Part shown: positions 1 to 64,000 of the stretch, one piece after another
Numbering within the stretch: the stretch's first letter is position 1
How the letters are laid out: each line of letters starts with the position of its first letter
DNA from: Salipiger pallidus
Lineage (GTDB): Bacteria; Pseudomonadota; Alphaproteobacteria; Rhodobacterales; Rhodobacteraceae
NCBI RefSeq assembly: GCF_014643635.1
Contig: NZ_BMJV01000001.1
Location: forward strand, 620,001-684,000
Length of the DNA stretch: 64,000 nt
Direction of reading: 5' to 3'
Program-made: the position numbers and the translations under genes
Notes under the pieces: model-generated
What the model was told of the DNA's origin: nothing
What the model saw: only the letters and a program-made list of their open reading frames with translations
The model's database searches: none

Positions 1-992
1 AGCGGGTGTGCAAGCTTTACAAGGACCAGGGCTGGCAGCCGATCGTGGCGCCGGAGATGGAGTTTTTCATCGTCGCGCGCAACCTCGACCCGGCCAAGGA
101 AATCGAGCCGATGATCGGCCGGTCTGGCCGCCCCGCCGCCGCGCGGCAGGCCTATTCCATGACCGCCGTGGACGAGTTCGGGCCGGTCATCGATGACATC
201 TACGATTTCGCCGAAGCGCAGGGCTTCGAGATCGACGGCATCACCCAGGAAGGCGGGGCCGGTCAGCTCGAGATCAACCTGCTGCATGGTGATCCGGTGA
301 AGCTGGCGGACGAGGTGTTCTACTTCAAGCGGCTGATCCGTGAGGCGGCGCTGCGGCACGACTGCTTTGCCACCTTCATGGCAAAGCCCATCGCCAACGA
401 GCCGGGATCGGCCATGCACATCCATCATTCGGTGATGGACATGGAAACCGGCAAGAACATCTTCTCCGGCCCTCAGGGCGGCGAGACGGATGCGTTCTTC
501 CACTTCATCGGGGGCCTGCAGGCGCATTTGCCCGCGGCGGTGGCGGTGATGGCACCATACGTCAACTCCTACCGCCGGTACGTGCGCGACCACGCGGCGC
601 CGATCAATCTTGAATGGGGACGGGACAACCGCACCACGGGCATCCGCATTCCGCTGTCGGGACCAGGTTCGCGGCGGGTCGAGAACCGGCTCGCTGGGAT
701 GGATTGCAATCCCTATCTCGGGATCGCGGCGTCCCTGGCCTGCGGCTATCTTGGCCTCATGGAAGAGCGCAGGCCTTCGAAGCAATTTCGCGGCGATGCC
801 TACGAGGGCGAAGGGGACATTCCCCGCGTACTCGGGTCCGCGCTGGACATCTTCGACGAGGCCACGGCGCTGCACGAGGTGCTGGGTCCGGAGTTCGCGC
901 GGGTCTATTCCATCGTGAAGCGGGCCGAGTACGAGGAATTCCTGTCGGTCATCAGCCCGTGGGAGCGCGAGCACCTGCTGCTCAACGTCTGA
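1..992 (+). CDS. glutamine synthetase family protein, 5' end missing (gamma-glutamylamine synthetase-like)
   Basis: The reading frame is open at the window edge (the first whole codon is at 3-5), so this is the C-terminal ~330 residues of a protein that is usually about 450 long. The glutamine-synthetase catalytic domain is visible: GAGQLEINL (glutamate-binding and metal region), KPIANEPGSAMHIHHS (ATP/metal histidine region) and NRTTGIRIP. These enzymes ligate ammonia or an amine to glutamate using ATP in the cytoplasm. The next gene is a DadA/PuuB-type FAD oxidase, which suggests a PuuA-like role in making gamma-glutamylated amines such as gamma-glutamylputrescine. The amine substrate is an inference; the family assignment is firm. 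Confidence 0.85.
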   Translation, partial: RVCKLYKDQGWQPIVAPEMEFFIVARNLDPAKEIEPMIGRSGRPAAARQAYSMTAVDEFGPVIDDIYDFAEAQGFEIDGITQEGGAGQLEINLLHGDPVKLADEVFYFKRLIREAALRHDCFATFMAKPIANEPGSAMHIHHSVMDMETGKNIFSGPQGGETDAFFHFIGGLQAHLPAAVAVMAPYVNSYRRYVRDHAAPINLEWGRDNRTTGIRIPLSGPGSRRVENRLAGMDCNPYLGIAASLACGYLGLMEERRPSKQFRGDAYEGEGDIPRVLGSALDIFDEATALHEVLGPEFARVYSIVKRAEYEEFLSVISPWEREHLLLNV

Positions 993-1035
993 TCCGCGCG
1001 GTGGGGCGGAGGGGGGCGTCGCCAGCGGGCTCGGA

Positions 1036-1106
1036 CCGATGGCGCCTCGCTGGCAACTCCCCCGCCTTCGGCCCCCCCCGGCGTATTTTGAAAGAGAAGA
1101 AGAAGG
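1036..1106 (+). repeat. dispersed intergenic repeat, copy A (CGGCGTATTTT core)
   Basis: An imperfect hairpin (GCCAGCG about 1020, CGCTGGC about 1047) and a C-rich run lead into CGGCGTATTTTGAAAGAGAA. The same core occurs at 58811 on this strand and at 62571-62594 on the other. Here it sits just before the FAD oxidase start and supplies the purine-rich stretch in front of its GTG. Confidence 0.6.
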
Positions 1107-1114
1107 GCGGGCGC

Positions 1115-2416
1115 GTGGATCTGCTGTTTTCCAATGACCGCAAGGGCGAATACCCCGAAAGCTGGTACGCCGCGACAGGGATGGAGTTGCCCTCGTTTAA
1201 GGCGCTGCGGGGTGATGTCCGGGCAGATGTGTGCATCGTGGGGGGCGGTTACACCGGCCTCTCGGCGGCGCTGCACATGGCCGAGGCCGGGCTATCCGTG
1301 GTCCTACTCGAGGCGCACCGGGTGGGTTTTGGCGCCTCGGGGCGCAATGGCGGGCAGCTCGGAAGCGGGCAACGCGTGGACCAGCTGTCGCTCGAGGAGA
1401 TGCTGGGGGCCGAGGATGCGCGCAAGTACTGGGTTCTGGGGGAAGAGGCCAAGGATCTCGTGCGCGACCTCGTGGCCCGTCATGGCATCGACTGCCACTT
1501 GAAGCCCGGCGTGGCATGGTGTGGATCGCGTCCCGCGGAAGTGGCACACCTGCACGAGTATGCCGCCCACATGCAGGACCGCTATGGCTACGAGATCGAG
1601 GCGCTGGACGCCGAGGGATTCCGCGAGGTCTGCCCATCGGACGATTACTGCGGCGGAGTGATTGACTGGGGCTCGGCGCATCTGCATCCCCTGCGGCTGG
1701 CGCAGGGTCTTGCGCGCGCCGCCGAGGCTGCGGGGGCGCGGATCTGCGAGCGGTCCCACGTGACCGGCATCGAGGACGGTGCCGAGGTGGTGGTGCGGAC
1801 CGGCGAAGGGATCGTGCGGGCGGGGCATCTCGTGCTGGCGGCCAACGGCTATCTTGGCCCGTTGCAGCCCCAGGTGGCGCGGCGCGTCATGCCGATCAAC
1901 AACTTCATCGCGGCCACCGAGCCGCTCGGGGAGCGTACCGGGGAGGTGCTTCGCAAGGATATCGCCGTGGCGGATTCGCGTCATGTGGTGAACTACTTCC
2001 GCCTGAGCCACGATGGTCGGCTGCTGTTCGGCGGCGGCGAAAGCTACGGCTACCGCTTCCCGCGCGACCTCAAGGCCAAGGTGCGCGCACCAATGCTCGA
2101 GATCTTCCCGAGCCTGCGGGACGTGCGGCTGGATTACGCCTGGGGCGGCACACTGGCGATCACCATGAAGCGCCTGCCCCATCTTGCCCGGCTGGGCGAG
2201 AACGTCATCAGCGCCTCGGGCTATTCGGGCCACGGGGTCGGCACTGCCGTCCATGCCGGACGGCTGCTGGCCGAGACGGTGCGCGGCCAGTCGGAGGGGT
2301 TCGATGCCATGGCCGCCCTGCCCACCCCGCCCTTCCCCGGTGGACCGGCCTTGCGCACGCCGCTGCTGACACTGGCGATGACCTGGTTCGCGCTGCGCGA
2401 TCGCATCGGTCTCTAG
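1115..2416 (+). CDS. FAD-dependent amine oxidoreductase (PuuB/DadA-like)
   Basis: A 433-residue DAO-family flavoprotein. The Rossmann nucleotide-binding motif VGGGYTG is at residues 42-48, followed by the FAD-family signature FGASGRNGGQL around residues 72-82, and a C-terminal FAD-contacting GYSGHGVGTA. Such enzymes oxidise secondary amines with oxygen; beside a glutamine-synthetase-like ligase the likely substrate is a gamma-glutamylated polyamine. The frame is open far upstream into the previous gene, but I choose the GTG at 1115 because the MDLLFSNDRKGEYPESWY start matches the usual N-terminus of this family and a purine-rich ribosome site (AGAAGGGCGG) precedes it. Transcription probably ends at the hairpin at 2467. 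Confidence 0.85.
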   Translation: MDLLFSNDRKGEYPESWYAATGMELPSFKALRGDVRADVCIVGGGYTGLSAALHMAEAGLSVVLLEAHRVGFGASGRNGGQLGSGQRVDQLSLEEMLGAEDARKYWVLGEEAKDLVRDLVARHGIDCHLKPGVAWCGSRPAEVAHLHEYAAHMQDRYGYEIEALDAEGFREVCPSDDYCGGVIDWGSAHLHPLRLAQGLARAAEAAGARICERSHVTGIEDGAEVVVRTGEGIVRAGHLVLAANGYLGPLQPQVARRVMPINNFIAATEPLGERTGEVLRKDIAVADSRHVVNYFRLSHDGRLLFGGGESYGYRFPRDLKAKVRAPMLEIFPSLRDVRLDYAWGGTLAITMKRLPHLARLGENVISASGYSGHGVGTAVHAGRLLAETVRGQSEGFDAMAALPTPPFPGGPALRTPLLTLAMTWFALRDRIGL

Positions 2417-2466
2417 CGCCCGCCCCTTCGGCACCTGACGCAATCGTGCAACGCCTTGCGCCCTCT

Positions 2467-2490
2467 CGGCCCCCTTGCGGGGGCCGTTTT
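2467..2490 (+). terminator. rho-independent terminator after the FAD oxidase
   Basis: CGGCCCCC, a TTGC loop, GGGGGCCG and then TTTT: a perfect 8-bp stem with a U-run, 50 bp after the oxidase stop. Confidence 0.85.
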
Positions 2491-2553
2491 CACTTGGCTG
2501 TCACAGTCCCGTTGTTTAAGCTTTCCTGAAATGGATATTCGGGAAATCGAAAT

Positions 2554-3768
2554 ATGAGCACTCTGCCGAACATGCACGACGCGGATCCCATACCCGAGCA
2601 GGCCCGCGCCGAGATCGACCGCCTGCTGCAATCAGGCGACCTTTTCCGCTACACCGCGCCTCAGGACGCGCCTGTCGCCCTGCTGGAACGCGAGTTCGCG
2701 CAGATGATGGGCAGCAAATACGCGCTGGCCGTGTCGAGCTGCTCTGCCGCACTGTTCCTGTCGCTGAAAGCGCTCGGCCTGCCCCGCGATGCGCGTGTAA
2801 TGATCCCCGGTTTCACCTTTGCCGCGGTGCCGTCGTCGATTGTGCATGCGGACTGCATCCCGGTGCTGTGCGAGGTCGGCGACGATTACCGCATCGACAT
2901 CGTCGATTTCGAGGCGAAGCTGCCCGGCGTGAGCGCGGTCATCGTCAGCCACATGCGCGGGCATACCTCGGACATGGACGCGATCATGGCGCTGTGCGAT
3001 GCCGCTGGCGTGCCGGTGATCGAGGATGCGGCACATTCGCTGGGCACTGTCTGGGACGGACGCAATATCGGCACAATCGGGCGCATCGGCTGTTTCAGCT
3101 TCCAGAGCTACAAGATGGTCAACGCGGGTGAAGGCGGCATCCTCATCACCGATGACGCCGACATCGTGGCGCAGGCGGTGATCCTGTCCGGCGCTTACGA
3201 GCACAACTGGAAAAAGCACATGATCCCCGGCGACAACGGGGCCGATCTCGACGCGGCCTTTGCGCGCTGGCAGAACAAGCTGCCACTTTACAACCTGCGT
3301 ATGTCGAACCTGTCCGCGGCCGTGATCCGGCCGCAGTTGCCGCATGTGGCCAAGCGGGTCGCGGATGGCCGGCGCAACCACGATTTCGTTGCCGCGCGCA
3401 TTGTCCGCAGCCCATGGATCGAAGTGCCGGAGAAGCTTGCGCTTGAAGAGCGCGCGCCGGATTCGTTGCAGTTCAACCTGTGCGGCATGGACCGCGAGCA
3501 AATGAAGCGCTTTGCCGAGACCGCGGCAGGCCTCGGTGTGAAGGTGCAGGTCTTCGGGCTGTCCACCGACAATGCCCGCGCCTACTGGAACTGGGAATTC
3601 CTGCCGGAGATGCCGGATCTGCCGAACACCCGCGCCATGCTGGAACGGGCTTGCGACACCCGCCTGCCCGCTCGGCTGAGCCTCGAGGATTGCGCCGGCG
3701 TCGCCGATGCGCTGATCGAGGCTGCCGATGCGGTGATGGCAGACAGCGCGCTGCGCGCCTACGCCTGA
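2554..3768 (+). CDS. DegT/DnrJ/EryC1/StrS-family PLP aminotransferase
   Basis: A 404-residue fold-type I PLP enzyme. SSCSAALFLSLKALG near residues 63-77 and the Lys-bearing SFQSYKMVNAGEGG (Schiff-base lysine about residue 187) are typical of the DegT sugar aminotransferase family, as is IEDAAHSLG upstream of it. The family aminates keto-sugars for surface polysaccharides or antibiotics, but no nucleotide-sugar gene lies nearby, so the substrate cannot be named. The gene stands alone between two terminators (2467 and 3791), so it is its own transcription unit. The ATG at 2554 follows a short upstream region with a weak ribosome site. Confidence 0.85.
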   Translation: MSTLPNMHDADPIPEQARAEIDRLLQSGDLFRYTAPQDAPVALLEREFAQMMGSKYALAVSSCSAALFLSLKALGLPRDARVMIPGFTFAAVPSSIVHADCIPVLCEVGDDYRIDIVDFEAKLPGVSAVIVSHMRGHTSDMDAIMALCDAAGVPVIEDAAHSLGTVWDGRNIGTIGRIGCFSFQSYKMVNAGEGGILITDDADIVAQAVILSGAYEHNWKKHMIPGDNGADLDAAFARWQNKLPLYNLRMSNLSAAVIRPQLPHVAKRVADGRRNHDFVAARIVRSPWIEVPEKLALEERAPDSLQFNLCGMDREQMKRFAETAAGLGVKVQVFGLSTDNARAYWNWEFLPEMPDLPNTRAMLERACDTRLPARLSLEDCAGVADALIEAADAVMADSALRAYA

Positions 3769-3790
3769 CGCCCCGACCAGAAACGCCAAA

Positions 3791-3816
3791 AGGCGCGCCA
3801 GACGGCGCGCCTTTTT
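3791..3816 (+). terminator. rho-independent terminator after the DegT-family gene
   Basis: AGGCGCGCC, loop AGAC, GGCGCGCCT then a T-run: a perfect 9-bp stem. The 219 bp between here and the stop of phaR hold no gene I can support. Confidence 0.9.
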
Positions 3817-4035
3817 CATTTGGACCAAAGGGTCCGGATCGGTCGCATGACAAGGGCCGGTCTGACTTGCGTTCCTTCATCGGACCAGCGCGGGTCAGGC
3901 TCGAGGCAGTCCATTCCCGGTCCCCTAAGTCGCTCCGGATAAGGCCCTCCAAGGCCCTACACCACCTTGACCGGGCTGTCAGTGGCACGACAATCGGCTT
4001 GGCCTCGGCCGCCCCAAAGCCAGATCAGGCCCGGA

Positions 4036-4608
4036 TCACTTCTCCATCTTCGAAAGCTTCGACTGAAGTTCCGCCAGCTGCTTCTTGATGCTGTCGAGGT
4101 CCTCTTCCCCTTCGCCCTCGGGGGACGGACCGGACCACTGGCTGCCCATGCCGGGCATGCCGCCAGCTGCCCCCATGCCGCCAGTCATCGCCTTCAGAAA
4201 AGCCTCTTGCTGGGCTTTCATTGCCTCGAGTCCGGGAATCTTGGGCATCATCGGGTTCGAGCCCATGCCCTCGGCCCACTTGGCCTGGCTGTCGCGGAAC
4301 ATCTCGAAACTGGCCGCAAGGAACTGTGGCACCGCCGAGGTCGCCGTGGTGGTGTAGCTGCGCACGAGGTCGGTCAGAACGTTGATCGGCAGCACGCTTT
4401 CGCCGCGGCTTTCGTGTTCGGCCACGATCTGGAGCAGGTATTGCCGGGTCAGGTCGTCGCCGGATTTCAGGTCCACGATCTGCACGTCACGGCCTTCGCG
4501 GATCAGCCCTGCGATGTCCTCAAGCGTGACGTAATCGGATGTCTCGGTGTTGTAGAGACGGCGGCTCGCGTAGCGCTTGATGAGCAGTGGTTTCTTCGGG
4601 TCTGCCAT
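4036..4608 (-). CDS. phaR: PhaR, polyhydroxyalkanoate synthesis repressor
   Basis: A 190-residue protein starting MADPKKPLLIKRYASRRLYN, with the conserved PHB/PHA accumulation regulator N-terminal DNA-binding domain (about residues 8-68, including YVTLEDIAGLIREG) followed by the second PHB_acc domain (about 70-115). The C-terminal part is Met/Gly-rich and ends in a short coiled coil (DSIKKQLAELQSKLSKMEK). PhaR binds PHA granules and represses phasin and its own gene until polymer appears. No pha synthesis genes are in the window. TTGCAGCAA at 4634-4642, a short TGC-type palindrome 26 bp upstream of the ATG, is a possible self-regulatory site. Confidence 0.93.
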   Translation of the reverse strand: MADPKKPLLIKRYASRRLYNTETSDYVTLEDIAGLIREGRDVQIVDLKSGDDLTRQYLLQIVAEHESRGESVLPINVLTDLVRSYTTTATSAVPQFLAASFEMFRDSQAKWAEGMGSNPMMPKIPGLEAMKAQQEAFLKAMTGGMGAAGGMPGMGSQWSGPSPEGEGEEDLDSIKKQLAELQSKLSKMEK

Positions 4609-4699
4609 GGTTCGCCCTCCCCGGGATGATGCGTTGCAGCAAAGCCTAAGCGAGCCGCAGAAAAAAGAAAAGAGTTTGAACGCCTTCCGGGATGCGCGG

Positions 4700-5686
4700 T
4701 CAGCCTTGCGCCGCAGCGTCGCGGATCATGTCCACAAAGCCCTGAACGCTGCGCGACATCTCGAGCGGAAGCGGCCAGCCCGCCCCTTCGAGCACCGCGC
4801 GGTTGAAGGCCTCGACCTGCAGGACGTAGTGGTTCTGGATCGGGAAGCGCCACGTCTCGATGTGCCAGCCGGGGCGGTGCAGTTCGACCTCGGCCTGCCC
4901 GAACGACTGTGCGTTGTAGGGCACCGGCATGCGGATGACACCATCGGTGCCATGCAGCACGATCTCCTGCCACGGGGCGGCGCGCATGGAGATGTGTCCC
5001 GAGTAAACAAAGCCCGGGAAGCGCGCCATGACGTGGGTGGTCGCGTCGATGCCGTTGACCATGTCCGAACTGGCGTGAAGGATTTTCTCGGGGTCCTGCC
5101 CGGTCAGCAGCCGGACGGAGCCGAAAGCATAGACGCCGATATCCCCGGTGGCACCGCCGCCGGTGTCGGGCCTGTTGCGGATGTTTTCGAGATCGTCGTT
5201 GAAGAAGCTGTGGCTGGACGACACGCGGACAAGATCGCCGATAGCGCCCCCCTGCAGCAGGGCGCGCGCCTTGGCGAACTGGGGGTGATGGACGATCATC
5301 CACGCCTCGGCGATGAGCTTGCCGGTGCGGTCACGGGTGTCGATCAGGCGGTCGATCTCGGCCACGTTCATGCCGATGGGCTTCTCGCAAAGCACATGCT
5401 TGCCCGCTTCGGCGGCCTTTTGCGACCAGTCCACGTGCATGGCGTTGGGTAGCGGGATGTAGATCGCGTCAATCTCGGGATCCGCCAGCAGCGCATCGTA
5501 GCTGTCATAGACCCGAAGCCCCGGCGCAAACGCCACGAAAGGCGCGGCCTTGTCGGGGTTGGAGGTGGCGATGGCCGATAGGCTGCACCCGCTGGCGGCG
5601 TGGATGGCGGGGCCCATGGTCTTGCGGGCGAAATTTGCCGCCCCGAGGATACCCCAGCGAAGATGGCCCGTCAGATGCCCTGTCAT
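4700..5686 (-). CDS. Gfo/Idh/MocA-family NAD(P)-dependent oxidoreductase
   Basis: A 328-residue protein. The N-terminal Rossmann fold has WGILGAANFAR (about residues 10-20), and the family motif HVLCEKPIG lies around residues 93-101, where the lysine contacts cofactor and substrate. The C-terminal alpha/beta domain carries GGGATGDIGVYA. These enzymes oxidise or reduce sugars, inositols or related polyols; nothing nearby names the substrate. I place the start at the ATG at 5686 (MTGHLTGHLRWG) because it has a good upstream GGGAGA site; the open frame further upstream adds a non-family extension. It opens with a duplicated MTGHL/TGHL motif. Confidence 0.87.
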   Translation of the reverse strand: MTGHLTGHLRWGILGAANFARKTMGPAIHAASGCSLSAIATSNPDKAAPFVAFAPGLRVYDSYDALLADPEIDAIYIPLPNAMHVDWSQKAAEAGKHVLCEKPIGMNVAEIDRLIDTRDRTGKLIAEAWMIVHHPQFAKARALLQGGAIGDLVRVSSSHSFFNDDLENIRNRPDTGGGATGDIGVYAFGSVRLLTGQDPEKILHASSDMVNGIDATTHVMARFPGFVYSGHISMRAAPWQEIVLHGTDGVIRMPVPYNAQSFGQAEVELHRPGWHIETWRFPIQNHYVLQVEAFNRAVLEGAGWPLPLEMSRSVQGFVDMIRDAAAQG

Positions 5687-5770
5687 GTGTCGTCTCCCAT
5701 GTTTATTGTTCAAGACGGTAGCGCCCGGACACGCGCATGCAAGCGGTGGCCTTCGCATGGTCTCGACATG

Positions 5771-5801
5771 AAAAACGCCCCTCCCGCTGAGGGAGAGGCG
5801 C
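5771..5801 (-). terminator. rho-independent terminator after rpoH
   Basis: Read on the minus strand: CGCCTCTCCC, loop TCAGC, GGGAGGGGCG then TTTTT. It lies 30 bp after the rpoH stop. Confidence 0.85.
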
Positions 5802-5830
5802 TGTAATCAATACGAACATTGGGGGCCTGA

Positions 5831-6727
5831 TCAGGCCTGCGTCAGCATACCCTGCTGGCCAGCCAGCTCACGCATGCGCTTTTGCAGCTTTTCGAAGGCG
5901 CGGACTTCGATCTGGCGAATACGCTCGCGGCTCACCTCGTAGCGACCCGACAGCTCCTCGAGGGTCACGGCCTGCTCTGCAAGGCGGCGCTCTTGCAAAA
6001 TGTCGCGCTCGCGTTCGTTGAGCACGTCCATCGCCTGCACCAGCAACGCGCGACGGGCATCAAGTTCGTTGCGCTCCGCGTAGTCGGTGGCCTGATCGGC
6101 GTCCTCGTCCTCGAGCCAGTCCTGCCACTGCATGGAGCTCTCGTCCTCGGAGCCCACGGTCGCGTTCAGCGACGCATCACCGCCGGACATGCGGCGGTTC
6201 ATCGAGACCACCTCCGCCTCGGTCACGCCAAGGTCGTTGGCGATCCGCTTGACGTTCTCGGGACGCAGATCACCCTCTTCGAGCGCGCCGATGCGGTTCT
6301 TGGCCTTGCGCAGGTTGAAGAACAGCTTCTTCTGCGCCGACGTCGTGCCAAGCTTCACGAGGCTCCAAGACCTCAGGATGTATTCCTGGATCGAAGCACG
6401 GATCCACCACATGGCATAGGTGGCCAGGCGGAAGCCCTTTTCAGGATCGAAACGCTTGACCGCCTGCATGAGGCCGACGTTGGCCTCCGAGATGACCTCG
6501 GCCTGCGGCAAACCGTAGCCCCGGTAGCCCATGGCGATCTTGGCCGCGAGGCGCAGGTGGCTGGTGACCATCTTGTGGGCGGCCTCCGAATCCTGATCCT
6601 CGACCCAGCGCTTGGCCAGCATGTACTCTTCTTCCGGCTCCAGCAGCGGGAACTTGCGGATTTCGGAGAGATAGCGGCTCATCCCCGCTTCCGGGGACGG
6701 CGCCGGGAGATTGGCGTAGTTGCTCAC
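5831..6727 (-). CDS. rpoH: RNA polymerase heat-shock sigma factor RpoH (sigma-32)
   Basis: A 298-residue sigma-70-family factor. Region 2 (SHLRLAAKIAMGYRGYGLP ... DPEKGFRLATYAMWWIRASI) recognises the -10 element, and the C-terminal region 4 helix-turn-helix (LEELSGRYEVSRERIRQIEV) reads the -35. The RpoH-specific box QKKLFFNLRKAK is present, separating it from housekeeping sigma. It directs transcription of chaperone and protease genes on heat or oxidative stress. The frame is open upstream to 6877, but the GTG at 6727 (MSNYANLPAPSPEAGMSRYL) matches the standard N-terminus and has an excellent ribosome site (GGAGGAA). It most resembles the RpoHI form found in Rhodobacteraceae. Confidence 0.95.
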   Translation of the reverse strand: MSNYANLPAPSPEAGMSRYLSEIRKFPLLEPEEEYMLAKRWVEDQDSEAAHKMVTSHLRLAAKIAMGYRGYGLPQAEVISEANVGLMQAVKRFDPEKGFRLATYAMWWIRASIQEYILRSWSLVKLGTTSAQKKLFFNLRKAKNRIGALEEGDLRPENVKRIANDLGVTEAEVVSMNRRMSGGDASLNATVGSEDESSMQWQDWLEDEDADQATDYAERNELDARRALLVQAMDVLNERERDILQERRLAEQAVTLEELSGRYEVSRERIRQIEVRAFEKLQKRMRELAGQQGMLTQA

Positions 6728-6930
6728 GTGCCCTGTTCCTCCAATGTTATTGGGCTTAACATCCCATTTGGGAAGCCCGTGGACCTTTTTCAAGGGTTTC
6801 GTGCCTCGGATCGGCCGGGGCACGGTCTTGAAGTTGTTACGATGATAACGCGAAACCCCGTCGGTCCGATCCGACAAAGTGACGTTCTCACGACCTTGGG
6901 AAGGTTTGTAACCTATGTGCGTGGGGCGTG

Positions 6931-6961
6931 AAAACTGCGCAGACGGCCACCCGTCTGCGCA
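6931..6961 (-). terminator. rho-independent terminator after rluD
   Basis: TGCGCAGACGG and CCGTCTGCGCA form a perfect 11-bp stem with a 4-base loop. On the minus strand it is followed by TTTT, 20 bp after the rluD stop. Confidence 0.85.
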
Positions 6962-6981
6962 TCAGTGCACACAATGCAGGA

Positions 6982-8010
6982 TCATTCGCCGCGCAGCGCC
7001 GCGAGCAGGAAAACCATGTCCTGCGGTAAAGGCGCCTCGAAGGACAGGTGTTCTCCGGTGGCGGGATGCTCGAAGCCAAGCTCGGCGGCGTGCAGCGCCT
7101 GACGGGCGAATCCGGTGACCTCTGCGGCGGCGGCCTCGCCGATGGCCTTCACGGGTGCCTTGCGCTTCCCGCCATAGACCGGATCGCCCACGAGCCCGTG
7201 CCCGGCATGAGCCATGTGCACACGGATCTGGTGGGTGCGCCCGGTCTCGAGCCGGCATTGCACCAGCGCCATGGAAGGCGGGGCCCCAAAGCTTTCAAGT
7301 ACATGCGCCCTGGTGATGGCGTGCTTGCCGTGACCGTCGAAATACACTGCCTGCCGCTGGCGGTCAGTGCGGTGACGGGCAAGGCCGGACTGGATGTGCA
7401 GCACGTTGCCCGGCTCGACCGACACGCCGCGGGTGCCCATGAGCCGCGGATCCGCCTGATCGGGAACGCCATAGACCACCGCAAGATAGGAGCGGTTGGC
7501 CGAATGCGCCTCGAACTGCGCCGCAAGCCCGTGGTGGGCGCGGTCGGATTTGGCCACTACCAGCAGCCCCGAGGTGTCCTTGTCGATGCGGTGCACGATG
7601 CCGGGGCGCGCAACGCCCCCCACACCCGACAACTTGCCGCCGAAATGATGCAGCAGCGCATTCACCAGTGTCCCCGAGGGCGAACCGGGCGCGGGATGCA
7701 CCACCATGCCTGCCGGTTTGTCCACCACCACGAGGTCGTCATCCTCGTAGACGATGCTGAGGGGGATGTCCTCGGGGCCGATATGGCTTTCCTCGGCGAC
7801 GGGGACCATGATGTCGATCTCGTCACCTTCCTCGACCTTGCCCTTGGGATCGGTGAGCGCCTCGCCGCCACGCATGACCGCGCCTTCCGCAATGAGCTTT
7901 GCGAGACGCGTGCGCGAGAGGGAGGCAGCCTCTGGCACATCGCGGGCGAGCGCCTTATCAAGGCGCGCAGGCGGATTTTCCGCGATGACGATGCGCAGAG
8001 GCTGTTCCAT
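6982..8010 (-). CDS. rluD: RluD-family 23S rRNA pseudouridine synthase
   Basis: A 342-residue protein: an S4 RNA-binding domain (about residues 15-75, ARLDKALARDVPEAASLSRTRL) followed by the RluA-type catalytic domain. The catalytic aspartate sits in HRIDKDTSGLLVVAKSD, and the downstream LETGRTHQIRVHMAHAGHGL is a second family hallmark. RluD makes pseudouridines in helix 69 of 23S rRNA. The ATG at 8010 has a GGAG ribosome site that lies inside the divergent DUF6476 gene; the two start codons share bases (CATG). The frame runs on upstream to 8178 but that part is antisense to DUF6476. The assignment to RluD rather than another RluA-family member rests on domain order and length. Confidence 0.88.
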   Translation of the reverse strand: MEQPLRIVIAENPPARLDKALARDVPEAASLSRTRLAKLIAEGAVMRGGEALTDPKGKVEEGDEIDIMVPVAEESHIGPEDIPLSIVYEDDDLVVVDKPAGMVVHPAPGSPSGTLVNALLHHFGGKLSGVGGVARPGIVHRIDKDTSGLLVVAKSDRAHHGLAAQFEAHSANRSYLAVVYGVPDQADPRLMGTRGVSVEPGNVLHIQSGLARHRTDRQRQAVYFDGHGKHAITRAHVLESFGAPPSMALVQCRLETGRTHQIRVHMAHAGHGLVGDPVYGGKRKAPVKAIGEAAAAEVTGFARQALHAAELGFEHPATGEHLSFEAPLPQDMVFLLAALRGE

Positions 8011-8320
8011 GTCCCAAACTCCAGAACCCGAGGCCACGCCGGAACCGGCGAACCTGCGATTCCTGCGGGTGCTGGTCACGGTGCTCACGGCGGTGATGAT
8101 CGCCGGGCTTCTAACGATCCTCGCGGTGATTGTCATCCAGTTCCGCAATGCCCGCGCCCCTTTGCCAGAGGTGATCACCCTGCCCTCTGGCGCGACGGCC
8201 AGCGCCTACACCCAAGGCTCCGACTGGTACGCGGTGGTGACCAATGACGACCGCATCCTGATCTTCGACCGCGCGAGCGGCGATCTGCGGCAGGAAATGC
8301 AGGTACAGACAGCAGAGTGA
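8009..8320 (+). CDS. DUF6476-family small membrane protein
   Basis: A 103-residue protein with one membrane segment near the N-terminus (LRFLRVLVTVLTAVMIAGLL, about residues 16-44) followed by a short soluble domain with a beta-rich look (YAVVTNDDRILIFD). Its function is unknown; the family is known mainly from Rhodobacterales, where it lies divergent from rluD, as here. The start is the ATG at 8009, which overlaps the rluD start on the opposite strand by two bases. The longer open frame upstream is antisense to rluD and was rejected. Confidence 0.75.
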   Translation: MSQTPEPEATPEPANLRFLRVLVTVLTAVMIAGLLTILAVIVIQFRNARAPLPEVITLPSGATASAYTQGSDWYAVVTNDDRILIFDRASGDLRQEMQVQTAE

Positions 8321-8671
8321 TCCGACCTGCAGGTTCCCCTGCAGCTTTGGATTGCAAATGCGCCAAGCACGGCGTTCGATGGCCTCATGGGGATCGGATG
8401 CCGCGTCATCCCTTTGGCAAAAAGCGCAGCAGGTCCGGCGCCGCGACCTCCGTAAGCTGCGGGCGGTATGTCCGTGCACAAGCCCTGCGGAGCGCTCTTT
8501 GAGCACGAGCTTCGCCCGATCATCGCATTCAACAGCCATTAAGGTGACGAGTCGTTCACAGCGCCGGCGGTGTCGCTCACCAGTACTGACCTGCTGGCGA
8601 ACGGCGTGATCGGCGGCATCCACCTCTCCGGAGGGCACGCGGCAAATTGTCTGTCTGGGAGGAGAGGAAAG
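8321..8671. other. intergenic region without a recognisable gene
   Basis: 351 bp between the DUF6476 gene and tRNA-Tyr. CTGCAGG at 8327-8333 pairs with CCTGCAG at 8338-8344 and is followed by CTTT, a possible weak terminator for the DUF6476 gene. Open frames in both directions here have no family features or ribosome sites; I see no gene. Confidence 0.5.
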
Positions 8672-8755
8672 TGGTGGGCGACCTTGGAATCGAACCAAGC
8701 GTGCGTCTCCGCGAGGGAGTTACAGTCCCCTGCCACACCTTGCGGCCTGTCGCCC
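8672..8755 (-). tRNA. tRNA-Tyr (anticodon GTA)
   Basis: Read on the minus strand: acceptor GGGCGAC/GTCGCCC, anticodon stem GGGGA/TCCCT around loop CTGTAAC (anticodon GTA), an extended variable arm as in type II tRNAs, T-arm CTTGG TTCGATT CCAAG, discriminator A and an encoded CCA. All stems close, and the GTA anticodon with a long variable arm is diagnostic for tyrosine. Confidence 0.95.
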
Positions 8756-8974
8756 ACTTTCCTGTCAGTTTCAGCGGGTTACCCCGTGTTCCTGACAAAG
8801 TGTCCCGCCTGCGCTTCTGGAGTGTCGCTGCCGTATCGGCCGCTCCGTCCCGTTGTCACCGGCGGTGTGTGGCGCTCTCTAAAGAAGGCTCCGGGGGGCG
8901 TCAACAGGAAAATCCCTTGCGATGTGCATTCGTTCCTGCAAGGGAGCGAAGGCGCAGATGAAGGGGCCGTGAGC

Positions 8975-9754
8975 ATGGTTAAGAAACCGAAATGGGTGGT
9001 GGAAAAGGAACAGGCCAAAAAGGCCGCGGCGGCGGAAACCGTCTGGCTGTTCGGCCTGCACGCGGTGCGCGATGCGCTGCTCAACCCCGCCCGGGAAAAG
9101 CTGCGCCTGTTGGTGACACTCAATGCCCAAACCAAGCTGGCCGATGCTATCGAGGCCGCCGGGATCACGCCCGAGGTGCAGGACCCGCGCAAGTTCTCGG
9201 CTCCGCTCGACCCGCAGTCGGTGCACCAGGGCGCCGCGCTCGAAGTGAAGCCGCTGAACTGGGGGCGGCTCGAGGACGTGGCCATCGGCGGGGACGATCG
9301 CCCTGCCCGACTGGTACTGCTTGACCGGGTGACCGACCCGCACAACGTCGGTGCCATCCTGCGCTCGGCCGAGGTGTTCGGCGCAAATGCGGTGATCGGC
9401 ACGCTGCACCATTCCGCCCCTGAAACCGGCGCGTTGGCCAAGACCGCCAGCGGCGCGCTGGAGCGCCAGCCCTACCTGCGCGAGCGCAATCTTGCGGACA
9501 CCATCCGGGCCCTGCAGACCATGGGATACCTCGTGCTTGGCCTCGACGGCGAGGCGGACGCCACCATCGAGGAGGCCGTGGAGGGCCTGCGAGACCGCCC
9601 CGTGGCGCTGGTGCTGGGGGCCGAAGGGCCCGGCTTGCGGCAAAAGACCAAGGAAACGGTGGACCGGCTGGTGCGCATCGACTTCGCGGGCGGTTTCGGC
9701 TCGCTCAACGTGTCGAACGCCGCCGCCGTGGCGCTTTACGCCGCCAAGCCCTGA
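8975..9754 (+). CDS. rlmB: TrmH/SpoU-family RNA 2'-O-methyltransferase (RlmB-like)
   Basis: A 259-residue SPOUT methyltransferase. An N-terminal substrate-binding domain (WLFGLHAVRDALLNP, about residues 20-34) precedes the knotted catalytic domain with motif 1 DPHNVGAILRSAEVFGA, motif 2 LVLGAEGPGLR and motif 3 SLNVSNAAAVALY. The family methylates the 2'-OH of ribose in 23S rRNA (G2251) or tRNA. I choose the ATG at 8975 because AAGGGG lies 8 bases before it; the open frame upstream runs antisense through tRNA-Tyr and cannot be coding. Gene name assigned by length and domain order. Confidence 0.87.
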   Translation: MVKKPKWVVEKEQAKKAAAAETVWLFGLHAVRDALLNPAREKLRLLVTLNAQTKLADAIEAAGITPEVQDPRKFSAPLDPQSVHQGAALEVKPLNWGRLEDVAIGGDDRPARLVLLDRVTDPHNVGAILRSAEVFGANAVIGTLHHSAPETGALAKTASGALERQPYLRERNLADTIRALQTMGYLVLGLDGEADATIEEAVEGLRDRPVALVLGAEGPGLRQKTKETVDRLVRIDFAGGFGSLNVSNAAAVALYAAKP

Positions 9755-9847
9755 GGCCCGGCCCCTGCCCCGCCCTTGGCCATATCCGCGGCCGCGCTGA
9801 CCGCCTCTGCTCTTGCGGCCTCGCCGCGGGAAGGCCATCTACCGCTC

Positions 9848-10138
9848 ATGCCGAACACCACGATTGCCACCTGCTGCTATTGCGGCACCCGCGCGGCGCT
9901 TGTCCTCGGGCCGGGGCGTCACGAGCTGCAATGCGCCAGCTGCGGCGCACCGCTGCACGTGATGAAGAACCTGCGCCGAACGCCGGACGCGAAGCCCCTG
10001 AGGCCGCATCCGCACCCGGAAGCACCGCAGGCCAGACCGCCGAAGCCTAAGAAGCAGAAAAAGCGCAAGAAAAAGAAAACCCTCGGCCAGAAGCTGGCCA
10101 AGGGTCTGTGGGATGCGGTCGAGGATATCTTCGACTAG
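9848..10138 (+). CDS. small zinc-ribbon protein with lysine-rich linker
   Basis: A 96-residue protein. The first 35 residues carry two Cys pairs (CCYCGTRAALVL ... CASCG), a likely zinc ribbon. A long Pro/Lys-rich linker follows (KPKKQKKRKKKKTLGQ), then a short helix (LAKGLWDAVEDIFD). The basic stretch suggests nucleic-acid contact. I do not recognise a function. It starts 93 bp after the rlmB-like gene in the same direction and ends 3 bp before the convergent choV stop. Confidence 0.65.
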   Translation: MPNTTIATCCYCGTRAALVLGPGRHELQCASCGAPLHVMKNLRRTPDAKPLRPHPHPEAPQARPPKPKKQKKRKKKKTLGQKLAKGLWDAVEDIFD

Positions 10139-10141
10139 GCC

Positions 10142-11164
10142 CTAGTGCTGCGGCGCAAGCCCCCTCAGAACGTCGTTCTTCCCAAGCTGGCCGATCAACT
10201 GACCGCCGTCGGTGACGCCCACCGGCGCATCGGAGGCGATCAGCGTCGCGAAGACGTCGCGTACCAGCGTGTCGGCAGCCACCGTCTGCGTCGGCGTACC
10301 GGCCACCGGCTGCATGAGGTCGCGCACGCGCAGCACCCCAAGCGGGTTCATGTGCTGCACGAATTCGGCCACGTAGTCGTTGCGCGGGTCGGTGAAGATA
10401 TCCTGCGGGGCGCCACTCTGGACGATGCGGCCCCCTTCCATGATGGAAATCTCGTTGCCCAGCTTGAACGCCTCATCAAGATCGTGGCTCACGAAGAGGA
10501 TGGTGCGCTTGAGCCGCTCCTGCAGCTCCAGAAGCTCGTCCTGAAGCTTGGTACGGATCAGTGGATCGAGGGCCGAGAACGGCTCGTCCATGAGCAGGAT
10601 CGGCGCTTCGGTGGCAAAGGCGCGGGCAAGACCCACACGCTGTTGCATGCCGCCCGACAGAGCACTGACGCGGGCATCGCCCCAATCCCCGAGGCCCACG
10701 AGCTCAAGCTGGTTGTCCACGCGGTCCTTTGCCTCGGCACTCTTCATGCCCGCAAGCTCGAGACCAAGGCCGACGTTCTCGCGCACCGTGCGCCACGGCA
10801 GCAGGCCGAACTGCTGGAACACCATGGCGACGCTCTGCATGCGCACCCGGCGCAGCGTGGCGGCATCGCAGTGGGTGACATCCACCATACCCTTGCCGTC
10901 ATTCACCTCGACTTTGCCGCGCACCACGGGGTTGAGCCCGTTGACCGCCCGCAGCAGCGTCGACTTGCCGGATCCCGACAGCCCCATGAGCACGTGGATA
11001 TGCCCTTGCTTGACGGTGAGATTGCAGTTGTGCACGCCAAGGATCTGGTCGGTCTGCGACTGGATCTCAGCCCGTTCCATACCCTTGTCCATCAGCGGAA
11101 GGGCGCGCTTGGGGTCCGAGCCAAAGACGATGGACACGTTGTCGATGTTGACTGCGGTGGTCAT
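10142..11164 (-). CDS. choV: choline ABC transporter ATP-binding protein ChoV
   Basis: A 340-residue ATPase of the ProV/OpuAA class. Walker A GLSGSGKST (about residues 60-68), Q-loop FQQFGLLPW, signature LSGGMQQRVGLARAFA, Walker B ILLMDEPFSALD and switch His FVSHD are all intact. A C-terminal regulatory region of CBS type (after residue 275) is reduced. It powers uptake of choline and related quaternary amines with ChoW and ChoX. The ATG overlaps the choW stop (ATGA), so it is the last gene of choXWV. It ends convergently with the zinc-ribbon gene. Confidence 0.92.
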   Translation of the reverse strand: MTTAVNIDNVSIVFGSDPKRALPLMDKGMERAEIQSQTDQILGVHNCNLTVKQGHIHVLMGLSGSGKSTLLRAVNGLNPVVRGKVEVNDGKGMVDVTHCDAATLRRVRMQSVAMVFQQFGLLPWRTVRENVGLGLELAGMKSAEAKDRVDNQLELVGLGDWGDARVSALSGGMQQRVGLARAFATEAPILLMDEPFSALDPLIRTKLQDELLELQERLKRTILFVSHDLDEAFKLGNEISIMEGGRIVQSGAPQDIFTDPRNDYVAEFVQHMNPLGVLRVRDLMQPVAGTPTQTVAADTLVRDVFATLIASDAPVGVTDGGQLIGQLGKNDVLRGLAPQH

Positions 11165-12084
11165 TTGCGTCCTCCGACGTTGAGGATGCGGTCAAGCATG
11201 ATGGCGACCACCACGATGACGAAACCCGACTCAAAGCCCAGCGCCGTGTTCACCTGGTTGAGCGCCCGCACCACCGGCACACCAAGGCCGTTCGCTCCCA
11301 CAAGGGCAGCGACGACGACCATGGAGAGCGACAGCATGATGGTCTGGTTGAGGCCAGCCATGATCTGCGGCACCGCGTAGGGCAGTTCGACCTTGTAGAG
11401 GGTCTGCCACGGGGTCGCGCCAAAGGCGGTGGCCGCCTCGAGCAGCGCCTTCGGGGTCGACGACACGCCCAGGTAGGTCAGGCGGATCGGCGCGGGCAGC
11501 ACGAAGATCACCGTGGCGATGAGGCCCGGCACCATGCCGATGCCGAAGAACACGATCGCCGGGATCAGGTAGACGAAGGTGGGCAGCGTCTGCATCAGGT
11601 CAAGCACCGGACGCAGCCAGGTGTAGACCTTGGGGCGGTGCGCGGCGAAGATGCCGATGGGCACCCCGATGGCCATGCACACAAGACAGGCCGACAGCAC
11701 CAGCGTCAGGCTTTCGGTGGTCTCTTCCCAGTAATCCTGGTTGAGGATGAACAGGAACCCGGCGGCAACGAAGGCACAGACCTTCCAGTTGCGCTGCAGG
11801 ATCCATGTGATCGCCACGAAGGCGACGATGACGATGAGCGGATATGGCTCCTGCAGGACCCACAGGATCGCGTCGATCATCGCATCCATGAAATCGGAGA
11901 TGATATCGAGAACGACCTCCCCGTGATCACGGACCCAGTCGAAGACGGCACTCGCCGCCCGGCCCACGGGTATCTTGTGATCAGAGATGAAATCGAGAAC
12001 GATCTCCCCTGCATCGCGGACCCAGTCGAAGACGGCACTCGCCGCCCGGCCCACGGGTATCTTGTGATCGGTCAGCCAGTCCAA
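11161..12084 (-). CDS. choW: choline ABC transporter permease ChoW
   Basis: A 307-residue ProW-class permease with several membrane segments and the binding-protein-dependent permease loop (EAATAFGATPWQTLYKVELP) that docks to ChoV. The start appears to be TTG at 12084: the frame has no ATG upstream, a GGGGGA ribosome site is 8 bases away, and MDWLTDHKIPVG is the expected N-terminus. The N-terminal 29 residues are duplicated in tandem (residues 6-34 and 35-63, both starting DHKIPVGRAASAVFDWVRD), caused by an 87-bp in-frame DNA duplication. It lies 141 bp downstream of choX across a region rich in inverted repeats. Confidence 0.9.
   Translation of the reverse strand: MDWLTDHKIPVGRAASAVFDWVRDAGEIVLDFISDHKIPVGRAASAVFDWVRDHGEVVLDIISDFMDAMIDAILWVLQEPYPLIVIVAFVAITWILQRNWKVCAFVAAGFLFILNQDYWEETTESLTLVLSACLVCMAIGVPIGIFAAHRPKVYTWLRPVLDLMQTLPTFVYLIPAIVFFGIGMVPGLIATVIFVLPAPIRLTYLGVSSTPKALLEAATAFGATPWQTLYKVELPYAVPQIMAGLNQTIMLSLSMVVVAALVGANGLGVPVVRALNQVNTALGFESGFVIVVVAIMLDRILNVGGRK
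11896..12069 (-). repeat. 87-bp tandem in-frame duplication inside choW
   Basis: Two units offset by exactly 87 bp. 53 bp are identical (11930-11982 and 12017-12069); the rest of each unit is similar. Each unit encodes 29 residues, so the frame is kept and the protein gains one copy of its N-terminal cytoplasmic or amphipathic segment. Confidence 0.9.
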
Positions 12085-12225
12085 GGCGCCCGGTCCCCCA
12101 TTTTGCTGTTGTTCTTTTTCGGTGTCACGCTGGAGAGCAATGGCCCGTCACGGCGGCTTTGGCCCGGCAACGCCGCGAGGCCGAAGCGAAGCGGGGCCGG
12201 CTGATGCCGACCCCGAGATGGTCTC

Positions 12226-13140
12226 TTACAGTCCGAGCTTTTCCTTGACCGCGGCCATGGCATCCCCACCGTCGATGGTGGTCACACCCTCGAGCCAGGC
12301 GTCGAGAACCTCCGGGTTCTCCTGCAGCCATGCCTCGGTGGCATCCGCCGGGTCGGCGCCGTCGGTCAGGATCTGCCCCATGATGAGGTTCTCCATCTCG
12401 AGCGAGAAGTCCATGTTCTGCAGCAGCTTGCCCACGTTCGGGCACTCTTCGACGTAACCGGCGCGGGTCACGGTATCGACGATGCCTTCACCGCCGAAGA
12501 AATCCTCTCCGCCCGGCAGGTAGCTCAGGTCGAAGGTGGCGTTCATGGGGTGCGGCTCCCAGCCGAGGAAGACAACCGCTTCCTCGTCCTCGTAGAAGCG
12601 CTGCACCTGCGCCAGCATGCCCTGCTCGGAGCTTTCCACCACGTCGAAGCCTTCGAGGTCGAACTTGTTCTCCTCGGTGAGGCTCACGAGGTAGGCGTTG
12701 CCCTCGTTGCCCGGCTCGATGCCGTAGATCTTCTCGTCAAGTTCGTCGGCGAACTTGTGGATGTCGGCGTAGCTTTGAAGGCCCTTCTCATAAAGGTAGG
12801 TCGGCACGGCGAGCGTGTACTTGGTGCCTTCGAGGTTGGTATTCACGCTCTCGATCTCACCCGATTCAAGGTAGGGACCGATGGCGCCGGATTGGGCGGG
12901 CATCCAGTTGCCGAGGAACACGTCGACGTCGTCGCTTTCCAGCGAGGCGAAGGTCACCGGAACGGACAGCACCTTCACATCCACCTCGTAGCCCAGTCCC
13001 TCGAGGACGTGCTTGGCGGTGGCGGTGGTGGTGGTGATGTCGGTCCAGCCCACGTCGGACATGACGACCGTGTCGCAATCTGCACTCGCGGCACCGGCAG
13101 CGGTCAGCGCGATGATCGAAACGGCATGTGCAAGTTTCAT
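12226..13140 (-). CDS. choX: choline ABC transporter substrate-binding protein ChoX
   Basis: A 304-residue periplasmic binding protein with a Sec signal peptide (MKLAHAVSIIALTAAGAASA, cleavage about residue 20). Type-II quaternary-amine fold: SDVGWTDITTTTATAKHVLEGLGYEV and FLGNWMPAQ carry aromatic residues expected in the cation-pi cage that holds choline or acetylcholine. It delivers ligand to ChoWV. The frame is open far upstream to 13815 over betI, but the ATG at 13140 has AGGGGA before it and starts the signal peptide. Expression is probably controlled by BetI through the inverted repeat at 13171, 31 bp upstream. Confidence 0.94.
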   Translation of the reverse strand: MKLAHAVSIIALTAAGAASADCDTVVMSDVGWTDITTTTATAKHVLEGLGYEVDVKVLSVPVTFASLESDDVDVFLGNWMPAQSGAIGPYLESGEIESVNTNLEGTKYTLAVPTYLYEKGLQSYADIHKFADELDEKIYGIEPGNEGNAYLVSLTEENKFDLEGFDVVESSEQGMLAQVQRFYEDEEAVVFLGWEPHPMNATFDLSYLPGGEDFFGGEGIVDTVTRAGYVEECPNVGKLLQNMDFSLEMENLIMGQILTDGADPADATEAWLQENPEVLDAWLEGVTTIDGGDAMAAVKEKLGL

Positions 13141-13170
13141 GGATATTCCCCTGTACGTTCGTTTGCGTTT

Positions 13171-13192
13171 ATTGATTGACCAGTCAAACAAT
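13171..13192. promoter_or_regulatory. BetI-type operator between choX and betI
   Basis: ATTGATTGAC, 2 bp, GTCAAACAAT: 10-bp arms with one mismatch, between the divergent choXWV and betICBA operons. The arms resemble the ATTGATTG-type half-sites bound by BetI of enterobacteria, so BetI released by choline is the likely ligand. Confidence 0.7.
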
Positions 13193-13239
13193 GCCTGATT
13201 ACTTTCGTATTGCAACCACTTTCTCGGGGAATCCTGCCA

Positions 13240-13812
13240 ATGTCGGCCCAGATCCAGCGCAGACGCCAGCTGATTGATGCCACGATCAGCGAGATCGGTC
13301 ACACGGGTTCCCTCGACGTGACGGTTGGAAAGATCGCAAAGCGTGCAGGGGTTTCGCCGGCGCTGGCCTTTCACTACTTCGGCGACAAGGACCGCCTGTT
13401 CCTGGCCGCCATGCGCCACATCCTGACCGCCTACGGATTGGACGTTCGGGCGGCGCTGAGGGGCTGTTCCGGCCCGCGCGAACGACTCGAATCGATCATC
13501 CGAGGCGGTTTCTCCGAGGCGAACTTCCGCTCTGACGTGATCGCGGCGTGGCTGAACTTCTACGTTCTCGCCCACCGGTCGAGCGAAGCGCAGCGCCTGC
13601 TTACCGTCTATCACGGGCGGCTGCATTCGAACCTCGTGCACAACCTGCGCCCGCTCGCCGGAGAGGCGGCGGACCCCATCGCCCGGCGCATCGCGGCGCT
13701 GATCGACGGGCTTTACCTGCGCTACGCGCATTTCCCTTCCGATGAACCCGAAGCCTCGGCCTCGGCCCACGTGATGGCCGCGCTCGACAACGAACTGAAG
13801 GCACTCGCATGA
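13240..13812 (+). CDS. betI: BetI, TetR-family choline-responsive repressor
   Basis: A 190-residue TetR-family regulator. The N-terminal helix-turn-helix (TVGKIAKRAGVSPALAFHYFGDKDRL, about residues 30-55) has the F/HYF..KD pattern of BetI. The C-terminal ligand domain includes WLNFYVLAHRS, expected around choline. It represses betine-synthesis genes until choline is present. The ATG at 13240 (MSAQIQRRRQ) is preceded by GGGGA; a TTG-based extension to 13210 is less likely. Its stop overlaps the betC start (ATGA). Confidence 0.92.
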   Translation: MSAQIQRRRQLIDATISEIGHTGSLDVTVGKIAKRAGVSPALAFHYFGDKDRLFLAAMRHILTAYGLDVRAALRGCSGPRERLESIIRGGFSEANFRSDVIAAWLNFYVLAHRSSEAQRLLTVYHGRLHSNLVHNLRPLAGEAADPIARRIAALIDGLYLRYAHFPSDEPEASASAHVMAALDNELKALA

Positions 13813-15317
13813 CATCTCGCCCCAATATCCTCGTCATCATGGTCGACCAGCTCAACGGGACCCTGTTTCCCGACGGTCCCGCCGACTGGCTGCACGCCCC
13901 CAACATGAAGCGGCTGGCGGCGAAATCCGCCCGGTTCCGCAACTGTTACACCGCCTCGCCGCTTTGTGCACCCGGCCGCGCAAGCTTCATGTCGGGCGAG
14001 CTGCCGTCGGTCACCGGCGTCTATGACAATGCCGCCGAGTTCCCGTCGGATCTGCCCACCTACGCGCACCACCTGCGCCGCGCAGGCTATCACACCTGCC
14101 TCAGCGGCAAGATGCATTTCGTCGGCCCCGACCAGATGCACGGGTTCGAGGAACGCCTGACCACCGACATCTACCCCGCCGATTTCGGCTGGACCCCGGA
14201 CTATCGCAAACCGGGCGAACGCATTGACTGGTGGTATCACAACATGGGCTCGGTCACCGGAGCCGGTGTCGCCGAGATTTCCAACCAGATGGAGTATGAT
14301 GACGAGGTCGCACATATGGCCCGCGCCAAGCTCTATGACCTTGCCCGCGCCAAGGACGACCGCCCGTGGTGCCTCACGGTCAGCTTCACCCACCCGCATG
14401 ACCCCTATGTGGCGCGCAAGAAGTTCTGGGACATGTACGAGGATTGCGAGCACCTGCTTCCAGAGGTCCCTGCCCTGCCCTACGAGGAGCAGGACAACCA
14501 CTCCAAGCGCATCTTTGACGCCAACGACTGGCGCAGCTTCGACATCACCGAAGACAACATCCGCCGGTCGCGTCGCGCCTACTTCGCCAACATCTCGTAT
14601 CTCGACGAGAAGGTGGGCGAATTCCTCGACATCCTCGAGGACACGCGGCAGGAGGCGGCAATCCTCTTCGTGTCCGACCACGGCGACATGCTGGGCGAGC
14701 GCGGCCTGTGGTTCAAGATGAGCTTCTACGAAGGCTCAGCCCGCGTGCCGATGATGCTCTGCGCACCGGGGGTGACACCGGGGCTGGTGGAAACGCCGGT
14801 CAGCAACATCGATGTGTGCCCCACGCTTTGCGACATCGCGGGTGTCAGCATGGACGAGGTGATGCCCTGGACCGCTGGCGAGACACTGCTGCCCGTGGCG
14901 GCAGGCGAGGCGCGCGGCCCGGTGGCAATGGAATACGCCGCCGAGGCGTCCTATGCGCCGCTGGTGTCGCTGCGGATGGACAAGTGGAAGTTCAACCGCT
15001 GCGCGCTCGATCCCGACCAATTGTTCGACCTCGACGCCGACCCGCACGAGATGACCAACCTCGCCGAAGATCCCGCCTACGCCGAGACGCTGGCGCAGTT
15101 CGATGCGCTGGCCACGGAACGCTGGGATCTGGCGCGCTTTGATGCCGATGTGCGCAAGTCCCAGGCCAAGCGCTGGGTCGTCTACGAGGCGCTGCGCAAC
15201 GGCCACTATTACCCGTGGGATTACCAGCCTCTGCAGAAAGCCTCGGACCGCTTCATGCGCAACCACATGGACCTGAACGTGGTCGAGGAAAACGCCCGCT
15301 TCCCGCGCGGCGAATAA
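13809..15317 (+). CDS. betC: choline-sulfatase BetC
   Basis: A 502-residue sulfatase. The formylglycine signature C-A-P-G-R (Cys53 in [14 protein letters not shown]) is intact, so the cysteine can be converted to the catalytic formylglycine. Metal ligands lie in [11 protein letters not shown] (Asp13 region) and [10 protein letters not shown]. The C-terminal choline-sulfatase tail ([25 protein letters not shown]) is typical of BetC rather than of generic sulfatases. It hydrolyses choline-O-sulfate to choline and sulfate in the cytoplasm. Translationally coupled to betI (ATGA) and 11 bp ahead of betB. Confidence 0.95.
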
Positions 15318-15328
15318 GGACAGGACAG

Positions 15329-16785
<1,457 letters not shown>

Positions 16786-16786
<1 letters not shown>

Positions 16787-18444
16787 TGCAGGCCGAGTAC
16801 ATCATCGTCGGAGCAGGCTCTGCCGGATGCGCCATGGCGTACCGGCTTGCCGAGGCCGGCAAGCGGGTGCTGGTCATCGAACATGGCGGTTCCGACGCGG
16901 GGCCGCTGATCCAGATGCCCGGCGCGCTCAGCTACCCGATGAACATGAAGCGCTACGACTGGGGCTACAGCACCGAGCCCGAGCCGCATCTTGGCGGGCG
17001 CACCCTCGCCGTGCCGCGCGGCAAGGTTATCGGCGGGTCGTCCTCGATCAACGGGATGATCTACGTGCGCGGTCATGCACGTGATTTCGACCACTGGCGC
17101 GATCAGGGGGCCGATGGCTGGGGCTATGCGGACGTCGCGCCCTATTACCGGCGCATGGAGAACTGGCACGATGGCGGCCATGGCGGCGATCCGGCGTGGC
17201 GCGGCACCGACGGGCCCCTGCACGTCACCCGTGGCAAGCGTGACAACCCGCTGACCCAGGCTTTCGTCGAGGCGGGCCGGCAGGCGGGTTACCCGGTCAC
17301 CGGCGATTACAACGGCGAGCAGCAGGAGGGCTTCGGCCCCTTCGACATGACCGTCTGGAAGGGCGAGCGCTTCTCAGCCGCAAAGGCCTACCTGCGCCCT
17401 GCCCTCCAGCGCGAGAACTGCGATTTGATTCGCGCCCTTGCCCGCAAGGTGGTGATCGAGAACGGCCGCGCCGTGGGGGTCGAGATCGAACGCGGCGGCA
17501 AGATCGAGGTGATCCGCGCCGAGGCCGAGGTGATCCTTGCCGCGTCCTCGCTCAATTCGCCAAAGCTTCTGATGCTGTCAGGAATAGGTCCAGCCAAGCA
17601 TTTGGCCGAGCACGGCATCGACGTGGTCGCCGACCGTAGCGGCGTCGGCCAGAATCTACAGGACCATCTGGAGCTTTACATCCAGGCGGCGGCAAGCCAG
17701 CCGGTGAGCCTGTTCAAGTACTGGAACCTTCTGGGCAAGGCCTACGTGGGCGCCCGCTGGCTGTTCACCAAGACCGGCCCGGGCGCCTCGAACCAATTCG
17801 AAAGCTCGGCGTTCATCCGGTCCGCGGCTGGGGTGGATTACCCGGACATCCAGTATCATTTCCTGCCCATCGCCGTGCGCTACGACGGTCAGGTCGCCGC
17901 CGAGGGCCACGGCTTCCAGGCTCACGTGGGGCCCATGCGCTCGCCCTCGCGGGGGGAAGTGACGCTGCGCTCTGCCGACCCGAAAGACGCGCCGCGGATC
18001 TTCTTCAACTACATGAGCCACGAAAAGGACTGGGCCGATTTCCGGACCTGCATCCGCCTCACCCGCGAGATTTTCGGCCAGCATGCGTTCAAGCCGTACT
18101 ATCGCAAGGAAATCCAGCCCGGCGCCGAGTGCCAGACCGACGACGAGCTGAACGGCTTCATCCGCGAACACGTGGAGAGCGCCTACCACCCCTGCGGCAC
18201 CGCCCGCATGGGCCGGCGCGATGATCCCATGGCGGTGGTCGACCCCGAGGCGCGGGTCATCGGCGTCAATGGGCTGCGGCTGGCGGACAGTTCGATCTTC
18301 CCACGCATCACCAACGGTAACCTCAATGCGCCGTCGATCATGGTGGGCGAGAAGACCGCCGACCATATCCTTGGCCGCACGCCGCTGGCACCCGACAACC
18401 GCGAGCCATGGATCAGTCCCGAATGGCAATTCTCGCAACGCTGA
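16786..18444 (+). CDS. betA: choline dehydrogenase BetA
   Basis: A 552-residue GMC-family flavoprotein. The FAD-binding Rossmann motif [16 protein letters not shown] is at residues 5-20, the GMC signature [14 protein letters not shown] near 83-96, and the catalytic His in [13 protein letters not shown] near 466. It oxidises choline to betaine aldehyde (and can carry on to betaine) at the membrane, feeding electrons to the respiratory chain. Last gene of betICBA. A strong hairpin follows at 18451. Confidence 0.96.
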
Positions 18445-18450
18445 GACCCC

Positions 18451-18476
18451 TGCCCCGGCCTGCGCAGGCCAGGGCA
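18451..18476 (+). terminator. hairpin after betA, possible terminator
   Basis: TGCCC, then the 14-bp palindrome GGCCTGCGCAGGCC, then GGGCA, with single-base bulges: a very stable hairpin just after the betA stop. There is no U-run, so it may stabilise the mRNA end rather than terminate. Confidence 0.5.
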
Positions 18477-18570
18477 TACGGCCTCGGCCTCGGCGCCCTT
18501 GCGGCAATTGCGCCCTAGCCAAAAAGCGCTGCATCTCTTATCTGGCATGTAGCAAGCAGAAGGTGTCGTC

Positions 18571-19710
18571 ATGGCGGATTACGAGAAGGCGGATTACGAG
18601 AACCCCGGCCCGGTCGAGGCCGACTGGAAGGCGGCGATCTCGCCTGTCGAGGAAATCCTCGAGGACGCGCGCAACGGGCGCATGTTCATCCTCGTCGATC
18701 ACGAGGACCGCGAGAACGAGGGCGATCTGGTGATCCCGGCGCAATGGGCCACCCCCGACGTCATCAACTTCATGGCCACCTACGGGCGCGGGCTGATCTG
18801 CCTGTCCATGTCCGCCGAGCGCTGCGATGCGCTGGGGCTCGAGCTCATGTCGACCAACAACAGCTCGCGCCACGAAACCGCCTTCACCACCTCCATCGAG
18901 GCGCGCGAGGGGGTCACCACCGGCATTTCCGCCGCCGACCGTGCGCGCACCATCGCCGTGGCGGTGGATGCCTCCAAGGGGGCTGCCGACATCGCCACGC
19001 CCGGCCACGTCTTCCCCCTGCGCGCCCGCAACGGCGGCGTGCTGGTGCGCGCCGGACACACCGAGGCCGCCGTGGACATCTCGCGCCTTGCGGGGCTGAA
19101 TTCGGCGGGCGTGATCTGCGAGATCATGAACGACGACGGCTCCATGGCCCGCCTGCCGGAGCTGGTGGGCTTTGCCCAGAAGCACGGGCTGAAGATCGGC
19201 ACGATCTCGGATCTCATCAGCTACCGCCGCCGCCACGACAACCTCGTGAAAGTCGAACGCGAGGAGCGTGTCACGTCCGAGTTCGGCGGCGAATGGGACA
19301 TGAAGATCTACTCCGACACCACCCACGGGGACGAACATATCGTGCTGTCCAAGGGCGATCTGTCCGGGGACGCGCCGGTGCTGGTGCGGATGCACGTGCT
19401 CGACCCGATGCTCGACATCGTGGGCACCGGCCACGCGGGACGCTCGGACGAATTCCGCGCCGCGATGAAGGCCGTGGCAGACGAAGGACGCGGCGTCGTG
19501 GTCCTGCTGCGCGACACCGCGATGAAGCTTACCCCGGACGAGGGCGATGCGCCCCGCACCCTGCGCCAGTACGGGCTTGGCGCGCAGATCCTGTCGTCGC
19601 TCGGCCTCTCGCGGCTCGAGCTGCTGACCAATTCGCCCACCCCCAAGGTGGTCGGGCTTGATGCCTACGGGCTCGAGATCACCGGCACCCGCAAGATCGG
19701 AGCGGCCTGA
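18571..19710 (+). CDS. ribB: 3,4-dihydroxy-2-butanone 4-phosphate synthase with degenerate GTP cyclohydrolase II-like domain
   Basis: A 379-residue two-domain protein. The DHBP synthase domain (about residues 22-220) has the acidic active site DHEDRENEGD (43-52), MSTNNSSRHETAFTTSIEA and the HVFPL / GHTEA motifs, so it should convert ribulose 5-phosphate to DHBP in riboflavin synthesis. The C-terminal half has the RibA fold outline (VRMHVLDPMLDI ... LRQYGLGAQIL) but lacks the cysteine trio that holds the catalytic zinc of GTP cyclohydrolase II, so that activity is probably lost. The N-terminus has a repeated EKADYE/ADYE motif. It is followed 1 bp later by ribH. Confidence 0.88.
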   Translation: MADYEKADYENPGPVEADWKAAISPVEEILEDARNGRMFILVDHEDRENEGDLVIPAQWATPDVINFMATYGRGLICLSMSAERCDALGLELMSTNNSSRHETAFTTSIEAREGVTTGISAADRARTIAVAVDASKGAADIATPGHVFPLRARNGGVLVRAGHTEAAVDISRLAGLNSAGVICEIMNDDGSMARLPELVGFAQKHGLKIGTISDLISYRRRHDNLVKVEREERVTSEFGGEWDMKIYSDTTHGDEHIVLSKGDLSGDAPVLVRMHVLDPMLDIVGTGHAGRSDEFRAAMKAVADEGRGVVVLLRDTAMKLTPDEGDAPRTLRQYGLGAQILSSLGLSRLELLTNSPTPKVVGLDAYGLEITGTRKIGAA

Positions 19711-19711
19711 C

Positions 19712-20263
19712 ATGGCATCGAACGAAGAACACTACACCCTGCCCCGCCCCGAGTTCGACGCGCCCGTGAAGGTGCTGATCGTGGTCGCGCCCTACTACAA
19801 GCAGATCGCCGAGCAGCTGGTGAAGGGCGCCGTGGCCGAGATCGAGGCCGTGGGCGGCTTCCACGAGGTCATCGAGGTGCCCGGTGCGCTCGAGGTGCCC
19901 ACCGCCATCGGCATCGCCGAGCGCATGTCCAGCTTCGACGCCTACGTGGCGCTTGGCTGCGTGATCCGGGGCGAAACCACCCATTACGACACCGTCTGCA
20001 ACGACAGCTCGCGCGGGCTGACCCTGCTGGGGCTGCAGGGCCTGTGCATCGGTAACGGTATCCTTACAGTCGAAACCTACGATCAGGCAGCCGTCCGCGC
20101 CGAAGCGGATGGCCAGAACAAGGGGGGCGGTGCTGCCGCTGCGGCCTTGCATCTGCTCGCGCTCGCCCGTAGGTGGGGCTCTTCCCGCAAGGGAGTGGGA
20201 TTCGTCCCCTCCCGTGACGAGTACAAGGTCGCGGGTGACTCGACAGGAAACGACATCGCATGA
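19712..20263 (+). CDS. ribH: 6,7-dimethyl-8-ribityllumazine synthase RibH
   Basis: A 183-residue protein with the lumazine synthase core: VIEVPGALEVPTAIGIAE, YVALGCVIRGETTHYDTVCNDSSRG (catalytic His in the TTHYD motif) and IGNGILTVETYDQA. It condenses the RibB product with the ribityl pyrimidine to make the lumazine precursor of riboflavin. About 20 residues extend past the usual C-terminus. The start is the ATG at 19712, one base after the ribB stop; its end overlaps nusB (ATGA), giving ribB-ribH-nusB as one unit. Confidence 0.95.
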   Translation: MASNEEHYTLPRPEFDAPVKVLIVVAPYYKQIAEQLVKGAVAEIEAVGGFHEVIEVPGALEVPTAIGIAERMSSFDAYVALGCVIRGETTHYDTVCNDSSRGLTLLGLQGLCIGNGILTVETYDQAAVRAEADGQNKGGGAAAAALHLLALARRWGSSRKGVGFVPSRDEYKVAGDSTGNDIA

Positions 20264-20751
20264 CCACCCCCGCCACCCCTTCCGAGCTTTCCGGCAACCA
20301 GAAGCGCAAGATGAAATCCGCCTCGCGGCTCTACGCCGTGCAGGCGCTGTACCAGATGGAAGCGGCCAACGCGGCGGTGGAGCGGGTGCAGAACGAGTTC
20401 ATCGACCACCGTTTCGGCGCCGAGATCGACGATGGTGTGGAAATGCTGGACGGTGACATCGCGCTGTTCTCTTCGGTGACCTCGTCGGCAGTGAACTGGC
20501 AGGCCAAGATCGACCAGATGACCGACCGGGCGCTGGTGGCCAAGTGGCCCATCGCCCGCATCGACCCCACCCTGCGCGCCCTGTTCCGCGCCGCCGGGGC
20601 AGAGCTGGTGGACAGCGAAACACCGTTCCGGGTCATCATCAAGGAATACACCGACGTGGCCGGTGCCTTCTTCCCCGAGGGGCGCGAGGCCAAGTTCGTC
20701 AGCGCTGTGCTGGACCACATGGCCCGCGAGGCGCGGCCCGACTCCTTCTGA
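20260..20751 (+). CDS. nusB: transcription antitermination factor NusB
   Basis: A 163-residue all-helical NusB. Conserved features are the N-terminal SASRLYAVQALYQME, the central KWPIARIDPTLRALFRAAGAEL and C-terminal FVSAVLDHMARE. With NusE (ribosomal S10) it binds boxA of rRNA transcripts for antitermination. The common ribH-nusB pairing is kept and translation is coupled by ATGA. A terminator with a UUCG loop follows at 20775. Confidence 0.93.
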   Translation: MTTPATPSELSGNQKRKMKSASRLYAVQALYQMEAANAAVERVQNEFIDHRFGAEIDDGVEMLDGDIALFSSVTSSAVNWQAKIDQMTDRALVAKWPIARIDPTLRALFRAAGAELVDSETPFRVIIKEYTDVAGAFFPEGREAKFVSAVLDHMAREARPDSF

Positions 20752-20774
20752 GCGCTTCGGACGCGATGATCTGC

Positions 20775-20799
20775 AAGGCGGCCTTCGGGTCGCCTTTTT
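20775..20799 (+). terminator. rho-independent terminator after nusB
   Basis: AAGGCGGCC, loop TTCG, GGTCGCCTT and a T-run: a 9-bp stem with one mismatch and a stable UUCG tetraloop, 23 bp after the nusB stop. Confidence 0.9.
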
Positions 20800-20917
20800 C
20801 GTTGCCGCCCCTTTCTATGCTTTTTCGCTTCCCGGCGCCTCGGGCGTTTACCTCATCTTAGAGCAACGCCCGCTACCAGTCCTCTCACGGCTTTCCTTAG
20901 AAAGAGGACATATCTTC

Positions 20918-22042
20918 ATGGCAGAACTTCATGCACAGGCGGAGGCAGCGCCCGTTACGATCACACAGGCGGATCGCCTCGTCGAAAAGGCGATCGCCCA
21001 GCCGCTGACCGACGGCGGGCTGCGCACGGCCGAGCTGCTGACCGAGGCGCTTGACCTCGATCCCCAGCATCACCGCGCGCGCATCCTGCTCGAACGGCTG
21101 CACCAGATGTTCGTGCCCCGCTGGCATTTCCCGATGATGGCAGACACCGACCGCAACCGCGCTTACGCCGAGGCCATCGCCGCCAAGGTAAAACCCGGGG
21201 ACGTCGTGCTCGATATCGGCTGCGGTGCGGGGCTCACGGCGATGCTGTCGGCGCGCGCGGGCGCGAAACACGTCTACACCTGCGAACAGCAGCCCCTGAT
21301 TGCCGAAACCGCCAAGCGCGTGATTGCCGCCAACGGGCTGTCGGACCGCATTACGGTGATCTCCAAGCCCTCGCACCAGCTGGAGGTAGGTGTCGACCTG
21401 CCCGAACCCGCCGACGTGGTGGTGTCGGAGATTGTCGATACCATGATGCTGGGCGAAGGCGCGCTGGCGACACTGCTGCATGCCATGGTCAAGCTTGCCA
21501 AACCCGAGGCACGGGCGATCCCCGAAAGCGGGCGGCTGATGGCGCAGGCGGTGGAAAGCGACCGCATCCTCGAGCTTTGGCGCCCGCGCGAGGCCGAGGG
21601 CTTTGATCTCGGGGCGTTCCACCATTTCGCCAAGGTGGCGCAGCTTACCCCCAACGACATCGAGGCCTGCGGCCTGTCCCCCGTGGGCGAGGCGACCGAG
21701 CTGTTTTCCTTCGATTTCGTGCGCCCCAAGCTCGGCGCCGCCAGCACCATGCTGGATCTGCCCTGCTCGGCCCATGGCATGATCCACGCGGTGCTGGTGT
21801 TCTTCGAGATGCAGCTGGCGCCCGGTATCATCGTCTCGAACGGGGCGGGCAACGGGGGCCACTGGGGGCGCACGGCGTTCCTGCTCGATCGGCCAGTCCC
21901 GTCAGAACCCGGCAGCAGCCTGCGGCTGAGCGCGCGTCATGACGGTGCCGAACTGAGCCTGTCGGTGGACGGCAGCGACACCCCTGCCCCGCGCTGGCGG
22001 CGCGAGAACCGGCCCACAGACAACAGCGTCCGGGTGGCCTGA
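20918..22042 (+). CDS. class I SAM-dependent methyltransferase resembling protein arginine methyltransferases (PRMT7-like)
   Basis: A 374-residue protein. SAM motif I VLDIGCGAGLTAMLSARAGA (about residues 92-111) is followed by the post-I acidic loop TCEQQP, the double-E-like loop SEIVDTMMLGEGA, and a beta-barrel-like C-terminal half ending in GHWGRTAFLL, which resembles the THW loop of arginine methyltransferases. An N-terminal helical part (DLDPQHHRARILLERLH) looks like a TPR remnant. The predicted role is methylation of a protein arginine, but substrate and true PRMT activity are inference. The start ATG at 20918 has AGAGGA before it; the open frame upstream overlaps nusB. Confidence 0.75.
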   Translation: MAELHAQAEAAPVTITQADRLVEKAIAQPLTDGGLRTAELLTEALDLDPQHHRARILLERLHQMFVPRWHFPMMADTDRNRAYAEAIAAKVKPGDVVLDIGCGAGLTAMLSARAGAKHVYTCEQQPLIAETAKRVIAANGLSDRITVISKPSHQLEVGVDLPEPADVVVSEIVDTMMLGEGALATLLHAMVKLAKPEARAIPESGRLMAQAVESDRILELWRPREAEGFDLGAFHHFAKVAQLTPNDIEACGLSPVGEATELFSFDFVRPKLGAASTMLDLPCSAHGMIHAVLVFFEMQLAPGIIVSNGAGNGGHWGRTAFLLDRPVPSEPGSSLRLSARHDGAELSLSVDGSDTPAPRWRRENRPTDNSVRVA

Positions 22043-22199
22043 CGCCGCAACGGCACGACGCGCCAGAAACGGTCTGTAGGGGATGGCATCGGCGACGACT
22101 GCCCCAACGTGTGCAAGCGCATAAAGAGCAGGCTCCAACCGGGCGGGCTCAAAAGGGACGTGCCCCAAAACCGAAAGGCACAACGAAGCAGGCCCAAAC

Positions 22200-22229
22200 A
22201 AAAAAGCCGGAGCGGTCATCCGCTCCGGC
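22200..22229 (-). terminator. rho-independent terminator of the RND efflux operon
   Basis: On the minus strand: GCCGGAGCGG, loop ATGA, CCGCTCCGGC then six T. A perfect 10-bp stem, 36 bp after the outer-membrane factor stop. Confidence 0.92.
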
Positions 22230-22264
22230 CTTCCCTGACCCGTTCTGGATCGGTGGTCCCGAGG

Positions 22265-23647
22265 TCAGTTGACCTCGGCCACGGTGACGGTGGCGGCTGG
22301 CAGTGCCCACCCCTTGCCGGCAGCGACCTGCAGCGTCGCCCAGCTTGCGGCAAGGTCGCGCAGGTTGGACGCCAGCGTCAGGCGCGACCCGGCAAGCGAA
22401 CGCTGAACGTCCAGCAGGTCGAGCAGCGTGGTGGTGCCGCCGTTGTAGGTCTCGCGCGACAGGGACACGACGCGCTCGTAGCTCGACACGCTGCGACGGT
22501 AGGCGGCAACGGCGCGCTGGGTGCGGATGTACTCGGTCTGAGCCGCCTGCACCTCCTCAACTGCCGACAGCACGCTCGAGCGCCATTCGAGCTCGGCCGC
22601 CTCGGCAGCGGCCACCTTGGCATCTCGGTTGGCGCGCAGCAGCGGCTGCGACAGCACCGGGATCGACACCTGCGGTCCGAAGGTCCAGCTGCGGGTGGCA
22701 TTGGCCGCTGTCACCGTGCCGCCAAGGCTCAGCGACGGATAGAGCTCGGCCTCGGCAACCCCCACGTCCGCCACGGCAGCGGCAAAGTCACGTTCGGCCG
22801 CACGCACGTCGGGACGGTTGCGCAACAGGTCCGCCGGGATGCCGGCAGACGCGCTGCCGCCACGGGCAGCGGGCTGTGCCGCTCCGCGTTGAAGCCGCGT
22901 CTCGATCTGCTGCGCCGGCACCGCAAGCAGGGTCGCGATGGCATAGGACGACGCCGCAAAGCCGCTTTCGAGCGACGGCAGCGACGCCAGCGCCTCGTCC
23001 AGCGCGGCTTGCGCCTGCGCTTCATCAAGCGCTGTGGCCGCCCCGGCTTCGCGCTGGCTCTGGACGAGGCTCAGGGTCTCGCGGCGGGTGCCAAGGGTCT
23101 GGCGGGTGATCGCAAGGGCGTTCTGGAAATAGCGCAGATCGATGTAGGTGGACACCAGCGACGACAGGAAGCCCAGCCGTGCCTCGCCCACGCTCAGTTC
23201 CGCGGATTCCAGCGAGGCCAGCGCGCTTTCGCGCGACCGGCGCTCCCCACCGAAGAGATCGAACACATAGTTCGGGCTGAAGCTGGCGCTGTCCGAGAAG
23301 GTGCCTTCGACGCCCTCGGCACCGGAATACGTGCGCGAGCCGCCGACCCCGCCCGAGATCTGTGCCGGAAGCCCGGTGGCGCGGGCGGCCGCCTGGGCCT
23401 GTTTCACCCGGGCGATCGCGGTCTTGATGTCGAGGTTCTGATCAAGCCCTTGCTGCACCAGGTCGTTCAGGATCGCGTCGTTGTAGGCGCGCCACCAGTA
23501 TTGCTGCGACGCCTCGCCGATCGGGGCGGGACCGCCGTCGGCGAAACTGGTGGCAAGCGTCGCGGACGGTGCCGAATAATTTGGCCCCACGGTGCAGGCT
23601 GCAAGCACCAGTGCCGTCGAAAGAAGAAGAAGCGGTTTCACTGTCAT
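22265..23647 (-). CDS. efflux outer-membrane lipoprotein, NodT/OprM family
   Basis: A 460-residue TolC-like outer-membrane channel. The N-terminus is a lipoprotein signal with lipobox LAAC (Cys18), then TVGPNY, the usual OprM-family start. Two OEP repeats follow (IARVKQAQAAARATGLP ... and PDVRAAERDFAAAVADVGVAEAELYPSLSLGG), each forming coiled-coil helices and two barrel strands. It takes drugs or other small molecules from the RND pump across the outer membrane. Its ATG overlaps the RND stop (ATGA), so it is the third gene of the MFP-RND-OMF operon. Confidence 0.92.
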   Translation of the reverse strand: MTVKPLLLLSTALVLAACTVGPNYSAPSATLATSFADGGPAPIGEASQQYWWRAYNDAILNDLVQQGLDQNLDIKTAIARVKQAQAAARATGLPAQISGGVGGSRTYSGAEGVEGTFSDSASFSPNYVFDLFGGERRSRESALASLESAELSVGEARLGFLSSLVSTYIDLRYFQNALAITRQTLGTRRETLSLVQSQREAGAATALDEAQAQAALDEALASLPSLESGFAASSYAIATLLAVPAQQIETRLQRGAAQPAARGGSASAGIPADLLRNRPDVRAAERDFAAAVADVGVAEAELYPSLSLGGTVTAANATRSWTFGPQVSIPVLSQPLLRANRDAKVAAAEAAELEWRSSVLSAVEEVQAAQTEYIRTQRAVAAYRRSVSSYERVVSLSRETYNGGTTTLLDLLDVQRSLAGSRLTLASNLRDLAASWATLQVAAGKGWALPAATVTVAEVN

Positions 23648-26600
23648 TGCCTCGATGGTTTTATATCTGTTCGGCGGACGAGCCGCATGATGAGCACGTA
23701 GAAGGCCGGCACCATGAAGATGCCGATGAAGGTCGACGCGATCATCCCGCCGATGACTCCTGTGCCGATTGCATTTTGCGCGCTAGCGCCCGCCCCGCTG
23801 GCCGTGGCAAGGGGCAGCACGCCGAGGATGAAGGACAACGCGGTCATCAGAATCGGCCGCAGGCGGAGCCGCGCAGCCTCGGTGGCCGCCTCCGCGATGC
23901 CCATACCCTTCGCACGAAGGCTTTCGGCAAACTCCACGATAAGGATCGCATTGCGTGCCGCAAGGCCAATCGTCGTGAGCATGCCGACCTTGAAATAAAC
24001 ATCGTTGGACTGACTGAAAAGCCACGCCGCAAGCATCGCGCCCAGCACCCCCACGGGCACGGCAAGCATCACCGAGAACGGGATCGCCCAGCTTTCATAT
24101 AGCGCGGCCAGCGCGAGAAAGATCACCAGCGCCGAGATTGCGTAGAGCATCGGCGCCTGACTGCCCGACTGCCGTTCCTGGAAGCTGATGCCGGTCCAGG
24201 CGGTGCCGTAACCGCCATCCATGGCTGCCACGAGGCGCTCCATCTCCTCCATGGCCGCGCCGGAGCTGATGCCGTTCGCCGGCGAGCCCGATACCTCGAG
24301 CGCCGCGGTCCCGCCGTAGCGTTGCAGCGTCGGCGACACAGGTTCCCATTGAGTGGTCATGAAGGCGTCGAAGGGCACCATCTCGCCATCGGTGTTCACC
24401 GCGTACCAGTCGAGGATATGTTCGGGCTGCATTCTGTATTCCGCAGCCGCCTGCACGATGACCGGGCGCAGCGAATTGCCGAGGATGAAGTCGTTCACGT
24501 CCGTGCCGCCGAAGATCGTCGACAGCAGGCCGTTGACGCTCGGCAGGCTGACGCCGAAGCTCTCCGCCTTGGCCTGATCGATGTCGATGCGCAGGGCGCT
24601 TTCCTCGTCCGTCCCGCGCGCATCCACGTTGGTCAGCATCTCGTTGCCCGAAGCGCTTGCCACCAGCTCGTCCGCGGCGGCGCGCAGCGCTTCGGGCCCG
24701 TTGCCCGCCTGGTCGATGAGATACATGGAAAAGCCGCCGGTGTTGCCCATGCCGGGGATAGACGGAGGCTGCATGAACATCACCCGCCCGGCCCGGTGCG
24801 ACATGAATCGCATGTTGGCCCGCTGCGCGAGACTGGCGGCGCTCAGATCCTCGTTGCCCTCACGCGCCTCGAAATCGCGCAGTTTGACGAACACCATGGC
24901 GTTGTTCTGCCCTGACCCGCCAAAGCCGAAGCCAAGCGCGGCGAACGTGGATTCGACCGTCGCGCCCTCTTCGTTCAGCAAGTAATCTTCGACCTCCTGC
25001 ACGGTCTGGAGGGTCTGCTGGCTGGTGGAGCCTTCGGTCAGCTGCACCATGGTCATCAGCACGCCCTGATCCTCGGTGGGAATGAACGAGTTTTCGAGCC
25101 GCTCGTAGACGAACCACGCGCCGCCGAGCACGCCGCCAAGCACCACGAGCACCAGAACCGGGGCCCGCAGGCTGGCCCTCACGCCCGAGGTGTAGCCCGC
25201 AACGCAGCGATCCATGCCGTGGTTGAACCAGCGCGCCGGGGCAAAGCTCGGCTCGCCGTGCGAGGGCTTCAGCAGGCGCGCCCCCATGGGCGGCGACAGG
25301 ATTATCGCAAAGATGAAGGACAGCGCCATCGCCGCGACCATGGTGATCGAGAACTGCCGGTAGATGACCCCGGTAGAGCCGCCGAAGAAAGCCATGGGCA
25401 GGAACACCGCCGCCAGCACCACGTTGATGCCAAGCAGAGCCGAGGTGATCTCGTTCATGCTTTTCTTCGTGGCTGCGAGGGGCGACAGCTTTTCTTCGTC
25501 CATGATGCGCTCGATGTTCTCGACCACGACGATGGCGTCATCGACCAGCAGGCCGATGGCGAGCACCATGGCGAACATGGTCAGCGTGTTGATCGAATAC
25601 CCGGTCACGTAGAGCACGGCAAATGTCCCCGCGAGCACCACCGGAACAGCGATGAGCGGGATCAGGGTCGCACGCCAGCTTTGCAGAAAGATGACGAGCA
25701 CCAGCGTCACCAGGATCACCGCCTCGATCAGCGTGTGGTAGACCTGCTCGATGGACAGCTCGACGAAGGGAGAGGTGTCGTAGGCGACACGGAACTCCAC
25801 CCCTTCGGGCAGCGCGTTCTCGAGCCCGGCCATGGTGTCGCGAACGGCGGCGGCGGTGTCGACGGCGTTGGCGCCGGTGGCCAGATTGACCCCGAAGCCC
25901 GCGGCGTTGAGCCCATCAAAGCGCGAATCCGAGCCGTAGCTTTCCTGCCCGATCTCCACATCCGCCACGTCTGCAAGGCGCACCACCCCGCCGCCTTCAT
26001 CGCTGCGCAGCAGGATCTGTTCAAACTCGCGAACAGAGGTCAGCTGGCTTTGCGCCGTCACCGTGGCAGTGAACTGCTGGCCCTGCACCGTGGGCTGATC
26101 CCCGAGCGAGCCGACCGAGACGGTGGTGTTCTGGTTCTGCACCGCCGTCACCACATCCGAGGCGGTCAGCTGGTAGCGGGCCAGCGCGATCGGGTCGAGC
26201 CAGACACGCATGGCGTAGCCCGAGCCGAAGACGTTGATGCTGCCGACACCCTCGGTGCGCTGGATCGGCCCCTCAACGGTTTCCGACAGGATATCACCCA
26301 GCTGCAGCGTGCTCTGCGCGCCGTCGGTGGACACCAGCGCGCCAACCATAAGGATCGACGACGTGGACCGCGTGACCGTTACCCCCCGGCTCTGAACCAC
26401 TGAGGGCAGCTGGCTTGCAACCTGGCTGACCTTCGTCTGCACCTCGTTCTGGGCGTCCACCGGATCAACACTGTCGTCGAACACCAACGACACCGAGCCG
26501 CGCCCTTCGGAGCTTTGCGCAGTCATGTAGAGCATGCCGTCGAGGCCGGTCATGTTGTCCTCGATGACCCGCGTCACCGAGTTTTCCACGGCTGAAGCGG

Positions 26601-26757
26601 TGGCCCCGCCGTAGCTGGCCGAGACGCGCACCGTCGTGGGCGCGATGTCGGGATATTGCGCCACGGGCAACGATACATAGGACCAGATGCCCGCGAGAAC
26701 GGCCATCAGGGCTAGCACCCAGGCAAAGACCGGGCGACGGATGAAGAAGCTACCCAT
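23644..26757 (-). CDS. RND efflux pump inner-membrane transporter, HAE1 (AcrB/MexB) family
   Basis: A 1037-residue RND transporter with 12 membrane segments and two large periplasmic loops. FFIRRPVFAWVLALMAVLAG (residues 3-22) is the HAE1 start; LLVDDAIVVVENIERIM carries the paired Asp residues of TM4 needed for proton flow, and the repeat GLAARNAILIVEFAE lies in TM10. It exports hydrophobic or amphipathic compounds using the proton gradient as a trimer with the MFP and OMF encoded on either side. I choose the ATG at 26757 (MGSFFIRRP), 4 bp after the MFP stop, over an upstream in-frame ATG inside the MFP gene. Confidence 0.95.
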   Translation of the reverse strand: MGSFFIRRPVFAWVLALMAVLAGIWSYVSLPVAQYPDIAPTTVRVSASYGGATASAVENSVTRVIEDNMTGLDGMLYMTAQSSEGRGSVSLVFDDSVDPVDAQNEVQTKVSQVASQLPSVVQSRGVTVTRSTSSILMVGALVSTDGAQSTLQLGDILSETVEGPIQRTEGVGSINVFGSGYAMRVWLDPIALARYQLTASDVVTAVQNQNTTVSVGSLGDQPTVQGQQFTATVTAQSQLTSVREFEQILLRSDEGGGVVRLADVADVEIGQESYGSDSRFDGLNAAGFGVNLATGANAVDTAAAVRDTMAGLENALPEGVEFRVAYDTSPFVELSIEQVYHTLIEAVILVTLVLVIFLQSWRATLIPLIAVPVVLAGTFAVLYVTGYSINTLTMFAMVLAIGLLVDDAIVVVENIERIMDEEKLSPLAATKKSMNEITSALLGINVVLAAVFLPMAFFGGSTGVIYRQFSITMVAAMALSFIFAIILSPPMGARLLKPSHGEPSFAPARWFNHGMDRCVAGYTSGVRASLRAPVLVLVVLGGVLGGAWFVYERLENSFIPTEDQGVLMTMVQLTEGSTSQQTLQTVQEVEDYLLNEEGATVESTFAALGFGFGGSGQNNAMVFVKLRDFEAREGNEDLSAASLAQRANMRFMSHRAGRVMFMQPPSIPGMGNTGGFSMYLIDQAGNGPEALRAAADELVASASGNEMLTNVDARGTDEESALRIDIDQAKAESFGVSLPSVNGLLSTIFGGTDVNDFILGNSLRPVIVQAAAEYRMQPEHILDWYAVNTDGEMVPFDAFMTTQWEPVSPTLQRYGGTAALEVSGSPANGISSGAAMEEMERLVAAMDGGYGTAWTGISFQERQSGSQAPMLYAISALVIFLALAALYESWAIPFSVMLAVPVGVLGAMLAAWLFSQSNDVYFKVGMLTTIGLAARNAILIVEFAESLRAKGMGIAEAATEAARLRLRPILMTALSFILGVLPLATASGAGASAQNAIGTGVIGGMIASTFIGIFMVPAFYVLIMRLVRRTDIKPSRQ

Positions 26758-26761
26758 GATT

Positions 26762-28045
26762 TCAGCCTTCGTCGCCGTCGGTGGTGGTGTCAGTCTCGGT
26801 GGCACCATCACCGGAGGTTACCCCATTGCCGTCATCGGAGGCGGTCGCGTTATCGGCTGAACCGGCGTCTGCGCCGTCCTGCGCCACATCGCTGACCACC
26901 CCATCATCCGAGATGGTCACCGGCACGGTGCTTACCTCGGCACCGTCCTGAAGGTTGCTCAGGCCGTCCACGATAAGCAACTCGCCGTCCTCGACGCCGT
27001 CCGTCACCACCCAGTCATTGCGGTAGGAACCATCCTCGGTCAGCACCCGTTCATGGGCCGCACCATTCACCGCGACGAAGGCGGTCAGCTCACCGGCGGA
27101 GGAACGCGAGGTCGCACCCTGCGGCACCAGCACAGCCTGAGTGGTCCCTAGCGTCATCTCGACCCTCAGGTACTGGCCGGGCATGATGCGGCGCTCGGGG
27201 TTGTCGAACTGCAGGCGCAGCTCAGAGGAGCCGGTGGTGGTGGAGACACTGGCGCTGGGGCTGACGACGCTGCCCTCGCCAGAATGGGTCTCCCCGGTTT
27301 CCAGTTGCAGATTAAGGCCCAGCCGGTCGCCCCGGGTGAGCGATCCGCTGTCGAAGCGGTTGCGGATCTCGCCGATACGGCGGCTGCTTTCGACCACGTC
27401 CACGTAGATCGGATCAAGCCGCGTGACCGTGGCCAGCGCGTCGGTCTGCGCCTCGGTCACCAGCGTGCCGACAGACACCGTGGGCACCGAGGGGAAGCCG
27501 TCGATGGGGCTGCGGATCTCGGTCCGGTCGAGGTCGAGCCGGGCCACCTCGAGATTGGCTTGCGCTGAACTGAGGTCAGCCTCGGCCTGTTTCAGCGAAA
27601 CCCGGGCGCTGGCCATCTCGTCTTCGGTGATGCCGGTGCCCAGAAGGCGCTCGTAGCGGGTGATGGTGCTTTGCGAGGTGGCCACCGACGCCTCGGCGAG
27701 GTCCACGGCGGCCTGTGCCGCGCTCAGCTGGGCGCGATAGGTGTCGTCCTCGATGCGAAACAGCACGTCCCCGGCGCTGACCGGGCGCCCGTACTCATAG
27801 ACCACCTCGGAGATCATGCCGCCGACGCGGGGACGGATATCCACCTCCTGAAAGGCGACGGCCCGCCCCGGGACGGTCTGGCTGAATGGCACCTGGGCCG
27901 ATTCCAGCGTGACCACTCCAACCTCGGTGGGGCCTCCGCCCCGCATCCCCTGAGTCTTGCCCTCTCCTCCCCAGGACAGCATGGCAACCGTAGCAGCAGT
28001 CATCAGGCCCGCTCTGGCCAGGCGGGCGATGGCAAATCGGGGCAT
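26762..28045 (-). CDS. RND efflux periplasmic adaptor (membrane fusion protein)
   Basis: A 427-residue HlyD/AcrA-type adaptor with an N-terminal export signal (MPRFAIARLARAGLMTAATV). The order is beta-barrel, lipoyl half (VDIRPRVGGMISEVVYEYGRPVSAGDVLFRIED), long alpha hairpin (QAAVDLAEASVATSQ...), second lipoyl half (RTEIRSPIDGF) and membrane-proximal domain. The last 55 residues are unusually acidic and Asp/Ser/Thr-rich (SDDGVVSDVAQDGADAG and so on), not normal for this family. The ATG at 28045 has GAGAGG upstream. Two TetR-type operators at 28137 and 28172 lie about 100 bp ahead. Confidence 0.92.
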   Translation of the reverse strand: MPRFAIARLARAGLMTAATVAMLSWGGEGKTQGMRGGGPTEVGVVTLESAQVPFSQTVPGRAVAFQEVDIRPRVGGMISEVVYEYGRPVSAGDVLFRIEDDTYRAQLSAAQAAVDLAEASVATSQSTITRYERLLGTGITEDEMASARVSLKQAEADLSSAQANLEVARLDLDRTEIRSPIDGFPSVPTVSVGTLVTEAQTDALATVTRLDPIYVDVVESSRRIGEIRNRFDSGSLTRGDRLGLNLQLETGETHSGEGSVVSPSASVSTTTGSSELRLQFDNPERRIMPGQYLRVEMTLGTTQAVLVPQGATSRSSAGELTAFVAVNGAAHERVLTEDGSYRNDWVVTDGVEDGELLIVDGLSNLQDGAEVSTVPVTISDDGVVSDVAQDGADAGSADNATASDDGNGVTSGDGATETDTTTDGDEG

Positions 28046-28136
28046 GGAACCTCTCAGGACGACTTCGGAACAGATGGCTTTCCGGTATGGCACGCTTGAA
28101 GGGCCAGCCTCCGTCGGCGAATTTTGGAGTTTTTTA

Positions 28137-28185
28137 AAACCGTTCGGTTTCACAATGCAAGAGGGATTTAAAAACCGAACGGTTT
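28137..28185. promoter_or_regulatory. pair of AAACCG-N2-CGGTTT operators ahead of the RND operon
   Basis: AAACCGTTCGGTTT at 28137-28150 and AAACCGAACGGTTT at 28172-28185, both 14-bp palindromic sites differing only in the two central bases, with centres 35 bp apart. This is the form expected for a TetR/AcrR-family dimer. They lie between the efflux operon and the divergent gene at 28296, so they could control both. No TetR-family gene is adjacent. Confidence 0.8.
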
Positions 28186-28295
28186 TGTAATTTTCACAAG
28201 TTCGGGATCACGCGGCCCCGCACTGCCCGGACGATAAGACTTGCGCATATCCTCTTCAGCGCCGATCATGTGAGAAGTTGCCAAGGAGCCTGCAC

Positions 28296-28628
28296 ATGCC
28301 GCGCCTGATCCGCCTCTACATCCAGCAATGCCTCGTAGGCTTTGGCCTGTCGGCCGTGTTCGTGAGCGCCCTGCTCTGGGCAGACGTGGCAAACCTGCGC
28401 TATCTCATCACCGGATCGTCGGTCGGACTGATGGCGGGCGGCCTTCTGTGGCTGTTCAACGGGCTGGTGTTTGCCGGGGTGCAATTCGGCATCACAATCA
28501 TGCGCATGGCCGAAGACGACACACCGCCGTCGGGCGGCAGACGGACGCGGGCCCTGCAGCCCATCCGCGTGACGGCGCCCGCGATTGACGCCCGCCGTGA
28601 TGTGCTGTCGCCGCGCCGCAGGGGCTGA
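28296..28628 (+). CDS. small two-helix membrane protein, function unknown
   Basis: 110 residues with two membrane segments (about 12-30, LVGFGLSAVFVSALLWADV, and 40-65, GSSVGLMAGGLLWLFNGLVF) and a basic C-terminal tail. I do not recognise a function. The ATG at 28296 has AGGAG seven bases upstream, which makes it a believable gene. It is divergent from the efflux operon and shares its promoter region, so it may answer to the same regulator. Confidence 0.7.
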   Translation: MPRLIRLYIQQCLVGFGLSAVFVSALLWADVANLRYLITGSSVGLMAGGLLWLFNGLVFAGVQFGITIMRMAEDDTPPSGGRRTRALQPIRVTAPAIDARRDVLSPRRRG

Positions 28629-28721
28629 GAGAAGGCGAGCTTCGCCATTCAAGCACTTGTATGTTCAGGGAAATAAAGTGGCGGGAACCGCGGCAACCGT
28701 GTGGTTATCTCATTCCCGAGG

Positions 28722-28737
28722 ACCTGTATATACAGGT
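28722..28737. repeat. 16-bp perfect palindrome ACCTGTATATACAGGT
   Basis: A perfect palindrome in the 292-bp gap between two convergent genes (stops at 28628 and 28921). It has the look of a protein-binding site, but no gene start lies near it. I see no other feature in this gap. Confidence 0.5.
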
Positions 28738-28920
28738 GGGCGTCAGGTAACCGGACCAGGGCCCGGACAGAGCCAACTCCCTCGGAATTGCTTAAGGCCA
28801 CCGGAATGCAACCGTGTCACGGGAAGCGCAGAAACCCGCCTGATCCGCATGTAGGCCCGCGCCGCCCCGGCGACAATCCCCCGGTTTCATCTTTCTGACA
28901 AAATGCAGCAGAGCGGCAGG

Positions 28921-29685
28921 TCAGCCTGCCGCCTCAGCGTCCGTCTCGCCTTCGGTGGCAAAGCCGTAGCGGTCCAGCTCCTCGGGCAGCAGCACGTAGA
29001 TCTCGTCCGATGGCGTGGTCAGCGCGTGCTGCATCACCAGCGGATCGATTCCCATCTCGTCGAGGTAGACCATCACTTCGCCCTGCCCCCGCTGGATGTC
29101 CTCCACCGCGACGAAGGCCGGAAGATAGGTGTTCTGCCCGAAGTAATGCTGGTGCACCCCGATCGAGGCACCCTCTTCAATCTCGCGGCTCTCCCCCCCG
29201 GCAAAGAGGTAGGGACAGGCGGAATAGCACACTTCGCCGCTGAGCATCCGCGTGCCGATCCCCTGCTCGCGCAAGTGGCGGCCAAGCGCGAGCGCGTCGC
29301 TGACAGAACCGCCGGGGCTTTGCAGGATCAGCGTGGCGACCTCAGGGGCCTGCTCGGCCAGCTGGTCAATGATACGCTCTGCGTCACCAGACGCGATGGC
29401 CCCCTCCAACCGCCAGAGCCCCGGCTCACCGGCCTCGGTCAGGGCGAGCCGTTCGGGCATTTCGCCGGGGTCGCGCAGCGGGTTCAGGGGCGGGCGTTCA
29501 TAATCGGGGTTGTAGACCCGGCGCTGGTCCCCGGGACGCACGGGTTCCGACAAACGCGGAGCCGTCGGGCCGAACCCCGGCAGGCTCAGGCGTCCGCGCA
29601 TGTCTCCCCAGACCAGCATTCCGCCGATGCCGATCTGCAGGGCGAGAATGCCAGTCAGCACCCGCGGGACGGTGAGACCGCGCAT
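28921..29685 (-). CDS. periplasm-facing ClpP/crotonase-fold protein with N-terminal membrane anchor
   Basis: A 254-residue protein with one N-terminal membrane segment (VLTGILALQIGIGGMLVW) and a ClpP-like domain from about residue 90: LILQSPGGSVSDALALGRHL gives the oxyanion Gly-Gly-Ser strand and VCYSACPYLFAGG the position of the nucleophile serine, with GVHQHYFG as a possible His. This resembles a group of alphaproteobacterial membrane-bound ClpP-fold proteins of unknown substrate. Its start overlaps the stop of the preceding membrane gene by one base (TGATG), so the two are translated together. Confidence 0.7.
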   Translation of the reverse strand: MRGLTVPRVLTGILALQIGIGGMLVWGDMRGRLSLPGFGPTAPRLSEPVRPGDQRRVYNPDYERPPLNPLRDPGEMPERLALTEAGEPGLWRLEGAIASGDAERIIDQLAEQAPEVATLILQSPGGSVSDALALGRHLREQGIGTRMLSGEVCYSACPYLFAGGESREIEEGASIGVHQHYFGQNTYLPAFVAVEDIQRGQGEVMVYLDEMGIDPLVMQHALTTPSDEIYVLLPEELDRYGFATEGETDAEAAG

Positions 29686-31043
29686 CAGCCCGAGGTGCCC
29701 TTGATCGGCGTCACCGACGGCTCATGTGCGTCCCTGACCGGGCCCGGAGCCGGTGGGCCGGACAATTCGGCTGGTCCGGGCTCGGCCGGCTCAGGCTCGA
29801 CGGGCTTCTGCGGCATCCGGGCCATGTCGGTTTCCACGTCCCTGAGCGCCGCGACCGCGCCGCGCAGCTCGGCAAGCGTCATGGTATCCTCGACCGAAGT
29901 GCCATCGCGCCCCTCGCGGATCGCCGCCTGCGTGACGGCGAGAATGAACACCAGCACCGCCGGCAGGAGGTCGATGGCGATGGCCCCCGCCCAGGACGGC
30001 ACGAAGTTGCGGGCATAGAGGATAACCGCGTCCGCCGAGGACACTGGCGTGTAGGTTACCTCCTGTGCCGGGATCATGTTGCTGACGTCTCTTGCGGCCT
30101 GCTCCAGCGTAGCGGCGCGGCTTGCAAGCACCTCGAGAACCGAGCTGATCGTGGCGGTCTGGTTGCCGCGGATCTCTTCGGTGCTGCCATCGAGTTCCGG
30201 CAGCACCACAGACGCCGACAGATCCTGCGCCGCCCGTTCCACCAGCGGAGCCACGGACAGCTGGCGCATCTGGGCGATGAGCCCCTGCAGCTGCACCGCG
30301 GCCTCCGAGAACTCGACCGAGCGCGGCTCGACCGGGCCAGGCTCGACCGTGAGGGCGCGCATGCGCGACAAGATGGCGTTGCCCTGCTCGAACGCGCCCT
30401 GCACCAGAGGGGTCTGCTGGGCAATCTGCTGTTCGAGCCCTTCGAGTTCGGCGGATTTCTGGCGCAGCACCCGGAACACGGCACCGCGTCCCGCAAGCCC
30501 CGACAGTGTGCCCTGCGCCTCCTGCTCCGATAGATCTTCAAAGCTCTGCCGCACCCGCGCCACATCCCGCTCAAGCGATTGTGCAGACAGGGCAATTTCG
30601 TGCGTGCGCTCGAGCGAGCCTTGGTATTGCTGAACGGTGGTGGCCAGGTGCTGCTCGACTGCCGCCGAGCCTGCGAGGGCGGCGGCGTTCAGCCAGGACG
30701 ACATCGCGACGATGGCCAGCGACCCCACGCCCATGGCCCCCAGAAGCCCGATGCGGGCCCGCGTCGTGCGGACCGCCGGAAAGAGCCGCATGAGGTAGGA
30801 CCAGAACACGAAAATTCCCACCGATACCGCGACGGAATAGGCGATGGCGGCAAAGACGGACATGGAGCCATTGTCCTCGAGCAGCCCCGACACCCCGAGG
30901 TACGTGTAGATCCCCGAGGCCACCGACAGCACCCCGAGGGCCGTGCCCGAGAAGGTTTCGAGCCAGCCCAGATGATCCTGTAGCTCGCGCGCATGGCGCA
31001 CACCGCGGGCCTTCGCGTGGTTCGGTCCGGTGTCTTCACTCAT
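29685..31043 (-). CDS. four-helix membrane protein with long periplasmic coiled coil, function unknown
   Basis: 452 residues. Three membrane segments lie in the first 140 residues (about 35-55, 68-92 and 105-130), then a 200-residue helical region rich in Ala, Gln and Glu (SLERDVARVRQSFEDLSEQE) that should form coiled coils, then a fourth segment (AIAIDLLPAVLVFILAV) and a Pro/Glu-rich cytoplasmic tail. I do not recognise a family. It is coupled to the ClpP-fold gene downstream, so it may be its membrane partner or substrate adaptor. Start ATG at 31043, with GGGAGAG upstream. Confidence 0.7.
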   Translation of the reverse strand: MSEDTGPNHAKARGVRHARELQDHLGWLETFSGTALGVLSVASGIYTYLGVSGLLEDNGSMSVFAAIAYSVAVSVGIFVFWSYLMRLFPAVRTTRARIGLLGAMGVGSLAIVAMSSWLNAAALAGSAAVEQHLATTVQQYQGSLERTHEIALSAQSLERDVARVRQSFEDLSEQEAQGTLSGLAGRGAVFRVLRQKSAELEGLEQQIAQQTPLVQGAFEQGNAILSRMRALTVEPGPVEPRSVEFSEAAVQLQGLIAQMRQLSVAPLVERAAQDLSASVVLPELDGSTEEIRGNQTATISSVLEVLASRAATLEQAARDVSNMIPAQEVTYTPVSSADAVILYARNFVPSWAGAIAIDLLPAVLVFILAVTQAAIREGRDGTSVEDTMTLAELRGAVAALRDVETDMARMPQKPVEPEPAEPGPAELSGPPAPGPVRDAHEPSVTPIKGTSG

Positions 31044-31125
31044 CAATGCTCTCCCACCATGCATTCAGGAGGAAATAGGCGCTAGGCGCGCTCAAGGAAG
31101 GGTTACCGGCCTCAAGGTTGCATAT

Positions 31126-31140
31126 GTTCACGCATTGTTC
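31126..31140. promoter_or_regulatory. LexA (SOS) box upstream of mmcB
   Basis: GTTC-N7-GTTC (GTTCACGCATTGTTC), the exact alphaproteobacterial LexA site, 13 bp before the mmcB ATG, so LexA would block the promoter or early transcript. Confidence 0.85.
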
Positions 31141-31153
31141 ATATGATGGGCGT

Positions 31154-31630
31154 ATGAACAGCCTGTCCGATCCCATTGTTCCGCCGCCCCTCATGCCCGG
31201 CCAACTCATAGCGCGGGGAGTATGCCGCCACCTCGCCGCAGGCCATGGCTTCGCGGTGATCGAGGAATTCGTGCCTGAACGGGGCAAGCGCGTCGACGTG
31301 ATGGCGCTCGGCCCCAAGGGCGAGATCTGGGTGGTCGAATGCAAGAGCAGCCGCGCCGATTTCATGTCAGATGGCAAGTGGCAGGGCTATCTCGATTGGT
31401 GCGACCGCTATTTCTGGGCGGTGGATGAGCAGTTTCCCACGGATTTGCTGCCCGAAGGGACCGGGCTTATCATCGCCGACGGCTATGATGCTGAAATCCT
31501 GCGCATGGCGCCCGAGACAAAGCTTGCCGGGGCGCGGCGCAATGTGCTGATCCGGAAATTCGCGCAGCATGCGGCCCGCAGGCTGCAAGGGCTGCGCGAT
31601 CCCGGATCTTGTCTTGATGGTCGCGGCTAG
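31154..31630 (+). CDS. mmcB: MmcB-family DNA repair protein
   Basis: A 158-residue protein with a PD-(D/E)XK nuclease-like core: RVDVMALGPKGEIWVVECKSSRADF carries the Asp and the Glu-X-Lys of the active site, followed by GYLDWCDRYFWAVDE. Homologues in Caulobacter are SOS-induced and give mitomycin C resistance. The LexA box 13 bp upstream supports this role. I start at the ATG at 31154 because the upstream alternative at 31118 would place the LexA box inside the gene. Confidence 0.9.
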   Translation: MNSLSDPIVPPPLMPGQLIARGVCRHLAAGHGFAVIEEFVPERGKRVDVMALGPKGEIWVVECKSSRADFMSDGKWQGYLDWCDRYFWAVDEQFPTDLLPEGTGLIIADGYDAEILRMAPETKLAGARRNVLIRKFAQHAARRLQGLRDPGSCLDGRG

Positions 31631-31634
31631 AGGG

Positions 31635-31657
31635 CAAATTCCATACGACGGAATTTG
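31635..31657. terminator. inverted repeat between convergent mmcB and DUF6324 genes
   Basis: CAAATTCC and GGAATTTG, perfect 8-bp arms around a 7-base loop, just after the mmcB stop. It is weak in G+C and without a U-run, so termination is only a possibility. Confidence 0.35.
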
Positions 31658-31672
31658 AGCACGGCCCGGATC

Positions 31673-31864
31673 TCAGCGCTTGGCGTTCTTGCGTGCCACG
31701 GCGATGGCGGCACGAAGCTCCTCGGCGATTTCCTCGGCTTCCTCCGGGTCGAAATCCATCGGGATCTCCAGATCGCCTGCGGTGACGAACAGCCGGATCA
31801 TCCCGTGATCGGTGGGTCCGATCTGCAGGTTCGCCTCGACGTCACGTTCGGTATTGATTCCCAT
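31673..31864 (-). CDS. DUF6324-family small protein
   Basis: 63 residues (MGINTERDVEANLQIGPTDH ...) with a beta-strand-rich N-terminal half and an acidic C-terminal helix (DPEEAEEIAEELRAAIAVARKNAK). The family is of unknown function and restricted mostly to Rhodobacterales. It is convergent with mmcB and is the last host gene before tRNA-His and the integrated element. Confidence 0.75.
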   Translation of the reverse strand: MGINTERDVEANLQIGPTDHGMIRLFVTAGDLEIPMDFDPEEAEEIAEELRAAIAVARKNAKR

Positions 31865-32068
31865 TGTCCTGCCTTCTTCACGCTACCGCTGGTCGGCAAG
31901 GCAAGTAGTGCGCGCGACTACTCATTGCAACCCGCCCCACATACGGCAAGCATCAGGTTGGCCAAGCCCCTGCCTGCCCCGGCCCTGCAGTGATGCCGGA
32001 TCGCATCGAAAAACTACCGGATTTCCGCTTGCATTCGGTTCGGGTGGGCGCTATCTCCCCCGCAACGT

Positions 32069-32145
32069 GCCGCCTTAGCTCAGTAGGTTAGAGCGCTTGA
32101 TTGTGGATCAAGAGGTCTCCCGTTCGAACCGGGAAGGCGGTACCA
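32069..32145 (+). tRNA. tRNA-His (anticodon GTG), integration site of the element
   Basis: Acceptor GCCGCCT/AGGCGGT, anticodon arm CTTGATTGTGGATCAAG (anticodon GTG), T-arm TCCCG TTCGAAC CGGGA, discriminator A and encoded CCA. The G at 32069 forms the mature 5' end region. Its last 47 bases form part of the 49-bp attL repeat, so the tRNA is left intact after integration. Confidence 0.96.
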
Positions 32146-32147
32146 TT
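32099..32147 (+). other. attL core (49 bp, 3' half of tRNA-His)
   Basis: Bases 32099-32147 are identical to 49992-50040. The repeat runs from the anticodon loop through the CCA end of tRNA-His plus two bases. It marks the left edge of a 17.9-kb element. Confidence 0.95.
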
Positions 32148-32200
32148 AAAACAATGGCTTAGCCAAATCTTCTGTATATTTTGGAACCTGTTCAGAGATC

Positions 32201-32219
32201 GGGGTAACGCTCGGGTAAC
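32201..32219 (+). other. putative integrase arm-type sites, left end
   Basis: GGGGTAAC (32201-32208) and CGGGTAAC (32212-32219). The same two octamers, in the other order, occur at 49842 and 49854 near attR. Paired repeats flanking both att cores fit arm-type binding sites of a tyrosine recombinase. The remaining ~180 bp to 32399 hold no gene I can see. Confidence 0.6.
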
Positions 32220-32399
32220 GTTTTCACTCCGCTTCCTAAGCCGTATGGCAACTCGGTTCGCTCGGTCTAAGTGCTCGTGAGGTTACCGAATCGACGTTTT
32301 GATCTCGTCGCGAATAGGCCGGGGATCAGTAGTTATCGGCGATGTGGGCCAGATGATGTCTAAGCGGCGGTCGTAGGTCGGGTCGAAGCCGGACCAGCT

Positions 32400-32732
32400 T
32401 CAGTTAGCCACCCGCACCTGCATCAGTTCTATGAGCCGGTCGAAGCGCGCACCGTCGTCATCGACCACAAGATCAGCCATCGCATGCAGCCAAGGCTCCC
32501 GTTCCTCAGCCGGAATACAGCGGAGCATCTTCTGGAGCGTCTCATCATCCGGCACCTTCACACCGGTGCCGGGAGCCGCTGGCATATTCGAGAGGTCCTG
32601 AATGCTCTTGTACACGCTGTGCTGATTGAGCTCGAGCAGGTCGAGAGCCAGCACGAGTAGCGACAGCGTGCTAGGCGGCATTCCTTCAGTCAGGAAACGT
32701 ATTTTTGCAGTGGCTCGGATACGTTCAGACAT
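32400..32732 (-). CDS. hypothetical cargo protein of the element
   Basis: 110 residues (MSERIRATAKIRFLTEGMPP ...), mostly helical, Leu-rich in the first half (STLSLLVLALDLLELNQ), without signal peptide or recognised motif. The ATG at 32732 has AAGGGA eight bases upstream. It lies between the left att site and the rest of the cargo, on the same strand as the structural operon but 1.9 kb past its end. I do not recognise it. Confidence 0.6.
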   Translation of the reverse strand: MSERIRATAKIRFLTEGMPPSTLSLLVLALDLLELNQHSVYKSIQDLSNMPAAPGTGVKVPDDETLQKMLRCIPAEEREPWLHAMADLVVDDDGARFDRLIELMQVRVAN

Positions 32733-32938
32733 GGGCAAATCCCTTACACGACTGCAGGCAGGTTATCGGATAAGGTCAAGATCCCCTAAACGCTTATAGC
32801 GATATCGGGGCGGCGTCCCACATTACGGCCGCGCCACAGACAAGCCAAACCTCAATGATGGCAGCCCCGCACTTCGCCTTTGCGTGGCGTGGCTGATGGA
32901 GTTTCGTCAGACCACATTTTCATACGCGGGAAATCCAT

Positions 32939-33253
32939 GTGAGTAGTGGTATCACATGGAGACAAATTGCACTGCAAATCGAAGGCGAGGAGCAACCCTT
33001 CTGGGTCATTCAGGACACAGCAGTTACGCTGCCCGGCGATAATGTCAGTCTCGAAAACGCCAACGGCTCCATCAGGCTGTTCACCGCAAAATCTTGCACA
33101 TGGGCGACAGCAAAGCAAGGCCAGCACAGCTTTGGACAGGTCCAGCTGACGTTTGAGGAAAGAAAGTCAGCCGATGGATGGGTGCGCCCGATCTGGTTTG
33201 CCTGCACTGGCGACGATGGGTACCTTGGGGGAGGGTCACTCTTCCTGAAGTAG
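32939..33253 (+). CDS. hypothetical cargo protein (uncertain)
   Basis: A 104-residue frame starting with GTG (MSSGITWRQIALQIEGEEQP ...), beta-strand-like, ending in GYLGGGSLFLK. The ribosome site is poor and the opposite strand also has an open frame, so coding is only probable. No family recognised. Confidence 0.4.
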   Translation: MSSGITWRQIALQIEGEEQPFWVIQDTAVTLPGDNVSLENANGSIRLFTAKSCTWATAKQGQHSFGQVQLTFEERKSADGWVRPIWFACTGDDGYLGGGSLFLK

Positions 33254-33473
33254 CTGAGAGTCCGGGAACGGGTTTTATGTGCCGCACCCTAATGTTGCCT
33301 AAATTCACCTCAGGGCTGTAATTTTGAAAAAGTTGGGCGCTGGGTGTGAAAACGCCCCCCAAAAAGTAGGCTTATATTAGTGAGGGCGGTCGCACGACCT
33401 GAACCGCTCTCACAAGCCAACTCCCGCCCGCGGCAAAAGCCGCAGGCTTCTAGCATTCAAAGGAAGATATTTT

Positions 33474-33758
33474 ATGACTATTCAAGACCATTTCACTGTG
33501 ACGCTTTCCTCTGAAAAGAAGGTTACGCTCGACGCAGTCTATCAGCAAACTGAGGCTCGCTTCTGCTCCCCAGACAAAGCATGGAACGCGCTCATGAAGC
33601 GAGACAGCGTTCAGGCGGCCCCAAATGTCTGCTTGGCACCTCACGAAAACTACCCTGGTTTGACGACTGAAGAGACAAAAGAGCTTTACAACGTGATCGC
33701 CACATATGGACCGCTCTCATGGATAGAGCCAGGAAATCCATATTTTAATAACGTTTGA
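33474..33758 (+). CDS. hypothetical cargo protein
   Basis: 94 residues (MTIQDHFTVTLSSEKKVTLD ...). It has a clear ribosome site (AAAGGAAG, 7 bases before the ATG) and a TATATT-like -10 box about 95 bp upstream (33373). Codon use is clearly more A+T-rich than the surrounding chromosome, a sign of recent acquisition. No motif recognised. A group of hairpins follows directly (33782 onward). Confidence 0.65.
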   Translation: MTIQDHFTVTLSSEKKVTLDAVYQQTEARFCSPDKAWNALMKRDSVQAAPNVCLAPHENYPGLTTEETKELYNVIATYGPLSWIEPGNPYFNNV

Positions 33759-33781
33759 ACAACGATCTTATGCCCATACAA

Positions 33782-33875
33782 CGCCGCCCTTCTCATTGGC
33801 GGCGCTTCAGTTGGACTGTGTGTCCAACTGAACATAGCCCCTTATTTCCTGCCACGTTCACACCTCTGACGTGGC
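33782..33875. repeat. three successive hairpins in the cargo region
   Basis: CGCCGCC/GGCGGCG (33782-33804), TTCAGTTGGAC/GTCCAACTGAA (perfect 11-bp arms, 33806-33832) and GCCACGT/ACGTGGC (33851-33875). The first can end transcription of the 94-residue gene. The 275-bp gap from 33759 to 34033 contains no convincing gene besides these. Confidence 0.65.
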
Positions 33876-34033
33876 GGGCCGGACCTGAACAATCACCCCC
33901 TATTTCCAGCCAAGGTCAGGTCACATCAGGTCAGTGCATCTCGACGGGAGACCTGCCCCCAGCGAGATCAATGCAACCTGATAAACCTCACAGTGCTGAG
34001 TTGTAGGGTGGCATCCACTGCAGCAGTTGATCT

Positions 34034-34450
34034 ATGCAACGTTTCATGGCGATAAAATTTCATCCCGGCCAAGGCGCTGTAGTTCGTTGCGATTACACCA
34101 AGGGAGGCTTCCAGCCTCCGGAGATGGTCAAAATTCGGCCCGCTGTCGTTCTGTGCCAGCGACCAAGATTCCGAAAAGGCCTGCTCACTATCGTACCTCT
34201 CAGCACGAGCGCCCCTGCCCCCCAGATGAACTATCACTGCAAGGTTCATGTCGGGGGGCTTCCGGGTTTTCCCATGCCGGAATGCTGGGTTAAGGCGGAT
34301 ATGATCGCCACGGTTTCCTTTGAACGTGTTGATCTGTTCCGCCTGTCCAGAGACCGACAAACCGGAAGGCGAACATATCTAGAGAAGTTCCTCTCCACGC
34401 ATGACTTTGAGAAAGTTCAAGCATGTGTTCGGGCCGCGCTTAACCTTTAA
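34034..34450 (+). CDS. PemK/MazF-like type II toxin, unpaired
   Basis: A 138-residue protein with the PemK-like pattern: FHPGQGAVVRCDYTKGGFQPP, the family core KIRPAVVLCQRPRFRKGLLTIVPLSTSAP, and WVKADMIATVSFERVDLFRL. MazF/PemK proteins are mRNA interferases and may be toxic unless held by an antitoxin. I find no credible antitoxin gene immediately up- or downstream. The start could be 34034 or the internal ATG at 34046; neither has a strong ribosome site. It could also be a degenerate, inactive family member. Confidence 0.7.
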   Translation: MQRFMAIKFHPGQGAVVRCDYTKGGFQPPEMVKIRPAVVLCQRPRFRKGLLTIVPLSTSAPAPQMNYHCKVHVGGLPGFPMPECWVKADMIATVSFERVDLFRLSRDRQTGRRTYLEKFLSTHDFEKVQACVRAALNL

Positions 34451-34560
34451 AAATATCGCAAGATGCGAGGGGCCGCCGCGCTACCAATCATTGACTTTTC
34501 GCGTATGCACAGCCATGTCAACAGAGTTAGCTCGCGTGTGACACACGCACGTTGAGCCTC

Positions 34561-34618
34561 AAGACCACACATGGCGGCCCCGCTACAGCGATTACAAGCA
34601 AAGCGGGGCCTCGGTCTT
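34561..34618 (-). terminator. long hairpin at the end of the structural operon
   Basis: An outer stem AAGACC/GGTCTT encloses an inner stem GGCCCCGCT/AGCGGGGCC. It lies just past the stop of the last structural gene (34630) in its direction of transcription. There is no U-run, but its place and stability suggest an operon end. Confidence 0.5.
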
Positions 34619-34629
34619 CCCAAGCTATT

Positions 34630-34980
34630 TCATCCCATCGACAGATCGAACATGGCCGGGGTCAGCGCGTGTTCCGACCGCTGCGGCAAGGTCTTCGTTC
34701 CTGCCGGCACAGCGCTCTTGGCATAGGCCCGGTCGATCCACATCGCGTCCATGGCCCTGATGGCTTCGACGTGGTGCGGCTCAAGTGGCAGTCGCATCAG
34801 GCGGCAATAGGCTTCGATCTCGGGAAAGCTGATCGGGTTCGGCCCCACCGGCCCGCAGGATCGGGCGCGAGACAGATCACCGAAGGCCCGCCAGAGCGTC
34901 CCGCCACCCTCGGGCGGGACAGAGCGCCCGCCGTCGAGATGCCTTTCCAGCGCCCCAACAAGCTGGCGTTGGAGCCTCAT
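34630..34980 (-). CDS. phage protein, possible tail assembly chaperone
   Basis: 116 residues. The central block ISFPEIEAYCRLMRLPLEPH followed by HVEAIRAMDAMWI resembles small proteins found next to tail genes in siphoviruses that are often called tail assembly chaperones (pattern: Trp/Glu-Ile-Glu-Ala-X-X-Arg-Leu ... Ala-Ile-X-X-Met-Asp). The ATG overlaps the stop of the preceding gene (ATGA). It is the last gene of the structural operon; no tail-tip gene follows. Confidence 0.5.
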   Translation of the reverse strand: MRLQRQLVGALERHLDGGRSVPPEGGGTLWRAFGDLSRARSCGPVGPNPISFPEIEAYCRLMRLPLEPHHVEAIRAMDAMWIDRAYAKSAVPAGTKTLPQRSEHALTPAMFDLSMG

Positions 34981-35333
34981 GGCAGGATCTCCAAGGTTCC
35001 CGACACTTCGAAGCGGTTGGACGACAAAGCCCGGATCTCGTAGCTGCCCACGAAGCGCAGGCTCTCTTCCTTCTGGGTGTCCGGCACCACGGCAGTGAAG
35101 GACAGAGCGCCCATCCCGATCTCTTGCGCGAAGAACGCCTCGAAGGCGCTCACTTGGTTGCGGGTCAGGGGCGGTGTCACGCCGCGCACGTTCTGTACCA
35201 CTGCAGATGTGCGCCGCCGGACCTTGGCCGGGCCTTTGCTCATCTGGGTGCGGATCACAGCCCCCTGCGGGCCACTGCGGGTGAAGCCGGAGGCCTCGGT
35301 GAAAAATGGTACGTTGGTGGGCCATGCTGGCAT
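34977..35333 (-). CDS. minor tail protein, lambda gpM-like position
   Basis: 118 residues (MPAWPTNVPFFTEASGFTRS ...). The pattern GPAKVRRRTSAVV and FEAFFAQEIGMGALSFTAVVP followed by a beta-rich end matches small tail proteins that come directly after the tape measure gene in many siphoviruses. The ATG is inside the end of the tape measure gene region (1-bp gap) with AAAGGA upstream. It probably joins the tail tube to the tip; function by position. Confidence 0.6.
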   Translation of the reverse strand: MPAWPTNVPFFTEASGFTRSGPQGAVIRTQMSKGPAKVRRRTSAVVQNVRGVTPPLTRNQVSAFEAFFAQEIGMGALSFTAVVPDTQKEESLRFVGSYEIRALSSNRFEVSGTLEILP

Positions 35334-35334
35334 G

Positions 35335-37935
35335 TCAGGATCCTTTCGGGAGAGGGCGGCCGCCGTAGCGACGACGCATTGCGCCGTCCATGCTGCCACT
35401 GGAGAGTTCGTCGCGCAGAACCTTGCGGATCATGCGGATATCCATGGTGCCATTGGGCTGGCGGGTGACTTCTGCGGTTTCGCCTGGAAGCGGGGCGACA
35501 TTCACCGGGATGTTCACCACGGGCGCGGCCACCTCGATCTTGGATTGACCGGCGGACGCACCCCGGAGCGCGGCTTGCGCCTGCGGCACGTTCAGGATTG
35601 CGCCAGACTGCGAAGAGGTGAAGACCTCGGCGCGGCTGGTGCGCTCATTGGTCAGGTAAGATTTACCGGACATGACAGAGCCGCCATTCGCCCGCGCGCC
35701 CTCGATGCGCGGCATCACCGGCTCGGAAGACGCTGCGGCCATCTTGCGCAAAGACCGCGGCAACGGCGTGCCGCCCCTCTTACCCCGCCCGCCCAGCACG
35801 GCCTCGCGCAAGGCGGCCTGCGCCTGCGGCACGTTGAGGATCGCGCCAGATTGCGAAGGCACGAAGATCTCCGAATTCGCGGTGCGCTCGTTGACCAGGT
35901 AGGGCTCGCCCACCTTCACCGGCCCGCCCTCTGCCCGCTTGCCGGATAGGGCGCTGCCTATCGCTTCAAAGATGCTCCCGACCGTGCCGCCGGATTTCGC
36001 GAGGTCGAGGAACGCCGCCTCGATCTGCACCTGAATGAGCTGCTGCACGAGGCTCCACAAAGCCTGCTCGGCGGAACTCGAGCCATCGAGGACGGACATG
36101 AACAGGTCCGACATGCTTTGCGCCCCGCGCTCGGTGTTCTCGCGCACCTTGTCCATCTTGTCGGCAGCATCGTCCGCCGCCTGCCCGGCCTTAGCATAGG
36201 CCTGCGCCAGCTGGTCGATCTCGGCCCGCATCTCGGGGGTGAGTTCCTTGCCCGCTGCCTGCGCCTCGTACAGCAGTTCGGCCTTCTTGCGGGCGTAGTC
36301 CACGGCATCGCCATACTCGAACCCCGTCTCGGCCACCGCCGCCAGGGCAACGGCTTCGGCTTCAAGCCGTGCGATCTCTTCGCGGGTGCGCTCCACCTCG
36401 CGGCGGAAATCATCCACCTCGGCACGGGCACGGCCACCCCCACCACCGCCGGAAGACCCACCACCACCGCCGCCGGCCGAAGGCTCAGGCCTGCCGAAGC
36501 TGAAGTTCACCCCAGGCATCTGCGGGCGCACCGAAGACCGGGGCGCGGTCTCAGTCGGGGGCAGCTGGAAATCAACCTCCCCCTCGGGTGCCGGGGTGGT
36601 CCCAACCTCATTGCCCGGAAGGCTGTTGCGGAGCTGCGTGGCGCGGGTGGCGGTTTCAATGAGCGCCCGCGCGAGGCCGCCCAGCTGAGCGATCACATTC
36701 GAGAAGGTCGCCCCGTCAATCGCGTCGATCTGCGCCAGCGCGTCGTTGGCGCTGGTGATCGCGTCCTGCATGCCGCTGTCGAAGTCCTCAGCGCTGATCG
36801 TGCCATCCTTCAGGCCGTCATCCAGTTCGGCCATCTGGTCGCGCACGGCCCGCAAGGTGTCTGCGGCGTCCGAATAGCCCAGGGCGCTCAGGGAAATGAT
36901 GGTCTGATCCAGAGACGGGAACAAGCGCACGGCCTCGTCCCCAAGGCGGGCATACTCATCGCGGAGCATCCGGAGGGTGTCCATCTGCTCCTCGGCTTCC
37001 TCTTCGGTCGCCTTGCTCTTCCCCTCCATGGCATCGCGATAGGCCTTCTCGCCCATCATCGCGATCGCGCGTTCGGCAGATCCGAAGATGTCGTCAACGT
37101 CGATCGTCAGCGCCTCATCCAGCGCCCCGGCCAGATCCACCACGATGGTCTTGGCGAGCGTCGAGATGCGCCCCGTGATCTCCCCGAACTTGCGGTCGAG
37201 TTCCGCCGCCTTGGCAATGGTGTCCTCTTCGATCACAAGGCCCAGCTCGTGCGCCCGGTCCATCATCTGGCGGATGCCATCGTCCCCCTGCCGCAGCAGT
37301 TCAACGAAGCGCTCCCCACCCGTGCCGCCGAACACCTCGTCGGCAACGCGGATCTGCGCCGCGCGGTCGAGGTCTTCCATGCGGTCGATCAGGTCGAGGA
37401 ACAGTTCTTCCGGCTCTTCCAGCCGCCGCTTGAGGTCTTCAGCGCTATACCCGAGCCTGCGGAACGCCTCTTCCCCGGAGCCCTTGCCGGTCACGATGAA
37501 CTCGTCGGCCCGAAGCTGAAGCTCTTTCAGGCCATCGACCATCGCATCCACGTCGATGCGGCTTTGCTCGGACACGAACTTGAGTTCCTGGAACGCGGTC
37601 ACGCTCAGGCCAGCCCGGTCTGCCTGCTGCTGGATCTCGGACAAGGCGCGCACGGCCTGCGTTGCCCCGGTGGTGATCGCCCCGATACCGGCCACCACTG
37701 CCCCCGCCACGAACGCCTTGCCGAACGCCCCGATGCGGGTGCTTGTGGTCGCGAGCGCCTGGTTGATGCGGCTCGTGGACCGGAGCATGTCCGCCTCCAT
37801 CGCCGTGGTGGCGGTACGCGATCCGGTACGCAGCCGGTTGTAAGACTGCGTACCGCGTTGCTCGGCCTTGAGCATGTTCTTCTCGAAATCCCGGATGCGG
37901 GCTTCCAGCGCCACGATAAGGCGTTCTTCGTCCAT
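35335..37935 (-). CDS. phage tail tape measure protein
   Basis: 866 residues, close to lambda gpH in length (853). N-terminal coiled coil (EARIRDFEKNMLKAEQRG), a hydrophobic patch (FVAGAVVAGIGAITTGATQAV), long helical stretches, a Gly/Ser linker near residue 500, and a C-terminal part in which a ~42-residue module (GGPVKVGEPYLVNERT ... ILNVPQAQAALR) occurs twice, at about 670-711 and 751-792. It sets tail length during assembly and is ejected with DNA. Start ATG at 37935 with GGAGG upstream, 11 bp after the large terminase stop. Confidence 0.88.
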   Translation of the reverse strand: MDEERLIVALEARIRDFEKNMLKAEQRGTQSYNRLRTGSRTATTAMEADMLRSTSRINQALATTSTRIGAFGKAFVAGAVVAGIGAITTGATQAVRALSEIQQQADRAGLSVTAFQELKFVSEQSRIDVDAMVDGLKELQLRADEFIVTGKGSGEEAFRRLGYSAEDLKRRLEEPEELFLDLIDRMEDLDRAAQIRVADEVFGGTGGERFVELLRQGDDGIRQMMDRAHELGLVIEEDTIAKAAELDRKFGEITGRISTLAKTIVVDLAGALDEALTIDVDDIFGSAERAIAMMGEKAYRDAMEGKSKATEEEAEEQMDTLRMLRDEYARLGDEAVRLFPSLDQTIISLSALGYSDAADTLRAVRDQMAELDDGLKDGTISAEDFDSGMQDAITSANDALAQIDAIDGATFSNVIAQLGGLARALIETATRATQLRNSLPGNEVGTTPAPEGEVDFQLPPTETAPRSSVRPQMPGVNFSFGRPEPSAGGGGGGSSGGGGGGRARAEVDDFRREVERTREEIARLEAEAVALAAVAETGFEYGDAVDYARKKAELLYEAQAAGKELTPEMRAEIDQLAQAYAKAGQAADDAADKMDKVRENTERGAQSMSDLFMSVLDGSSSAEQALWSLVQQLIQVQIEAAFLDLAKSGGTVGSIFEAIGSALSGKRAEGGPVKVGEPYLVNERTANSEIFVPSQSGAILNVPQAQAALREAVLGGRGKRGGTPLPRSLRKMAAASSEPVMPRIEGARANGGSVMSGKSYLTNERTSRAEVFTSSQSGAILNVPQAQAALRGASAGQSKIEVAAPVVNIPVNVAPLPGETAEVTRQPNGTMDIRMIRKVLRDELSSGSMDGAMRRRYGGRPLPKGS

Positions 37936-37946
37936 CCTGCGGCCTC

Positions 37947-39545
37947 CTATGCCGTCCACATGTCATCGGTGAACCAGTCCGCCGATGTGGTCATTGCGCC
38001 CTCGTCTGCGGCGCAGCGAGCCACGGCCATGGCAGACGCAACCGCGCCGTCGATCTTGTCCTTGCTCTTGCCCTTGTGGAATGAGCGGTTCCCGGAGCTG
38101 TCGGTCTTCACCTCGATGTTGGCGAAGTTCCAGCGCAGCACCGGGTGGCCGCCGTGCCGGAACCGTCGCCCGATAATTGCGCGCTCCAGCTCCTTTACCG
38201 CCGGGGCCATCGTCACCCAGCCCTGCCGGAACTCCACCGCCGGGAAACCATCCTCCAGCAGGTCGTTCAGCATGTTCCGGGCAAGGTGTGGGTCGAAGGC
38301 GATTTCCTGCACGTTGAAGCGGGCGCAAAGCTCGCGCACCCCGTCCTCCACTGCCCGGAAGTCCACCACGTTGCCCTCGGTCGCGGTAATCAGCCCGTCA
38401 TCGGCCCATGTGGTATAGGGCACCCCGCTCAGGTCTTCCCGCGCCCGCAGGTTGTCGGATGGGCAGAAGAAGAACGGCACCACCTGGAAGCCGTCCTCCC
38501 CGTCACGCCAGCACGCCACAATGACGGTCAGGTCCGAGTTCGAAGACAGGTCCACCCCGAGCCAGCACGGCGCTTGGCGGGCTTCGAGGTCTTCCAGATC
38601 GACCGGCCCCGCGCCATCGTCATAGATGTGCATGTCCACGAAGGGATCGGTGGCGTGGTCCAGCCATATGTTGAGGTTCAGCTGGCGGAACGCTTCCCGG
38701 TCCCCGATGCGGCGCGAGCCTTCCCGCGCAAGCTGGCGCAAACCCTCAATATCCGGGTAGCCGTGGCGCAGGCCGGGGTTTACCCGGAACCAGACCTCCT
38801 CATTCTGCCAGTCGCAATCCCGGTCGGCCTCGAAGAGCACCGGAAGGATGGACGGGTCATCCACTTCCCCCCGCGCCACCTTGCGGGCATCGTCCACGAT
38901 ATCCCAGGCGATGTTTTCCTGCCCGCGCCCGGCGGTGGTCGCCACCACCAGCAATGAGCCGCGTGTCTTCACCAACCCGGAGCGCAGCACGTCCCAAAGC
39001 TCGCGCTTCTTCCAGGCATGAAGTTCGTCTGCCAGGACAAAGACCGGCGTGCGCCCGTGCTGGGTTCCGGCATCGGCGCTGATCGCCTCGCAAAAGCTGC
39101 GGAGCCTAGGATAGGTGATGCGGTTGCGGTAGTCGAGAAACCGGACGTGCGGCGCGATCTTGGGATGCGCCCCCATCAGCCCCCGCAGTTCCTCATAAGC
39201 GATGCGCGCCTGCTTGCGATCCGAGGCCGATGTGATGACCTCCCCGCCCGGCACCGCTTCCGGCCCGATGGTGTGAAGCGCTTCCAGAGCGGCGGACAGC
39301 GAGGTCTTGCGATTCCCGCGCGGCACGAGGATTACCACCGTCTTCACGATGCGGCTGCCGTCCTCATGGCGTGGCCCGTAGATGCGGCGCACAATGCGTT
39401 CCTGCCAAGGGTCGAGCTGGAAGGCCTTCCCGGACTTCGGGTGGCGCAGCATCCGGAGGAACTTGACCGCCCGTTCGCCAAACCCTTGAGGGTCCGGGAT
39501 CTCGGAGCCATCGTATATCCAGTCAGGATAGGTTGAGCGGGTCAT
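37947..39545 (-). CDS. phage terminase large subunit
   Basis: A 532-residue packaging ATPase/nuclease. The ATPase domain shows the Walker-A-like VPRGNRKTS (about residue 74) and Walker B VFVLADELHAW, with coupling motif LLVVATTAGRGQ. The C-terminal RNase-H-type nuclease has WLGVDLSSNSDLTVI (first Asp pair) and DGAVASAMAVARC near the end. It cuts concatemers and drives DNA into the prohead. I choose the ATG at 39545 with GGAGG at proper spacing. It overlaps the end of the small subunit gene. Confidence 0.92.
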   Translation of the reverse strand: MTRSTYPDWIYDGSEIPDPQGFGERAVKFLRMLRHPKSGKAFQLDPWQERIVRRIYGPRHEDGSRIVKTVVILVPRGNRKTSLSAALEALHTIGPEAVPGGEVITSASDRKQARIAYEELRGLMGAHPKIAPHVRFLDYRNRITYPRLRSFCEAISADAGTQHGRTPVFVLADELHAWKKRELWDVLRSGLVKTRGSLLVVATTAGRGQENIAWDIVDDARKVARGEVDDPSILPVLFEADRDCDWQNEEVWFRVNPGLRHGYPDIEGLRQLAREGSRRIGDREAFRQLNLNIWLDHATDPFVDMHIYDDGAGPVDLEDLEARQAPCWLGVDLSSNSDLTVIVACWRDGEDGFQVVPFFFCPSDNLRAREDLSGVPYTTWADDGLITATEGNVVDFRAVEDGVRELCARFNVQEIAFDPHLARNMLNDLLEDGFPAVEFRQGWVTMAPAVKELERAIIGRRFRHGGHPVLRWNFANIEVKTDSSGNRSFHKGKSKDKIDGAVASAMAVARCAADEGAMTTSADWFTDDMWTA

Positions 39546-39927
39546 CACCATCCTCCGGGTCATCATTGCGGATTGCGGGCCGTGACCGAGAAACCGGGGT
39601 CAGCCCCAGCTCAGCGGCCAGCAGGCGGGCGCGGGTCATGGCGTCGGACTGGATGCCCACCGCCGGATTGCGCTTCATGCCGCCCTCAAGGTCGGTGAGG
39701 ATGTGCCCGTGTTCCTGGAGATGCGCTTCCATGTCGCGCACGGTGCCGATGGCGATGCAGTAGTTCTCCAGCTGCCCGAGGTCCGCATCGGTCAGGATGC
39801 GGCGTTCGGTCAGGATCGGCATGACCCGCTCCCATTCAGCCCGTGCATGCCCGGAAAGCCAGACGGGCGCGGCCAGATCGCTCAGCGCGTCGGGATCGGC
39901 CTGCATCTGCGGTTTCGTACCCCTCAT
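39523..39927 (-). CDS. phage terminase small subunit, P27 family
   Basis: 134 residues with the P27-type core: DLAAPVWLSGHARAEWERVM, TDADLGQLENYCIAIGTVRD and ARLLAAELGLTPVSRSR. It recognises the packaging start site and hands DNA to the large subunit. It overlaps its neighbours on both sides (ATGA with the upstream head-closure gene; 23 bp into the large subunit). The terminase pair lies after the connector genes, not at the head of the operon. Confidence 0.85.
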   Translation of the reverse strand: MRGTKPQMQADPDALSDLAAPVWLSGHARAEWERVMPILTERRILTDADLGQLENYCIAIGTVRDMEAHLQEHGHILTDLEGGMKRNPAVGIQSDAMTRARLLAAELGLTPVSRSRPAIRNDDPEDGDDPLNLS

Positions 39928-40241
39928 GGCGACACCGCCTTGCAGCGCAGTTCCAGCCCCCGGCGGCGTCCGATGCTGGTGATTTCCTCGATATCGTAGG
40001 CCTCGCCATCGAAGCTCACCCGGTGCTTGGTGGTCACGCCCGCAAGGTAGCGGGTCCGGAAAGCCAGCGCCGTGACCTGCGTATCCCCGGCCCCGCGCAG
40101 GAACTCTTCCGTGCTTTGCTCCACCAGTTCGGCCCGCAGCGTGAAGAGCTTTTCCCAGCTATCCACGGGCGTGCCCGCGTCGTTGATCGTGGTCGTGGCC
40201 TGCTGCACCTCGATCACATGCACCATGCGCCCCGCTCTCAT
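39924..40241 (-). CDS. phage head closure / head-tail adaptor protein
   Basis: 105 residues. MVHVIEVQQATTTINDAGTP and DSWEKLFTLRAELVE followed by FRTRYLAGVTTKHRVSFDGE match the SPP1 gp16/HK97-type head closure family that seals the portal after packaging. The ATG at 40241 overlaps the preceding stop (ATGA). Confidence 0.78.
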   Translation of the reverse strand: MRAGRMVHVIEVQQATTTINDAGTPVDSWEKLFTLRAELVEQSTEEFLRGAGDTQVTALAFRTRYLAGVTTKHRVSFDGEAYDIEEITSIGRRRGLELRCKAVSP

Positions 40242-40654
40242 GCCGTCACCTCTTCGGCCAGCACGTCGATGACCATGATGCCGTGCGAGGTTTCCCCATC
40301 GGGATCGGAAAGCGCCCGCGTGCTGCTGATGCGCCAGTCCACGCAATGATACCCGGCCCCGAGGTCGAGGCGTTCGGCCCGGATTGCCGCCCGGATCGCG
40401 GACATGATGCGCTTGACGCCTTCGCGCGAGGGCTCGGTTTTCCAGACATGGATCGTGTGGAAGATCCTTTCGCGGGTCCGCGCGATGCTGGTGCCTTCGT
40501 CCACCACCTGGGCATCACCGATCACGATGGACGGGCGCGGCGCAGGCGTGGCGTTGCGGTCGAGGATGGCGGTGGTCGGCACAAGGTCGGTCACGGCAGC
40601 GGTTGCCACGAGGCGCGAACGGATGGCGATCTGCACGGCAAGGTCTGCGGACAT
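40238..40654 (-). CDS. DUF3168-family phage tail completion protein
   Basis: 138 residues (MSADLAVQIAIRSRLVATAA ...), with PRPSIVIGDAQVVDEGTS and HTIHVWKTEPSREGVKRIMS, the pattern of DUF3168 tail terminator-like proteins that cap the tail tube for joining to the head. It shares one base with the gp10-like gene upstream (TGATG type). Confidence 0.8.
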   Translation of the reverse strand: MSADLAVQIAIRSRLVATAAVTDLVPTTAILDRNATPAPRPSIVIGDAQVVDEGTSIARTRERIFHTIHVWKTEPSREGVKRIMSAIRAAIRAERLDLGAGYHCVDWRISSTRALSDPDGETSHGIMVIDVLAEEVTA

Positions 40655-41064
40655 CAGCGGGCCTCCCGGATAGCTTTGGCGATCTGGCGCTTGATGCGGT
40701 TCTCGGCCTTCTTGCGAGCGAGGCGGAAGCCCGGCCAGAAGAACGGCTGCGCGGCGTGGTGCCGGGTGCCGTATTCCTGAAGGTGCGGATAGCGCACGTC
40801 GCTGTTGCCCGCCGTGATCGCTACCTGGTTCTCGGGCACGACATGCGAGCCGCCGGGCTGCGAATAGGGCGGCGTCATCTGCCCCGCCGGGGTGACAGCA
40901 ATGGACCCCTTGAGGTCGCCATCTTCCTCGGGCGCGAGCGCTTCCATGGCATCGGCCACCTCGTACCCGCCCTGTAGCAGCGCAGGCGAGGCGGAATCCT
41001 TGCCCGCCTTCACCATCGCCCGCATCCGGCTGCGGAAGCTCTTGAGGCCGCCATCATCCGCCAT
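40654..41064 (-). CDS. HK97 gp10-like head-tail joining protein
   Basis: 136 residues. The basic N-terminus (SFRSRMRAMVKAGKDSA), APEEDGDLKGSIAV and the C-terminal RYPHLQEYGTRHHAAQPFFW (typical 'yxxfvEfGT ... P(F/A)m(R/W)p' ending) identify the HK97-gp10 family. It takes part in head-tail joining. Confidence 0.85.
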   Translation of the reverse strand: MADDGGLKSFRSRMRAMVKAGKDSASPALLQGGYEVADAMEALAPEEDGDLKGSIAVTPAGQMTPPYSQPGGSHVVPENQVAITAGNSDVRYPHLQEYGTRHHAAQPFFWPGFRLARKKAENRIKRQIAKAIREAR

Positions 41065-41375
41065 CAGAACGTGAACTCCCGGTATTCGGTGACGATCTCG
41101 CGCACCCCGAAGGGAAGCTCGCGCACCGCCTCGGCACCGGCCTCGCGGTTGTCGTACCAGTGGGCTGCAAGCTGAAGCACAGCCTCCACCAGTGCCGGCG
41201 GCACCTCGTCTTGCCCCTCGCCCCCGAAGGTGGCCTCGATGCGGAACCCCAGCAGCCGCTCAACATGGTTCTGCGCGGCGTCGAGCTTCCGTTGCAAAAG
41301 GCCATCGTCCGCGTCCCCGATGTCGTCGGTGAACGCGAGCTGATCCTTCAGATTGTCGAGGGTCGCGACGGCCAT
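41064..41375 (-). CDS. phage head-tail connector protein, gp6-like
   Basis: 103 residues, helical: LDNLKDQLAFTDDIGDADDG and LQRKLDAAQNHVERLLGF followed by PPALVEAVLQLAAHWYDNRE are the hallmark of the gp6/gp15-type connector that binds below the portal. It shares a base with the next gene. Confidence 0.87.
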   Translation of the reverse strand: MAVATLDNLKDQLAFTDDIGDADDGLLQRKLDAAQNHVERLLGFRIEATFGGEGQDEVPPALVEAVLQLAAHWYDNREAGAEAVRELPFGVREIVTEYREFTF

Positions 41376-41378
41376 ACG

Positions 41379-41858
41379 TTAGGCCCCGGCGGCGTCAACG
41401 CGGACCACGTTGGAATTCACCCAGAGGCTGGCATTCAGCTTCATCACGTTGTTGGCCGTGTCGAACTGTTCCGAAGCACCGCCCACCATGGCAGCGAACA
41501 GGCGCTCAGACGGGGTGCCGCCGCTCGGGGCGTCATCGAAGACCAGCCGGAAAGCAAAGTCATCATCAGCCTTCTCAGCCGCGTGCAGAGCCACTTGGCC
41601 GGGGTCCGCATAGTCGATGCCGCAGACCACTTCCATGGTGCCTGCGCTGCGCTGGCCTTTAAGCCGCTTGGTGCGTCCCACGCCGATATCGTCGAAGGGG
41701 AGTTCCTGCGCGGTGTCACCGATGGACCCGAGGGATTCAGGCTGCTTGATCTCCACCCAGGTTTCCCCGGTGAAATCGGCCTCGGTCAGGTCGTCGCCGG
41801 TCAGGGTGATGGCGCTGCCGATGTAGAGCTTGGCACCCGCCGTTGCGTAGAGTGTCAT
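41379..41858 (-). CDS. phage tail tube (major tail) protein
   Basis: 159 residues, beta-rich: WVEIKQPESLGSIGDTAQEL, RTKRLKGQRSAGTMEVVCGI and DFAFRLVFDDAPSGG follow the plan of gpV/TP901-1-type tube proteins. It would form the hexameric rings stacked along the tape measure. It lies between the HNH gene and the gp6-like connector, earlier than usual. Confidence 0.75.
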   Translation of the reverse strand: MTLYATAGAKLYIGSAITLTGDDLTEADFTGETWVEIKQPESLGSIGDTAQELPFDDIGVGRTKRLKGQRSAGTMEVVCGIDYADPGQVALHAAEKADDDFAFRLVFDDAPSGGTPSERLFAAMVGGASEQFDTANNVMKLNASLWVNSNVVRVDAAGA

Positions 41859-41861
41859 GTG

Positions 41862-42227
41862 TCAGTTCCTCTTGTAGATGCGCCGCTCCAGACGTTGCTT
41901 GGCGCTGTTGTGGTGATGGGCGCAGAGGCCCTGCCAGTTCTTCGGGTCATCCCGCAGGGCAGGATCGCCCCGGTGCGGGATGATGTGATCGACGTGCCGG
42001 GCCTGCTCCGTGCAGCCGGGCCAGCTGCACACACGGTGTTCCCGCATTGCGAGGAAGGCCTTGGCCGTACGCTCCCATGTGCCGCCATAGCCGCGCTGAC
42101 TGCTGTTGCCGCGCTTGGCATCGTGGCGCTTGTCGCGCTCTGCCTTGCGCTTGACCTCGCACGGGCAGCGGGCACCGGGGGCAACCCGGCGTCCGCAACC
42201 GCAAAGGCGAGGCCCACGCGACGGCAT
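41862..42227 (-). CDS. HNH endonuclease
   Basis: 121 residues. A Cys-rich N-terminus (LCGCGRRVAPGARCPC) precedes the HNH fold CSWPGCTEQARHVDHIIPHR ... LCAHHHNSAK with paired Cys and the His-Asp-His catalytic pattern. HNH proteins of cos-type phages help the terminase cut DNA during packaging. Here it sits between capsid and tail tube genes rather than next to terS. The ATG at 42227 overlaps the capsid stop (ATGA). Confidence 0.88.
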   Translation of the reverse strand: MPSRGPRLCGCGRRVAPGARCPCEVKRKAERDKRHDAKRGNSSQRGYGGTWERTAKAFLAMREHRVCSWPGCTEQARHVDHIIPHRGDPALRDDPKNWQGLCAHHHNSAKQRLERRIYKRN

Positions 42228-43375
42228 CAACTCGCGGCCATCTCGAGCTTGCGGAAGGCCTCGGAGCGCACCACACCGGCGCCGACGCGGCGGCGGGCGT
42301 GGTAGCGGATCAGGCCGTTGGTGCGCACGGTGTACGGGTCCGTCAGGATCGACAGCGCGAGGCGGTCATAGATCCGGTAGCCGCGCTTGAAGTCGCCGAA
42401 GATGATCGGCTCGGCCCCGGCGGCGATGTCCGGCATATCGACGGCTTCGACCACGGGGCGGCCAAGGATCGTCTCGGGCTGACCTGCCTGATAGGAGGGC
42501 TGCCAAAGGTAGCGGCCATCACCATCCTTGAGGGTGCGGATGATGCCAAGCGTGGTGCCGTTCATCACCCAGCTACCGGAGTTCCGGTAGGTCGCGGGCA
42601 GCGAATAGACCATGGCAATCAGCTCGTCCGGGTTCAGCGTGGCGGCAGCGGCCTCGAACGAGCCGATGTCCGCATCCTGCATGATGCCCGAAGGCTCGAG
42701 AACGCCGTCGCCTTCCACGAAGGCCAGCGCCTCTTTCTGGCCGAAGTCCTCTGCCAGCGCCATGTTCACTTCGCTCAGCACGTTGGCGCTGTCCTCGGCA
42801 AGCTGGAGCGAGATATCGACGTAGGTGGCGATTTCCTTGATCGCGATCTTCGCCTGCCCGAATGCGGGCTCGCTGCCGGTGCGGGTCTGGGTCTCATCCA
42901 CCCAGACCGCGTTGGTCACGCCGGTACGCTTGGGAAGGATCACGCCGGCCGATGTGGTCGAGCGCACCTCGGCCAGTTGGCGCAGCGGCGAGAACTCCAC
43001 CAGATTGCGGATGAAATCCGACTGCATGTCCTCGGGCGCGAGGATGTGGACGGTGGTGTCGTCGGTCGTGGTCAGCGCCTTCCGGTCGAACTCGCGGCCT
43101 TGCAGGTAGGAAATGAAGGCCTTGGTTTCGACACCCGGATCTTTGTCATCACCGGCATCGCCCGGCGCGCGGTTCATCCGGGCCTCGAGCTTGTCCAGGC
43201 GGGAGATGTAGGGGGCCGGATCAGACTTCTTCTCGATATCGGCCAGCCGCTCTTCGACGGTCTTGGTCAGATCGCCGATGGCCTTGGTGACGATGTCCGC
43301 CGGGTCATCTTCGCCGCCGTCTTTCAGGGTGATGGCCGCGCTGCCAAGCAGTTCGGTCTTGCTCATGGGTCGCAT
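42227..43375 (-). CDS. HK97-family major capsid protein
   Basis: 382 residues. The N-terminal ~110 residues are charged and helical (DLTKTVEERLADIEKKSDP), the expected delta scaffold domain removed by the protease. The HK97 fold follows: FIRNLVEFSPLRQLAEVRST, VILPKRTG, ALAFVEGDGVLEPSGIM, and the C-terminal GRPVVEAVDMPDIAAGAEPI with FGDFKRGYRI. The ATG at 43375 has AAAGGA upstream and overlaps the protease stop. Confidence 0.93.
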   Translation of the reverse strand: MRPMSKTELLGSAAITLKDGGEDDPADIVTKAIGDLTKTVEERLADIEKKSDPAPYISRLDKLEARMNRAPGDAGDDKDPGVETKAFISYLQGREFDRKALTTTDDTTVHILAPEDMQSDFIRNLVEFSPLRQLAEVRSTTSAGVILPKRTGVTNAVWVDETQTRTGSEPAFGQAKIAIKEIATYVDISLQLAEDSANVLSEVNMALAEDFGQKEALAFVEGDGVLEPSGIMQDADIGSFEAAAATLNPDELIAMVYSLPATYRNSGSWVMNGTTLGIIRTLKDGDGRYLWQPSYQAGQPETILGRPVVEAVDMPDIAAGAEPIIFGDFKRGYRIYDRLALSILTDPYTVRTNGLIRYHARRRVGAGVVRSEAFRKLEMAAS

Positions 43376-43884
43376 CAGGAATCCTTTCGTGCGAGCTGCG
43401 CCGCAGCGCGTTGCAATTGTTCGGCGAGGCTGAGGGCCTGCACCGCTGTCTTGGCTGAAGTCACCCGCGCGCCGGGGTGCATCGGGATCGTCACGAGGCT
43501 CGCTTCCAGAAGCTCAAGCTCGGAGACCGTCCGGCCACCGCGCGGGCGAGGTGCCGCCTTCTTCGTGCGGAAGCCGATGGAAATGCCGCGCACGGCCCCG
43601 GAGCGCACCAGTGCGCGCACCTCACGCGCCCGCGTTACGTCATCCACCAGCAGCCGCCCCTTGAGATACAGGCCCTCGTCGCGGTCCTGCCCGATGGTCC
43701 AGGAACCCACCGGGTCGTTCTGGTCGTGGCCGAAGAGCATCGGCAGCGGGAACGACGCCCCCGTGAATGCGCCCTTGGTGATCATGTCCCCGATGCGGTC
43801 GGCCTCGGCATACTTCCACGCCAGACCCTCAACCGTGCCATCATCGAAGGCGGCGATCTTGGTTTCGAGATAGACGCGCTCCAT
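43375..43884 (-). CDS. phage prohead protease, HK97 family
   Basis: 169 residues. GLAWKYAEADRIGDMITKGA and PMLFGHDQNDPVGSW (catalytic His), RALVRSGAVRGISIGFRTKK with the catalytic Ser, and ELELLEASLVTIPMHPGA are the herpesvirus/HK97 assemblin-type signatures. It trims the capsid scaffold domain. The ATG at 43884 (MERVYLETK) is chosen over an extension that overlaps the upstream gene. Confidence 0.92.
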   Translation of the reverse strand: MERVYLETKIAAFDDGTVEGLAWKYAEADRIGDMITKGAFTGASFPLPMLFGHDQNDPVGSWTIGQDRDEGLYLKGRLLVDDVTRAREVRALVRSGAVRGISIGFRTKKAAPRPRGGRTVSELELLEASLVTIPMHPGARVTSAKTAVQALSLAEQLQRAAAQLARKDS

Positions 43885-44273
43885 CAGCCAGCCCTCCGGA
43901 ACGCCGCGCGGTCGGACGCAAAGGCGTCGATCTGCGCCTGCACCCATGTCGCGGACTTGAGCAGGCGCACGATGTTGGCATGGCTGAAGGGCACCGGCTG
44001 GCCGTCCTCGTTGATCTCCCAGGCGAGGACGCAGGACGCGAGGCTGTCGAGGCGGGCACGTTCGCGCGCTTCCGCCGATACCTTGCCTTCTGCATCGGCC
44101 ACATCGGACAGGTCGTCGGAGAGGCGCAGGCGGGCGCGGTTCTGCACCTCGCTGTCCGGTCCCGCGACCTTGAGGCGGATGCCCGTGGCCTGATGCGTCA
44201 CCGGGTCGAGAAGCTCGAACCAGACGCCCCGGTCCTGATCGGCAGAGAATGCGCGGATGTCGTTAAGCTGCAT
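43884..44273 (-). CDS. phage protein of unknown function between portal and protease
   Basis: 129 residues (MQLNDIRAFSADQDRGVWFE ...). It has a beta-rich front half (WFELLDPVTHQATGIRLKVA) and a helical back half (LKSATWVQAQIDAFASDRAA). It overlaps the portal stop by 11 bp and the protease start. The shape recalls small phage proteins that act in tail or head assembly, but I do not recognise it. Confidence 0.6.
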   Translation of the reverse strand: MQLNDIRAFSADQDRGVWFELLDPVTHQATGIRLKVAGPDSEVQNRARLRLSDDLSDVADAEGKVSAEARERARLDSLASCVLAWEINEDGQPVPFSHANIVRLLKSATWVQAQIDAFASDRAAFRRAG

Positions 44274-45510
44274 CGGGGTTTTCCTCATCCGGGGTCTCCT
44301 CAACATTGAGGGCACCCTCTTCGCCATCGACGGACGCAGAATTGCGCGCGTCGGGCGTGGTGATGTTGGGGTTTGCGAACTCATCGCCGCCCGCGTAGGG
44401 GGTCAGGCCCAGCCAAGCGCGGCCCTCGTTCGGGTTGATGACGCGCGAGGCCACCAGCGAGTTGATGACGGTCGAGCGGGTCGAAAGGTCAGCGCGGGTC
44501 AGGTCGTCACGGTCGAAGCGGATGGCATGGGTGGCCCGCTCTTCCGGGGTGAACAGGGCGCGGCGCAGTGCGCCCTCCACCGCCCGCAACCACGCTTCCA
44601 ATGTGTAGCTCAAAAATTCCCGGCCCTGCTGCTCGCCGTTGCTCCACGTCGCCCGCTCAAGGTCGTAGAGCATCGGAGGTGGCACCCGAAACGCGCGGGC
44701 AACCTCAAGGATCTGGAACTTCCGGTTTTCGAGGAACTGGCTGTCGGTCGAGCTGAAGGTGAAGGGCGTGAATTCTGCACCGTCGAACAGGATAGCCGTC
44801 TGCCCGGAGGCGTCCTCGCCCTCGTGGGTCGCCCGCCACGCGGCGCGGGCCTTCTTCACGCTCTCCTCACCCATGCCCTTGGGGAAGCTCAGGGCACCGG
44901 AAGGACGGGCACCACGCCCAAACAGCTTGGCCGCGTGCCTGTCCAGCGCCATGGCTACCCCGATGGCCTCCCGCGCCAGAGACAGCGGCGCACGTCCGAA
45001 GGGGCTGCGAAGGTGGACGACGTCCGAGGCAGGCACCGCGCGACCATTGATCTTGTAGCGCGGCTCGCCCGTCACCGTGTCGAACTGCACGTCGATCATG
45101 CCCTGGCGGTAGCGGATGATCTCGGCAACACGGCCATCCCCCACCCGGTTGACGTAGGCCATGCCGCCCCGGTCATCGGACAGCGCGTCGATCACCAGAT
45201 CACGAATGAACGAAAACGCGTCTGTCCAGTCGTTCGCTTGATCGCGCAAGAGGGGCAAAACGGGGTGGTCCGGCGTGGCGATCTCGGTGCCGTCCGCCTG
45301 AATGCGCTTCACGCCGATGTCGAGCGTTGCGACAGCCTCGGAGATAACGCGGATCGCGGACCCCACCGCAGGCACCCGCAGCGCCACCTCTGCCGTGACG
45401 GGCGTTCCGGTGGCGGAAGAGGGCACCAGCCCGAAGAGGGAATAGAGATCATCGCTCGGCTCAGCGAGCGACTTCTCTTCGACCGGCGGTTTGCGTCTGA
45501 ACAGCTTCAT
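44263..45510 (-). CDS. HK97-family phage portal protein
   Basis: 415 residues. VPAVGSAIRVISEAVATLDI, HLRSPFGRAPLSLAREAI, a clip/stem region and QFLENRKFQILEVARAFRVP with LERATWSNGEQQGREFLSYT match the HK97 portal. It forms the dodecameric ring through which DNA is packed. First gene of the structural operon, 175 bp after the stop of the nearest upstream gene, so a late promoter probably lies in that gap. Confidence 0.93.
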   Translation of the reverse strand: MKLFRRKPPVEEKSLAEPSDDLYSLFGLVPSSATGTPVTAEVALRVPAVGSAIRVISEAVATLDIGVKRIQADGTEIATPDHPVLPLLRDQANDWTDAFSFIRDLVIDALSDDRGGMAYVNRVGDGRVAEIIRYRQGMIDVQFDTVTGEPRYKINGRAVPASDVVHLRSPFGRAPLSLAREAIGVAMALDRHAAKLFGRGARPSGALSFPKGMGEESVKKARAAWRATHEGEDASGQTAILFDGAEFTPFTFSSTDSQFLENRKFQILEVARAFRVPPPMLYDLERATWSNGEQQGREFLSYTLEAWLRAVEGALRRALFTPEERATHAIRFDRDDLTRADLSTRSTVINSLVASRVINPNEGRAWLGLTPYAGGDEFANPNITTPDARNSASVDGEEGALNVEETPDEENPDAA

Positions 45511-45685
45511 GCGCCCAGATTCGCACTGGTGCCGCGCCGTGTGCAGGGTGCCAGATCAGGCTAAAGCAAGGTTTTCCGGGGTTTTCAGGTGTCGCGAAAA
45601 TCCAGTTTCGGGCAAATATCGCGCGTTGCTCCCCGCGCCGGTCCCCAGGGCGGCCCCAAAGTTCAGGACCACCCCCCGGAAGTAG

Positions 45686-45916
45686 CTACCGCTTTTTGTA
45701 AGGAGCCACGCTGTCCTCTTCGCCGAGCCAAAGGATGTAGTAGCCATTAGGATGGATTTTTCTGTCTGTGCAGTGAGCAACACGATGCTCTGGCTGGTTG
45801 AGCTCAGACGGCAAACCATGCTTGTGCCTTGCGCCACATCGGCATTCGAAAATTCCGAGTGGGCTTCCGTTGAAGCGGTTGGCCGCTACTTTGTAGGTTG
45901 GAATATCGCTATTCAT
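45686..45916 (-). CDS. hypothetical small protein of the element
   Basis: 76 residues (MNSDIPTYKVAANRFNGSPL ...). Two closely spaced cysteines (FECRCGARHKHG), a nearby third (HCTDRK) and several His suggest metal binding. GAGGTGAT precedes the ATG at 45916. No family recognised. Confidence 0.5.
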   Translation of the reverse strand: MNSDIPTYKVAANRFNGSPLGIFECRCGARHKHGLPSELNQPEHRVAHCTDRKIHPNGYYILWLGEEDSVAPYKKR

Positions 45917-45972
45917 TAGGATCACCTCATCGAAGAGGCTCCAAGTTACGAACTCTGCTACCAGTTTTCAAT

Positions 45973-46161
45973 CTAGCGCTGCACCCGATCGATCACCGCG
46001 CCCGCGCCGTCAGCTTCGAGTTCCCGCGCCGCATCCAGTGCAAAGCGGTAACTGCGTCCGTCATGCATGATGATGATCTAGCCGTCTTCGTCCACCATTT
46101 CGCCCACGAAGAGCCACCCCTTCTTCTCAGGCTGGCGGGCTGAAAACACCACTACGCTCAT
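45973..46161 (-). pseudogene. small gene interrupted by an in-frame amber codon
   Basis: The ATG at 46161 overlaps the stop of the preceding gene (ATGA), as at every other junction in this operon. The frame reads MSVVVFSARQPEKKGWLFVG ... for 27 codons, meets TAG at 46078-46080, then continues IIIMHDGRSYRFALDAAREL ... for 34 codons to a second TAG at 45973. Both halves look like one compact coding sequence of 62 residues. Either a nonsense mutation has broken it, or the stop is read through. Confidence 0.55.
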
Positions 46162-46466
46162 GCCTCCACGTCTGTCACAAGCTGCCGCCCTGTGAAGCCC
46201 TCGTACACACGAGCCGCCTCGTCCCTCACCCTCGTCTTCAGCGCGTCATCTTGCAGCACTGCGCAACAAAGAGAGCCACTGGGCCCTTTTCCTCGGGGGC
46301 CATGTGCAGAGACGACTCCATCCTCATCTTGGAGCAGTGTTGCGCCGAAGATCCGGAGGCCAGCATAGGTCATATCAAATGCAGCGAGGACCCTTCTCCT
46401 TGAGGCGTTCGGCTTGCTGTGAATCAAGCGCATTTGAGTCACCTGGATTTCGTGCAGGTCGTTCAT
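46158..46466 (-). CDS. hypothetical protein of the early operon
   Basis: 102 residues (MNDLHEIQVTQMRLIHSKPN ...), starting at the ATG at 46466 with a strong GGAGGAAG site. It contains RRVLAAFDMTYAGLRIFGAT and GPSGSLCCAVLQDDALKTRV. The first half resembles small DNA-facing proteins in alphaproteobacterial phages, but I assign no function. Confidence 0.6.
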   Translation of the reverse strand: MNDLHEIQVTQMRLIHSKPNASRRRVLAAFDMTYAGLRIFGATLLQDEDGVVSAHGPRGKGPSGSLCCAVLQDDALKTRVRDEAARVYEGFTGRQLVTDVEA

Positions 46467-46468
46467 CT

Positions 46469-46687
46469 TCACTTCCTCCGGAGCCAATGGTTCAGTTCAG
46501 ACCGAAGCGCGAAGTAGCTCACACCATCAGGTCGATAGATCGGACAGTCGTGGAGCTTAGCCAGACGTCGTGCTTTGTCGGTGCTCACTCCGAGAGCGCC
46601 TGCGATTGCAGCGAGCCCCCAGATCTTTTCAGGGCCGGTGGTGATCGCATCGAAACGCCAGCGGTCGAGGGGTGGTCTCTCTCTCAT
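46469..46687 (-). CDS. small helix-turn-helix protein (MerR/excisionase-like)
   Basis: 72 residues (MRERPPLDRWRFDAITTGPE ...). IWGLAAIAGALGVSTDKARR is a clear helix-turn-helix, followed by a short wing (LHDCPIYRPDGVSYFALRSE) as in MerR-type or excisionase proteins. The ATG overlaps the upstream stop (ATGA). It may act in excision or early control. Confidence 0.65.
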   Translation of the reverse strand: MRERPPLDRWRFDAITTGPEKIWGLAAIAGALGVSTDKARRLAKLHDCPIYRPDGVSYFALRSELNHWLRRK

Positions 46688-46899
46688 TGCACCGCCCACA
46701 TACGGCTACGCTCGATCGGGACGGTCTCTTGTCCGTCGATGACCGACCGCGCATTTCGGTACGTCTGCGCCGCGTTTTCCGTCCCAAATTCGGGCTGGGG
46801 TATATGGTAGATTAAGGATGTCACGATTCTTAGGACGTCCGATGGCTGCAAAAGGCGCAAAACGGCACAGTATTTGTGACAGGCTGTCCTAAATTTCAT
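46684..46899 (-). CDS. hypothetical protein overlapping iterated sites (uncertain)
   Basis: A 71-residue frame (MKFRTACHKYCAVLRLLQPS ...) linked at both ends by ATGA overlaps to its neighbours, which favours coding. However, it runs over two of four repeated 17-bp sites and has no recognised motif, so it may be a by-product of a regulatory region. Confidence 0.4.
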   Translation of the reverse strand: MKFRTACHKYCAVLRLLQPSDVLRIVTSLIYHIPQPEFGTENAAQTYRNARSVIDGQETVPIERSRMWAVQ

Positions 46900-46957
46900 G
46901 ACGTCCTACCGTTCGACGTCACGAAATTTAGGACGTTCCTGTCCCGATTTTCATGAC
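46820..46957. promoter_or_regulatory. four alternating 17-bp iterated sites (GTCAYGAWWHTHRGGAC)
   Basis: Copies at 46820-46836 (+), 46886-46902 (-), 46918-46934 (+) and 46941-46957 (-). The middle two match at 16 of 17 positions and with their flanks form 20-bp inverted arms. The array covers the 3' end of the winged-helix gene and its junction with the next frame. It is a candidate operator or replication origin for that protein. Confidence 0.65.
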
Positions 46958-47411
46958 GGGGTTTTTCTTTCCCATTCCGACCTCTCGGATTATTCGAGCT
47001 GGTCCCTTTGACCGGGAAGTCCGCGCCCTGTGTCCAGTTCTTGTAAAGACGTCTGCCGCTGGTGGCGGTAGGCAATGCGATCTCTGTCAGCTCGAAGCTC
47101 GGGGACTTGGCATTACCGGAGCTCCCGAGTTGGGCGGGTTTGGTCACAACGATAAAACCCTTCGCCTGTAGATCATGAAAAGCGCCGGCTGCCGTGTTGC
47201 GGTTAACGCCCAGACAATCCGCCGCTTGCCGGGTCGAGAGCTGGATATCACCGTTGTTGTTTGCATTACCGCCATGCCACTCCAACAAGAGCCACGGGTA
47301 GAGCGCTTGAGCCACAGGACGCAGGGCACGCCATGCGGGCTCTTGCATGATGTGGCGCTTGAGCTGAGCGAAGTGCTCGCGCCTCTTCTCGTTTTTCTTG
47401 TCCCGCCCCAT
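46896..47411 (-). CDS. winged-helix DNA-binding protein, possible replication or regulatory factor
   Basis: 171 residues. MQEPAWRALRPVAQALYPWL and GDIQLSTRQAADCLGVNRNT followed by AAGAFHDLQAKGFIVV form the wHTH domain seen in many small alphaproteobacterial phage, plasmid and island proteins, often thought to be replication initiators or regulators. The C-terminus is basic and poorly structured, and its last 20 codons are made of the iterated sites. Coupled to genes on both sides by ATGA. Confidence 0.65.
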   Translation of the reverse strand: MGRDKKNEKRREHFAQLKRHIMQEPAWRALRPVAQALYPWLLLEWHGGNANNNGDIQLSTRQAADCLGVNRNTAAGAFHDLQAKGFIVVTKPAQLGSSGNAKSPSFELTEIALPTATSGRRLYKNWTQGADFPVKGTSSNNPRGRNGKEKPRHENRDRNVLNFVTSNGRTS

Positions 47412-47683
47412 CAGCTCTCCTCCACATCCTCGAGTTCGACTGCGGCACGGTCCAGTGCATTGCGGAATGTCCGCAGCTCAAGCATCAGCTGCCGCGCTAA
47501 GCGCTCGCCCATTTCCTCAAGAGGCCAGCCGTCGATCGTGATTTCGACCAGTCCCGAGAAGCGGAGGTCCGCGGCAAACGCCGCGGCTCCACCGTCCCGA
47601 AATGCTCGTTCAAGGGCTGCTTCGACGAGCTTGAGGCGGACATCGATCCGCCCCAGCGCATCTTTTTGATCAGAAGGAAGCAT
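47411..47683 (-). CDS. hypothetical helical protein
   Basis: 90 residues (MLPSDQKDALGRIDVRLKLV ...), predicted mostly helical and acidic, without known motif. The ATG shares a base with the AlpA stop (TAATG). It is part of the early operon. Confidence 0.6.
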   Translation of the reverse strand: MLPSDQKDALGRIDVRLKLVEAALERAFRDGGAAAFAADLRFSGLVEITIDGWPLEEMGERLARQLMLELRTFRNALDRAAVELEDVEES

Positions 47684-47949
47684 TACTCTCCCCTCAGTCG
47701 CTGTTGGGCGCGTTCATCGATCCAGGTCCTGATTTCAACTTCTCGCCAATAGCGGTTCCGGGAAAGAACAATCGGCTTCGGGAATTTCATCTCGGGATCA
47801 GCCAACCACCGGTCGATCGAGGACGCCGAGACGTCTAGAAGTTTGGTAACTTTCGCCGTCGACATCAGCTTGTGCGGGTCGACCGGATCGCGAAACATGC
47901 GCTGGACAGCGTCCGATATCGAGAGCGTATGAGGTTCATTCAGGTTCAT
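47683..47949 (-). CDS. AlpA-family transcriptional regulator / excisionase
   Basis: 88 residues. KLMSTAKVTKLLDVSASSID plus RWLADPEMKFPKPIVLSRNR and YWREVEIRTWIDERAQQR match the AlpA/MerR-like fold (helix-turn-helix then the F-P-x-P wing and W-x-x-x-E-I-x-x-W). AlpA proteins activate integrase or excision genes in P4-type satellites and prophages. It starts the leftward operon; inverted repeats at 47951-48011 just upstream may be its own operators. Confidence 0.85.
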   Translation of the reverse strand: MNLNEPHTLSISDAVQRMFRDPVDPHKLMSTAKVTKLLDVSASSIDRWLADPEMKFPKPIVLSRNRYWREVEIRTWIDERAQQRLRGE

Positions 47950-47950
47950 C

Positions 47951-48054
47951 AGCCACGTCTCCTATGATTTAGAACGTGGCTCATCTATTGGTCACAGATG
48001 CGCGTATCTGTCCAAAGGACTTTACTGCGGGTATTTCAGTTCATTTTCCCGCAG
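47951..48054. promoter_or_regulatory. inverted repeats between alpA and the 172-residue gene
   Basis: Three inverted repeats in 104 bp: AGCCACGT/ACGTGGCT (47951-47981), ACAGAT/ATCTGT (47994-48011) and CTGCGGG/CCCGCAG (48025-48054). The first two are candidate operators for the alpA operon; the last is next to the stop of the upstream gene and could act as its terminator. Confidence 0.5.
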
Positions 48055-48573
48055 TCATCTGAAATGTTTGTCAAATTCCGCACGATCTTGCGCCCGAAAA
48101 TGTGCCAGAACAGTCGCGCTCGCACGGCCTTTCAGTAGATCGTAGCCGCTCAATCTATACCTGATGCTTTCGAGGAATTTTGCACGGTTCAAGCGTTCCT
48201 CGATGGTTCGCTCTTTGCGACCCACGCGCTCTTCTAGGTATCCTAGAGCTTGCTGACGCGTCATCTCGTCGACGTTCGTGAGCCAGTAGAATTCCACAGC
48301 AATCAGTTTTGTTATCTCTATGGCTGGTGGTCTGCCCTTCGAAGGCTTCATCCCGCCTTCAAGGAGTTCGACGAGGAAGCCGCGCTCACCATCGTTCAGA
48401 GGTTTATTGCGCAACAGGAGCGTTTTCAGCTCCTCATAGTCGCCCTCCCGAGCCGCGATTTCTGCGGACTGCCTATGCTTTGCAACCAGCACTTCGATAG
48501 CGTCCATGTCGTTCCGACAGACTGCATCCATGAAGGCAGGGTAATCGGGATCATCTCTGAAATCTGGGATCAT
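48055..48573 (-). CDS. hypothetical protein coupled to the integrase
   Basis: 172 residues (MIPDFRDDPDYPAFMDAVCR ...), helical; the middle (LLRNKPLNDGERGFLVELLE and GGMKPSKGRPPAIEITK) and a C-terminal DRAEFDKHFR show no motif I know. ATGA overlap with the integrase suggests a role in integration or its control. Confidence 0.65.
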   Translation of the reverse strand: MIPDFRDDPDYPAFMDAVCRNDMDAIEVLVAKHRQSAEIAAREGDYEELKTLLLRNKPLNDGERGFLVELLEGGMKPSKGRPPAIEITKLIAVEFYWLTNVDEMTRQQALGYLEERVGRKERTIEERLNRAKFLESIRYRLSGYDLLKGRASATVLAHFRAQDRAEFDKHFR

Positions 48574-49826
48574 TGGCGTGCTCCGATATGCACGACATTG
48601 GACGCCGCCTTGCTCTCCACCAGATCCAGCACGAACCGCGCCCAGGCCTCCAGCGCCCGCCGCTTCTCTTCGCCGTAGTCGTGTCTCTGATAGATCCCAA
48701 CGAGGCCCCCACCTGTGCCGGACGTATGATTCAGCACAGCCTCAGTGACCCGCACCGGAACGCCAAGCCTCGCCATTCCGGTCGCCGCCGTGCGCCGCAG
48801 ATCGTGAAACGTCCATCGGGGGATTTCGAAAGGTTCGCCTGCCTCCCCGGTCGCGATCGCGGCCATCCGCTCAATGAGGCGGGCGTGACCCTTCGTGTAG
48901 CCCGAAACAGGACTCGTCCCGGTCGTGGTGAACAGGTAGCCTGGCGCACTTGGGACCCGCGCGACGCTCGCCAGAACGCCGTGGACCTCCGACGAGATCG
49001 GGACCCCGTGAGCCTTGCCATTCTTGGTGCGGCTGGCCGGTAGGTGCCACGCGTCGCCCGAGATCTCTGTGTTCGTCATCTCGGCCACCTCGCGAAGCCT
49101 CTGCCCGGTGAGCAGCAAGATCTTGGCGAGCGGCCCCCACGGTTGCCCGATGTCGTCACAGGCTTGCCACAGCCATCGAATTTCATCGTCGCTGAGAACG
49201 CGATCACGGCTAATCTCCTTCGCAATCGCCTTGACGCCCGTGACCGGCGAAAGGTCGATCACATCGCGAGCCACGCACCAGTTCATGAACCCGCTCAGAT
49301 AAGTCCGGAGACGGTTGGCACTCACAACACGTCCGGTGTCTGCGATCTCGTCCAGAAGGTCGATCACGTCGCGCTTGGCGATGTCATGAATGTCACGATC
49401 CCCCCATCGGCTGACCACATGCCGCTCAAGCTCACGCCGTGGGGTAGCGCCAGACTTGAGGTTCGCAAGGTAGCGATCACTGTAGAGCCGAAAGAGCGTC
49501 TTAACCTTATCGCGGTCTGAGAGCTGTGCTTCGAGGGTCTTCGCCTTTGCCGCTTGCTTTGCCGCGCTAGGGTCCCTTCCCGCCTCCAGCTCCTCCAGCG
49601 CCTCAGTTGCAGCTGCGCGCGCCGCGGCCAGCCCTAGAATAGGCCATCGACCGAGAGTTAGTTTCCGCGGCCTACCTGCGAAGCGATACCGCAGTGCCCA
49701 GCTCTTGGCGCCGCTTGGTTGTACCACGACATAAAGGCCCGAGAGTGCCGGATCGGGTATCTCTCGACGCCGCTCAGGATCTGGCCTCAGGGCTTCGACA
49801 GTCTTGGTTGTGAGAGCTCGCGCCAT
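48570..49826 (-). CDS. int: tyrosine recombinase / integrase, P4 type
   Basis: 418 residues. The N-terminal DUF4102 arm-binding domain (ALTTKTVEALRPDPERR ... KSWALRYRFAGRPRKLTLGR) is followed by a core-binding domain and the catalytic domain with TGQRLREVAEM (Arg I), WTFHDLRRTAATGMARLG (His-X-X-Arg), LNHTSG and GIYQRHDY (nucleophile Tyr). All catalytic residues are present. It sits 165 bp from attR and recombines at the tRNA-His 3' end. Start ATG at 49826; ribosome site weak. Confidence 0.95.
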   Translation of the reverse strand: MARALTTKTVEALRPDPERRREIPDPALSGLYVVVQPSGAKSWALRYRFAGRPRKLTLGRWPILGLAAARAAATEALEELEAGRDPSAAKQAAKAKTLEAQLSDRDKVKTLFRLYSDRYLANLKSGATPRRELERHVVSRWGDRDIHDIAKRDVIDLLDEIADTGRVVSANRLRTYLSGFMNWCVARDVIDLSPVTGVKAIAKEISRDRVLSDDEIRWLWQACDDIGQPWGPLAKILLLTGQRLREVAEMTNTEISGDAWHLPASRTKNGKAHGVPISSEVHGVLASVARVPSAPGYLFTTTGTSPVSGYTKGHARLIERMAAIATGEAGEPFEIPRWTFHDLRRTAATGMARLGVPVRVTEAVLNHTSGTGGGLVGIYQRHDYGEEKRRALEAWARFVLDLVESKAASNVVHIGARQ

Positions 49827-49841
49827 GATCAAAGGGTCTCC

Positions 49842-49861
49842 CGGGTAACATCTGGGGTAAC
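49842..49861 (-). other. putative integrase arm-type sites, right end
   Basis: CGGGTAAC (49842-49849) and GGGGTAAC (49854-49861), matching the two octamers at 32201-32219 beside attL, just upstream of the integrase start. Confidence 0.6.
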
Positions 49862-49991
49862 AAAGGCAGTGAATTCAGATGCCGCCAGATGATGCGCAAC
49901 GTTGCCAATTAAGAAAGTAAGGTCAACAAATATTGGAGAATTCGCGAGCTAGGTGACGTCGGATGAGCCTAGGAGAGAACCCATCTGGATA

Positions 49992-50040
49992 GATTGTGGA
50001 TCAAGAGGTCTCCCGTTCGAACCGGGAAGGCGGTACCATT
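49992..50040 (+). other. attR core (49-bp copy of the tRNA-His 3' end)
   Basis: Identical over 49 bases to 32099-32147. It lacks the D-arm and 5' acceptor strand, so it is not a working tRNA. It marks the right edge of the element. The ~90 bp between it and the chemoreceptor start hold nothing I recognise. Confidence 0.95.
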
Positions 50041-50132
50041 TACCCCAAGGTTTATAGATGAATTTCGCAGGGATGCCCTTCCGGGATTAGGGCGTCATTA
50101 ATCTGGCTCTGCCATAGCGTACCGCATAACCA

Positions 50133-52304
50133 ATGCGGAGGCGCTTAATGACCGCGCGAGGAAACGACGTTTCGCCAGAGTATACGGTGCGTGGAAAAGC
50201 TGCGGCATCTGCCCGGCAACCGAATCCGCTTGACAGCCTCCTCCGGCGCCTAAAACCCTCATCCGTCGCGCCGCTCCCTCTCCGGCGGATGTCTCGGATG
50301 ATCCTTCTGGTCATCATTGCGCTTGCCACTGCGTTCACGGGCCTCGCCGCCCTGAGCTATGCACGCACCCTCGAGGGCCAGAAAGCATGGGCGCAGTACC
50401 GATTGACCAGCGATCCCGTTCTGCAATTGCAGGGCGCATTGCTGGCAGAGCTGGGCTACGGCGGCTTCATACACGACTTCAAGACCTACGTCTTGCGTGG
50501 GGGGCGCAGCACACTTGATAGCCTGGAACGGCGGCAAAGCGCGATTGTCACCATCCTCGACAAGCTTCGGGCAGAGTTGCCGGGGAAAGACGACGCAGAG
50601 GCCCTCGACACCATCGAAACCTCAATCAAGGCATACGTAAAAATGGCCACCCGTGCCAAGCGCATGCACGCCGCGCGAACGCCGCCCGAAGATATCGACG
50701 CGAACATTGCCACCGACCCAGCCCCGCTCCTTGCGGCACTGGACCGGGTTGTCGGCCCGATCGGCGAACGCGGCAGCACGCAGAAGCTATTGTTGATGAT
50801 CGAACTGCGCCGCACGTTGGGTATTGGCGGTGTGATAGACAGCGCACTCGATTACATGATCCGTAAGCAGTCAGAAGATTTCAAGACGCTTCGGGAACAG
50901 CTGTCCACCGCCGCAGGCATCCTCGAACGCTATCAAGCCAACACGCTGACCACCGAGGAATCCGCAGCAATCGACAGCCTGTCAGAGCTGCTCGTTGCCA
51001 TCGATGCAGCGGCAACCAGCGCCTGGGACGTGGACCGCCCAGGCACGAACCGCGAGACCATGGACGATGTGCAGGCATGGGATGATACCGCTGCCCTCTC
51101 TGCTCTGAGGGTCCTGGATCTAGGCATTCTCCGCGACCGTGCCCAAGAGGCGCATGTCCTCACGAACACGTTGGCCCAGGGCGCGCGGATGACGCTCCTG
51201 GTCTCTGTCGGTGTCGTTGTCGCCCTGCTCTGCCTCGCGCTCTTTGTGCGGCGGACGGTTGAGATATCCGCCGTACGCCCGGCCACCGCAATCTCGGACG
51301 CCGTCACACGTCTTGCCAAAGGTGACGTCTCCGTCAAACTAGACCATCATGTCTCTGACACCGAGATCGGCGCCATCGCGAAGGCCTGCGAGACGTTTCG
51401 CTCCCTGCTTGAGCAAAATGCGGACATGTCGGCCAAGGCCACGAAAGATGCCGACATCCATCGCCGGCAGGCCGAGAACACCCGTGCCCTGATCGACCAA
51501 CAAACCCTGCTGCAGTCCGAAGTCAGACGCCGCGCAGAGGCAATCAGCCACGAAGTGGCGAGCATTTCTCACGCGGCCCAGGATCTGTCGGCTCGCACGG
51601 AGGAGCAGGCCAATACGCTCGAAAGAAGCGCGGCCGCGCTGGAACAGCTCTCCGCCTCCGTGGACTCGGTGGCTGGCGCCGCGCGCGAATCGCGCTCGGA
51701 AACCGCCAAGATGGCCGAAATGATTCGCTTGGTGAGCGGCATACTCGACGAGGCCATCACCGGGATGAATCGGATCGTCGCATCATCGTCTGGCATTTCG
51801 AGAGTGACGGACATGATCGAACAGATCGCCTTCCAGACCAACCTTCTGGCTCTCAATGCCGGAGTGGAGGCCGCGCGTGCAGGCGAGGCCGGCAAGGGCT
51901 TTGCCGTGGTCGCCGCAGAGGTGCACGCCCTGGCTCAGAAATCATCCAGCTCGGCCGCTGAGATTAAAGAGATGATTGCCATCAGCGATCACGAGATCAA
52001 GGCCGGATCTGCACAGCTGGCCCGTGCCGGCACCAGCTTTGCCGACATCACCGCGCTCGTCGACGCGGTCGAACGGATCTCGGAAGACGTGGCGCACTCG
52101 ACGGAGAAACAGGGGCGCGGGCTGCGCGATCTGAGCGCATCGGTCGGCAAGCTTGACGTGGCAACGCAACACAACGTCGCGATGTTCGAAGAAACTGCCG
52201 CCTCAACCGCGAAACTGTCACATAATGTCGAAGCTCTGATCGCCACCAGCGACCGGGTCAGTGCCGCGGTGCAGCCAGAGCCGCCGCTGAAGCTCACCGG
52301 TTGA
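50133..52304 (+). CDS. methyl-accepting chemotaxis protein
   Basis: 723 residues. Basic N-terminus, TM1 (about 54-77, [19 protein letters not shown]), a ~280-residue periplasmic helical sensor domain, TM2 (about 351-372, [18 protein letters not shown]), a HAMP domain (residues 375-430) and a long cytoplasmic signalling coiled coil with the conserved hairpin tip [20 protein letters not shown]. It signals to CheA/CheW. The ligand is unknown and there is no C-terminal CheR-binding pentapeptide. The start could also be the ATG at 50148. It begins 93 bp outside attR. Confidence 0.93.
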
Positions 52305-52315
52305 TACGCAGCAGC

Positions 52316-53104
52316 TCAGCCCATCACCCGTCGAAGACTTGCGGTTACCGCAAAGAAGATGGCGGCAGCGCAAACCATGGACGGGCCGGCCGGGGTGTCG
52401 AACAGGTAGGCGCCCCAAAGCCCCCCAAGCGCAGACAGGGCGCCGATCAGGGCAGTCAGCAACACCATGGTTTCAGGACTGCGCGCAAATGGCCGCGCCG
52501 CAGCGGCAGGTATCAAAAGCATGGCACTGACCAGCAACGCTCCGACAACCTTGATTGCCACCGCGACCGCCAGCGCCAGTGCCAGCGTCAGGATCCGCTG
52601 CTCTCGCCTCGGGTCGATGCCGCTTGCCCACGCAAGGTCCGGAGACACGGTCGATGTCAAAAGTGCCTGCCAGCGCCACGCCAGCAGAGCGATCACTGCC
52701 GCCGCACCGCCCCAGATCACCGCCAGGTCGTCTCGCGTGACGGCAAGGATGTCACCGAAGAGGTAAGCGGTAAGGTCAAGACGAACACCATCCACGAAGG
52801 TGACAGCGACCAGACCAAATGCTAGTGCGCTATGCGCCATCACGCCCAGCAGCGTATCCATGGCAAGTCCGCGCTCCGACAAGGCCCCTACCGTCAGAGC
52901 CATGAGCAACGCCACCACCATGGTGCCGAGGCTGATTGGAAGCGCAAAGGCCAACGACAGCGCCACCCCAAGGATCGCCGCATGAGCCGTCGCATCGCCG
53001 AAATACGCCATGCGCCTCCAGGCCACGAAACAGCCAAGTGGCGCTGCCGCAAGCGACAGGCCAAGACCCGCGAGGGCCGCCCTCACCAGGAAATCGTCCA
53101 GCAT
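52316..53104 (-). CDS. znuB: zinc ABC transporter permease ZnuB
   Basis: 262 residues with eight or nine membrane segments and the family motifs WRRMAYFGDATAHAAILGVA (metal-permease start) and TYLFGDILAV. It forms the channel for zinc in the inner membrane with ZnuC and ZnuA. Its ATG directly follows the znuC stop. Convergent with the chemoreceptor gene, 11 bp apart. Confidence 0.93.
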   Translation of the reverse strand: MLDDFLVRAALAGLGLSLAAAPLGCFVAWRRMAYFGDATAHAAILGVALSLAFALPISLGTMVVALLMALTVGALSERGLAMDTLLGVMAHSALAFGLVAVTFVDGVRLDLTAYLFGDILAVTRDDLAVIWGGAAAVIALLAWRWQALLTSTVSPDLAWASGIDPRREQRILTLALALAVAVAIKVVGALLVSAMLLIPAAAARPFARSPETMVLLTALIGALSALGGLWGAYLFDTPAGPSMVCAAAIFFAVTASLRRVMG

Positions 53105-53899
53105 TCAGCGCCCCTCGGCAGCGGTGGCGGGTTCGGTCCGCGCATGGGAATGGGGATGGTGGTCATGGCTGCATCCCGGATCATGCACGTGACTGTGTTC
53201 GTGCCGATAGAGCGCCAGTGCGCCATTGGTCCCGGTCCCGAACAGCGCCCTGTATTCTGCAGCCTGGGCCACAGCCTCGGGACGCCCCTCGCAACAGACG
53301 TGCCCGTTCAGGCAAACCACACGATCCGAAGCGCTCATCACCACGTGCAGCTCGTGGCTGACCATGACGACCGCGCAGCCAAGCCGTGACCGGATATGCT
53401 CGATCTGCCGGTAGAATGCGGCGGATCCCGGCTGATCAAGCCCCTGTGTCGGCTCATCGAGAAGCAGCACCTGGGGTCGCTCCAAAAGCGCCCGCGCAAG
53501 GACCACGCGCTGCAGTTGCCCGCCCGACAGACCAGCCAATGGGCGATCCCCAAGTTGCCCTGCCCCGGCGTCTTCCAGCGCCCTCCGGCGCTCCGCAGCC
53601 GAAATCCGCCTCGGCAGCGACAGGAACCGCATCACGTCCAGCGGCAGCGTCGGATCCAGCGCCAGCTTCTGCGGCACATACCCAAGCCGCAACCCCGCTT
53701 GGCGCCTCACGTGCCCAGCCTCGGGCCGGACCGCACCGATCATTGTGCGCAACAGCGTCGATTTTCCCGACCCGTTCGGCCCGACGATCGTTACGATTTC
53801 CTCGGGACCCACACTGAAATCCACCCCCTGCAAAACCGGACGGCCGCCCAGGGAAACTCTCAACCCGGAGGCTTCGATCAAAGCGGAGCGCGTGCTCAT
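53105..53899 (-). CDS. znuC: zinc ABC transporter ATP-binding protein ZnuC, His-rich C-terminus
   Basis: 264 residues. Walker A VGPNGSGKST, Q-loop YVPQKLALDPTLP, signature LSGGQLQRVVLARAL, Walker B VLLLDEPTQGLD and switch His VSHE. The last 33 residues (about 232-264) are His-rich (HEHSHVHDPGCSHDHHPHSH), unusual for the ATPase subunit, and could bind zinc in the cytoplasm as a sensor or store. Its ATG overlaps the zur stop (ATGA). Confidence 0.93.
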   Translation of the reverse strand: MSTRSALIEASGLRVSLGGRPVLQGVDFSVGPEEIVTIVGPNGSGKSTLLRTMIGAVRPEAGHVRRQAGLRLGYVPQKLALDPTLPLDVMRFLSLPRRISAAERRRALEDAGAGQLGDRPLAGLSGGQLQRVVLARALLERPQVLLLDEPTQGLDQPGSAAFYRQIEHIRSRLGCAVVMVSHELHVVMSASDRVVCLNGHVCCEGRPEAVAQAAEYRALFGTGTNGALALYRHEHSHVHDPGCSHDHHPHSHARTEPATAAEGR

Positions 53900-54378
53900 G
53901 CGGCGGCCCCGCGACAGCTGCGACAGGTCCCCTCTGCTTCGACGACGGCCCGATCCACCACGAAATCAAGTCCGCCAGCAGCCGTCATCACCGCCTGCGA
54001 GATCCCCTCCGATGGCATCTCGGCCACGAGGCCACAGCTCTTGCAGATCAGGAAGGACGGCGCGTGCCGTTCGCCGGGATGGGCGCAGGCAATAAACGCA
54101 TTGAGCCGCTCGAGCTTATGCGCAAACCCATGCCCCACAAGGAAATCCAGCGCCCGGTATACCGTCGGCGGCTGCGCCCCCAAGCCGTCCGCGCGCAAAA
54201 CGTCAAGAAGGTCGTAAGCGCCCATGGCACGGTGCTCACGCAGCAGGATCTCCAGCACACGGCGACGCTGCGCCGTGAGCTGCAGCCCCTTTCGGGCACA
54301 GGTCTCCTCGGCCGTCTGAAGCGCTTGCGCCATGCAGTGCCCGTGATCGTGGGTATCGAATCCGCTCGCTGTCATCAT
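53896..54378 (-). CDS. zur: Zur, Fur-family zinc-responsive repressor
   Basis: About 160 residues. A winged-helix N-terminal domain (LTAQRRRVLEILLREHRAMG, TVYRALDFLVGHGFAHKLER) and a C-terminal dimerisation domain with two Cys pairs (CKSCG and CRSC) for structural zinc, plus His residues of the sensory site (HPGERHAPSF). It represses zinc uptake when zinc is plentiful. First gene of zur-znuC-znuB. The start may be the ATG at 54378 or 54375; spacing from GGAGG favours the second. Confidence 0.92.
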   Translation of the reverse strand: MMTASGFDTHDHGHCMAQALQTAEETCARKGLQLTAQRRRVLEILLREHRAMGAYDLLDVLRADGLGAQPPTVYRALDFLVGHGFAHKLERLNAFIACAHPGERHAPSFLICKSCGLVAEMPSEGISQAVMTAAGGLDFVVDRAVVEAEGTCRSCRGAAA

Positions 54379-54424
54379 GAGCCTCCGTATCCGGCGGGGA
54401 TCGTCGGACCCCGAGTTTCAGGGT

Positions 54425-54476
54425 TGATATGTTATATCAGCGGCGCTATCAAGTGGCGATTCGTTATAACATAACA
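54425..54476. promoter_or_regulatory. two Zur-type boxes between zur and znuA
   Basis: TGATATGTTATATCA (54425-54439) and CGTTATAACATAAC (54462-54475). Both contain the ATGTTATA/TATAACAT element of Zur boxes. They lie between the divergent zur-znuCB operon and znuA, the second ending 11 bp before the znuA ATG. Confidence 0.75.
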
Positions 54477-54485
54477 GGACACGCC

Positions 54486-55454
54486 ATGTTGAGACCCCTC
54501 CTTCCCGCGCTGCTGTTGGCCACCCCCAGCATCGCTGAGGTTCCGCGAACCGTTGCCGACATTGCCCCGGTGCAATCGCTCGTGGCTGCGGTCATGGGCA
54601 AACTTGGCAGCCCCGAGCTCCTGATTCCCCAAGGCGCCTCACCACATGATCATGCCATGTCTCCATCCGAGGCGCGGAACCTGCAAGATGCAGATCTTGT
54701 CTTCTGGATCGGTCCCAACCTAGCGCCGGGCCTCGAGGACAAGATCAACACGATCGCGGAAGGCGCGCAGCAGGTCACGCTTGGCGAGCTGGACGTGACG
54801 TCTATGCTCCCCATGCGCAAGGATGTGATCTTCGCCACGCAAAGCGATGACCAGCATGATCACGATGATCACGATGATCACGATCATGCCGAAGCCCATT
54901 CGGACGGCCACGGTCACGGTCACGATCATGAACACCACGGCACGGAGGACCCTCACGTCTGGCTCTCCCCGGAGAACGCGATCGCTTGGCTGCAACCCAT
55001 CGCGGATGCGCTCACCGAGGCCGACCCGGAAAATGCAGACACTTATAGCCAAAATGCAGAGCAAGCGCGCGCCGACATCGAGGACGCTGTAGCCAACGCC
55101 AACGACAGCCTGAAAGTCGCCCATGGGCAGCACTACGTGGTCTTCCACGACGCCTACCAATATTTCGAAACCACGTTCGGGCTCGAAGTGCTCGGCGCTC
55201 TGCGACTGTCGGATGCCTCCGCTCCCAGCCCCGCCCAGCTCGACGCGCTGCGCGACCGGATCGAAGATGCGGAGATTGCCTGCGCTTTCGCCGAGCCCCA
55301 GTTCGACCCGCGCCTGCTTGAGACGGTGACCGAGGGCACAGGCCTGCCCGTGGCAGAGCTCGATCCGCTCGGCACGAAGCTGGAGCTGGGCGCAGGGCTG
55401 TACCCCGCCCTCGTTACCGACCTGGCACAGCGCATCGCCACTTGCGCCAACTGA
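54486..55454 (+). CDS. znuA: periplasmic zinc-binding protein ZnuA
   Basis: 322 residues with a signal peptide (MLRPLLPALLLATPSIA). The cluster A-I metal-binding fold is clear: GASPHDHAMSPSEARNLQDA (first His ligand), HVWLSPENA (second), HDAYQYFETTFGLEV (third) and EPQFDPRLLETV. A His/Asp-rich loop (about residues 122-157, HDHDDHDDHDHAEAHSDGHG) marks zinc rather than manganese specificity. It hands zinc to ZnuBC. Divergent from zur and under the same boxes. The 210 bp after the gene contain no feature I recognise. Confidence 0.95.
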   Translation: MLRPLLPALLLATPSIAEVPRTVADIAPVQSLVAAVMGKLGSPELLIPQGASPHDHAMSPSEARNLQDADLVFWIGPNLAPGLEDKINTIAEGAQQVTLGELDVTSMLPMRKDVIFATQSDDQHDHDDHDDHDHAEAHSDGHGHGHDHEHHGTEDPHVWLSPENAIAWLQPIADALTEADPENADTYSQNAEQARADIEDAVANANDSLKVAHGQHYVVFHDAYQYFETTFGLEVLGALRLSDASAPSPAQLDALRDRIEDAEIACAFAEPQFDPRLLETVTEGTGLPVAELDPLGTKLELGAGLYPALVTDLAQRIATCAN

Positions 55455-55665
55455 CACCTTGGCGCGGCGCTCAAAAGCTGCCGCCGCGCTTCACACCATA
55501 TCGACCCGGGACGCCGCTTCCGCCGTCTGCCCCCCTCAGTCTCGTCGTGCCGAAAATTTTCCGGGGGGATGAGGCCCTTGGCCTCAAGGGGGCAGATCTC
55601 GCGCATTGCCGCCCCGAAGTGTGGCTCCCGAAGACGCCCGCAAGGGCGGCCGCCGGGACAGGAAA

Positions 55666-55854
55666 TCAGTGCGGCTTGCCCTCGCGAGCCGCACGCTCCG
55701 CCGCGTCTATGGCTTCTTCGATGTCCTCGGGATCAGTTGAGGGTACGGCATATTCACCGGAAACCCATTTCGACAGATCCACGTCGGCACAGCGTCGCGA
55801 ACAGAACGGACGGTACTCCTTTACCGTTTCCTTCGCGCAGATCGGACAGCTCAT
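55666..55854 (-). CDS. yacG: DNA gyrase inhibitor YacG
   Basis: 62 residues. The zinc finger uses Cys3, Cys6, Cys18 and Cys22 ([20 protein letters not shown]). An acidic helical tail (DPEDIEEAIDAAERAAREG) follows. YacG binds GyrB and protects against gyrase-directed stress. Its start overlaps the stop of the RNase gene; last member of infA-maf-rng-yacG. Confidence 0.9.
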   Translation of the reverse strand: MSCPICAKETVKEYRPFCSRRCADVDLSKWVSGEYAVPSTDPEDIEEAIDAAERAAREGKPH

Positions 55855-56867
55855 CGCAGCACCTCGCGCAGCGGCACCCGTTCGCGCTTGCGCTGCAATT
55901 CCATGAGGCCCAGCTGGGTCCAGCCTGCCAGCACCGTCTCGGTGTCATCGAGCTTGAGCGCGGCGCGCAGCACCTGCTCCATCTGGCGGCGGTCCTTCTT
56001 GGGCGCGGGCGCTGCATCCACGAGGATCATGCCGCCAAGGCCGCGCAGCCGCAGCTGCCGGGGCAGTTCGCGCAGAGCGGCGATATTGGCCTTGAGTCCC
56101 GCCGCAGGCGAGGTGTCGCCCCCGGTGTTCACATCCACCGCCACCAGCGCTCGGGTCGGCTCGATGCACATGGAGCCGGACCCAGGCAGCGGCACCTCGG
56201 GGCTACGCAACGCCTCGAGCTCATCCAGTACGCCGTGGCGGTCGAAGCTTCCCGGTTCGCCATCGACCTCGGTCGCGGGCCATTCGCGCCAGGCCAGTTC
56301 GTGCGGGCCATCGCCCTGCACCAGCATCTCCGGCTCGCCCGACCCATCGGCCATGACCTGAGCCGCAAGCTGCGCCATGGCGGCAATGTCTTCGGCGATG
56401 TGCTCCGGGTCAGCACCTTCACAGGAAGAGCGCAGGATCAGGCCGTGCTCACCTTCCATGACCTCCTTGGCCACGAGCATCAGCTCGTCGCGCAGATCGT
56501 CATCCTTGATCCGGCGCGAGATGTTGATGCCCGGCGCGCCGGGGGTGACAATGGCATAGCGCGACTTGAAAAGGATGCGCGTGGTGACCGGGATCGCTTT
56601 GCCCGGCTCTGCATGGCCAGTGACCTGCACCAGCAGCGCGTCGCCGGGAGCAACGCCCTTGACCTGCCGCAGGAATGCGTTGCCATCCGGGGTCTGGAGG
56701 AACATGCCGCCCTGCCCCTTCATGGGGCGCAGCGCGTGGGCGCGGTAGATGGTGCCCGGACGCGGCGCGTCGCTGTCGATCAGCAGATCATGCAGCCGCC
56801 CGTCGACAATCAGCGCTGCCGCCTCGGCCTCGCCGACGGTGTCGAGCGCGATGGTGGAACCCTTCAT
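55851..56867 (-). CDS. rng: ribonuclease E/G family protein
   Basis: 338 residues, shorter than Escherichia coli RNase G (489). A short S1-like N-terminal part (about 1-100), a 5'-sensor/RNase H-like part ([20 protein letters not shown]) and the catalytic VDVNTGGDT with [11 protein letters not shown], which supply the two Mg-binding Asp residues. The CPxC zinc link of RNase E/G is not visible. It would cleave single-stranded RNA in rRNA and tRNA maturation or mRNA decay. The ATG at 56867 overlaps the maf stop (ATGA). Confidence 0.85.
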
Positions 56868-57454
56868 GACAGATCCTTGTAAAGGGGATAGCCCGCCGCG
56901 ATCAGCAGGTTGGCGGTCTCCGCCATGGGAAGGCCCACGACGGCGGTGAAGCTGCCGTTGATCCACGGGATGAAGGCGCTTGCCGCGCCCTGAATGCCGT
57001 AGCCCCCCGCCTTGCCGCGCCAGTCGCCTGAGGCGAGATAGGCGTTCAGCTCTTCGTTGGACAGGTTCTTCATCTGCACCTGCGTAACCACGTCCCGTTC
57101 CCAGATGCGCGCGCCACGGCGGACGGCCACGGCGGTGATCACCCGGTGACGACGACCCGAAAGCGCGAGAAGGAATTCGGCGGCCTGCTTTTCATCCTCA
57201 GGCTTGCCGAGGATGCGGCGACCAAGCGCCACGGTGGTGTCGGCGGACAGCACGATGTCATCCGGCCCGGCGTCTATCGCCTCTGCCTTCTCACGGGCGA
57301 GACGCGCGCAATAGGGGCGCGGCAACTCACCACGGCGGGGGTCTTCGTCGATGTCCGGGGATTGGATCCCGGCCGGGATCACCCCAAGCTGCGCGATCAG
57401 CTCGCGCCTGCGGGGGCTGCCGGATCCGAGGATCAGGCTCGGGACCGCGGGCAT
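56864..57454 (-). CDS. maf: Maf-family nucleoside triphosphate pyrophosphatase
   Basis: 196 residues. [19 protein letters not shown] (the S-x-S-P-R-R signature), [32 protein letters not shown] and [16 protein letters not shown] are Maf hallmarks. It hydrolyses non-canonical or damaged NTPs such as dTTP/UTP analogues. The ATG at 57454 has GGGGGTGA before it and gives the normal [11 protein letters not shown] start; an upstream GTG is less likely. Confidence 0.9.
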
Positions 57455-57523
57455 ATCGTCACCCCCGGTCACGTGCGGACCCGCCGCACGGTTTCATGCA
57501 GCGAATACAAACGCATGCGATGC

Positions 57524-57742
57524 TTACTTGAAGCGATAGTTGATCCGACCCTTGGTCAGGTCGTAGGGGGTCATTTCCACCTGTACGCGGTCGCCAGCCA
57601 GAACACGAATGCGGTTTTTCCGCATTTTCCCTGCCGTATGCGCGATGATCTCATGGCCGTTCTCGAGCTCGACCCGGAATGTCGCGTTGGGCAGGAGTTC
57701 CTTGACGACGCCGGGGAATTCGAGAATGTCTTCCTTGGCCAT
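57524..57742 (-). CDS. infA: translation initiation factor IF-1
   Basis: 72 residues, the standard length: [60 protein letters not shown] and [11 protein letters not shown]. It is a single OB-fold that binds the ribosomal A site during initiation. The ATG at 57742 is followed in the usual alphaproteobacterial order by maf, rng and yacG. Confidence 0.98.
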
Positions 57743-57865
57743 GGTCACTCCGTTCATTGCCATTCCGCTCTGAATCCGCGGAACAACCGAGCATATGCGC
57801 TCAATCGGAAGCTTTTTCAAGTAGGATATGGACGCCCGCCCCGAAAATCGCGGCAGGCCGTCGCA

Positions 57866-58750
57866 TCAGCTGAAGGGCCGCAGCGCCGCGGGCGCGTCAC
57901 GCCCGGTCTGTTCGTCCCAATGGGTGCGGTTGAGCACGACTCCATCCTCGCGGACCCGCGCCACCGCGTCAAGATCGAGTTCCGCGATGGTCCAGCCGGG
58001 CCGGTTCAGAACGCCTTCCGCCAGCACCCCATTGGCCGGAAAACCGGTATCCGGCGGGCCGAAAATGCCGCCCATGCCGCAATTGGTGTCCACCGCCTCG
58101 GACCAGTCGCAATCGCCCACGGTCGAGGCCATGACGGTGACGCACTGCTGCTCCAGTGCCCGGGCCATCGCTCCGATCCGCACCCGGTGGTACCCGTGTT
58201 CGGCCTCGGTACAGGAGGGCACGAGGATGAGGTCCGCGTTCATCATCGCCCGCGCCAGCAGCGGGTACTCACTGTCGTAACAGATCAAAATGCCGATCTT
58301 GCCAAGCGACGTGTCGAAGACCGTCAGCGGCCCGCCCCCGGCAACGCCCCACTCCTCACGTTCGAACCGGGTCATGATCTGCTTGTCCTGTACGCCCATG
58401 TCGCCCGAGGGCGCGAAGAAGCGGGCGCGATTTACCGGCAGCGTCCCGAGCGTGTCATCGTAGACCGGCGCCGAAGCGGCGAGGATGTGCAGCCCGTGTT
58501 TCCGCGCAAGCTCGGCGTGGAGCGCATCAGCTTTCGGCACGAGATCGGAAACGGCCTGCAGAGAAGCCTGCAGATCCCTCGCCGTGGGGCGGCCCGCCAG
58601 CGTGGCCAGCTCCATGGCGCCGTATTCGGGGAACACCAGCAGGTCCGCACCCTGCGCCTTTCCGTCTTCGACCCAGTCCGTGAGTTTGCGCACATAAGCG
58701 TCCCAGCTTTCGAGGAAGCTCATGGGATAGGCGGCGGCGGCGAGTTTCAT
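57866..58750 (-). CDS. carbon-nitrogen hydrolase (nitrilase superfamily)
   Basis: 294 residues. The Glu-Lys-Cys catalytic triad is visible at Glu42 (VFPEYGAMEL), Lys123 (QDKQIMTRFE) and Cys157 (ILICYDSEYP). Such enzymes hydrolyse amides or carbamoyl groups; nothing in the sequence names the substrate. MKLAAAAYP is a common start for the family. The N-terminal part lies next to repeat copy B. Confidence 0.87.
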   Translation of the reverse strand: MKLAAAAYPMSFLESWDAYVRKLTDWVEDGKAQGADLLVFPEYGAMELATLAGRPTARDLQASLQAVSDLVPKADALHAELARKHGLHILAASAPVYDDTLGTLPVNRARFFAPSGDMGVQDKQIMTRFEREEWGVAGGGPLTVFDTSLGKIGILICYDSEYPLLARAMMNADLILVPSCTEAEHGYHRVRIGAMARALEQQCVTVMASTVGDCDWSEAVDTNCGMGGIFGPPDTGFPANGVLAEGVLNRPGWTIAELDLDAVARVREDGVVLNRTHWDEQTGRDAPAALRPFS

Positions 58751-58772
58751 CGGTGGCGCTTTCGGCTGGGGC

Positions 58773-58834
58773 CGGAGGGGGCTCTGCCCCAGTCCCTACG
58801 GGACTCCCCCGGCGTATTTTTCAAGAGAGAAGGG
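58773..58834 (+). repeat. dispersed intergenic repeat, copy B
   Basis: Hairpin 1 GGGGC-TCTG-GCCCC region (58777-58790), hairpin 2 AGTCCC-TAC-GGGACT (58791-58805), then CCCCCGGCGTATTTTTCAAG. It lies between the nitrilase-family gene and the GNAT gene and points against their direction. Confidence 0.75.
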
Positions 58835-58851
58835 GCGGGCGTGGAGTGGGG

Positions 58852-59433
58852 TCAGAGGCGGCGGATCCAGAATTGCAGGGGGTGGTCGGTTTGTTCGCTG
58901 TCCCCGACATCCTTCCAGTGGAAATGGGCGACGGCGCCATCCAGCTTTTCGTAGCCGCGCTTGCGCCAGAAGGCATCGAGCGGGCGGTAAGAGGCGGGGC
59001 GCGCCGGATGATCCATCGGGCGCTGCACACCACAGAAGGCGGCATGGGTGCGCCCCAGGTCGCGGGCATGGGCTTCGCGCAGGTCGAAAAAGCGGTGCCC
59101 GATCCCCTGCCCCCGGTATTCGGGCAGCAGCACGGATTCGGCGTTGTAGAAGATCGTGGAGAGCTCGAGCCCGGAGCCAGCGAATGCCTCGGCGAAATCG
59201 CTGGCGTGGTCCTCCATGGGAGTGCCGGTGGCCGCGCCCACGAGGCGGGTGCCGGCGAACGCGCCCACCAGCACCGCACCGGGACTGGTGCGGTAGACCT
59301 CGAGGTAATCGCGTTCGTAGGCCAAATCGCCATCGTAGAGATAGGGCCAGTCGCGGAACACCGCGATGCGCAGCCCTGCCACGTCATCAAGCGCGGCATC
59401 GAGCGCCGCGCCAGTGAGAACCTCAACCCGCAT
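58852..59433 (-). CDS. GNAT-family N-acetyltransferase
   Basis: 193 residues. The acetyl-CoA-binding motif A is VLLPEYRGQGIGHRFFDLRE (R-G-Q-G-I-G), preceded by beta strands (AVLVGAFAGTRLVGAATG) and followed by PASYRPLDAFWRKRGYEKLD, the motif B end. The acceptor is unknown. It starts by sharing one base with the NTF2-like stop. Confidence 0.85.
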   Translation of the reverse strand: MRVEVLTGAALDAALDDVAGLRIAVFRDWPYLYDGDLAYERDYLEVYRTSPGAVLVGAFAGTRLVGAATGTPMEDHASDFAEAFAGSGLELSTIFYNAESVLLPEYRGQGIGHRFFDLREAHARDLGRTHAAFCGVQRPMDHPARPASYRPLDAFWRKRGYEKLDGAVAHFHWKDVGDSEQTDHPLQFWIRRL

Positions 59434-59837
59434 CAGGCGGCCTTCGACACCTGGGCGATCCAGTCCGAGAGATTGTAGTAGGTCACCACGCGGGTGATTC
59501 TGCCCCCTTCGAGCGAAAAGAACGAGCCAGCTGGCAGGCGGTAGGTCTGGCCATTGGCCTCGGGCAGGCCTTCGTCGGTAGCAAGGTAGGTGCCGTTCAC
59601 GGTGTATTCAGCAGCGGCGCGGGTGCCGTCCTCCGAGGCGAAGATCACCATGTCCGTCAGGTTTTCGCGATAGCAGTGCGACATGTGGGCACAGAATTCG
59701 GCGAATTTCACCTTGCCGACGCGGATGTTGCCCTCGTTGACGTGGTGGGCCACGTCCGGGTGCAGGCAGTCGAGCATGGCGTCCGTGTCGTCCGCGTTGA
59801 AGGCCTCGAAGTAGGCCCTGATGGTGTCTCGGCTCAT
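59433..59837 (-). CDS. NTF2/SnoaL-like protein (ketosteroid-isomerase fold)
   Basis: 134 residues. IRAYFEAFNADDTDAMLDCL followed by HPDVAHHVNEGNIRVGK and AAAEYTVNGTYLATDEGLPE are typical of the SnoaL-like NTF2 fold. These are small-molecule-binding or isomerase-like proteins; its role here is unknown. The start ATG at 59837 overlaps the stop of the phosphatase gene. Confidence 0.82.
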   Translation of the reverse strand: MSRDTIRAYFEAFNADDTDAMLDCLHPDVAHHVNEGNIRVGKVKFAEFCAHMSHCYRENLTDMVIFASEDGTRAAAEYTVNGTYLATDEGLPEANGQTYRLPAGSFFSLEGGRITRVVTYYNLSDWIAQVSKAA

Positions 59838-60280
59838 CTGTCTCCCCATTTCTCCTTGAGGCGCTCGCGGATCTGGTCGCGGGTCTGCCGGTATGCGTTC
59901 AATTTGGTCTCGCGGGTTTCCCCGAGCCCGGTGGGATCCATGATCGGCCAATATTCGACCGTCAAGTGATAGAACCGGGTGAGGTCCAGCGCCGCGCGCT
60001 GCGAGGCGGGGGACATGGCGATGATGACGTCGAAGCCCGAGAGCGTCTCGCCCATCTCCTCAAGGTCCTCGAAGCTGCGGGACTGGTGCTTGTCGAGCTC
60101 CACCCCGATTTCGCGGCAGACGGCGATGGCAAAGCCGTCCACGTCGAGGTCGTTCACCACGCCCACGGACTGGACATAGGTGTCGAAGCCGTAGAGCTTC
60201 TTCATGATGCCCTCGGCCATGGGCGAGCGGACTGCGTTGTGATCGCAGCAGAAAAGCACCGATTGCGGCAGGTTCTGCAC
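59834..60280 (-). CDS. low-molecular-weight phosphatase / arsenate reductase-like protein
   Basis: 148 residues. The P-loop is VLFCCDHNAVRSPMAEGIM, matching C-X5-R-S of LMW protein tyrosine phosphatases and ArsC-type reductases; the general acid Asp may be in YWPIMDPTG. No arsenic genes are near, and this conserved position (next to UPF0262 and hisD) is common in Rhodobacteraceae, so a housekeeping phosphatase is more likely than arsenate reduction. Confidence 0.82.
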   Translation of the reverse strand: MQNLPQSVLFCCDHNAVRSPMAEGIMKKLYGFDTYVQSVGVVNDLDVDGFAIAVCREIGVELDKHQSRSFEDLEEMGETLSGFDVIIAMSPASQRAALDLTRFYHLTVEYWPIMDPTGLGETRETKLNAYRQTRDQIRERLKEKWGDR

Positions 60281-60285
60281 GACTG

Positions 60286-60765
60286 TCAGCCCCCGTAATG
60301 CAGCACGCAGATGAGGGTGAAGAGCCGCCGTGCGGTGTCGGTGTCGACCACCGCCTTGCCCTCGAGCCGTTCCTGCAGGATGCGCGCGCCCTCGTTGTGG
60401 ATGCCGCGCCGGGCCATGTCGATGGTCTCGATCTGGGAGGGGGCGGCGGATTTCACTGCGTCGAAGTAGCTCTTGCAGATCTGGAAGTAGTCGCGGACCA
60501 CCTGTCGGAAGGGCGACAGCGACAGCAGGAACTGCGCTGCCGGCTCCCCCGCTTCGGTGGCAATATCGAAGACCAGCCGCTTGTCACGGATTGCCAGGCC
60601 AAGGCGGTAGGGCCCGGCAGGCACCTCGCGCTCGTCGCGCTGCGGCAGCTCGAAGCTGTTCTCTTCCATCAGGTCGAACATGGCGACGCGGCGCTCCTGT
60701 TCGATCTCCGGCGTGGGAGGCGGCAGGTTGGCGTCGTCGAGCTCGATTTGCGCGATGTGGCTCAT
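60286..60765 (-). CDS. UPF0262-family protein
   Basis: 159 residues (MSHIAQIELDDANLPPPTPE ...), containing IEQERRVAMFDLMEENSFEL, FLLSLSPFRQVVRDYFQICK and IETIDMARRGIHNEGARIL, all conserved in UPF0262. The function is unknown; the gene follows hisD in most alphaproteobacteria, as here. The start may be the ATG at 60765 or 60771. Confidence 0.9.
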   Translation of the reverse strand: MSHIAQIELDDANLPPPTPEIEQERRVAMFDLMEENSFELPQRDEREVPAGPYRLGLAIRDKRLVFDIATEAGEPAAQFLLSLSPFRQVVRDYFQICKSYFDAVKSAAPSQIETIDMARRGIHNEGARILQERLEGKAVVDTDTARRLFTLICVLHYGG

Positions 60766-61084
60766 GGGCATAGCTCCTCCGGGGGCGCCCATAGGAGTAG
60801 CGCGGCGCCCCTCCTGCCGCAATGCGAGCGTGTTCGTGGGCTGCTGTTTTTCCGGCTGCCGGCTGCTGGATGATCACAGGAATCGCGCCGATACATCTTC
60901 AAGCCGCAATTATTCCGGCCGAGGGTCAGGCCTTCGCCACCTCCATCACCCCAAGACTGGCCAAAGCGCAGACCGCAGCGTGTCGTCCATCGGTCGCGCG
61001 CCTACGCGGATGCTTGGCCGACAGCGGCGACGGTCTACCTCTGCGCCATGGCTCGGGACGGCAAGCCCCCTAGCCTGCGGCCCC
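60766..61084. other. gap between UPF0262 and hisD without a recognisable gene
   Basis: 319 bp. It holds the UPF0262 ribosome site (GGAGGAG at about 60773-60779) and probably its promoter. No RNA gene, repeat or convincing coding frame is visible in the rest. Confidence 0.5.
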
Positions 61085-62386
61085 TCAGTCGTTAAGCTTG
61101 CGCAGCCGGGCGGTGACGCTCAGGCCGTGCGCCTGCAGGCTTTCGGAGGCGGCCAGCGTCTCTGCGGCGGGGCCGATGGCCCGCAGCGCCTGCGGGGTCA
61201 TCTGCGCCAGCGTGGTGCGCTTGAGGAAGTCGAGCACCGACAGCCCCGACGAGAACCGTGCGGAGCGCGCCGTGGGCAGAACATGGTTCGGCCCACCGAC
61301 GTAATCGCCGATGGCCTCCGGCGTCCACTGCCCGAGGAAGATCGCCCCCGCGTGGCGGATCTTTTTCGACAGGGCCAGCGGATCCGCGACGCACAGCTCG
61401 AGGTGCTCTGGCGCCACCCGGTCCGACAGCAGTGCCGCCTCGTCGAGGTCGCGCACCACGATAACTGCGCCGTAATCACGCCAGCTTGCCCCTGCGATGG
61501 GGCCACGGTCAAGCTCGGTCAGAAGGCGGTCGATCTCGGCGCAGACGGCCTTGCCGAAGGCGGCGTCGGTTGTCACGAGGATGGATTGCGCGCTTTCGTC
61601 ATGCTCGGCCTGACTAAGCAGGTCGAGAGCGACGAACTCGGGATCGTTGTCGCCGTCCGCGATGACGAGGATTTCGGACGGGCCGGCGATCATGTCGATA
61701 CCAACCTTGCCGAACACCCGGCGCTTGGCCGCTGCCACGAAGGCGTTGCCCGGCCCGGTGATCTTGTCGACGGGGGCCACGGTTTCGGTGCCATAGGCCA
61801 GCGCGGCGATGGCCTGCGCGCCGCCGAGGCGATAGATTTCGTCAACCCCGGCGATGCGAGCGGCCAGAAGTACGAGGGGGTTCACCACGCCATCGGGGGT
61901 CGGCACGGTGATGCAGAGCCGTTCGACCCCGGCCACCTTCGCGGGAATGGCGTTCATCAGTACCGAGGAAGGGTAGCTGGCCAGCCCGCCGGGAACGTAA
62001 AGCCCTGCCGCCGCAACCGCGCCCCAGCGCCAGCCGAGCGTGGCACCATCCGGATCGGTCCATAGCGCATTGTCCGGCATCTGCCGGACGTGATAGGCCC
62101 GAATGCGCTCAGCCGCGATTTCCAGCGCGGCCCGCTCGTTGGCCGGGACCGATGCACAATGGGCCTCGATTTCCTCGGGCGTGAAACGCAGCCCTGATGG
62201 CTCCAGCTCAAGCCGGTCGAACTTCGCGGTCAGCTCCACGAGTGCGGCATCGCCCCGTGCGCGCACATCGGCGATGATCGCGGCCACCGTGTCGTCGACG
62301 TCAGGGCTGTCCTCGCGCTTGGCGGTCAGCAGCTGCGAGAAGGACAGCTCGAAATCGGCGTCGCTGGTATCTAGAAAGACGGGCAT
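61085..62386 (-). CDS. hisD: histidinol dehydrogenase HisD
   Basis: 433 residues. The family signature IDMIAGPSEILVIADGDNDP and neighbouring KITGPGNAFVAAAKR, AGLYVPGG and NHVLPTARSARFSSGLSV are intact, with Zn ligands in QAEHDESAQ. It performs the last two NAD-dependent oxidations in histidine synthesis. It lies between DUF2948 and UPF0262, the usual order in this group. Confidence 0.96.
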   Translation of the reverse strand: MPVFLDTSDADFELSFSQLLTAKREDSPDVDDTVAAIIADVRARGDAALVELTAKFDRLELEPSGLRFTPEEIEAHCASVPANERAALEIAAERIRAYHVRQMPDNALWTDPDGATLGWRWGAVAAAGLYVPGGLASYPSSVLMNAIPAKVAGVERLCITVPTPDGVVNPLVLLAARIAGVDEIYRLGGAQAIAALAYGTETVAPVDKITGPGNAFVAAAKRRVFGKVGIDMIAGPSEILVIADGDNDPEFVALDLLSQAEHDESAQSILVTTDAAFGKAVCAEIDRLLTELDRGPIAGASWRDYGAVIVVRDLDEAALLSDRVAPEHLELCVADPLALSKKIRHAGAIFLGQWTPEAIGDYVGGPNHVLPTARSARFSSGLSVLDFLKRTTLAQMTPQALRAIGPAAETLAASESLQAHGLSVTARLRKLND

Positions 62387-62570
62387 CAGTGTTCCTTCAA
62401 AAAGCTGGCCCGGTCATAAGCCGCGCCCCCCGCCCCCGCAAGGGTTGCAGGTTTCTCGCGCCGCGCCGGGCACGGCACCCGGCCGCCGGGATCAGCCTGC
62501 CTCCCGCGTGGGATACTTGAAGCCAGAGCAATCAGGGGGGCCGCGGTGGGGTGTCGAGCGCGCCCCTGCC

Positions 62571-62640
62571 TTTCTTCTCTTTCAAAATACGCCGGGGGAG
62601 TCTCCGCCGGAGACGGGGGCAGAGCCCCCTCCCCCGGTCA
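62571..62640 (-). repeat. dispersed intergenic repeat, copy C
   Basis: Read on the minus strand: GGGGGC-TCT-GCCCCC, then GTCTCC-GGC-GGAGAC, then TCCCCCGGCGTATTTTGAAA. The same two-hairpin plan as copy B with different bases in the second stem. It starts directly after the DUF2948 stop. A related CCCGCGTGGGATACTTGAAG sequence lies opposite at about 62503. Confidence 0.8.
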
Positions 62641-62643
62641 GCG

Positions 62644-63108
62644 TCAGGATCCGTGGTCCGGCAGATGGCCTGACACCGCGCCGTAAGGTCGTGTCACGTC
62701 GCGCAGGCCAAGCTCGAGCGCCTCGACCTCGGCGCGCAGGGCACCATCCCCGGCAAGGGTAAAGACGACAAAGCCCGCTCCGTCCTCGCCCGGCTCGAAA
62801 TCCACCGAAAGCACCGAGAGCACCGAGTCGCGGTTTGCCGGGTCGATCCCCTGCCCCGCGACGCCCAGTACATTCTCCACCGTCACGAGACTGCGCACCC
62901 GCTCGGGCGGAGAGACATGTACCCCGTCCTCGCGGCGCAACCGGTTGACCAGCAGTGCCAGCCGCCGCTTGCGCTTTTGCCACGAGATATCGGCCACGGT
63001 CAGCACCGCATCCTGAAGCAGCGCCGAAAGCACTTGCAGGTCGTCAGGGTCCATCGCCCCGAGGTTCAGCGGCCCGCCGCTGGCATCTTCGAAGCGTGCG
63101 TCGCTCAT
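62644..63108 (-). CDS. DUF2948-family protein
   Basis: 154 residues ([20 protein letters not shown] ...), with [39 protein letters not shown] and [20 protein letters not shown], conserved in DUF2948. The function is unknown; it is regularly between murA and hisD in Rhodobacterales. The ATG overlaps the murA stop (ATGA). Confidence 0.88.
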
Positions 63109-64000
63109 TCGCCCTTCACCCTCTGAATCTTCGCGCCCACGCCCTCGAGCTTGCGGACGACGTGTTCATACCCCCGGTCGAGGTGATAGACGCGACTCAC
63201 CATCGTCTCGCCCTCGGCGGCAAGCCCCGCAAGGATCAGCGACACCGAGGCGCGCAGATCGGTGGCCATCACGGGCGCGCCCTTCAGCCGCTCGACCCCG
63301 GTCACCCGGGCAGTGCCACCGGAGACGTCGATCTTCGCGCCCATGCGCATCAGTTCGGGCGCGTGCATGAAGCGGTTTTCAAAGATTTTTTCCTCGAGCA
63401 CGCTGGTGCCCTCGGCAGTGCAGAGCACGGCCATCATCTGGGCCTGCAGGTCAGTGGGGAAGCCGGGGAACGGCTCGGTGGTCACATCGACCGCAGAGAG
63501 ACGTCCGTTCTTGCGGGCGACCTTCAGCCCGGCGTCGGTTTCCTCGACCGAGATGCCTGCCGCGTCGAGCTTTTCGCAGAAGGCAGCCAGCAGGTCGATC
63601 CGGCCCCCGAGGCACTCCACCTCGCCGCCGCAAATCGCCGGGGCCAGCATGTAGGTGCCCAGCTCGATCCGGTCGGTGACCACGCGGTGGGTGGCCCCGC
63701 CAAGGCGCTCGACGCCCTGGATCTCGATGGTGTCAGTTCCCTCGCCCTCGATCTGGGCCCCCATCTTGCGCAGGCATTGTGCTAGGTCGACGATCTCGGG
63801 CTCGCGCGCGGCGTTCTTCAGAACCGTGCTGCCATTGGCAAGCGTCGCTGCCATCAGCGCGTTCTCGGTGGCGCCCACGCTGACCAGCGGAAACTCGACG
63901 ATCCCGCCCGTCAGCCCGCCAGCCGGGGCCTTGGCGTGGACATAGCCTTCACGCAGGTCAAGCTCGGCGCCCATCGCCTCGAGCGCGCGCAGGTGCAGGT
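63105..64000 (-). CDS. murA: UDP-N-acetylglucosamine 1-carboxyvinyltransferase MurA, 5' end missing
   Basis: The frame is open to the window edge; about 298 of ~420 residues are present, so the N-terminal part with the catalytic Cys loop lies outside. EPSP-synthase-fold motifs remain: [69 protein letters not shown] and [17 protein letters not shown]. MurA starts peptidoglycan synthesis by moving enolpyruvate onto UDP-GlcNAc. Confidence 0.95.

What the first reader, a model, noticed from the sequence alone, without database searches (positions are those of the whole stretch)
32099..50040. 17.9-kb element encoding its own capsid and packaging genes but no tail tip, lysis or replication enzymes
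Bounded by 49-bp att repeats in tRNA-His. It has an integrase, AlpA, a wHTH protein with iterons and a full head set, plus tail tube, tape measure and two minor tail proteins. Nothing resembling tail-tip hub, receptor-binding, holin/endolysin, helicase, primase or polymerase genes is seen. This is close in plan to capsid-forming phage satellites (int and AlpA at one end, own packaging module, missing late functions), yet it keeps a tape measure, which those lack. It may be a satellite that takes tail tips and lysis from a helper phage, or a trimmed prophage.
Basis: partly seen in the sequence, partly recalled or inferred. Interest (0 to 1): 0.8.

Follow-up and report, generated by a model that had tools for sequence, protein, structure and literature searches.

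The report
Satellite that borrows phage tail tips
This 17.9-kb element looks like a phage parasite that builds its own head and tail tube but not the tail tip, and the end of its tail-ruler protein closely resembles that of two larger prophages in the same genome, as if made to fit their tail tips.

Summary
Between 49-bp repeats in tRNA-His lie integrase, AlpA, a head and packaging set, and a proximal tail: terminator, tube, tape measure, two chaperones and a gpM-like distal ring. No hub, NlpC, fibre or lysis gene was found. A trimmed prophage is unlikely. Of 160 related loci fetched, 122 have TerL just before the tape measure and no NlpC, hub, DUF2163 or DUF1833 gene in the next eight genes; where the portal is visible (92) it comes first. 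Two of the 122 carry another tip plus lysozyme; nine carry a gpI-like tip protein. Satellite and phage portals are split by one well-supported branch. The main clue: the tape-measure body is 60% identical to that of another satellite (G047), but its last 61 residues are 72-74% identical to two larger prophages in this genome. That end and the ring are the only element proteins matching them. Satellites with similar bodies often have unrelated ends (16 of 30 pairs); in phages the end follows the ring/tip type (12 of 12 pairs, few independent). Best reading: a helper-dependent satellite that makes head plus tail tube and docks on a helper's tip through an exchangeable tape-measure end. Dependence, particles and docking are inferred.

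The parts
32099..32147 (+). left attachment repeat (49 bp exact), 3' part of tRNA-His
   Evidence: tRNA
49992..50040 (+). right attachment repeat (49 bp)
48570..49826 (-). tyrosine integrase
   Evidence: PF00589, PF13356; phrog_1
48055..48573 (-). 172-aa protein, no family match
47683..47949 (-). AlpA-like excisionase/regulator
   Evidence: PF05930 above cut-off
47411..47683 (-). 90-aa protein, unknown
46896..47411 (-). winged-helix protein, candidate replication initiator (weak)
   Evidence: phrog_8064 2.4e-5, phrog_186 3.2e-4
46817..46959 (.). four imperfect 20-22-nt repeats (iteron-like)
46469..46699 (-). 76-aa HTH protein, in many relatives close to the portal
   Evidence: weak PF12728; cluster of 46
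44263..45510 (-). portal
   Evidence: PF04860
43884..44273 (-). tail assembly chaperone 1
   Evidence: phrog_313
43375..43884 (-). prohead protease
   Evidence: PF04586
42227..43366 (-). major capsid protein, HK97 family
   Evidence: PF05065
41862..42227 (-). HNH endonuclease
   Evidence: PF01844
41379..41858 (-). major tail (tube) protein
   Evidence: phrog_158 1.7e-18
41064..41375 (-). head-tail adaptor
   Evidence: PF05135, phrog_40
40654..41064 (-). HK97 gp10-like, tail completion/neck
   Evidence: PF04883, phrog_5
40238..40654 (-). tail terminator
   Evidence: PF11367, phrog_176
39924..40226 (-). head closure/completion protein
   Evidence: PF05521, phrog_25
39523..39906 (-). terminase small subunit
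   Evidence: PF05119
37947..39551 (-). terminase large subunit
   Evidence: PF20441, PF03354
35335..37935 (-). tape measure protein, 866 aa; body like other satellites
   Evidence: phrog_10574 2.5e-151 over 1-714
35338..35520 (-). last 61 residues of the tape measure: helper-type end, proposed tip-docking segment
   Evidence: 72-74% identical to the resident prophages' tape measures; the last 76 residues match in 2 of 394 family genomes
34977..35333 (-). distal ring protein, gpM-like
   Evidence: 51-53% to rings of the two prophages; phrog_384; Foldseek top hit lambda tail tip 8iyk_E, weak
34630..34980 (-). tail assembly chaperone 2
   Evidence: PF23812 Phage_TAC_18 1.3e-11
34034..34450 (+). 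PemK/MazF-like toxin, possible cargo
   Evidence: PF02452

Best explanation
The element is an integrative, helper-dependent phage satellite. It makes its own head, packages its own DNA and builds its own tail tube, but stops at the joint to the tail tip. Shown from sequence: the gene set, its conservation as a separate lineage, dN/dS below 1 in close relatives, the lack of hub, NlpC and lysis genes, and the chimeric tape measure. Inferred: on induction or superinfection the tape measure binds the helper's tip initiator with its last ~60 residues, together with the element's own gpM-like ring (in some relatives also with an own gpI-like plug). The satellite's tube then polymerises on the helper's tip to the satellite's shorter ruler length, the satellite's terminator and head join it, and the helper lyses the cell. 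The tape-measure end and ring act as an exchangeable adaptor: by recombination with a new helper's tape-measure end the satellite changes helper. For this copy the likeliest helpers are the two similar prophages in the same genome (G000 C1 near 217.7 kb, C5 near 367.1 kb).
For: (1) 122 of 160 census loci have TerL within three genes before the tape measure and no NlpC, hub, DUF2163 or DUF1833 in the next eight genes; 26 are phages, 10 other, 2 without readable tape measure; no locus had both marks. Portal precedes MCP and TerL in 92 of 92 satellites that show it; TerL precedes portal in 17 of 17 phages showing both. (2) Satellite and phage portals are separated by one change, support 99 (73 vs 16 rows). 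(3) Tape-measure body ~22% but last 61 residues 72-74% identical to the resident prophages; this end and the ring (53-58%) are the only hits of 27 element proteins in 60 kb around each. (4) The end matches in 2 of 394 family genomes (own; one weak) and 3 of 20 genus genomes. (5) Ends of other satellites match other phages: the G031 end hits 10 Rhizobium phage records at 66-71%, the G046 end Rhizobium phage 16-3. (6) 16 of 30 satellite pairs with bodies at least 70% identical have unrelated ends. (7) In phages end similarity follows ring/tip genes in 12 of 12 pairs. Ring and end class agree in 14 of 14 classifiable satellites (18 carry a ring). (8) A gpI-like tip protein occurs in 9 of 122 satellites and G031; the 8 distinct ones and G031 have ends like RHEph10, whose gpI they match. 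(9) TP901-1: last 60 TMP residues essential (passages). Lambda: TMP end lies in the tip, gpM joins tube and tip, gpI supports the TMP coil (passages). (10) Both prophages carry ring, DUF1833-like, NlpC-like and 2287/2380-aa tip proteins.
Against: No induction, particle or transfer data exist. In the other genomes tested no resident prophage matched: ends of G047, G046 and G031 and the ring of G026_C1, searched in seven genomes; ends of G025, G026 and G091 copies were not searched singly. So the resident match is one case; helpers may come from outside. 31 of 100 typed satellite ends fit none of the three phage classes. Two of 122 relatives (L120, L126) carry a compact tip and lysozyme; L142 has an NlpC-like gene 16 genes before the tape measure, and L191 a hub-like gene on the other strand at its contig edge. 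End exchange is not peculiar to satellites: 5 of 8 phage pairs with bodies at least 70% identical differ there too. The 12 phage pairs rest on few phages (the 5 unlike pairs on four). Integrase, and in some pairs TerS, MCP, protease or chaperone 2, are exchanged as well. The gpM likeness of the ring rests on a low-confidence model (pLDDT 61, Foldseek E 0.066). Ring/end agreement is partly confounded by clade, and two of the 14 scores are borderline (E 0.004 and 0.01). 43 of the 122 loci have under 4 kb after the tape measure.
Confidence: 0.75

Rival explanations
1. A cryptic prophage that lost tip, lysis and replication genes and is decaying.
For: It lacks those modules; one relative (G031) has what looks like a transposase gene inside TerL.
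Against: The same boundary and non-canonical order recur in 122 of 160 loci on one side of a single portal-tree branch; the element's structural frames are open; dN/dS is below 1 in relatives (the window's own copy was not tested). In 30 of 44 satellite loci scanned a tRNA lies 1.3-6.1 kb past the tape measure, the likely element end, leaving little room for a lost module.
Confidence: 0.06
2. A small autonomous temperate siphophage whose tip and lysis are done by unrecognised small proteins of the element, as L120/L126 do with a compact tip.
For: L120/L126 show that the backbone can carry two tip proteins and a lysozyme.
Against: No open frame over 231 aa lies wholly past the tape measure in the element; the two genes that follow it are a ring and a chaperone. 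In the next four genes, 118 of 122 relatives have no same-strand protein of 400 aa or more; two have one that looks like a host gene (by eye) and two are L120/L126. The tape-measure end matches other phages' ends.
Confidence: 0.08
3. A satellite of the ordinary capsid-forming kind that takes whole helper tails, with tube and tape measure genes as unused passengers.
For: Head and packaging set and HNH match the published cf-PICI description (passages).
Against: Terminator, tube or tape-measure genes recur across the relatives with dN/dS below 1, and tape-measure ends agree with the ring type.
Confidence: 0.07
4. The satellite uses the tip of a resident gene transfer agent rather than of a phage.
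For: One class of satellite ends matches phages with DUF2460-DUF2163-NlpC-hub tips, the tip plan recalled for RcGTA.
Against: The window's copy belongs to another class, matched by prophages. GTA tape measures were not compared.
Confidence: 0.03

Closest known systems
[quoted passage not shown]
   Same: Own capsid, protease, portal, connectors, HNH, TerS and TerL, and dependence on a helper (definition from passages of PMC10690885); integrase plus AlpA and small size (recalled).
   Different: cf-PICIs depend on helpers for whole tails. This family also encodes tail terminator, tube, tail chaperones, tape measure and often the distal ring. Phylogenetic relation to published cf-PICIs was not tested.
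Complete lambda-like and RcGTA-like siphophages of Alphaproteobacteria (G000 prophages, Rhizobium phage RHEph10, Rhodovulum phage vB_RhkS_P1)
   Same: Homologous head and proximal-tail proteins in some; same ring and tape-measure ends.
   Different: Those phages that show both genes have TerL before portal, and they carry tip modules.
Streptomyces satellites MulchRoom/MiniFlayer
   Same: Own capsid and packaging genes, helper-dependent (passages).
   Different: No tail-component homologues reported for the Mulch satellite (the passage names MulchMansion); MiniFlayer has a tail-fibre gene; the text never mentions a tape measure.
cf-PISP satellite-plasmids of Vibrio
   Same: Own head and packaging genes (passages).
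   Different: Reported to lack tail genes and to be plasmids.
Small siphophage-like relatives L120/L126
   Same: Same backbone order.
   Different: They carry their own compact tip and lysozyme between tape measure and chaperone 2.

Membership tests
cf-PICI | integrase and AlpA-type regulator (recalled feature) | tested here: met
cf-PICI | own MCP, protease, portal, connectors, TerS, TerL, HNH | tested here: met
cf-PICI | depends on helper for the whole tail, no own tail genes | tested here: not met
   tube, terminator, tape measure, chaperones, ring present
cf-PICI | capsid phylogeny within published cf-PICI clades | not tested
   no cf-PICI sequences at hand; primary papers not held
cf-PICI | induced and transferred by a helper phage | not testable with these tools
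   needs induction experiment
complete temperate siphophage | tail tip (ring, NlpC, hub) and lysis genes | tested here: not met
   of these only the ring was found
gene transfer agent | no integrase or att sites (recalled feature) | tested here: not met
   integrase and 49-bp att present
defective prophage remnant | broken frames or one-off loss | tested here: not met
   open structural frames; plan recurs in 122 of 160 loci

The most novel reading that the evidence does not exclude
A large family of satellites (this window's kind, in Rhodobacterales and Hyphomicrobiales) has moved the border between satellite and helper from the neck of the particle to the tail tip. They build head and tail tube themselves and take only the tip. 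Their helper range is set by a ~60-residue exchangeable docking code at the end of the tape measure, with the parts that touch it (gpM-like ring, in some also a gpI-like plug), picked up from each new helper, including lambda-type phages of 115-122 kb and resident prophages.
Probability: 0.6. Interest if true: 0.9.

Novelty: new variant of a known kind. Interest (0 to 1): 0.8.

Why it matters
Known capsid-forming satellites take whole tails. A satellite that owns the tail tube and borrows only the tip would show where tail assembly can be split between two genomes. It would make the role of the tape-measure C-terminus in tip recognition directly testable, and it could allow helper prediction from sequence by matching the last ~60 residues. 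It also suggests that many 13-20-kb 'incomplete prophages' of Alphaproteobacteria are conserved satellites rather than decay.

Tried and rejected
Trimmed prophage: rejected. Resident-helper pairing as a general rule: not found, and the G047 end matched no phage record. End exchange as a satellite-only trait: rejected, phages do it too. 'No tip gene at all' as a family rule: rejected on re-check, because the first screen looked only downstream and only for four gene types; a gpI-like protein lies upstream in 9 of 122 (8 distinct) satellites and in G031. No satellite protein hit the RHEph10 gpL, gpK, gpJ or vB_RhkS_P1 DUF1833, NlpC or hub proteins directly. Empty attachment site in the genus: the right flank matched only the own genome, 1 of 20, so it could not be shown. 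TerL as a marker of isolated relatives: 1,788 phage records match, all under 60% identity; the 25 rows listed were 35-37%. A QAQAALR-like linker as a general exchange seam: only 16 of 100 satellites and 12 of 26 phages have it near the end (the pattern was faulty). L189 was dropped from pair counts because its end looks frameshifted (kept: 212 of 328 pairs at 50% or more; dropped: 200 of 316). Before typing of ends, loci with under 60 bases after the tape measure were left out (number not printed) and identical tape measures were merged, 151 to 126 rows. The ten pairs compared gene by gene were picked for having unrelated ends. The census is the best 80 of 193 and the best 80 of 435 loci; several viral-contig loci are the same elements as genome-contig loci. 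One home-made gene-caller run was wrong on a relative and was redone with the window-trained model.
Full report
WHAT IS THERE. The window is G000:C1:620001-684000. A complete tRNA-His lies at 32069-32145. Its 3' part is repeated exactly over 49 bp at 32099-32147 and 49992-50040. Between the copies, on the minus strand, are integrase, a 172-aa protein, AlpA, a 90-aa protein, a winged-helix protein, an HTH protein, two small ORFs, portal, tail chaperone, protease, capsid, HNH, tube protein, adaptor, gp10-like, tail terminator, head closure, TerS, TerL, tape measure, ring protein and a second tail chaperone. Then come a few small ORFs, including a PemK-like toxin on the plus strand. The winged-helix protein weakly resembles replication initiation proteins and lies beside four imperfect repeats. 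Among the genes searched no hub, NlpC, fibre, holin, endolysin, helicase, primase or polymerase gene was seen; several small genes have no family match.

IT IS A CONSERVED FAMILY. The tape measure was first searched in 198 family genomes: 17 had a match, the own genome included. Reading neighbourhoods showed two kinds. One kind shares the window's order and stops after the tape measure or a gene or two later (G047, G046, G025, two in G026, G031, two contig-end copies in G091). The other kind is prophages with DUF2460/DUF2163/NlpC/hub-type genes after the tape measure. A profile of seven satellite tape measures then gave the best 80 of 193 loci from genome contigs and the best 80 of 435 from viral contigs. 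Genes were called and clustered with scripts. Of the 160 loci, 122 have TerL within three genes upstream of the tape measure and none of NlpC, hub, DUF2163 or DUF1833 in the next eight genes; 26 are phages with such genes; 10 are other; 2 have no readable tape measure; no locus has both marks. 79 of the 122 have at least 4 kb of sequence after the tape measure. The portal is visible upstream in 92 of the 122, and in all 92 the order is portal, capsid, TerL. In the phages that show both genes TerL precedes the portal, 17 of 17. The 63 satellite loci from genome contigs cover 34 named genera, in Rhodobacterales and Hyphomicrobiales, with 9 loci lacking a genus; one locus (L088) is in a MAG labelled Cytophagaceae, perhaps a binning error.

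The satellites form two arrangements. Clade A (73 loci, the window's) has the chaperones of the window; clade B (36 loci) has integrase beside the portal where visible; 13 could not be assigned. In a FastTree of 89 portals, 73 satellite and 16 phage rows are separated by one change, support 99, with warnings about long phage branches. In 30 of 44 satellite loci scanned, a minus-strand tRNA lies 1.3-6.1 kb past the tape measure; ten isotypes occur, none is tRNA-His. That is where the elements probably end, though att repeats were not sought there. Four close satellite pairs, one of them L120/L126, show dN/dS between 0 and 0.67 in every gene for which a ratio could be formed.

EXCEPTIONS. L120 and L126, nearly identical to each other, keep the order but carry a 271-aa F5/8-type-C protein, a 587-aa protein, a phage lysozyme and two small genes between tape measure and chaperone 2. 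They look like small autonomous phages. In the portal tree rooted on the phages they nest inside clade A, so the tip was probably gained there. A re-check of whole loci found a homologue of RHEph10 gpI (38-45% identity; phrog_32 tail assembly protein in three tested) in the head region of 9 of 122 satellites (8 distinct) and of G031, an NlpC-like gene 16 genes before the tape measure in L142, and a hub-like gene on the opposite strand at the contig edge of L191. No satellite protein hit the gpL, gpK, gpJ of RHEph10 or the DUF1833, NlpC and hub proteins of vB_RhkS_P1.

THE CHIMERIC TAPE MEASURE. All 27 element proteins were compared by tblastn with 60 kb around each of the two other tape measures in the same genome. 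Only the tape-measure C-terminus (61-76 residues, 66-72% identity) and the ring protein (53% and 58%) matched at E below 1e-3. Those two prophages have 96% identical tape measures. Both carry ring, DUF1833-like, NlpC-like and very large (2287 and 2380 aa) tip proteins and similar head genes; DUF1833, NlpC and an amidase were confirmed by Pfam in C1 only. Their ends and integrases were not examined. By contrast the element's tape-measure body is 60% identical to the satellite of G047 (residues 1-704) and about 22% to the prophages. The last 76 residues matched 2 of 394 family genomes: the own genome, and one weak match in the same genus. They matched 3 of 20 genomes of the genus, one of them a phage with the same ring and tip class (G394). 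A same-genus satellite with a 66% identical body (G402; its contig has the length of the Salipiger mucosus contig of L074) has an unrelated end.

OTHER HELPERS. The 60-residue end of the G031 satellite, shared at 53-67% by four other satellite tape measures, matches ten Rhizobium phage records of 115-122 kb (one phage is listed twice) at 66-71% identity. In the four of these read, the match runs to the end of the tape measure and is followed by genes of lambda M-L-K-I-J type, so named in RHph_X66. The G046 end matches Rhizobium phage 16-3 (68% over 41 residues). The G026_C1 ring matches Paracoccus phage Pkon1 (51%). The G047 end matched nothing. Searched in seven genomes, the ends of G047, G031 and G046 and the ring of G026_C1 hit no resident prophage.

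EXCHANGE. No similarity here means no blastp match of 30 residues or more at E below 1e-4 in the last 65 residues. Among satellites, 16 of 30 pairs with bodies at least 70% identical have none. In ten pairs picked for this, the body is 69-89% identical and the end 17-28%, while most neighbouring genes are 50-97%; integrase (20-25%) and in some pairs TerS, MCP, protease, c11 or chaperone 2 are below 50% too. In six pairs cut into 60-residue steps the fall comes at the end of the protein. Phages give the rule: of 12 pairs with bodies at least 50% identical, all 7 with the same ring/tip genes keep the end, and all 5 with different ring or tip genes have a different end; these 5 pairs involve only four phages. 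Of 100 typed satellite ends, 40 fit a model of the lambda-type phage ends, 24 the DUF2460/DUF2163 type, 5 the type of the resident prophages, and 31 none. Of 18 satellites with a recognised ring gene, 14 have a classifiable end and in all 14 the class agrees with the ring; 4 are unclassified. The gpI-bearing satellites all have lambda-type ends. So the end goes with the parts that touch it, and satellites exchange it although they have no hub of their own.

MECHANISM. In TP901-1 the last 60 residues of the tape measure are essential, loss of the last 30 leaves only heads, and the end is proposed to bind the Dit-Tal initiator (passages of PMC5099701). In lambda the tape-measure C-terminus lies in the tip, the gpM ring joins tube and tip, and a gpI trimer supports the tape-measure coil (passages of PMC10721106). 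The element's ring protein gives a low-confidence model (pLDDT 61) whose best Foldseek match is a 109-residue lambda tail-tip chain, 8iyk_E, E 0.066; gpM has 109 residues. The simplest reading is that the satellite supplies everything down to the ring and the helper supplies the rest of the tip and lysis. The tail length follows the satellite's own ruler, so the prediction is ~107 nm against ~172 nm.

KNOWN OR NEW. By the published description, cf-PICIs make heads and depend on helpers for tails (passages of PMC10690885). This family meets the head and packaging features but not the tail feature, so it is not filed as a cf-PICI; it works like one with the border moved to the tip. Eight literature searches for such satellites (listings and abstract starts only) and passages of four papers showed no satellite with its own tape measure. 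The two primary satellite papers asked for are not held, so earlier mention there cannot be excluded.

LIMITS. Everything is from sequence. Dependence, particle formation, induction and docking are inferred. The census covers the best-scoring loci only and was selected by tape-measure similarity. Gene calls are from a home-made caller trained on the window.

Noticed in passing
window 34034-34450 (+): PemK/MazF-like toxin gene between the tail module and the att site; no antitoxin was looked for. Possible stabilisation module or cargo.
   Followed up: no
L120:12166-16478 and L126:12166-16437: Two nearly identical relatives from different records carry a compact tip (F5/8 type C protein plus 587-aa protein), lysozyme and two small genes: possibly a minimal autonomous siphophage nested in the satellite clade.
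   Followed up: partly
L048:6723-7406, L140:4561-5283, L151:4117-4794 and 7 more loci: Clade B satellites with a lambda gpI-like tip protein placed in the head module, near capsid and HNH, far from the tape measure.
   Followed up: partly
window 35570-35628 and 35813-35871: A 59-nt repeat (85%) inside the tape measure duplicates a segment just before the helper-type end; may mark the recombination joint.
   Followed up: partly
G000 C1 near 217.7 kb (L033) and C5 near 367.1 kb (L036): Two prophages with 96% identical tape measures in one genome, both with the ring class of the satellite.
   Followed up: partly
L048:13238-16027 (G031): What looks like a transposase gene splits the terminase large subunit of one relative, so that copy is probably broken.
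   Followed up: no
L040:5769-7646 (G046): A 625-aa protein that looks like a primase/helicase (by eye) in one relative, unlike the window's small winged-helix protein.
   Followed up: no
L088: A satellite of this family sits in a MAG labelled Cytophagaceae, perhaps a binning error.
   Followed up: no
satellite loci with DUF2460-type rings (for example L076, L078, L100, L144): Their ring class resembles the RcGTA tip plan (recalled); whether such satellites could use a GTA tip was not tested.
   Followed up: no
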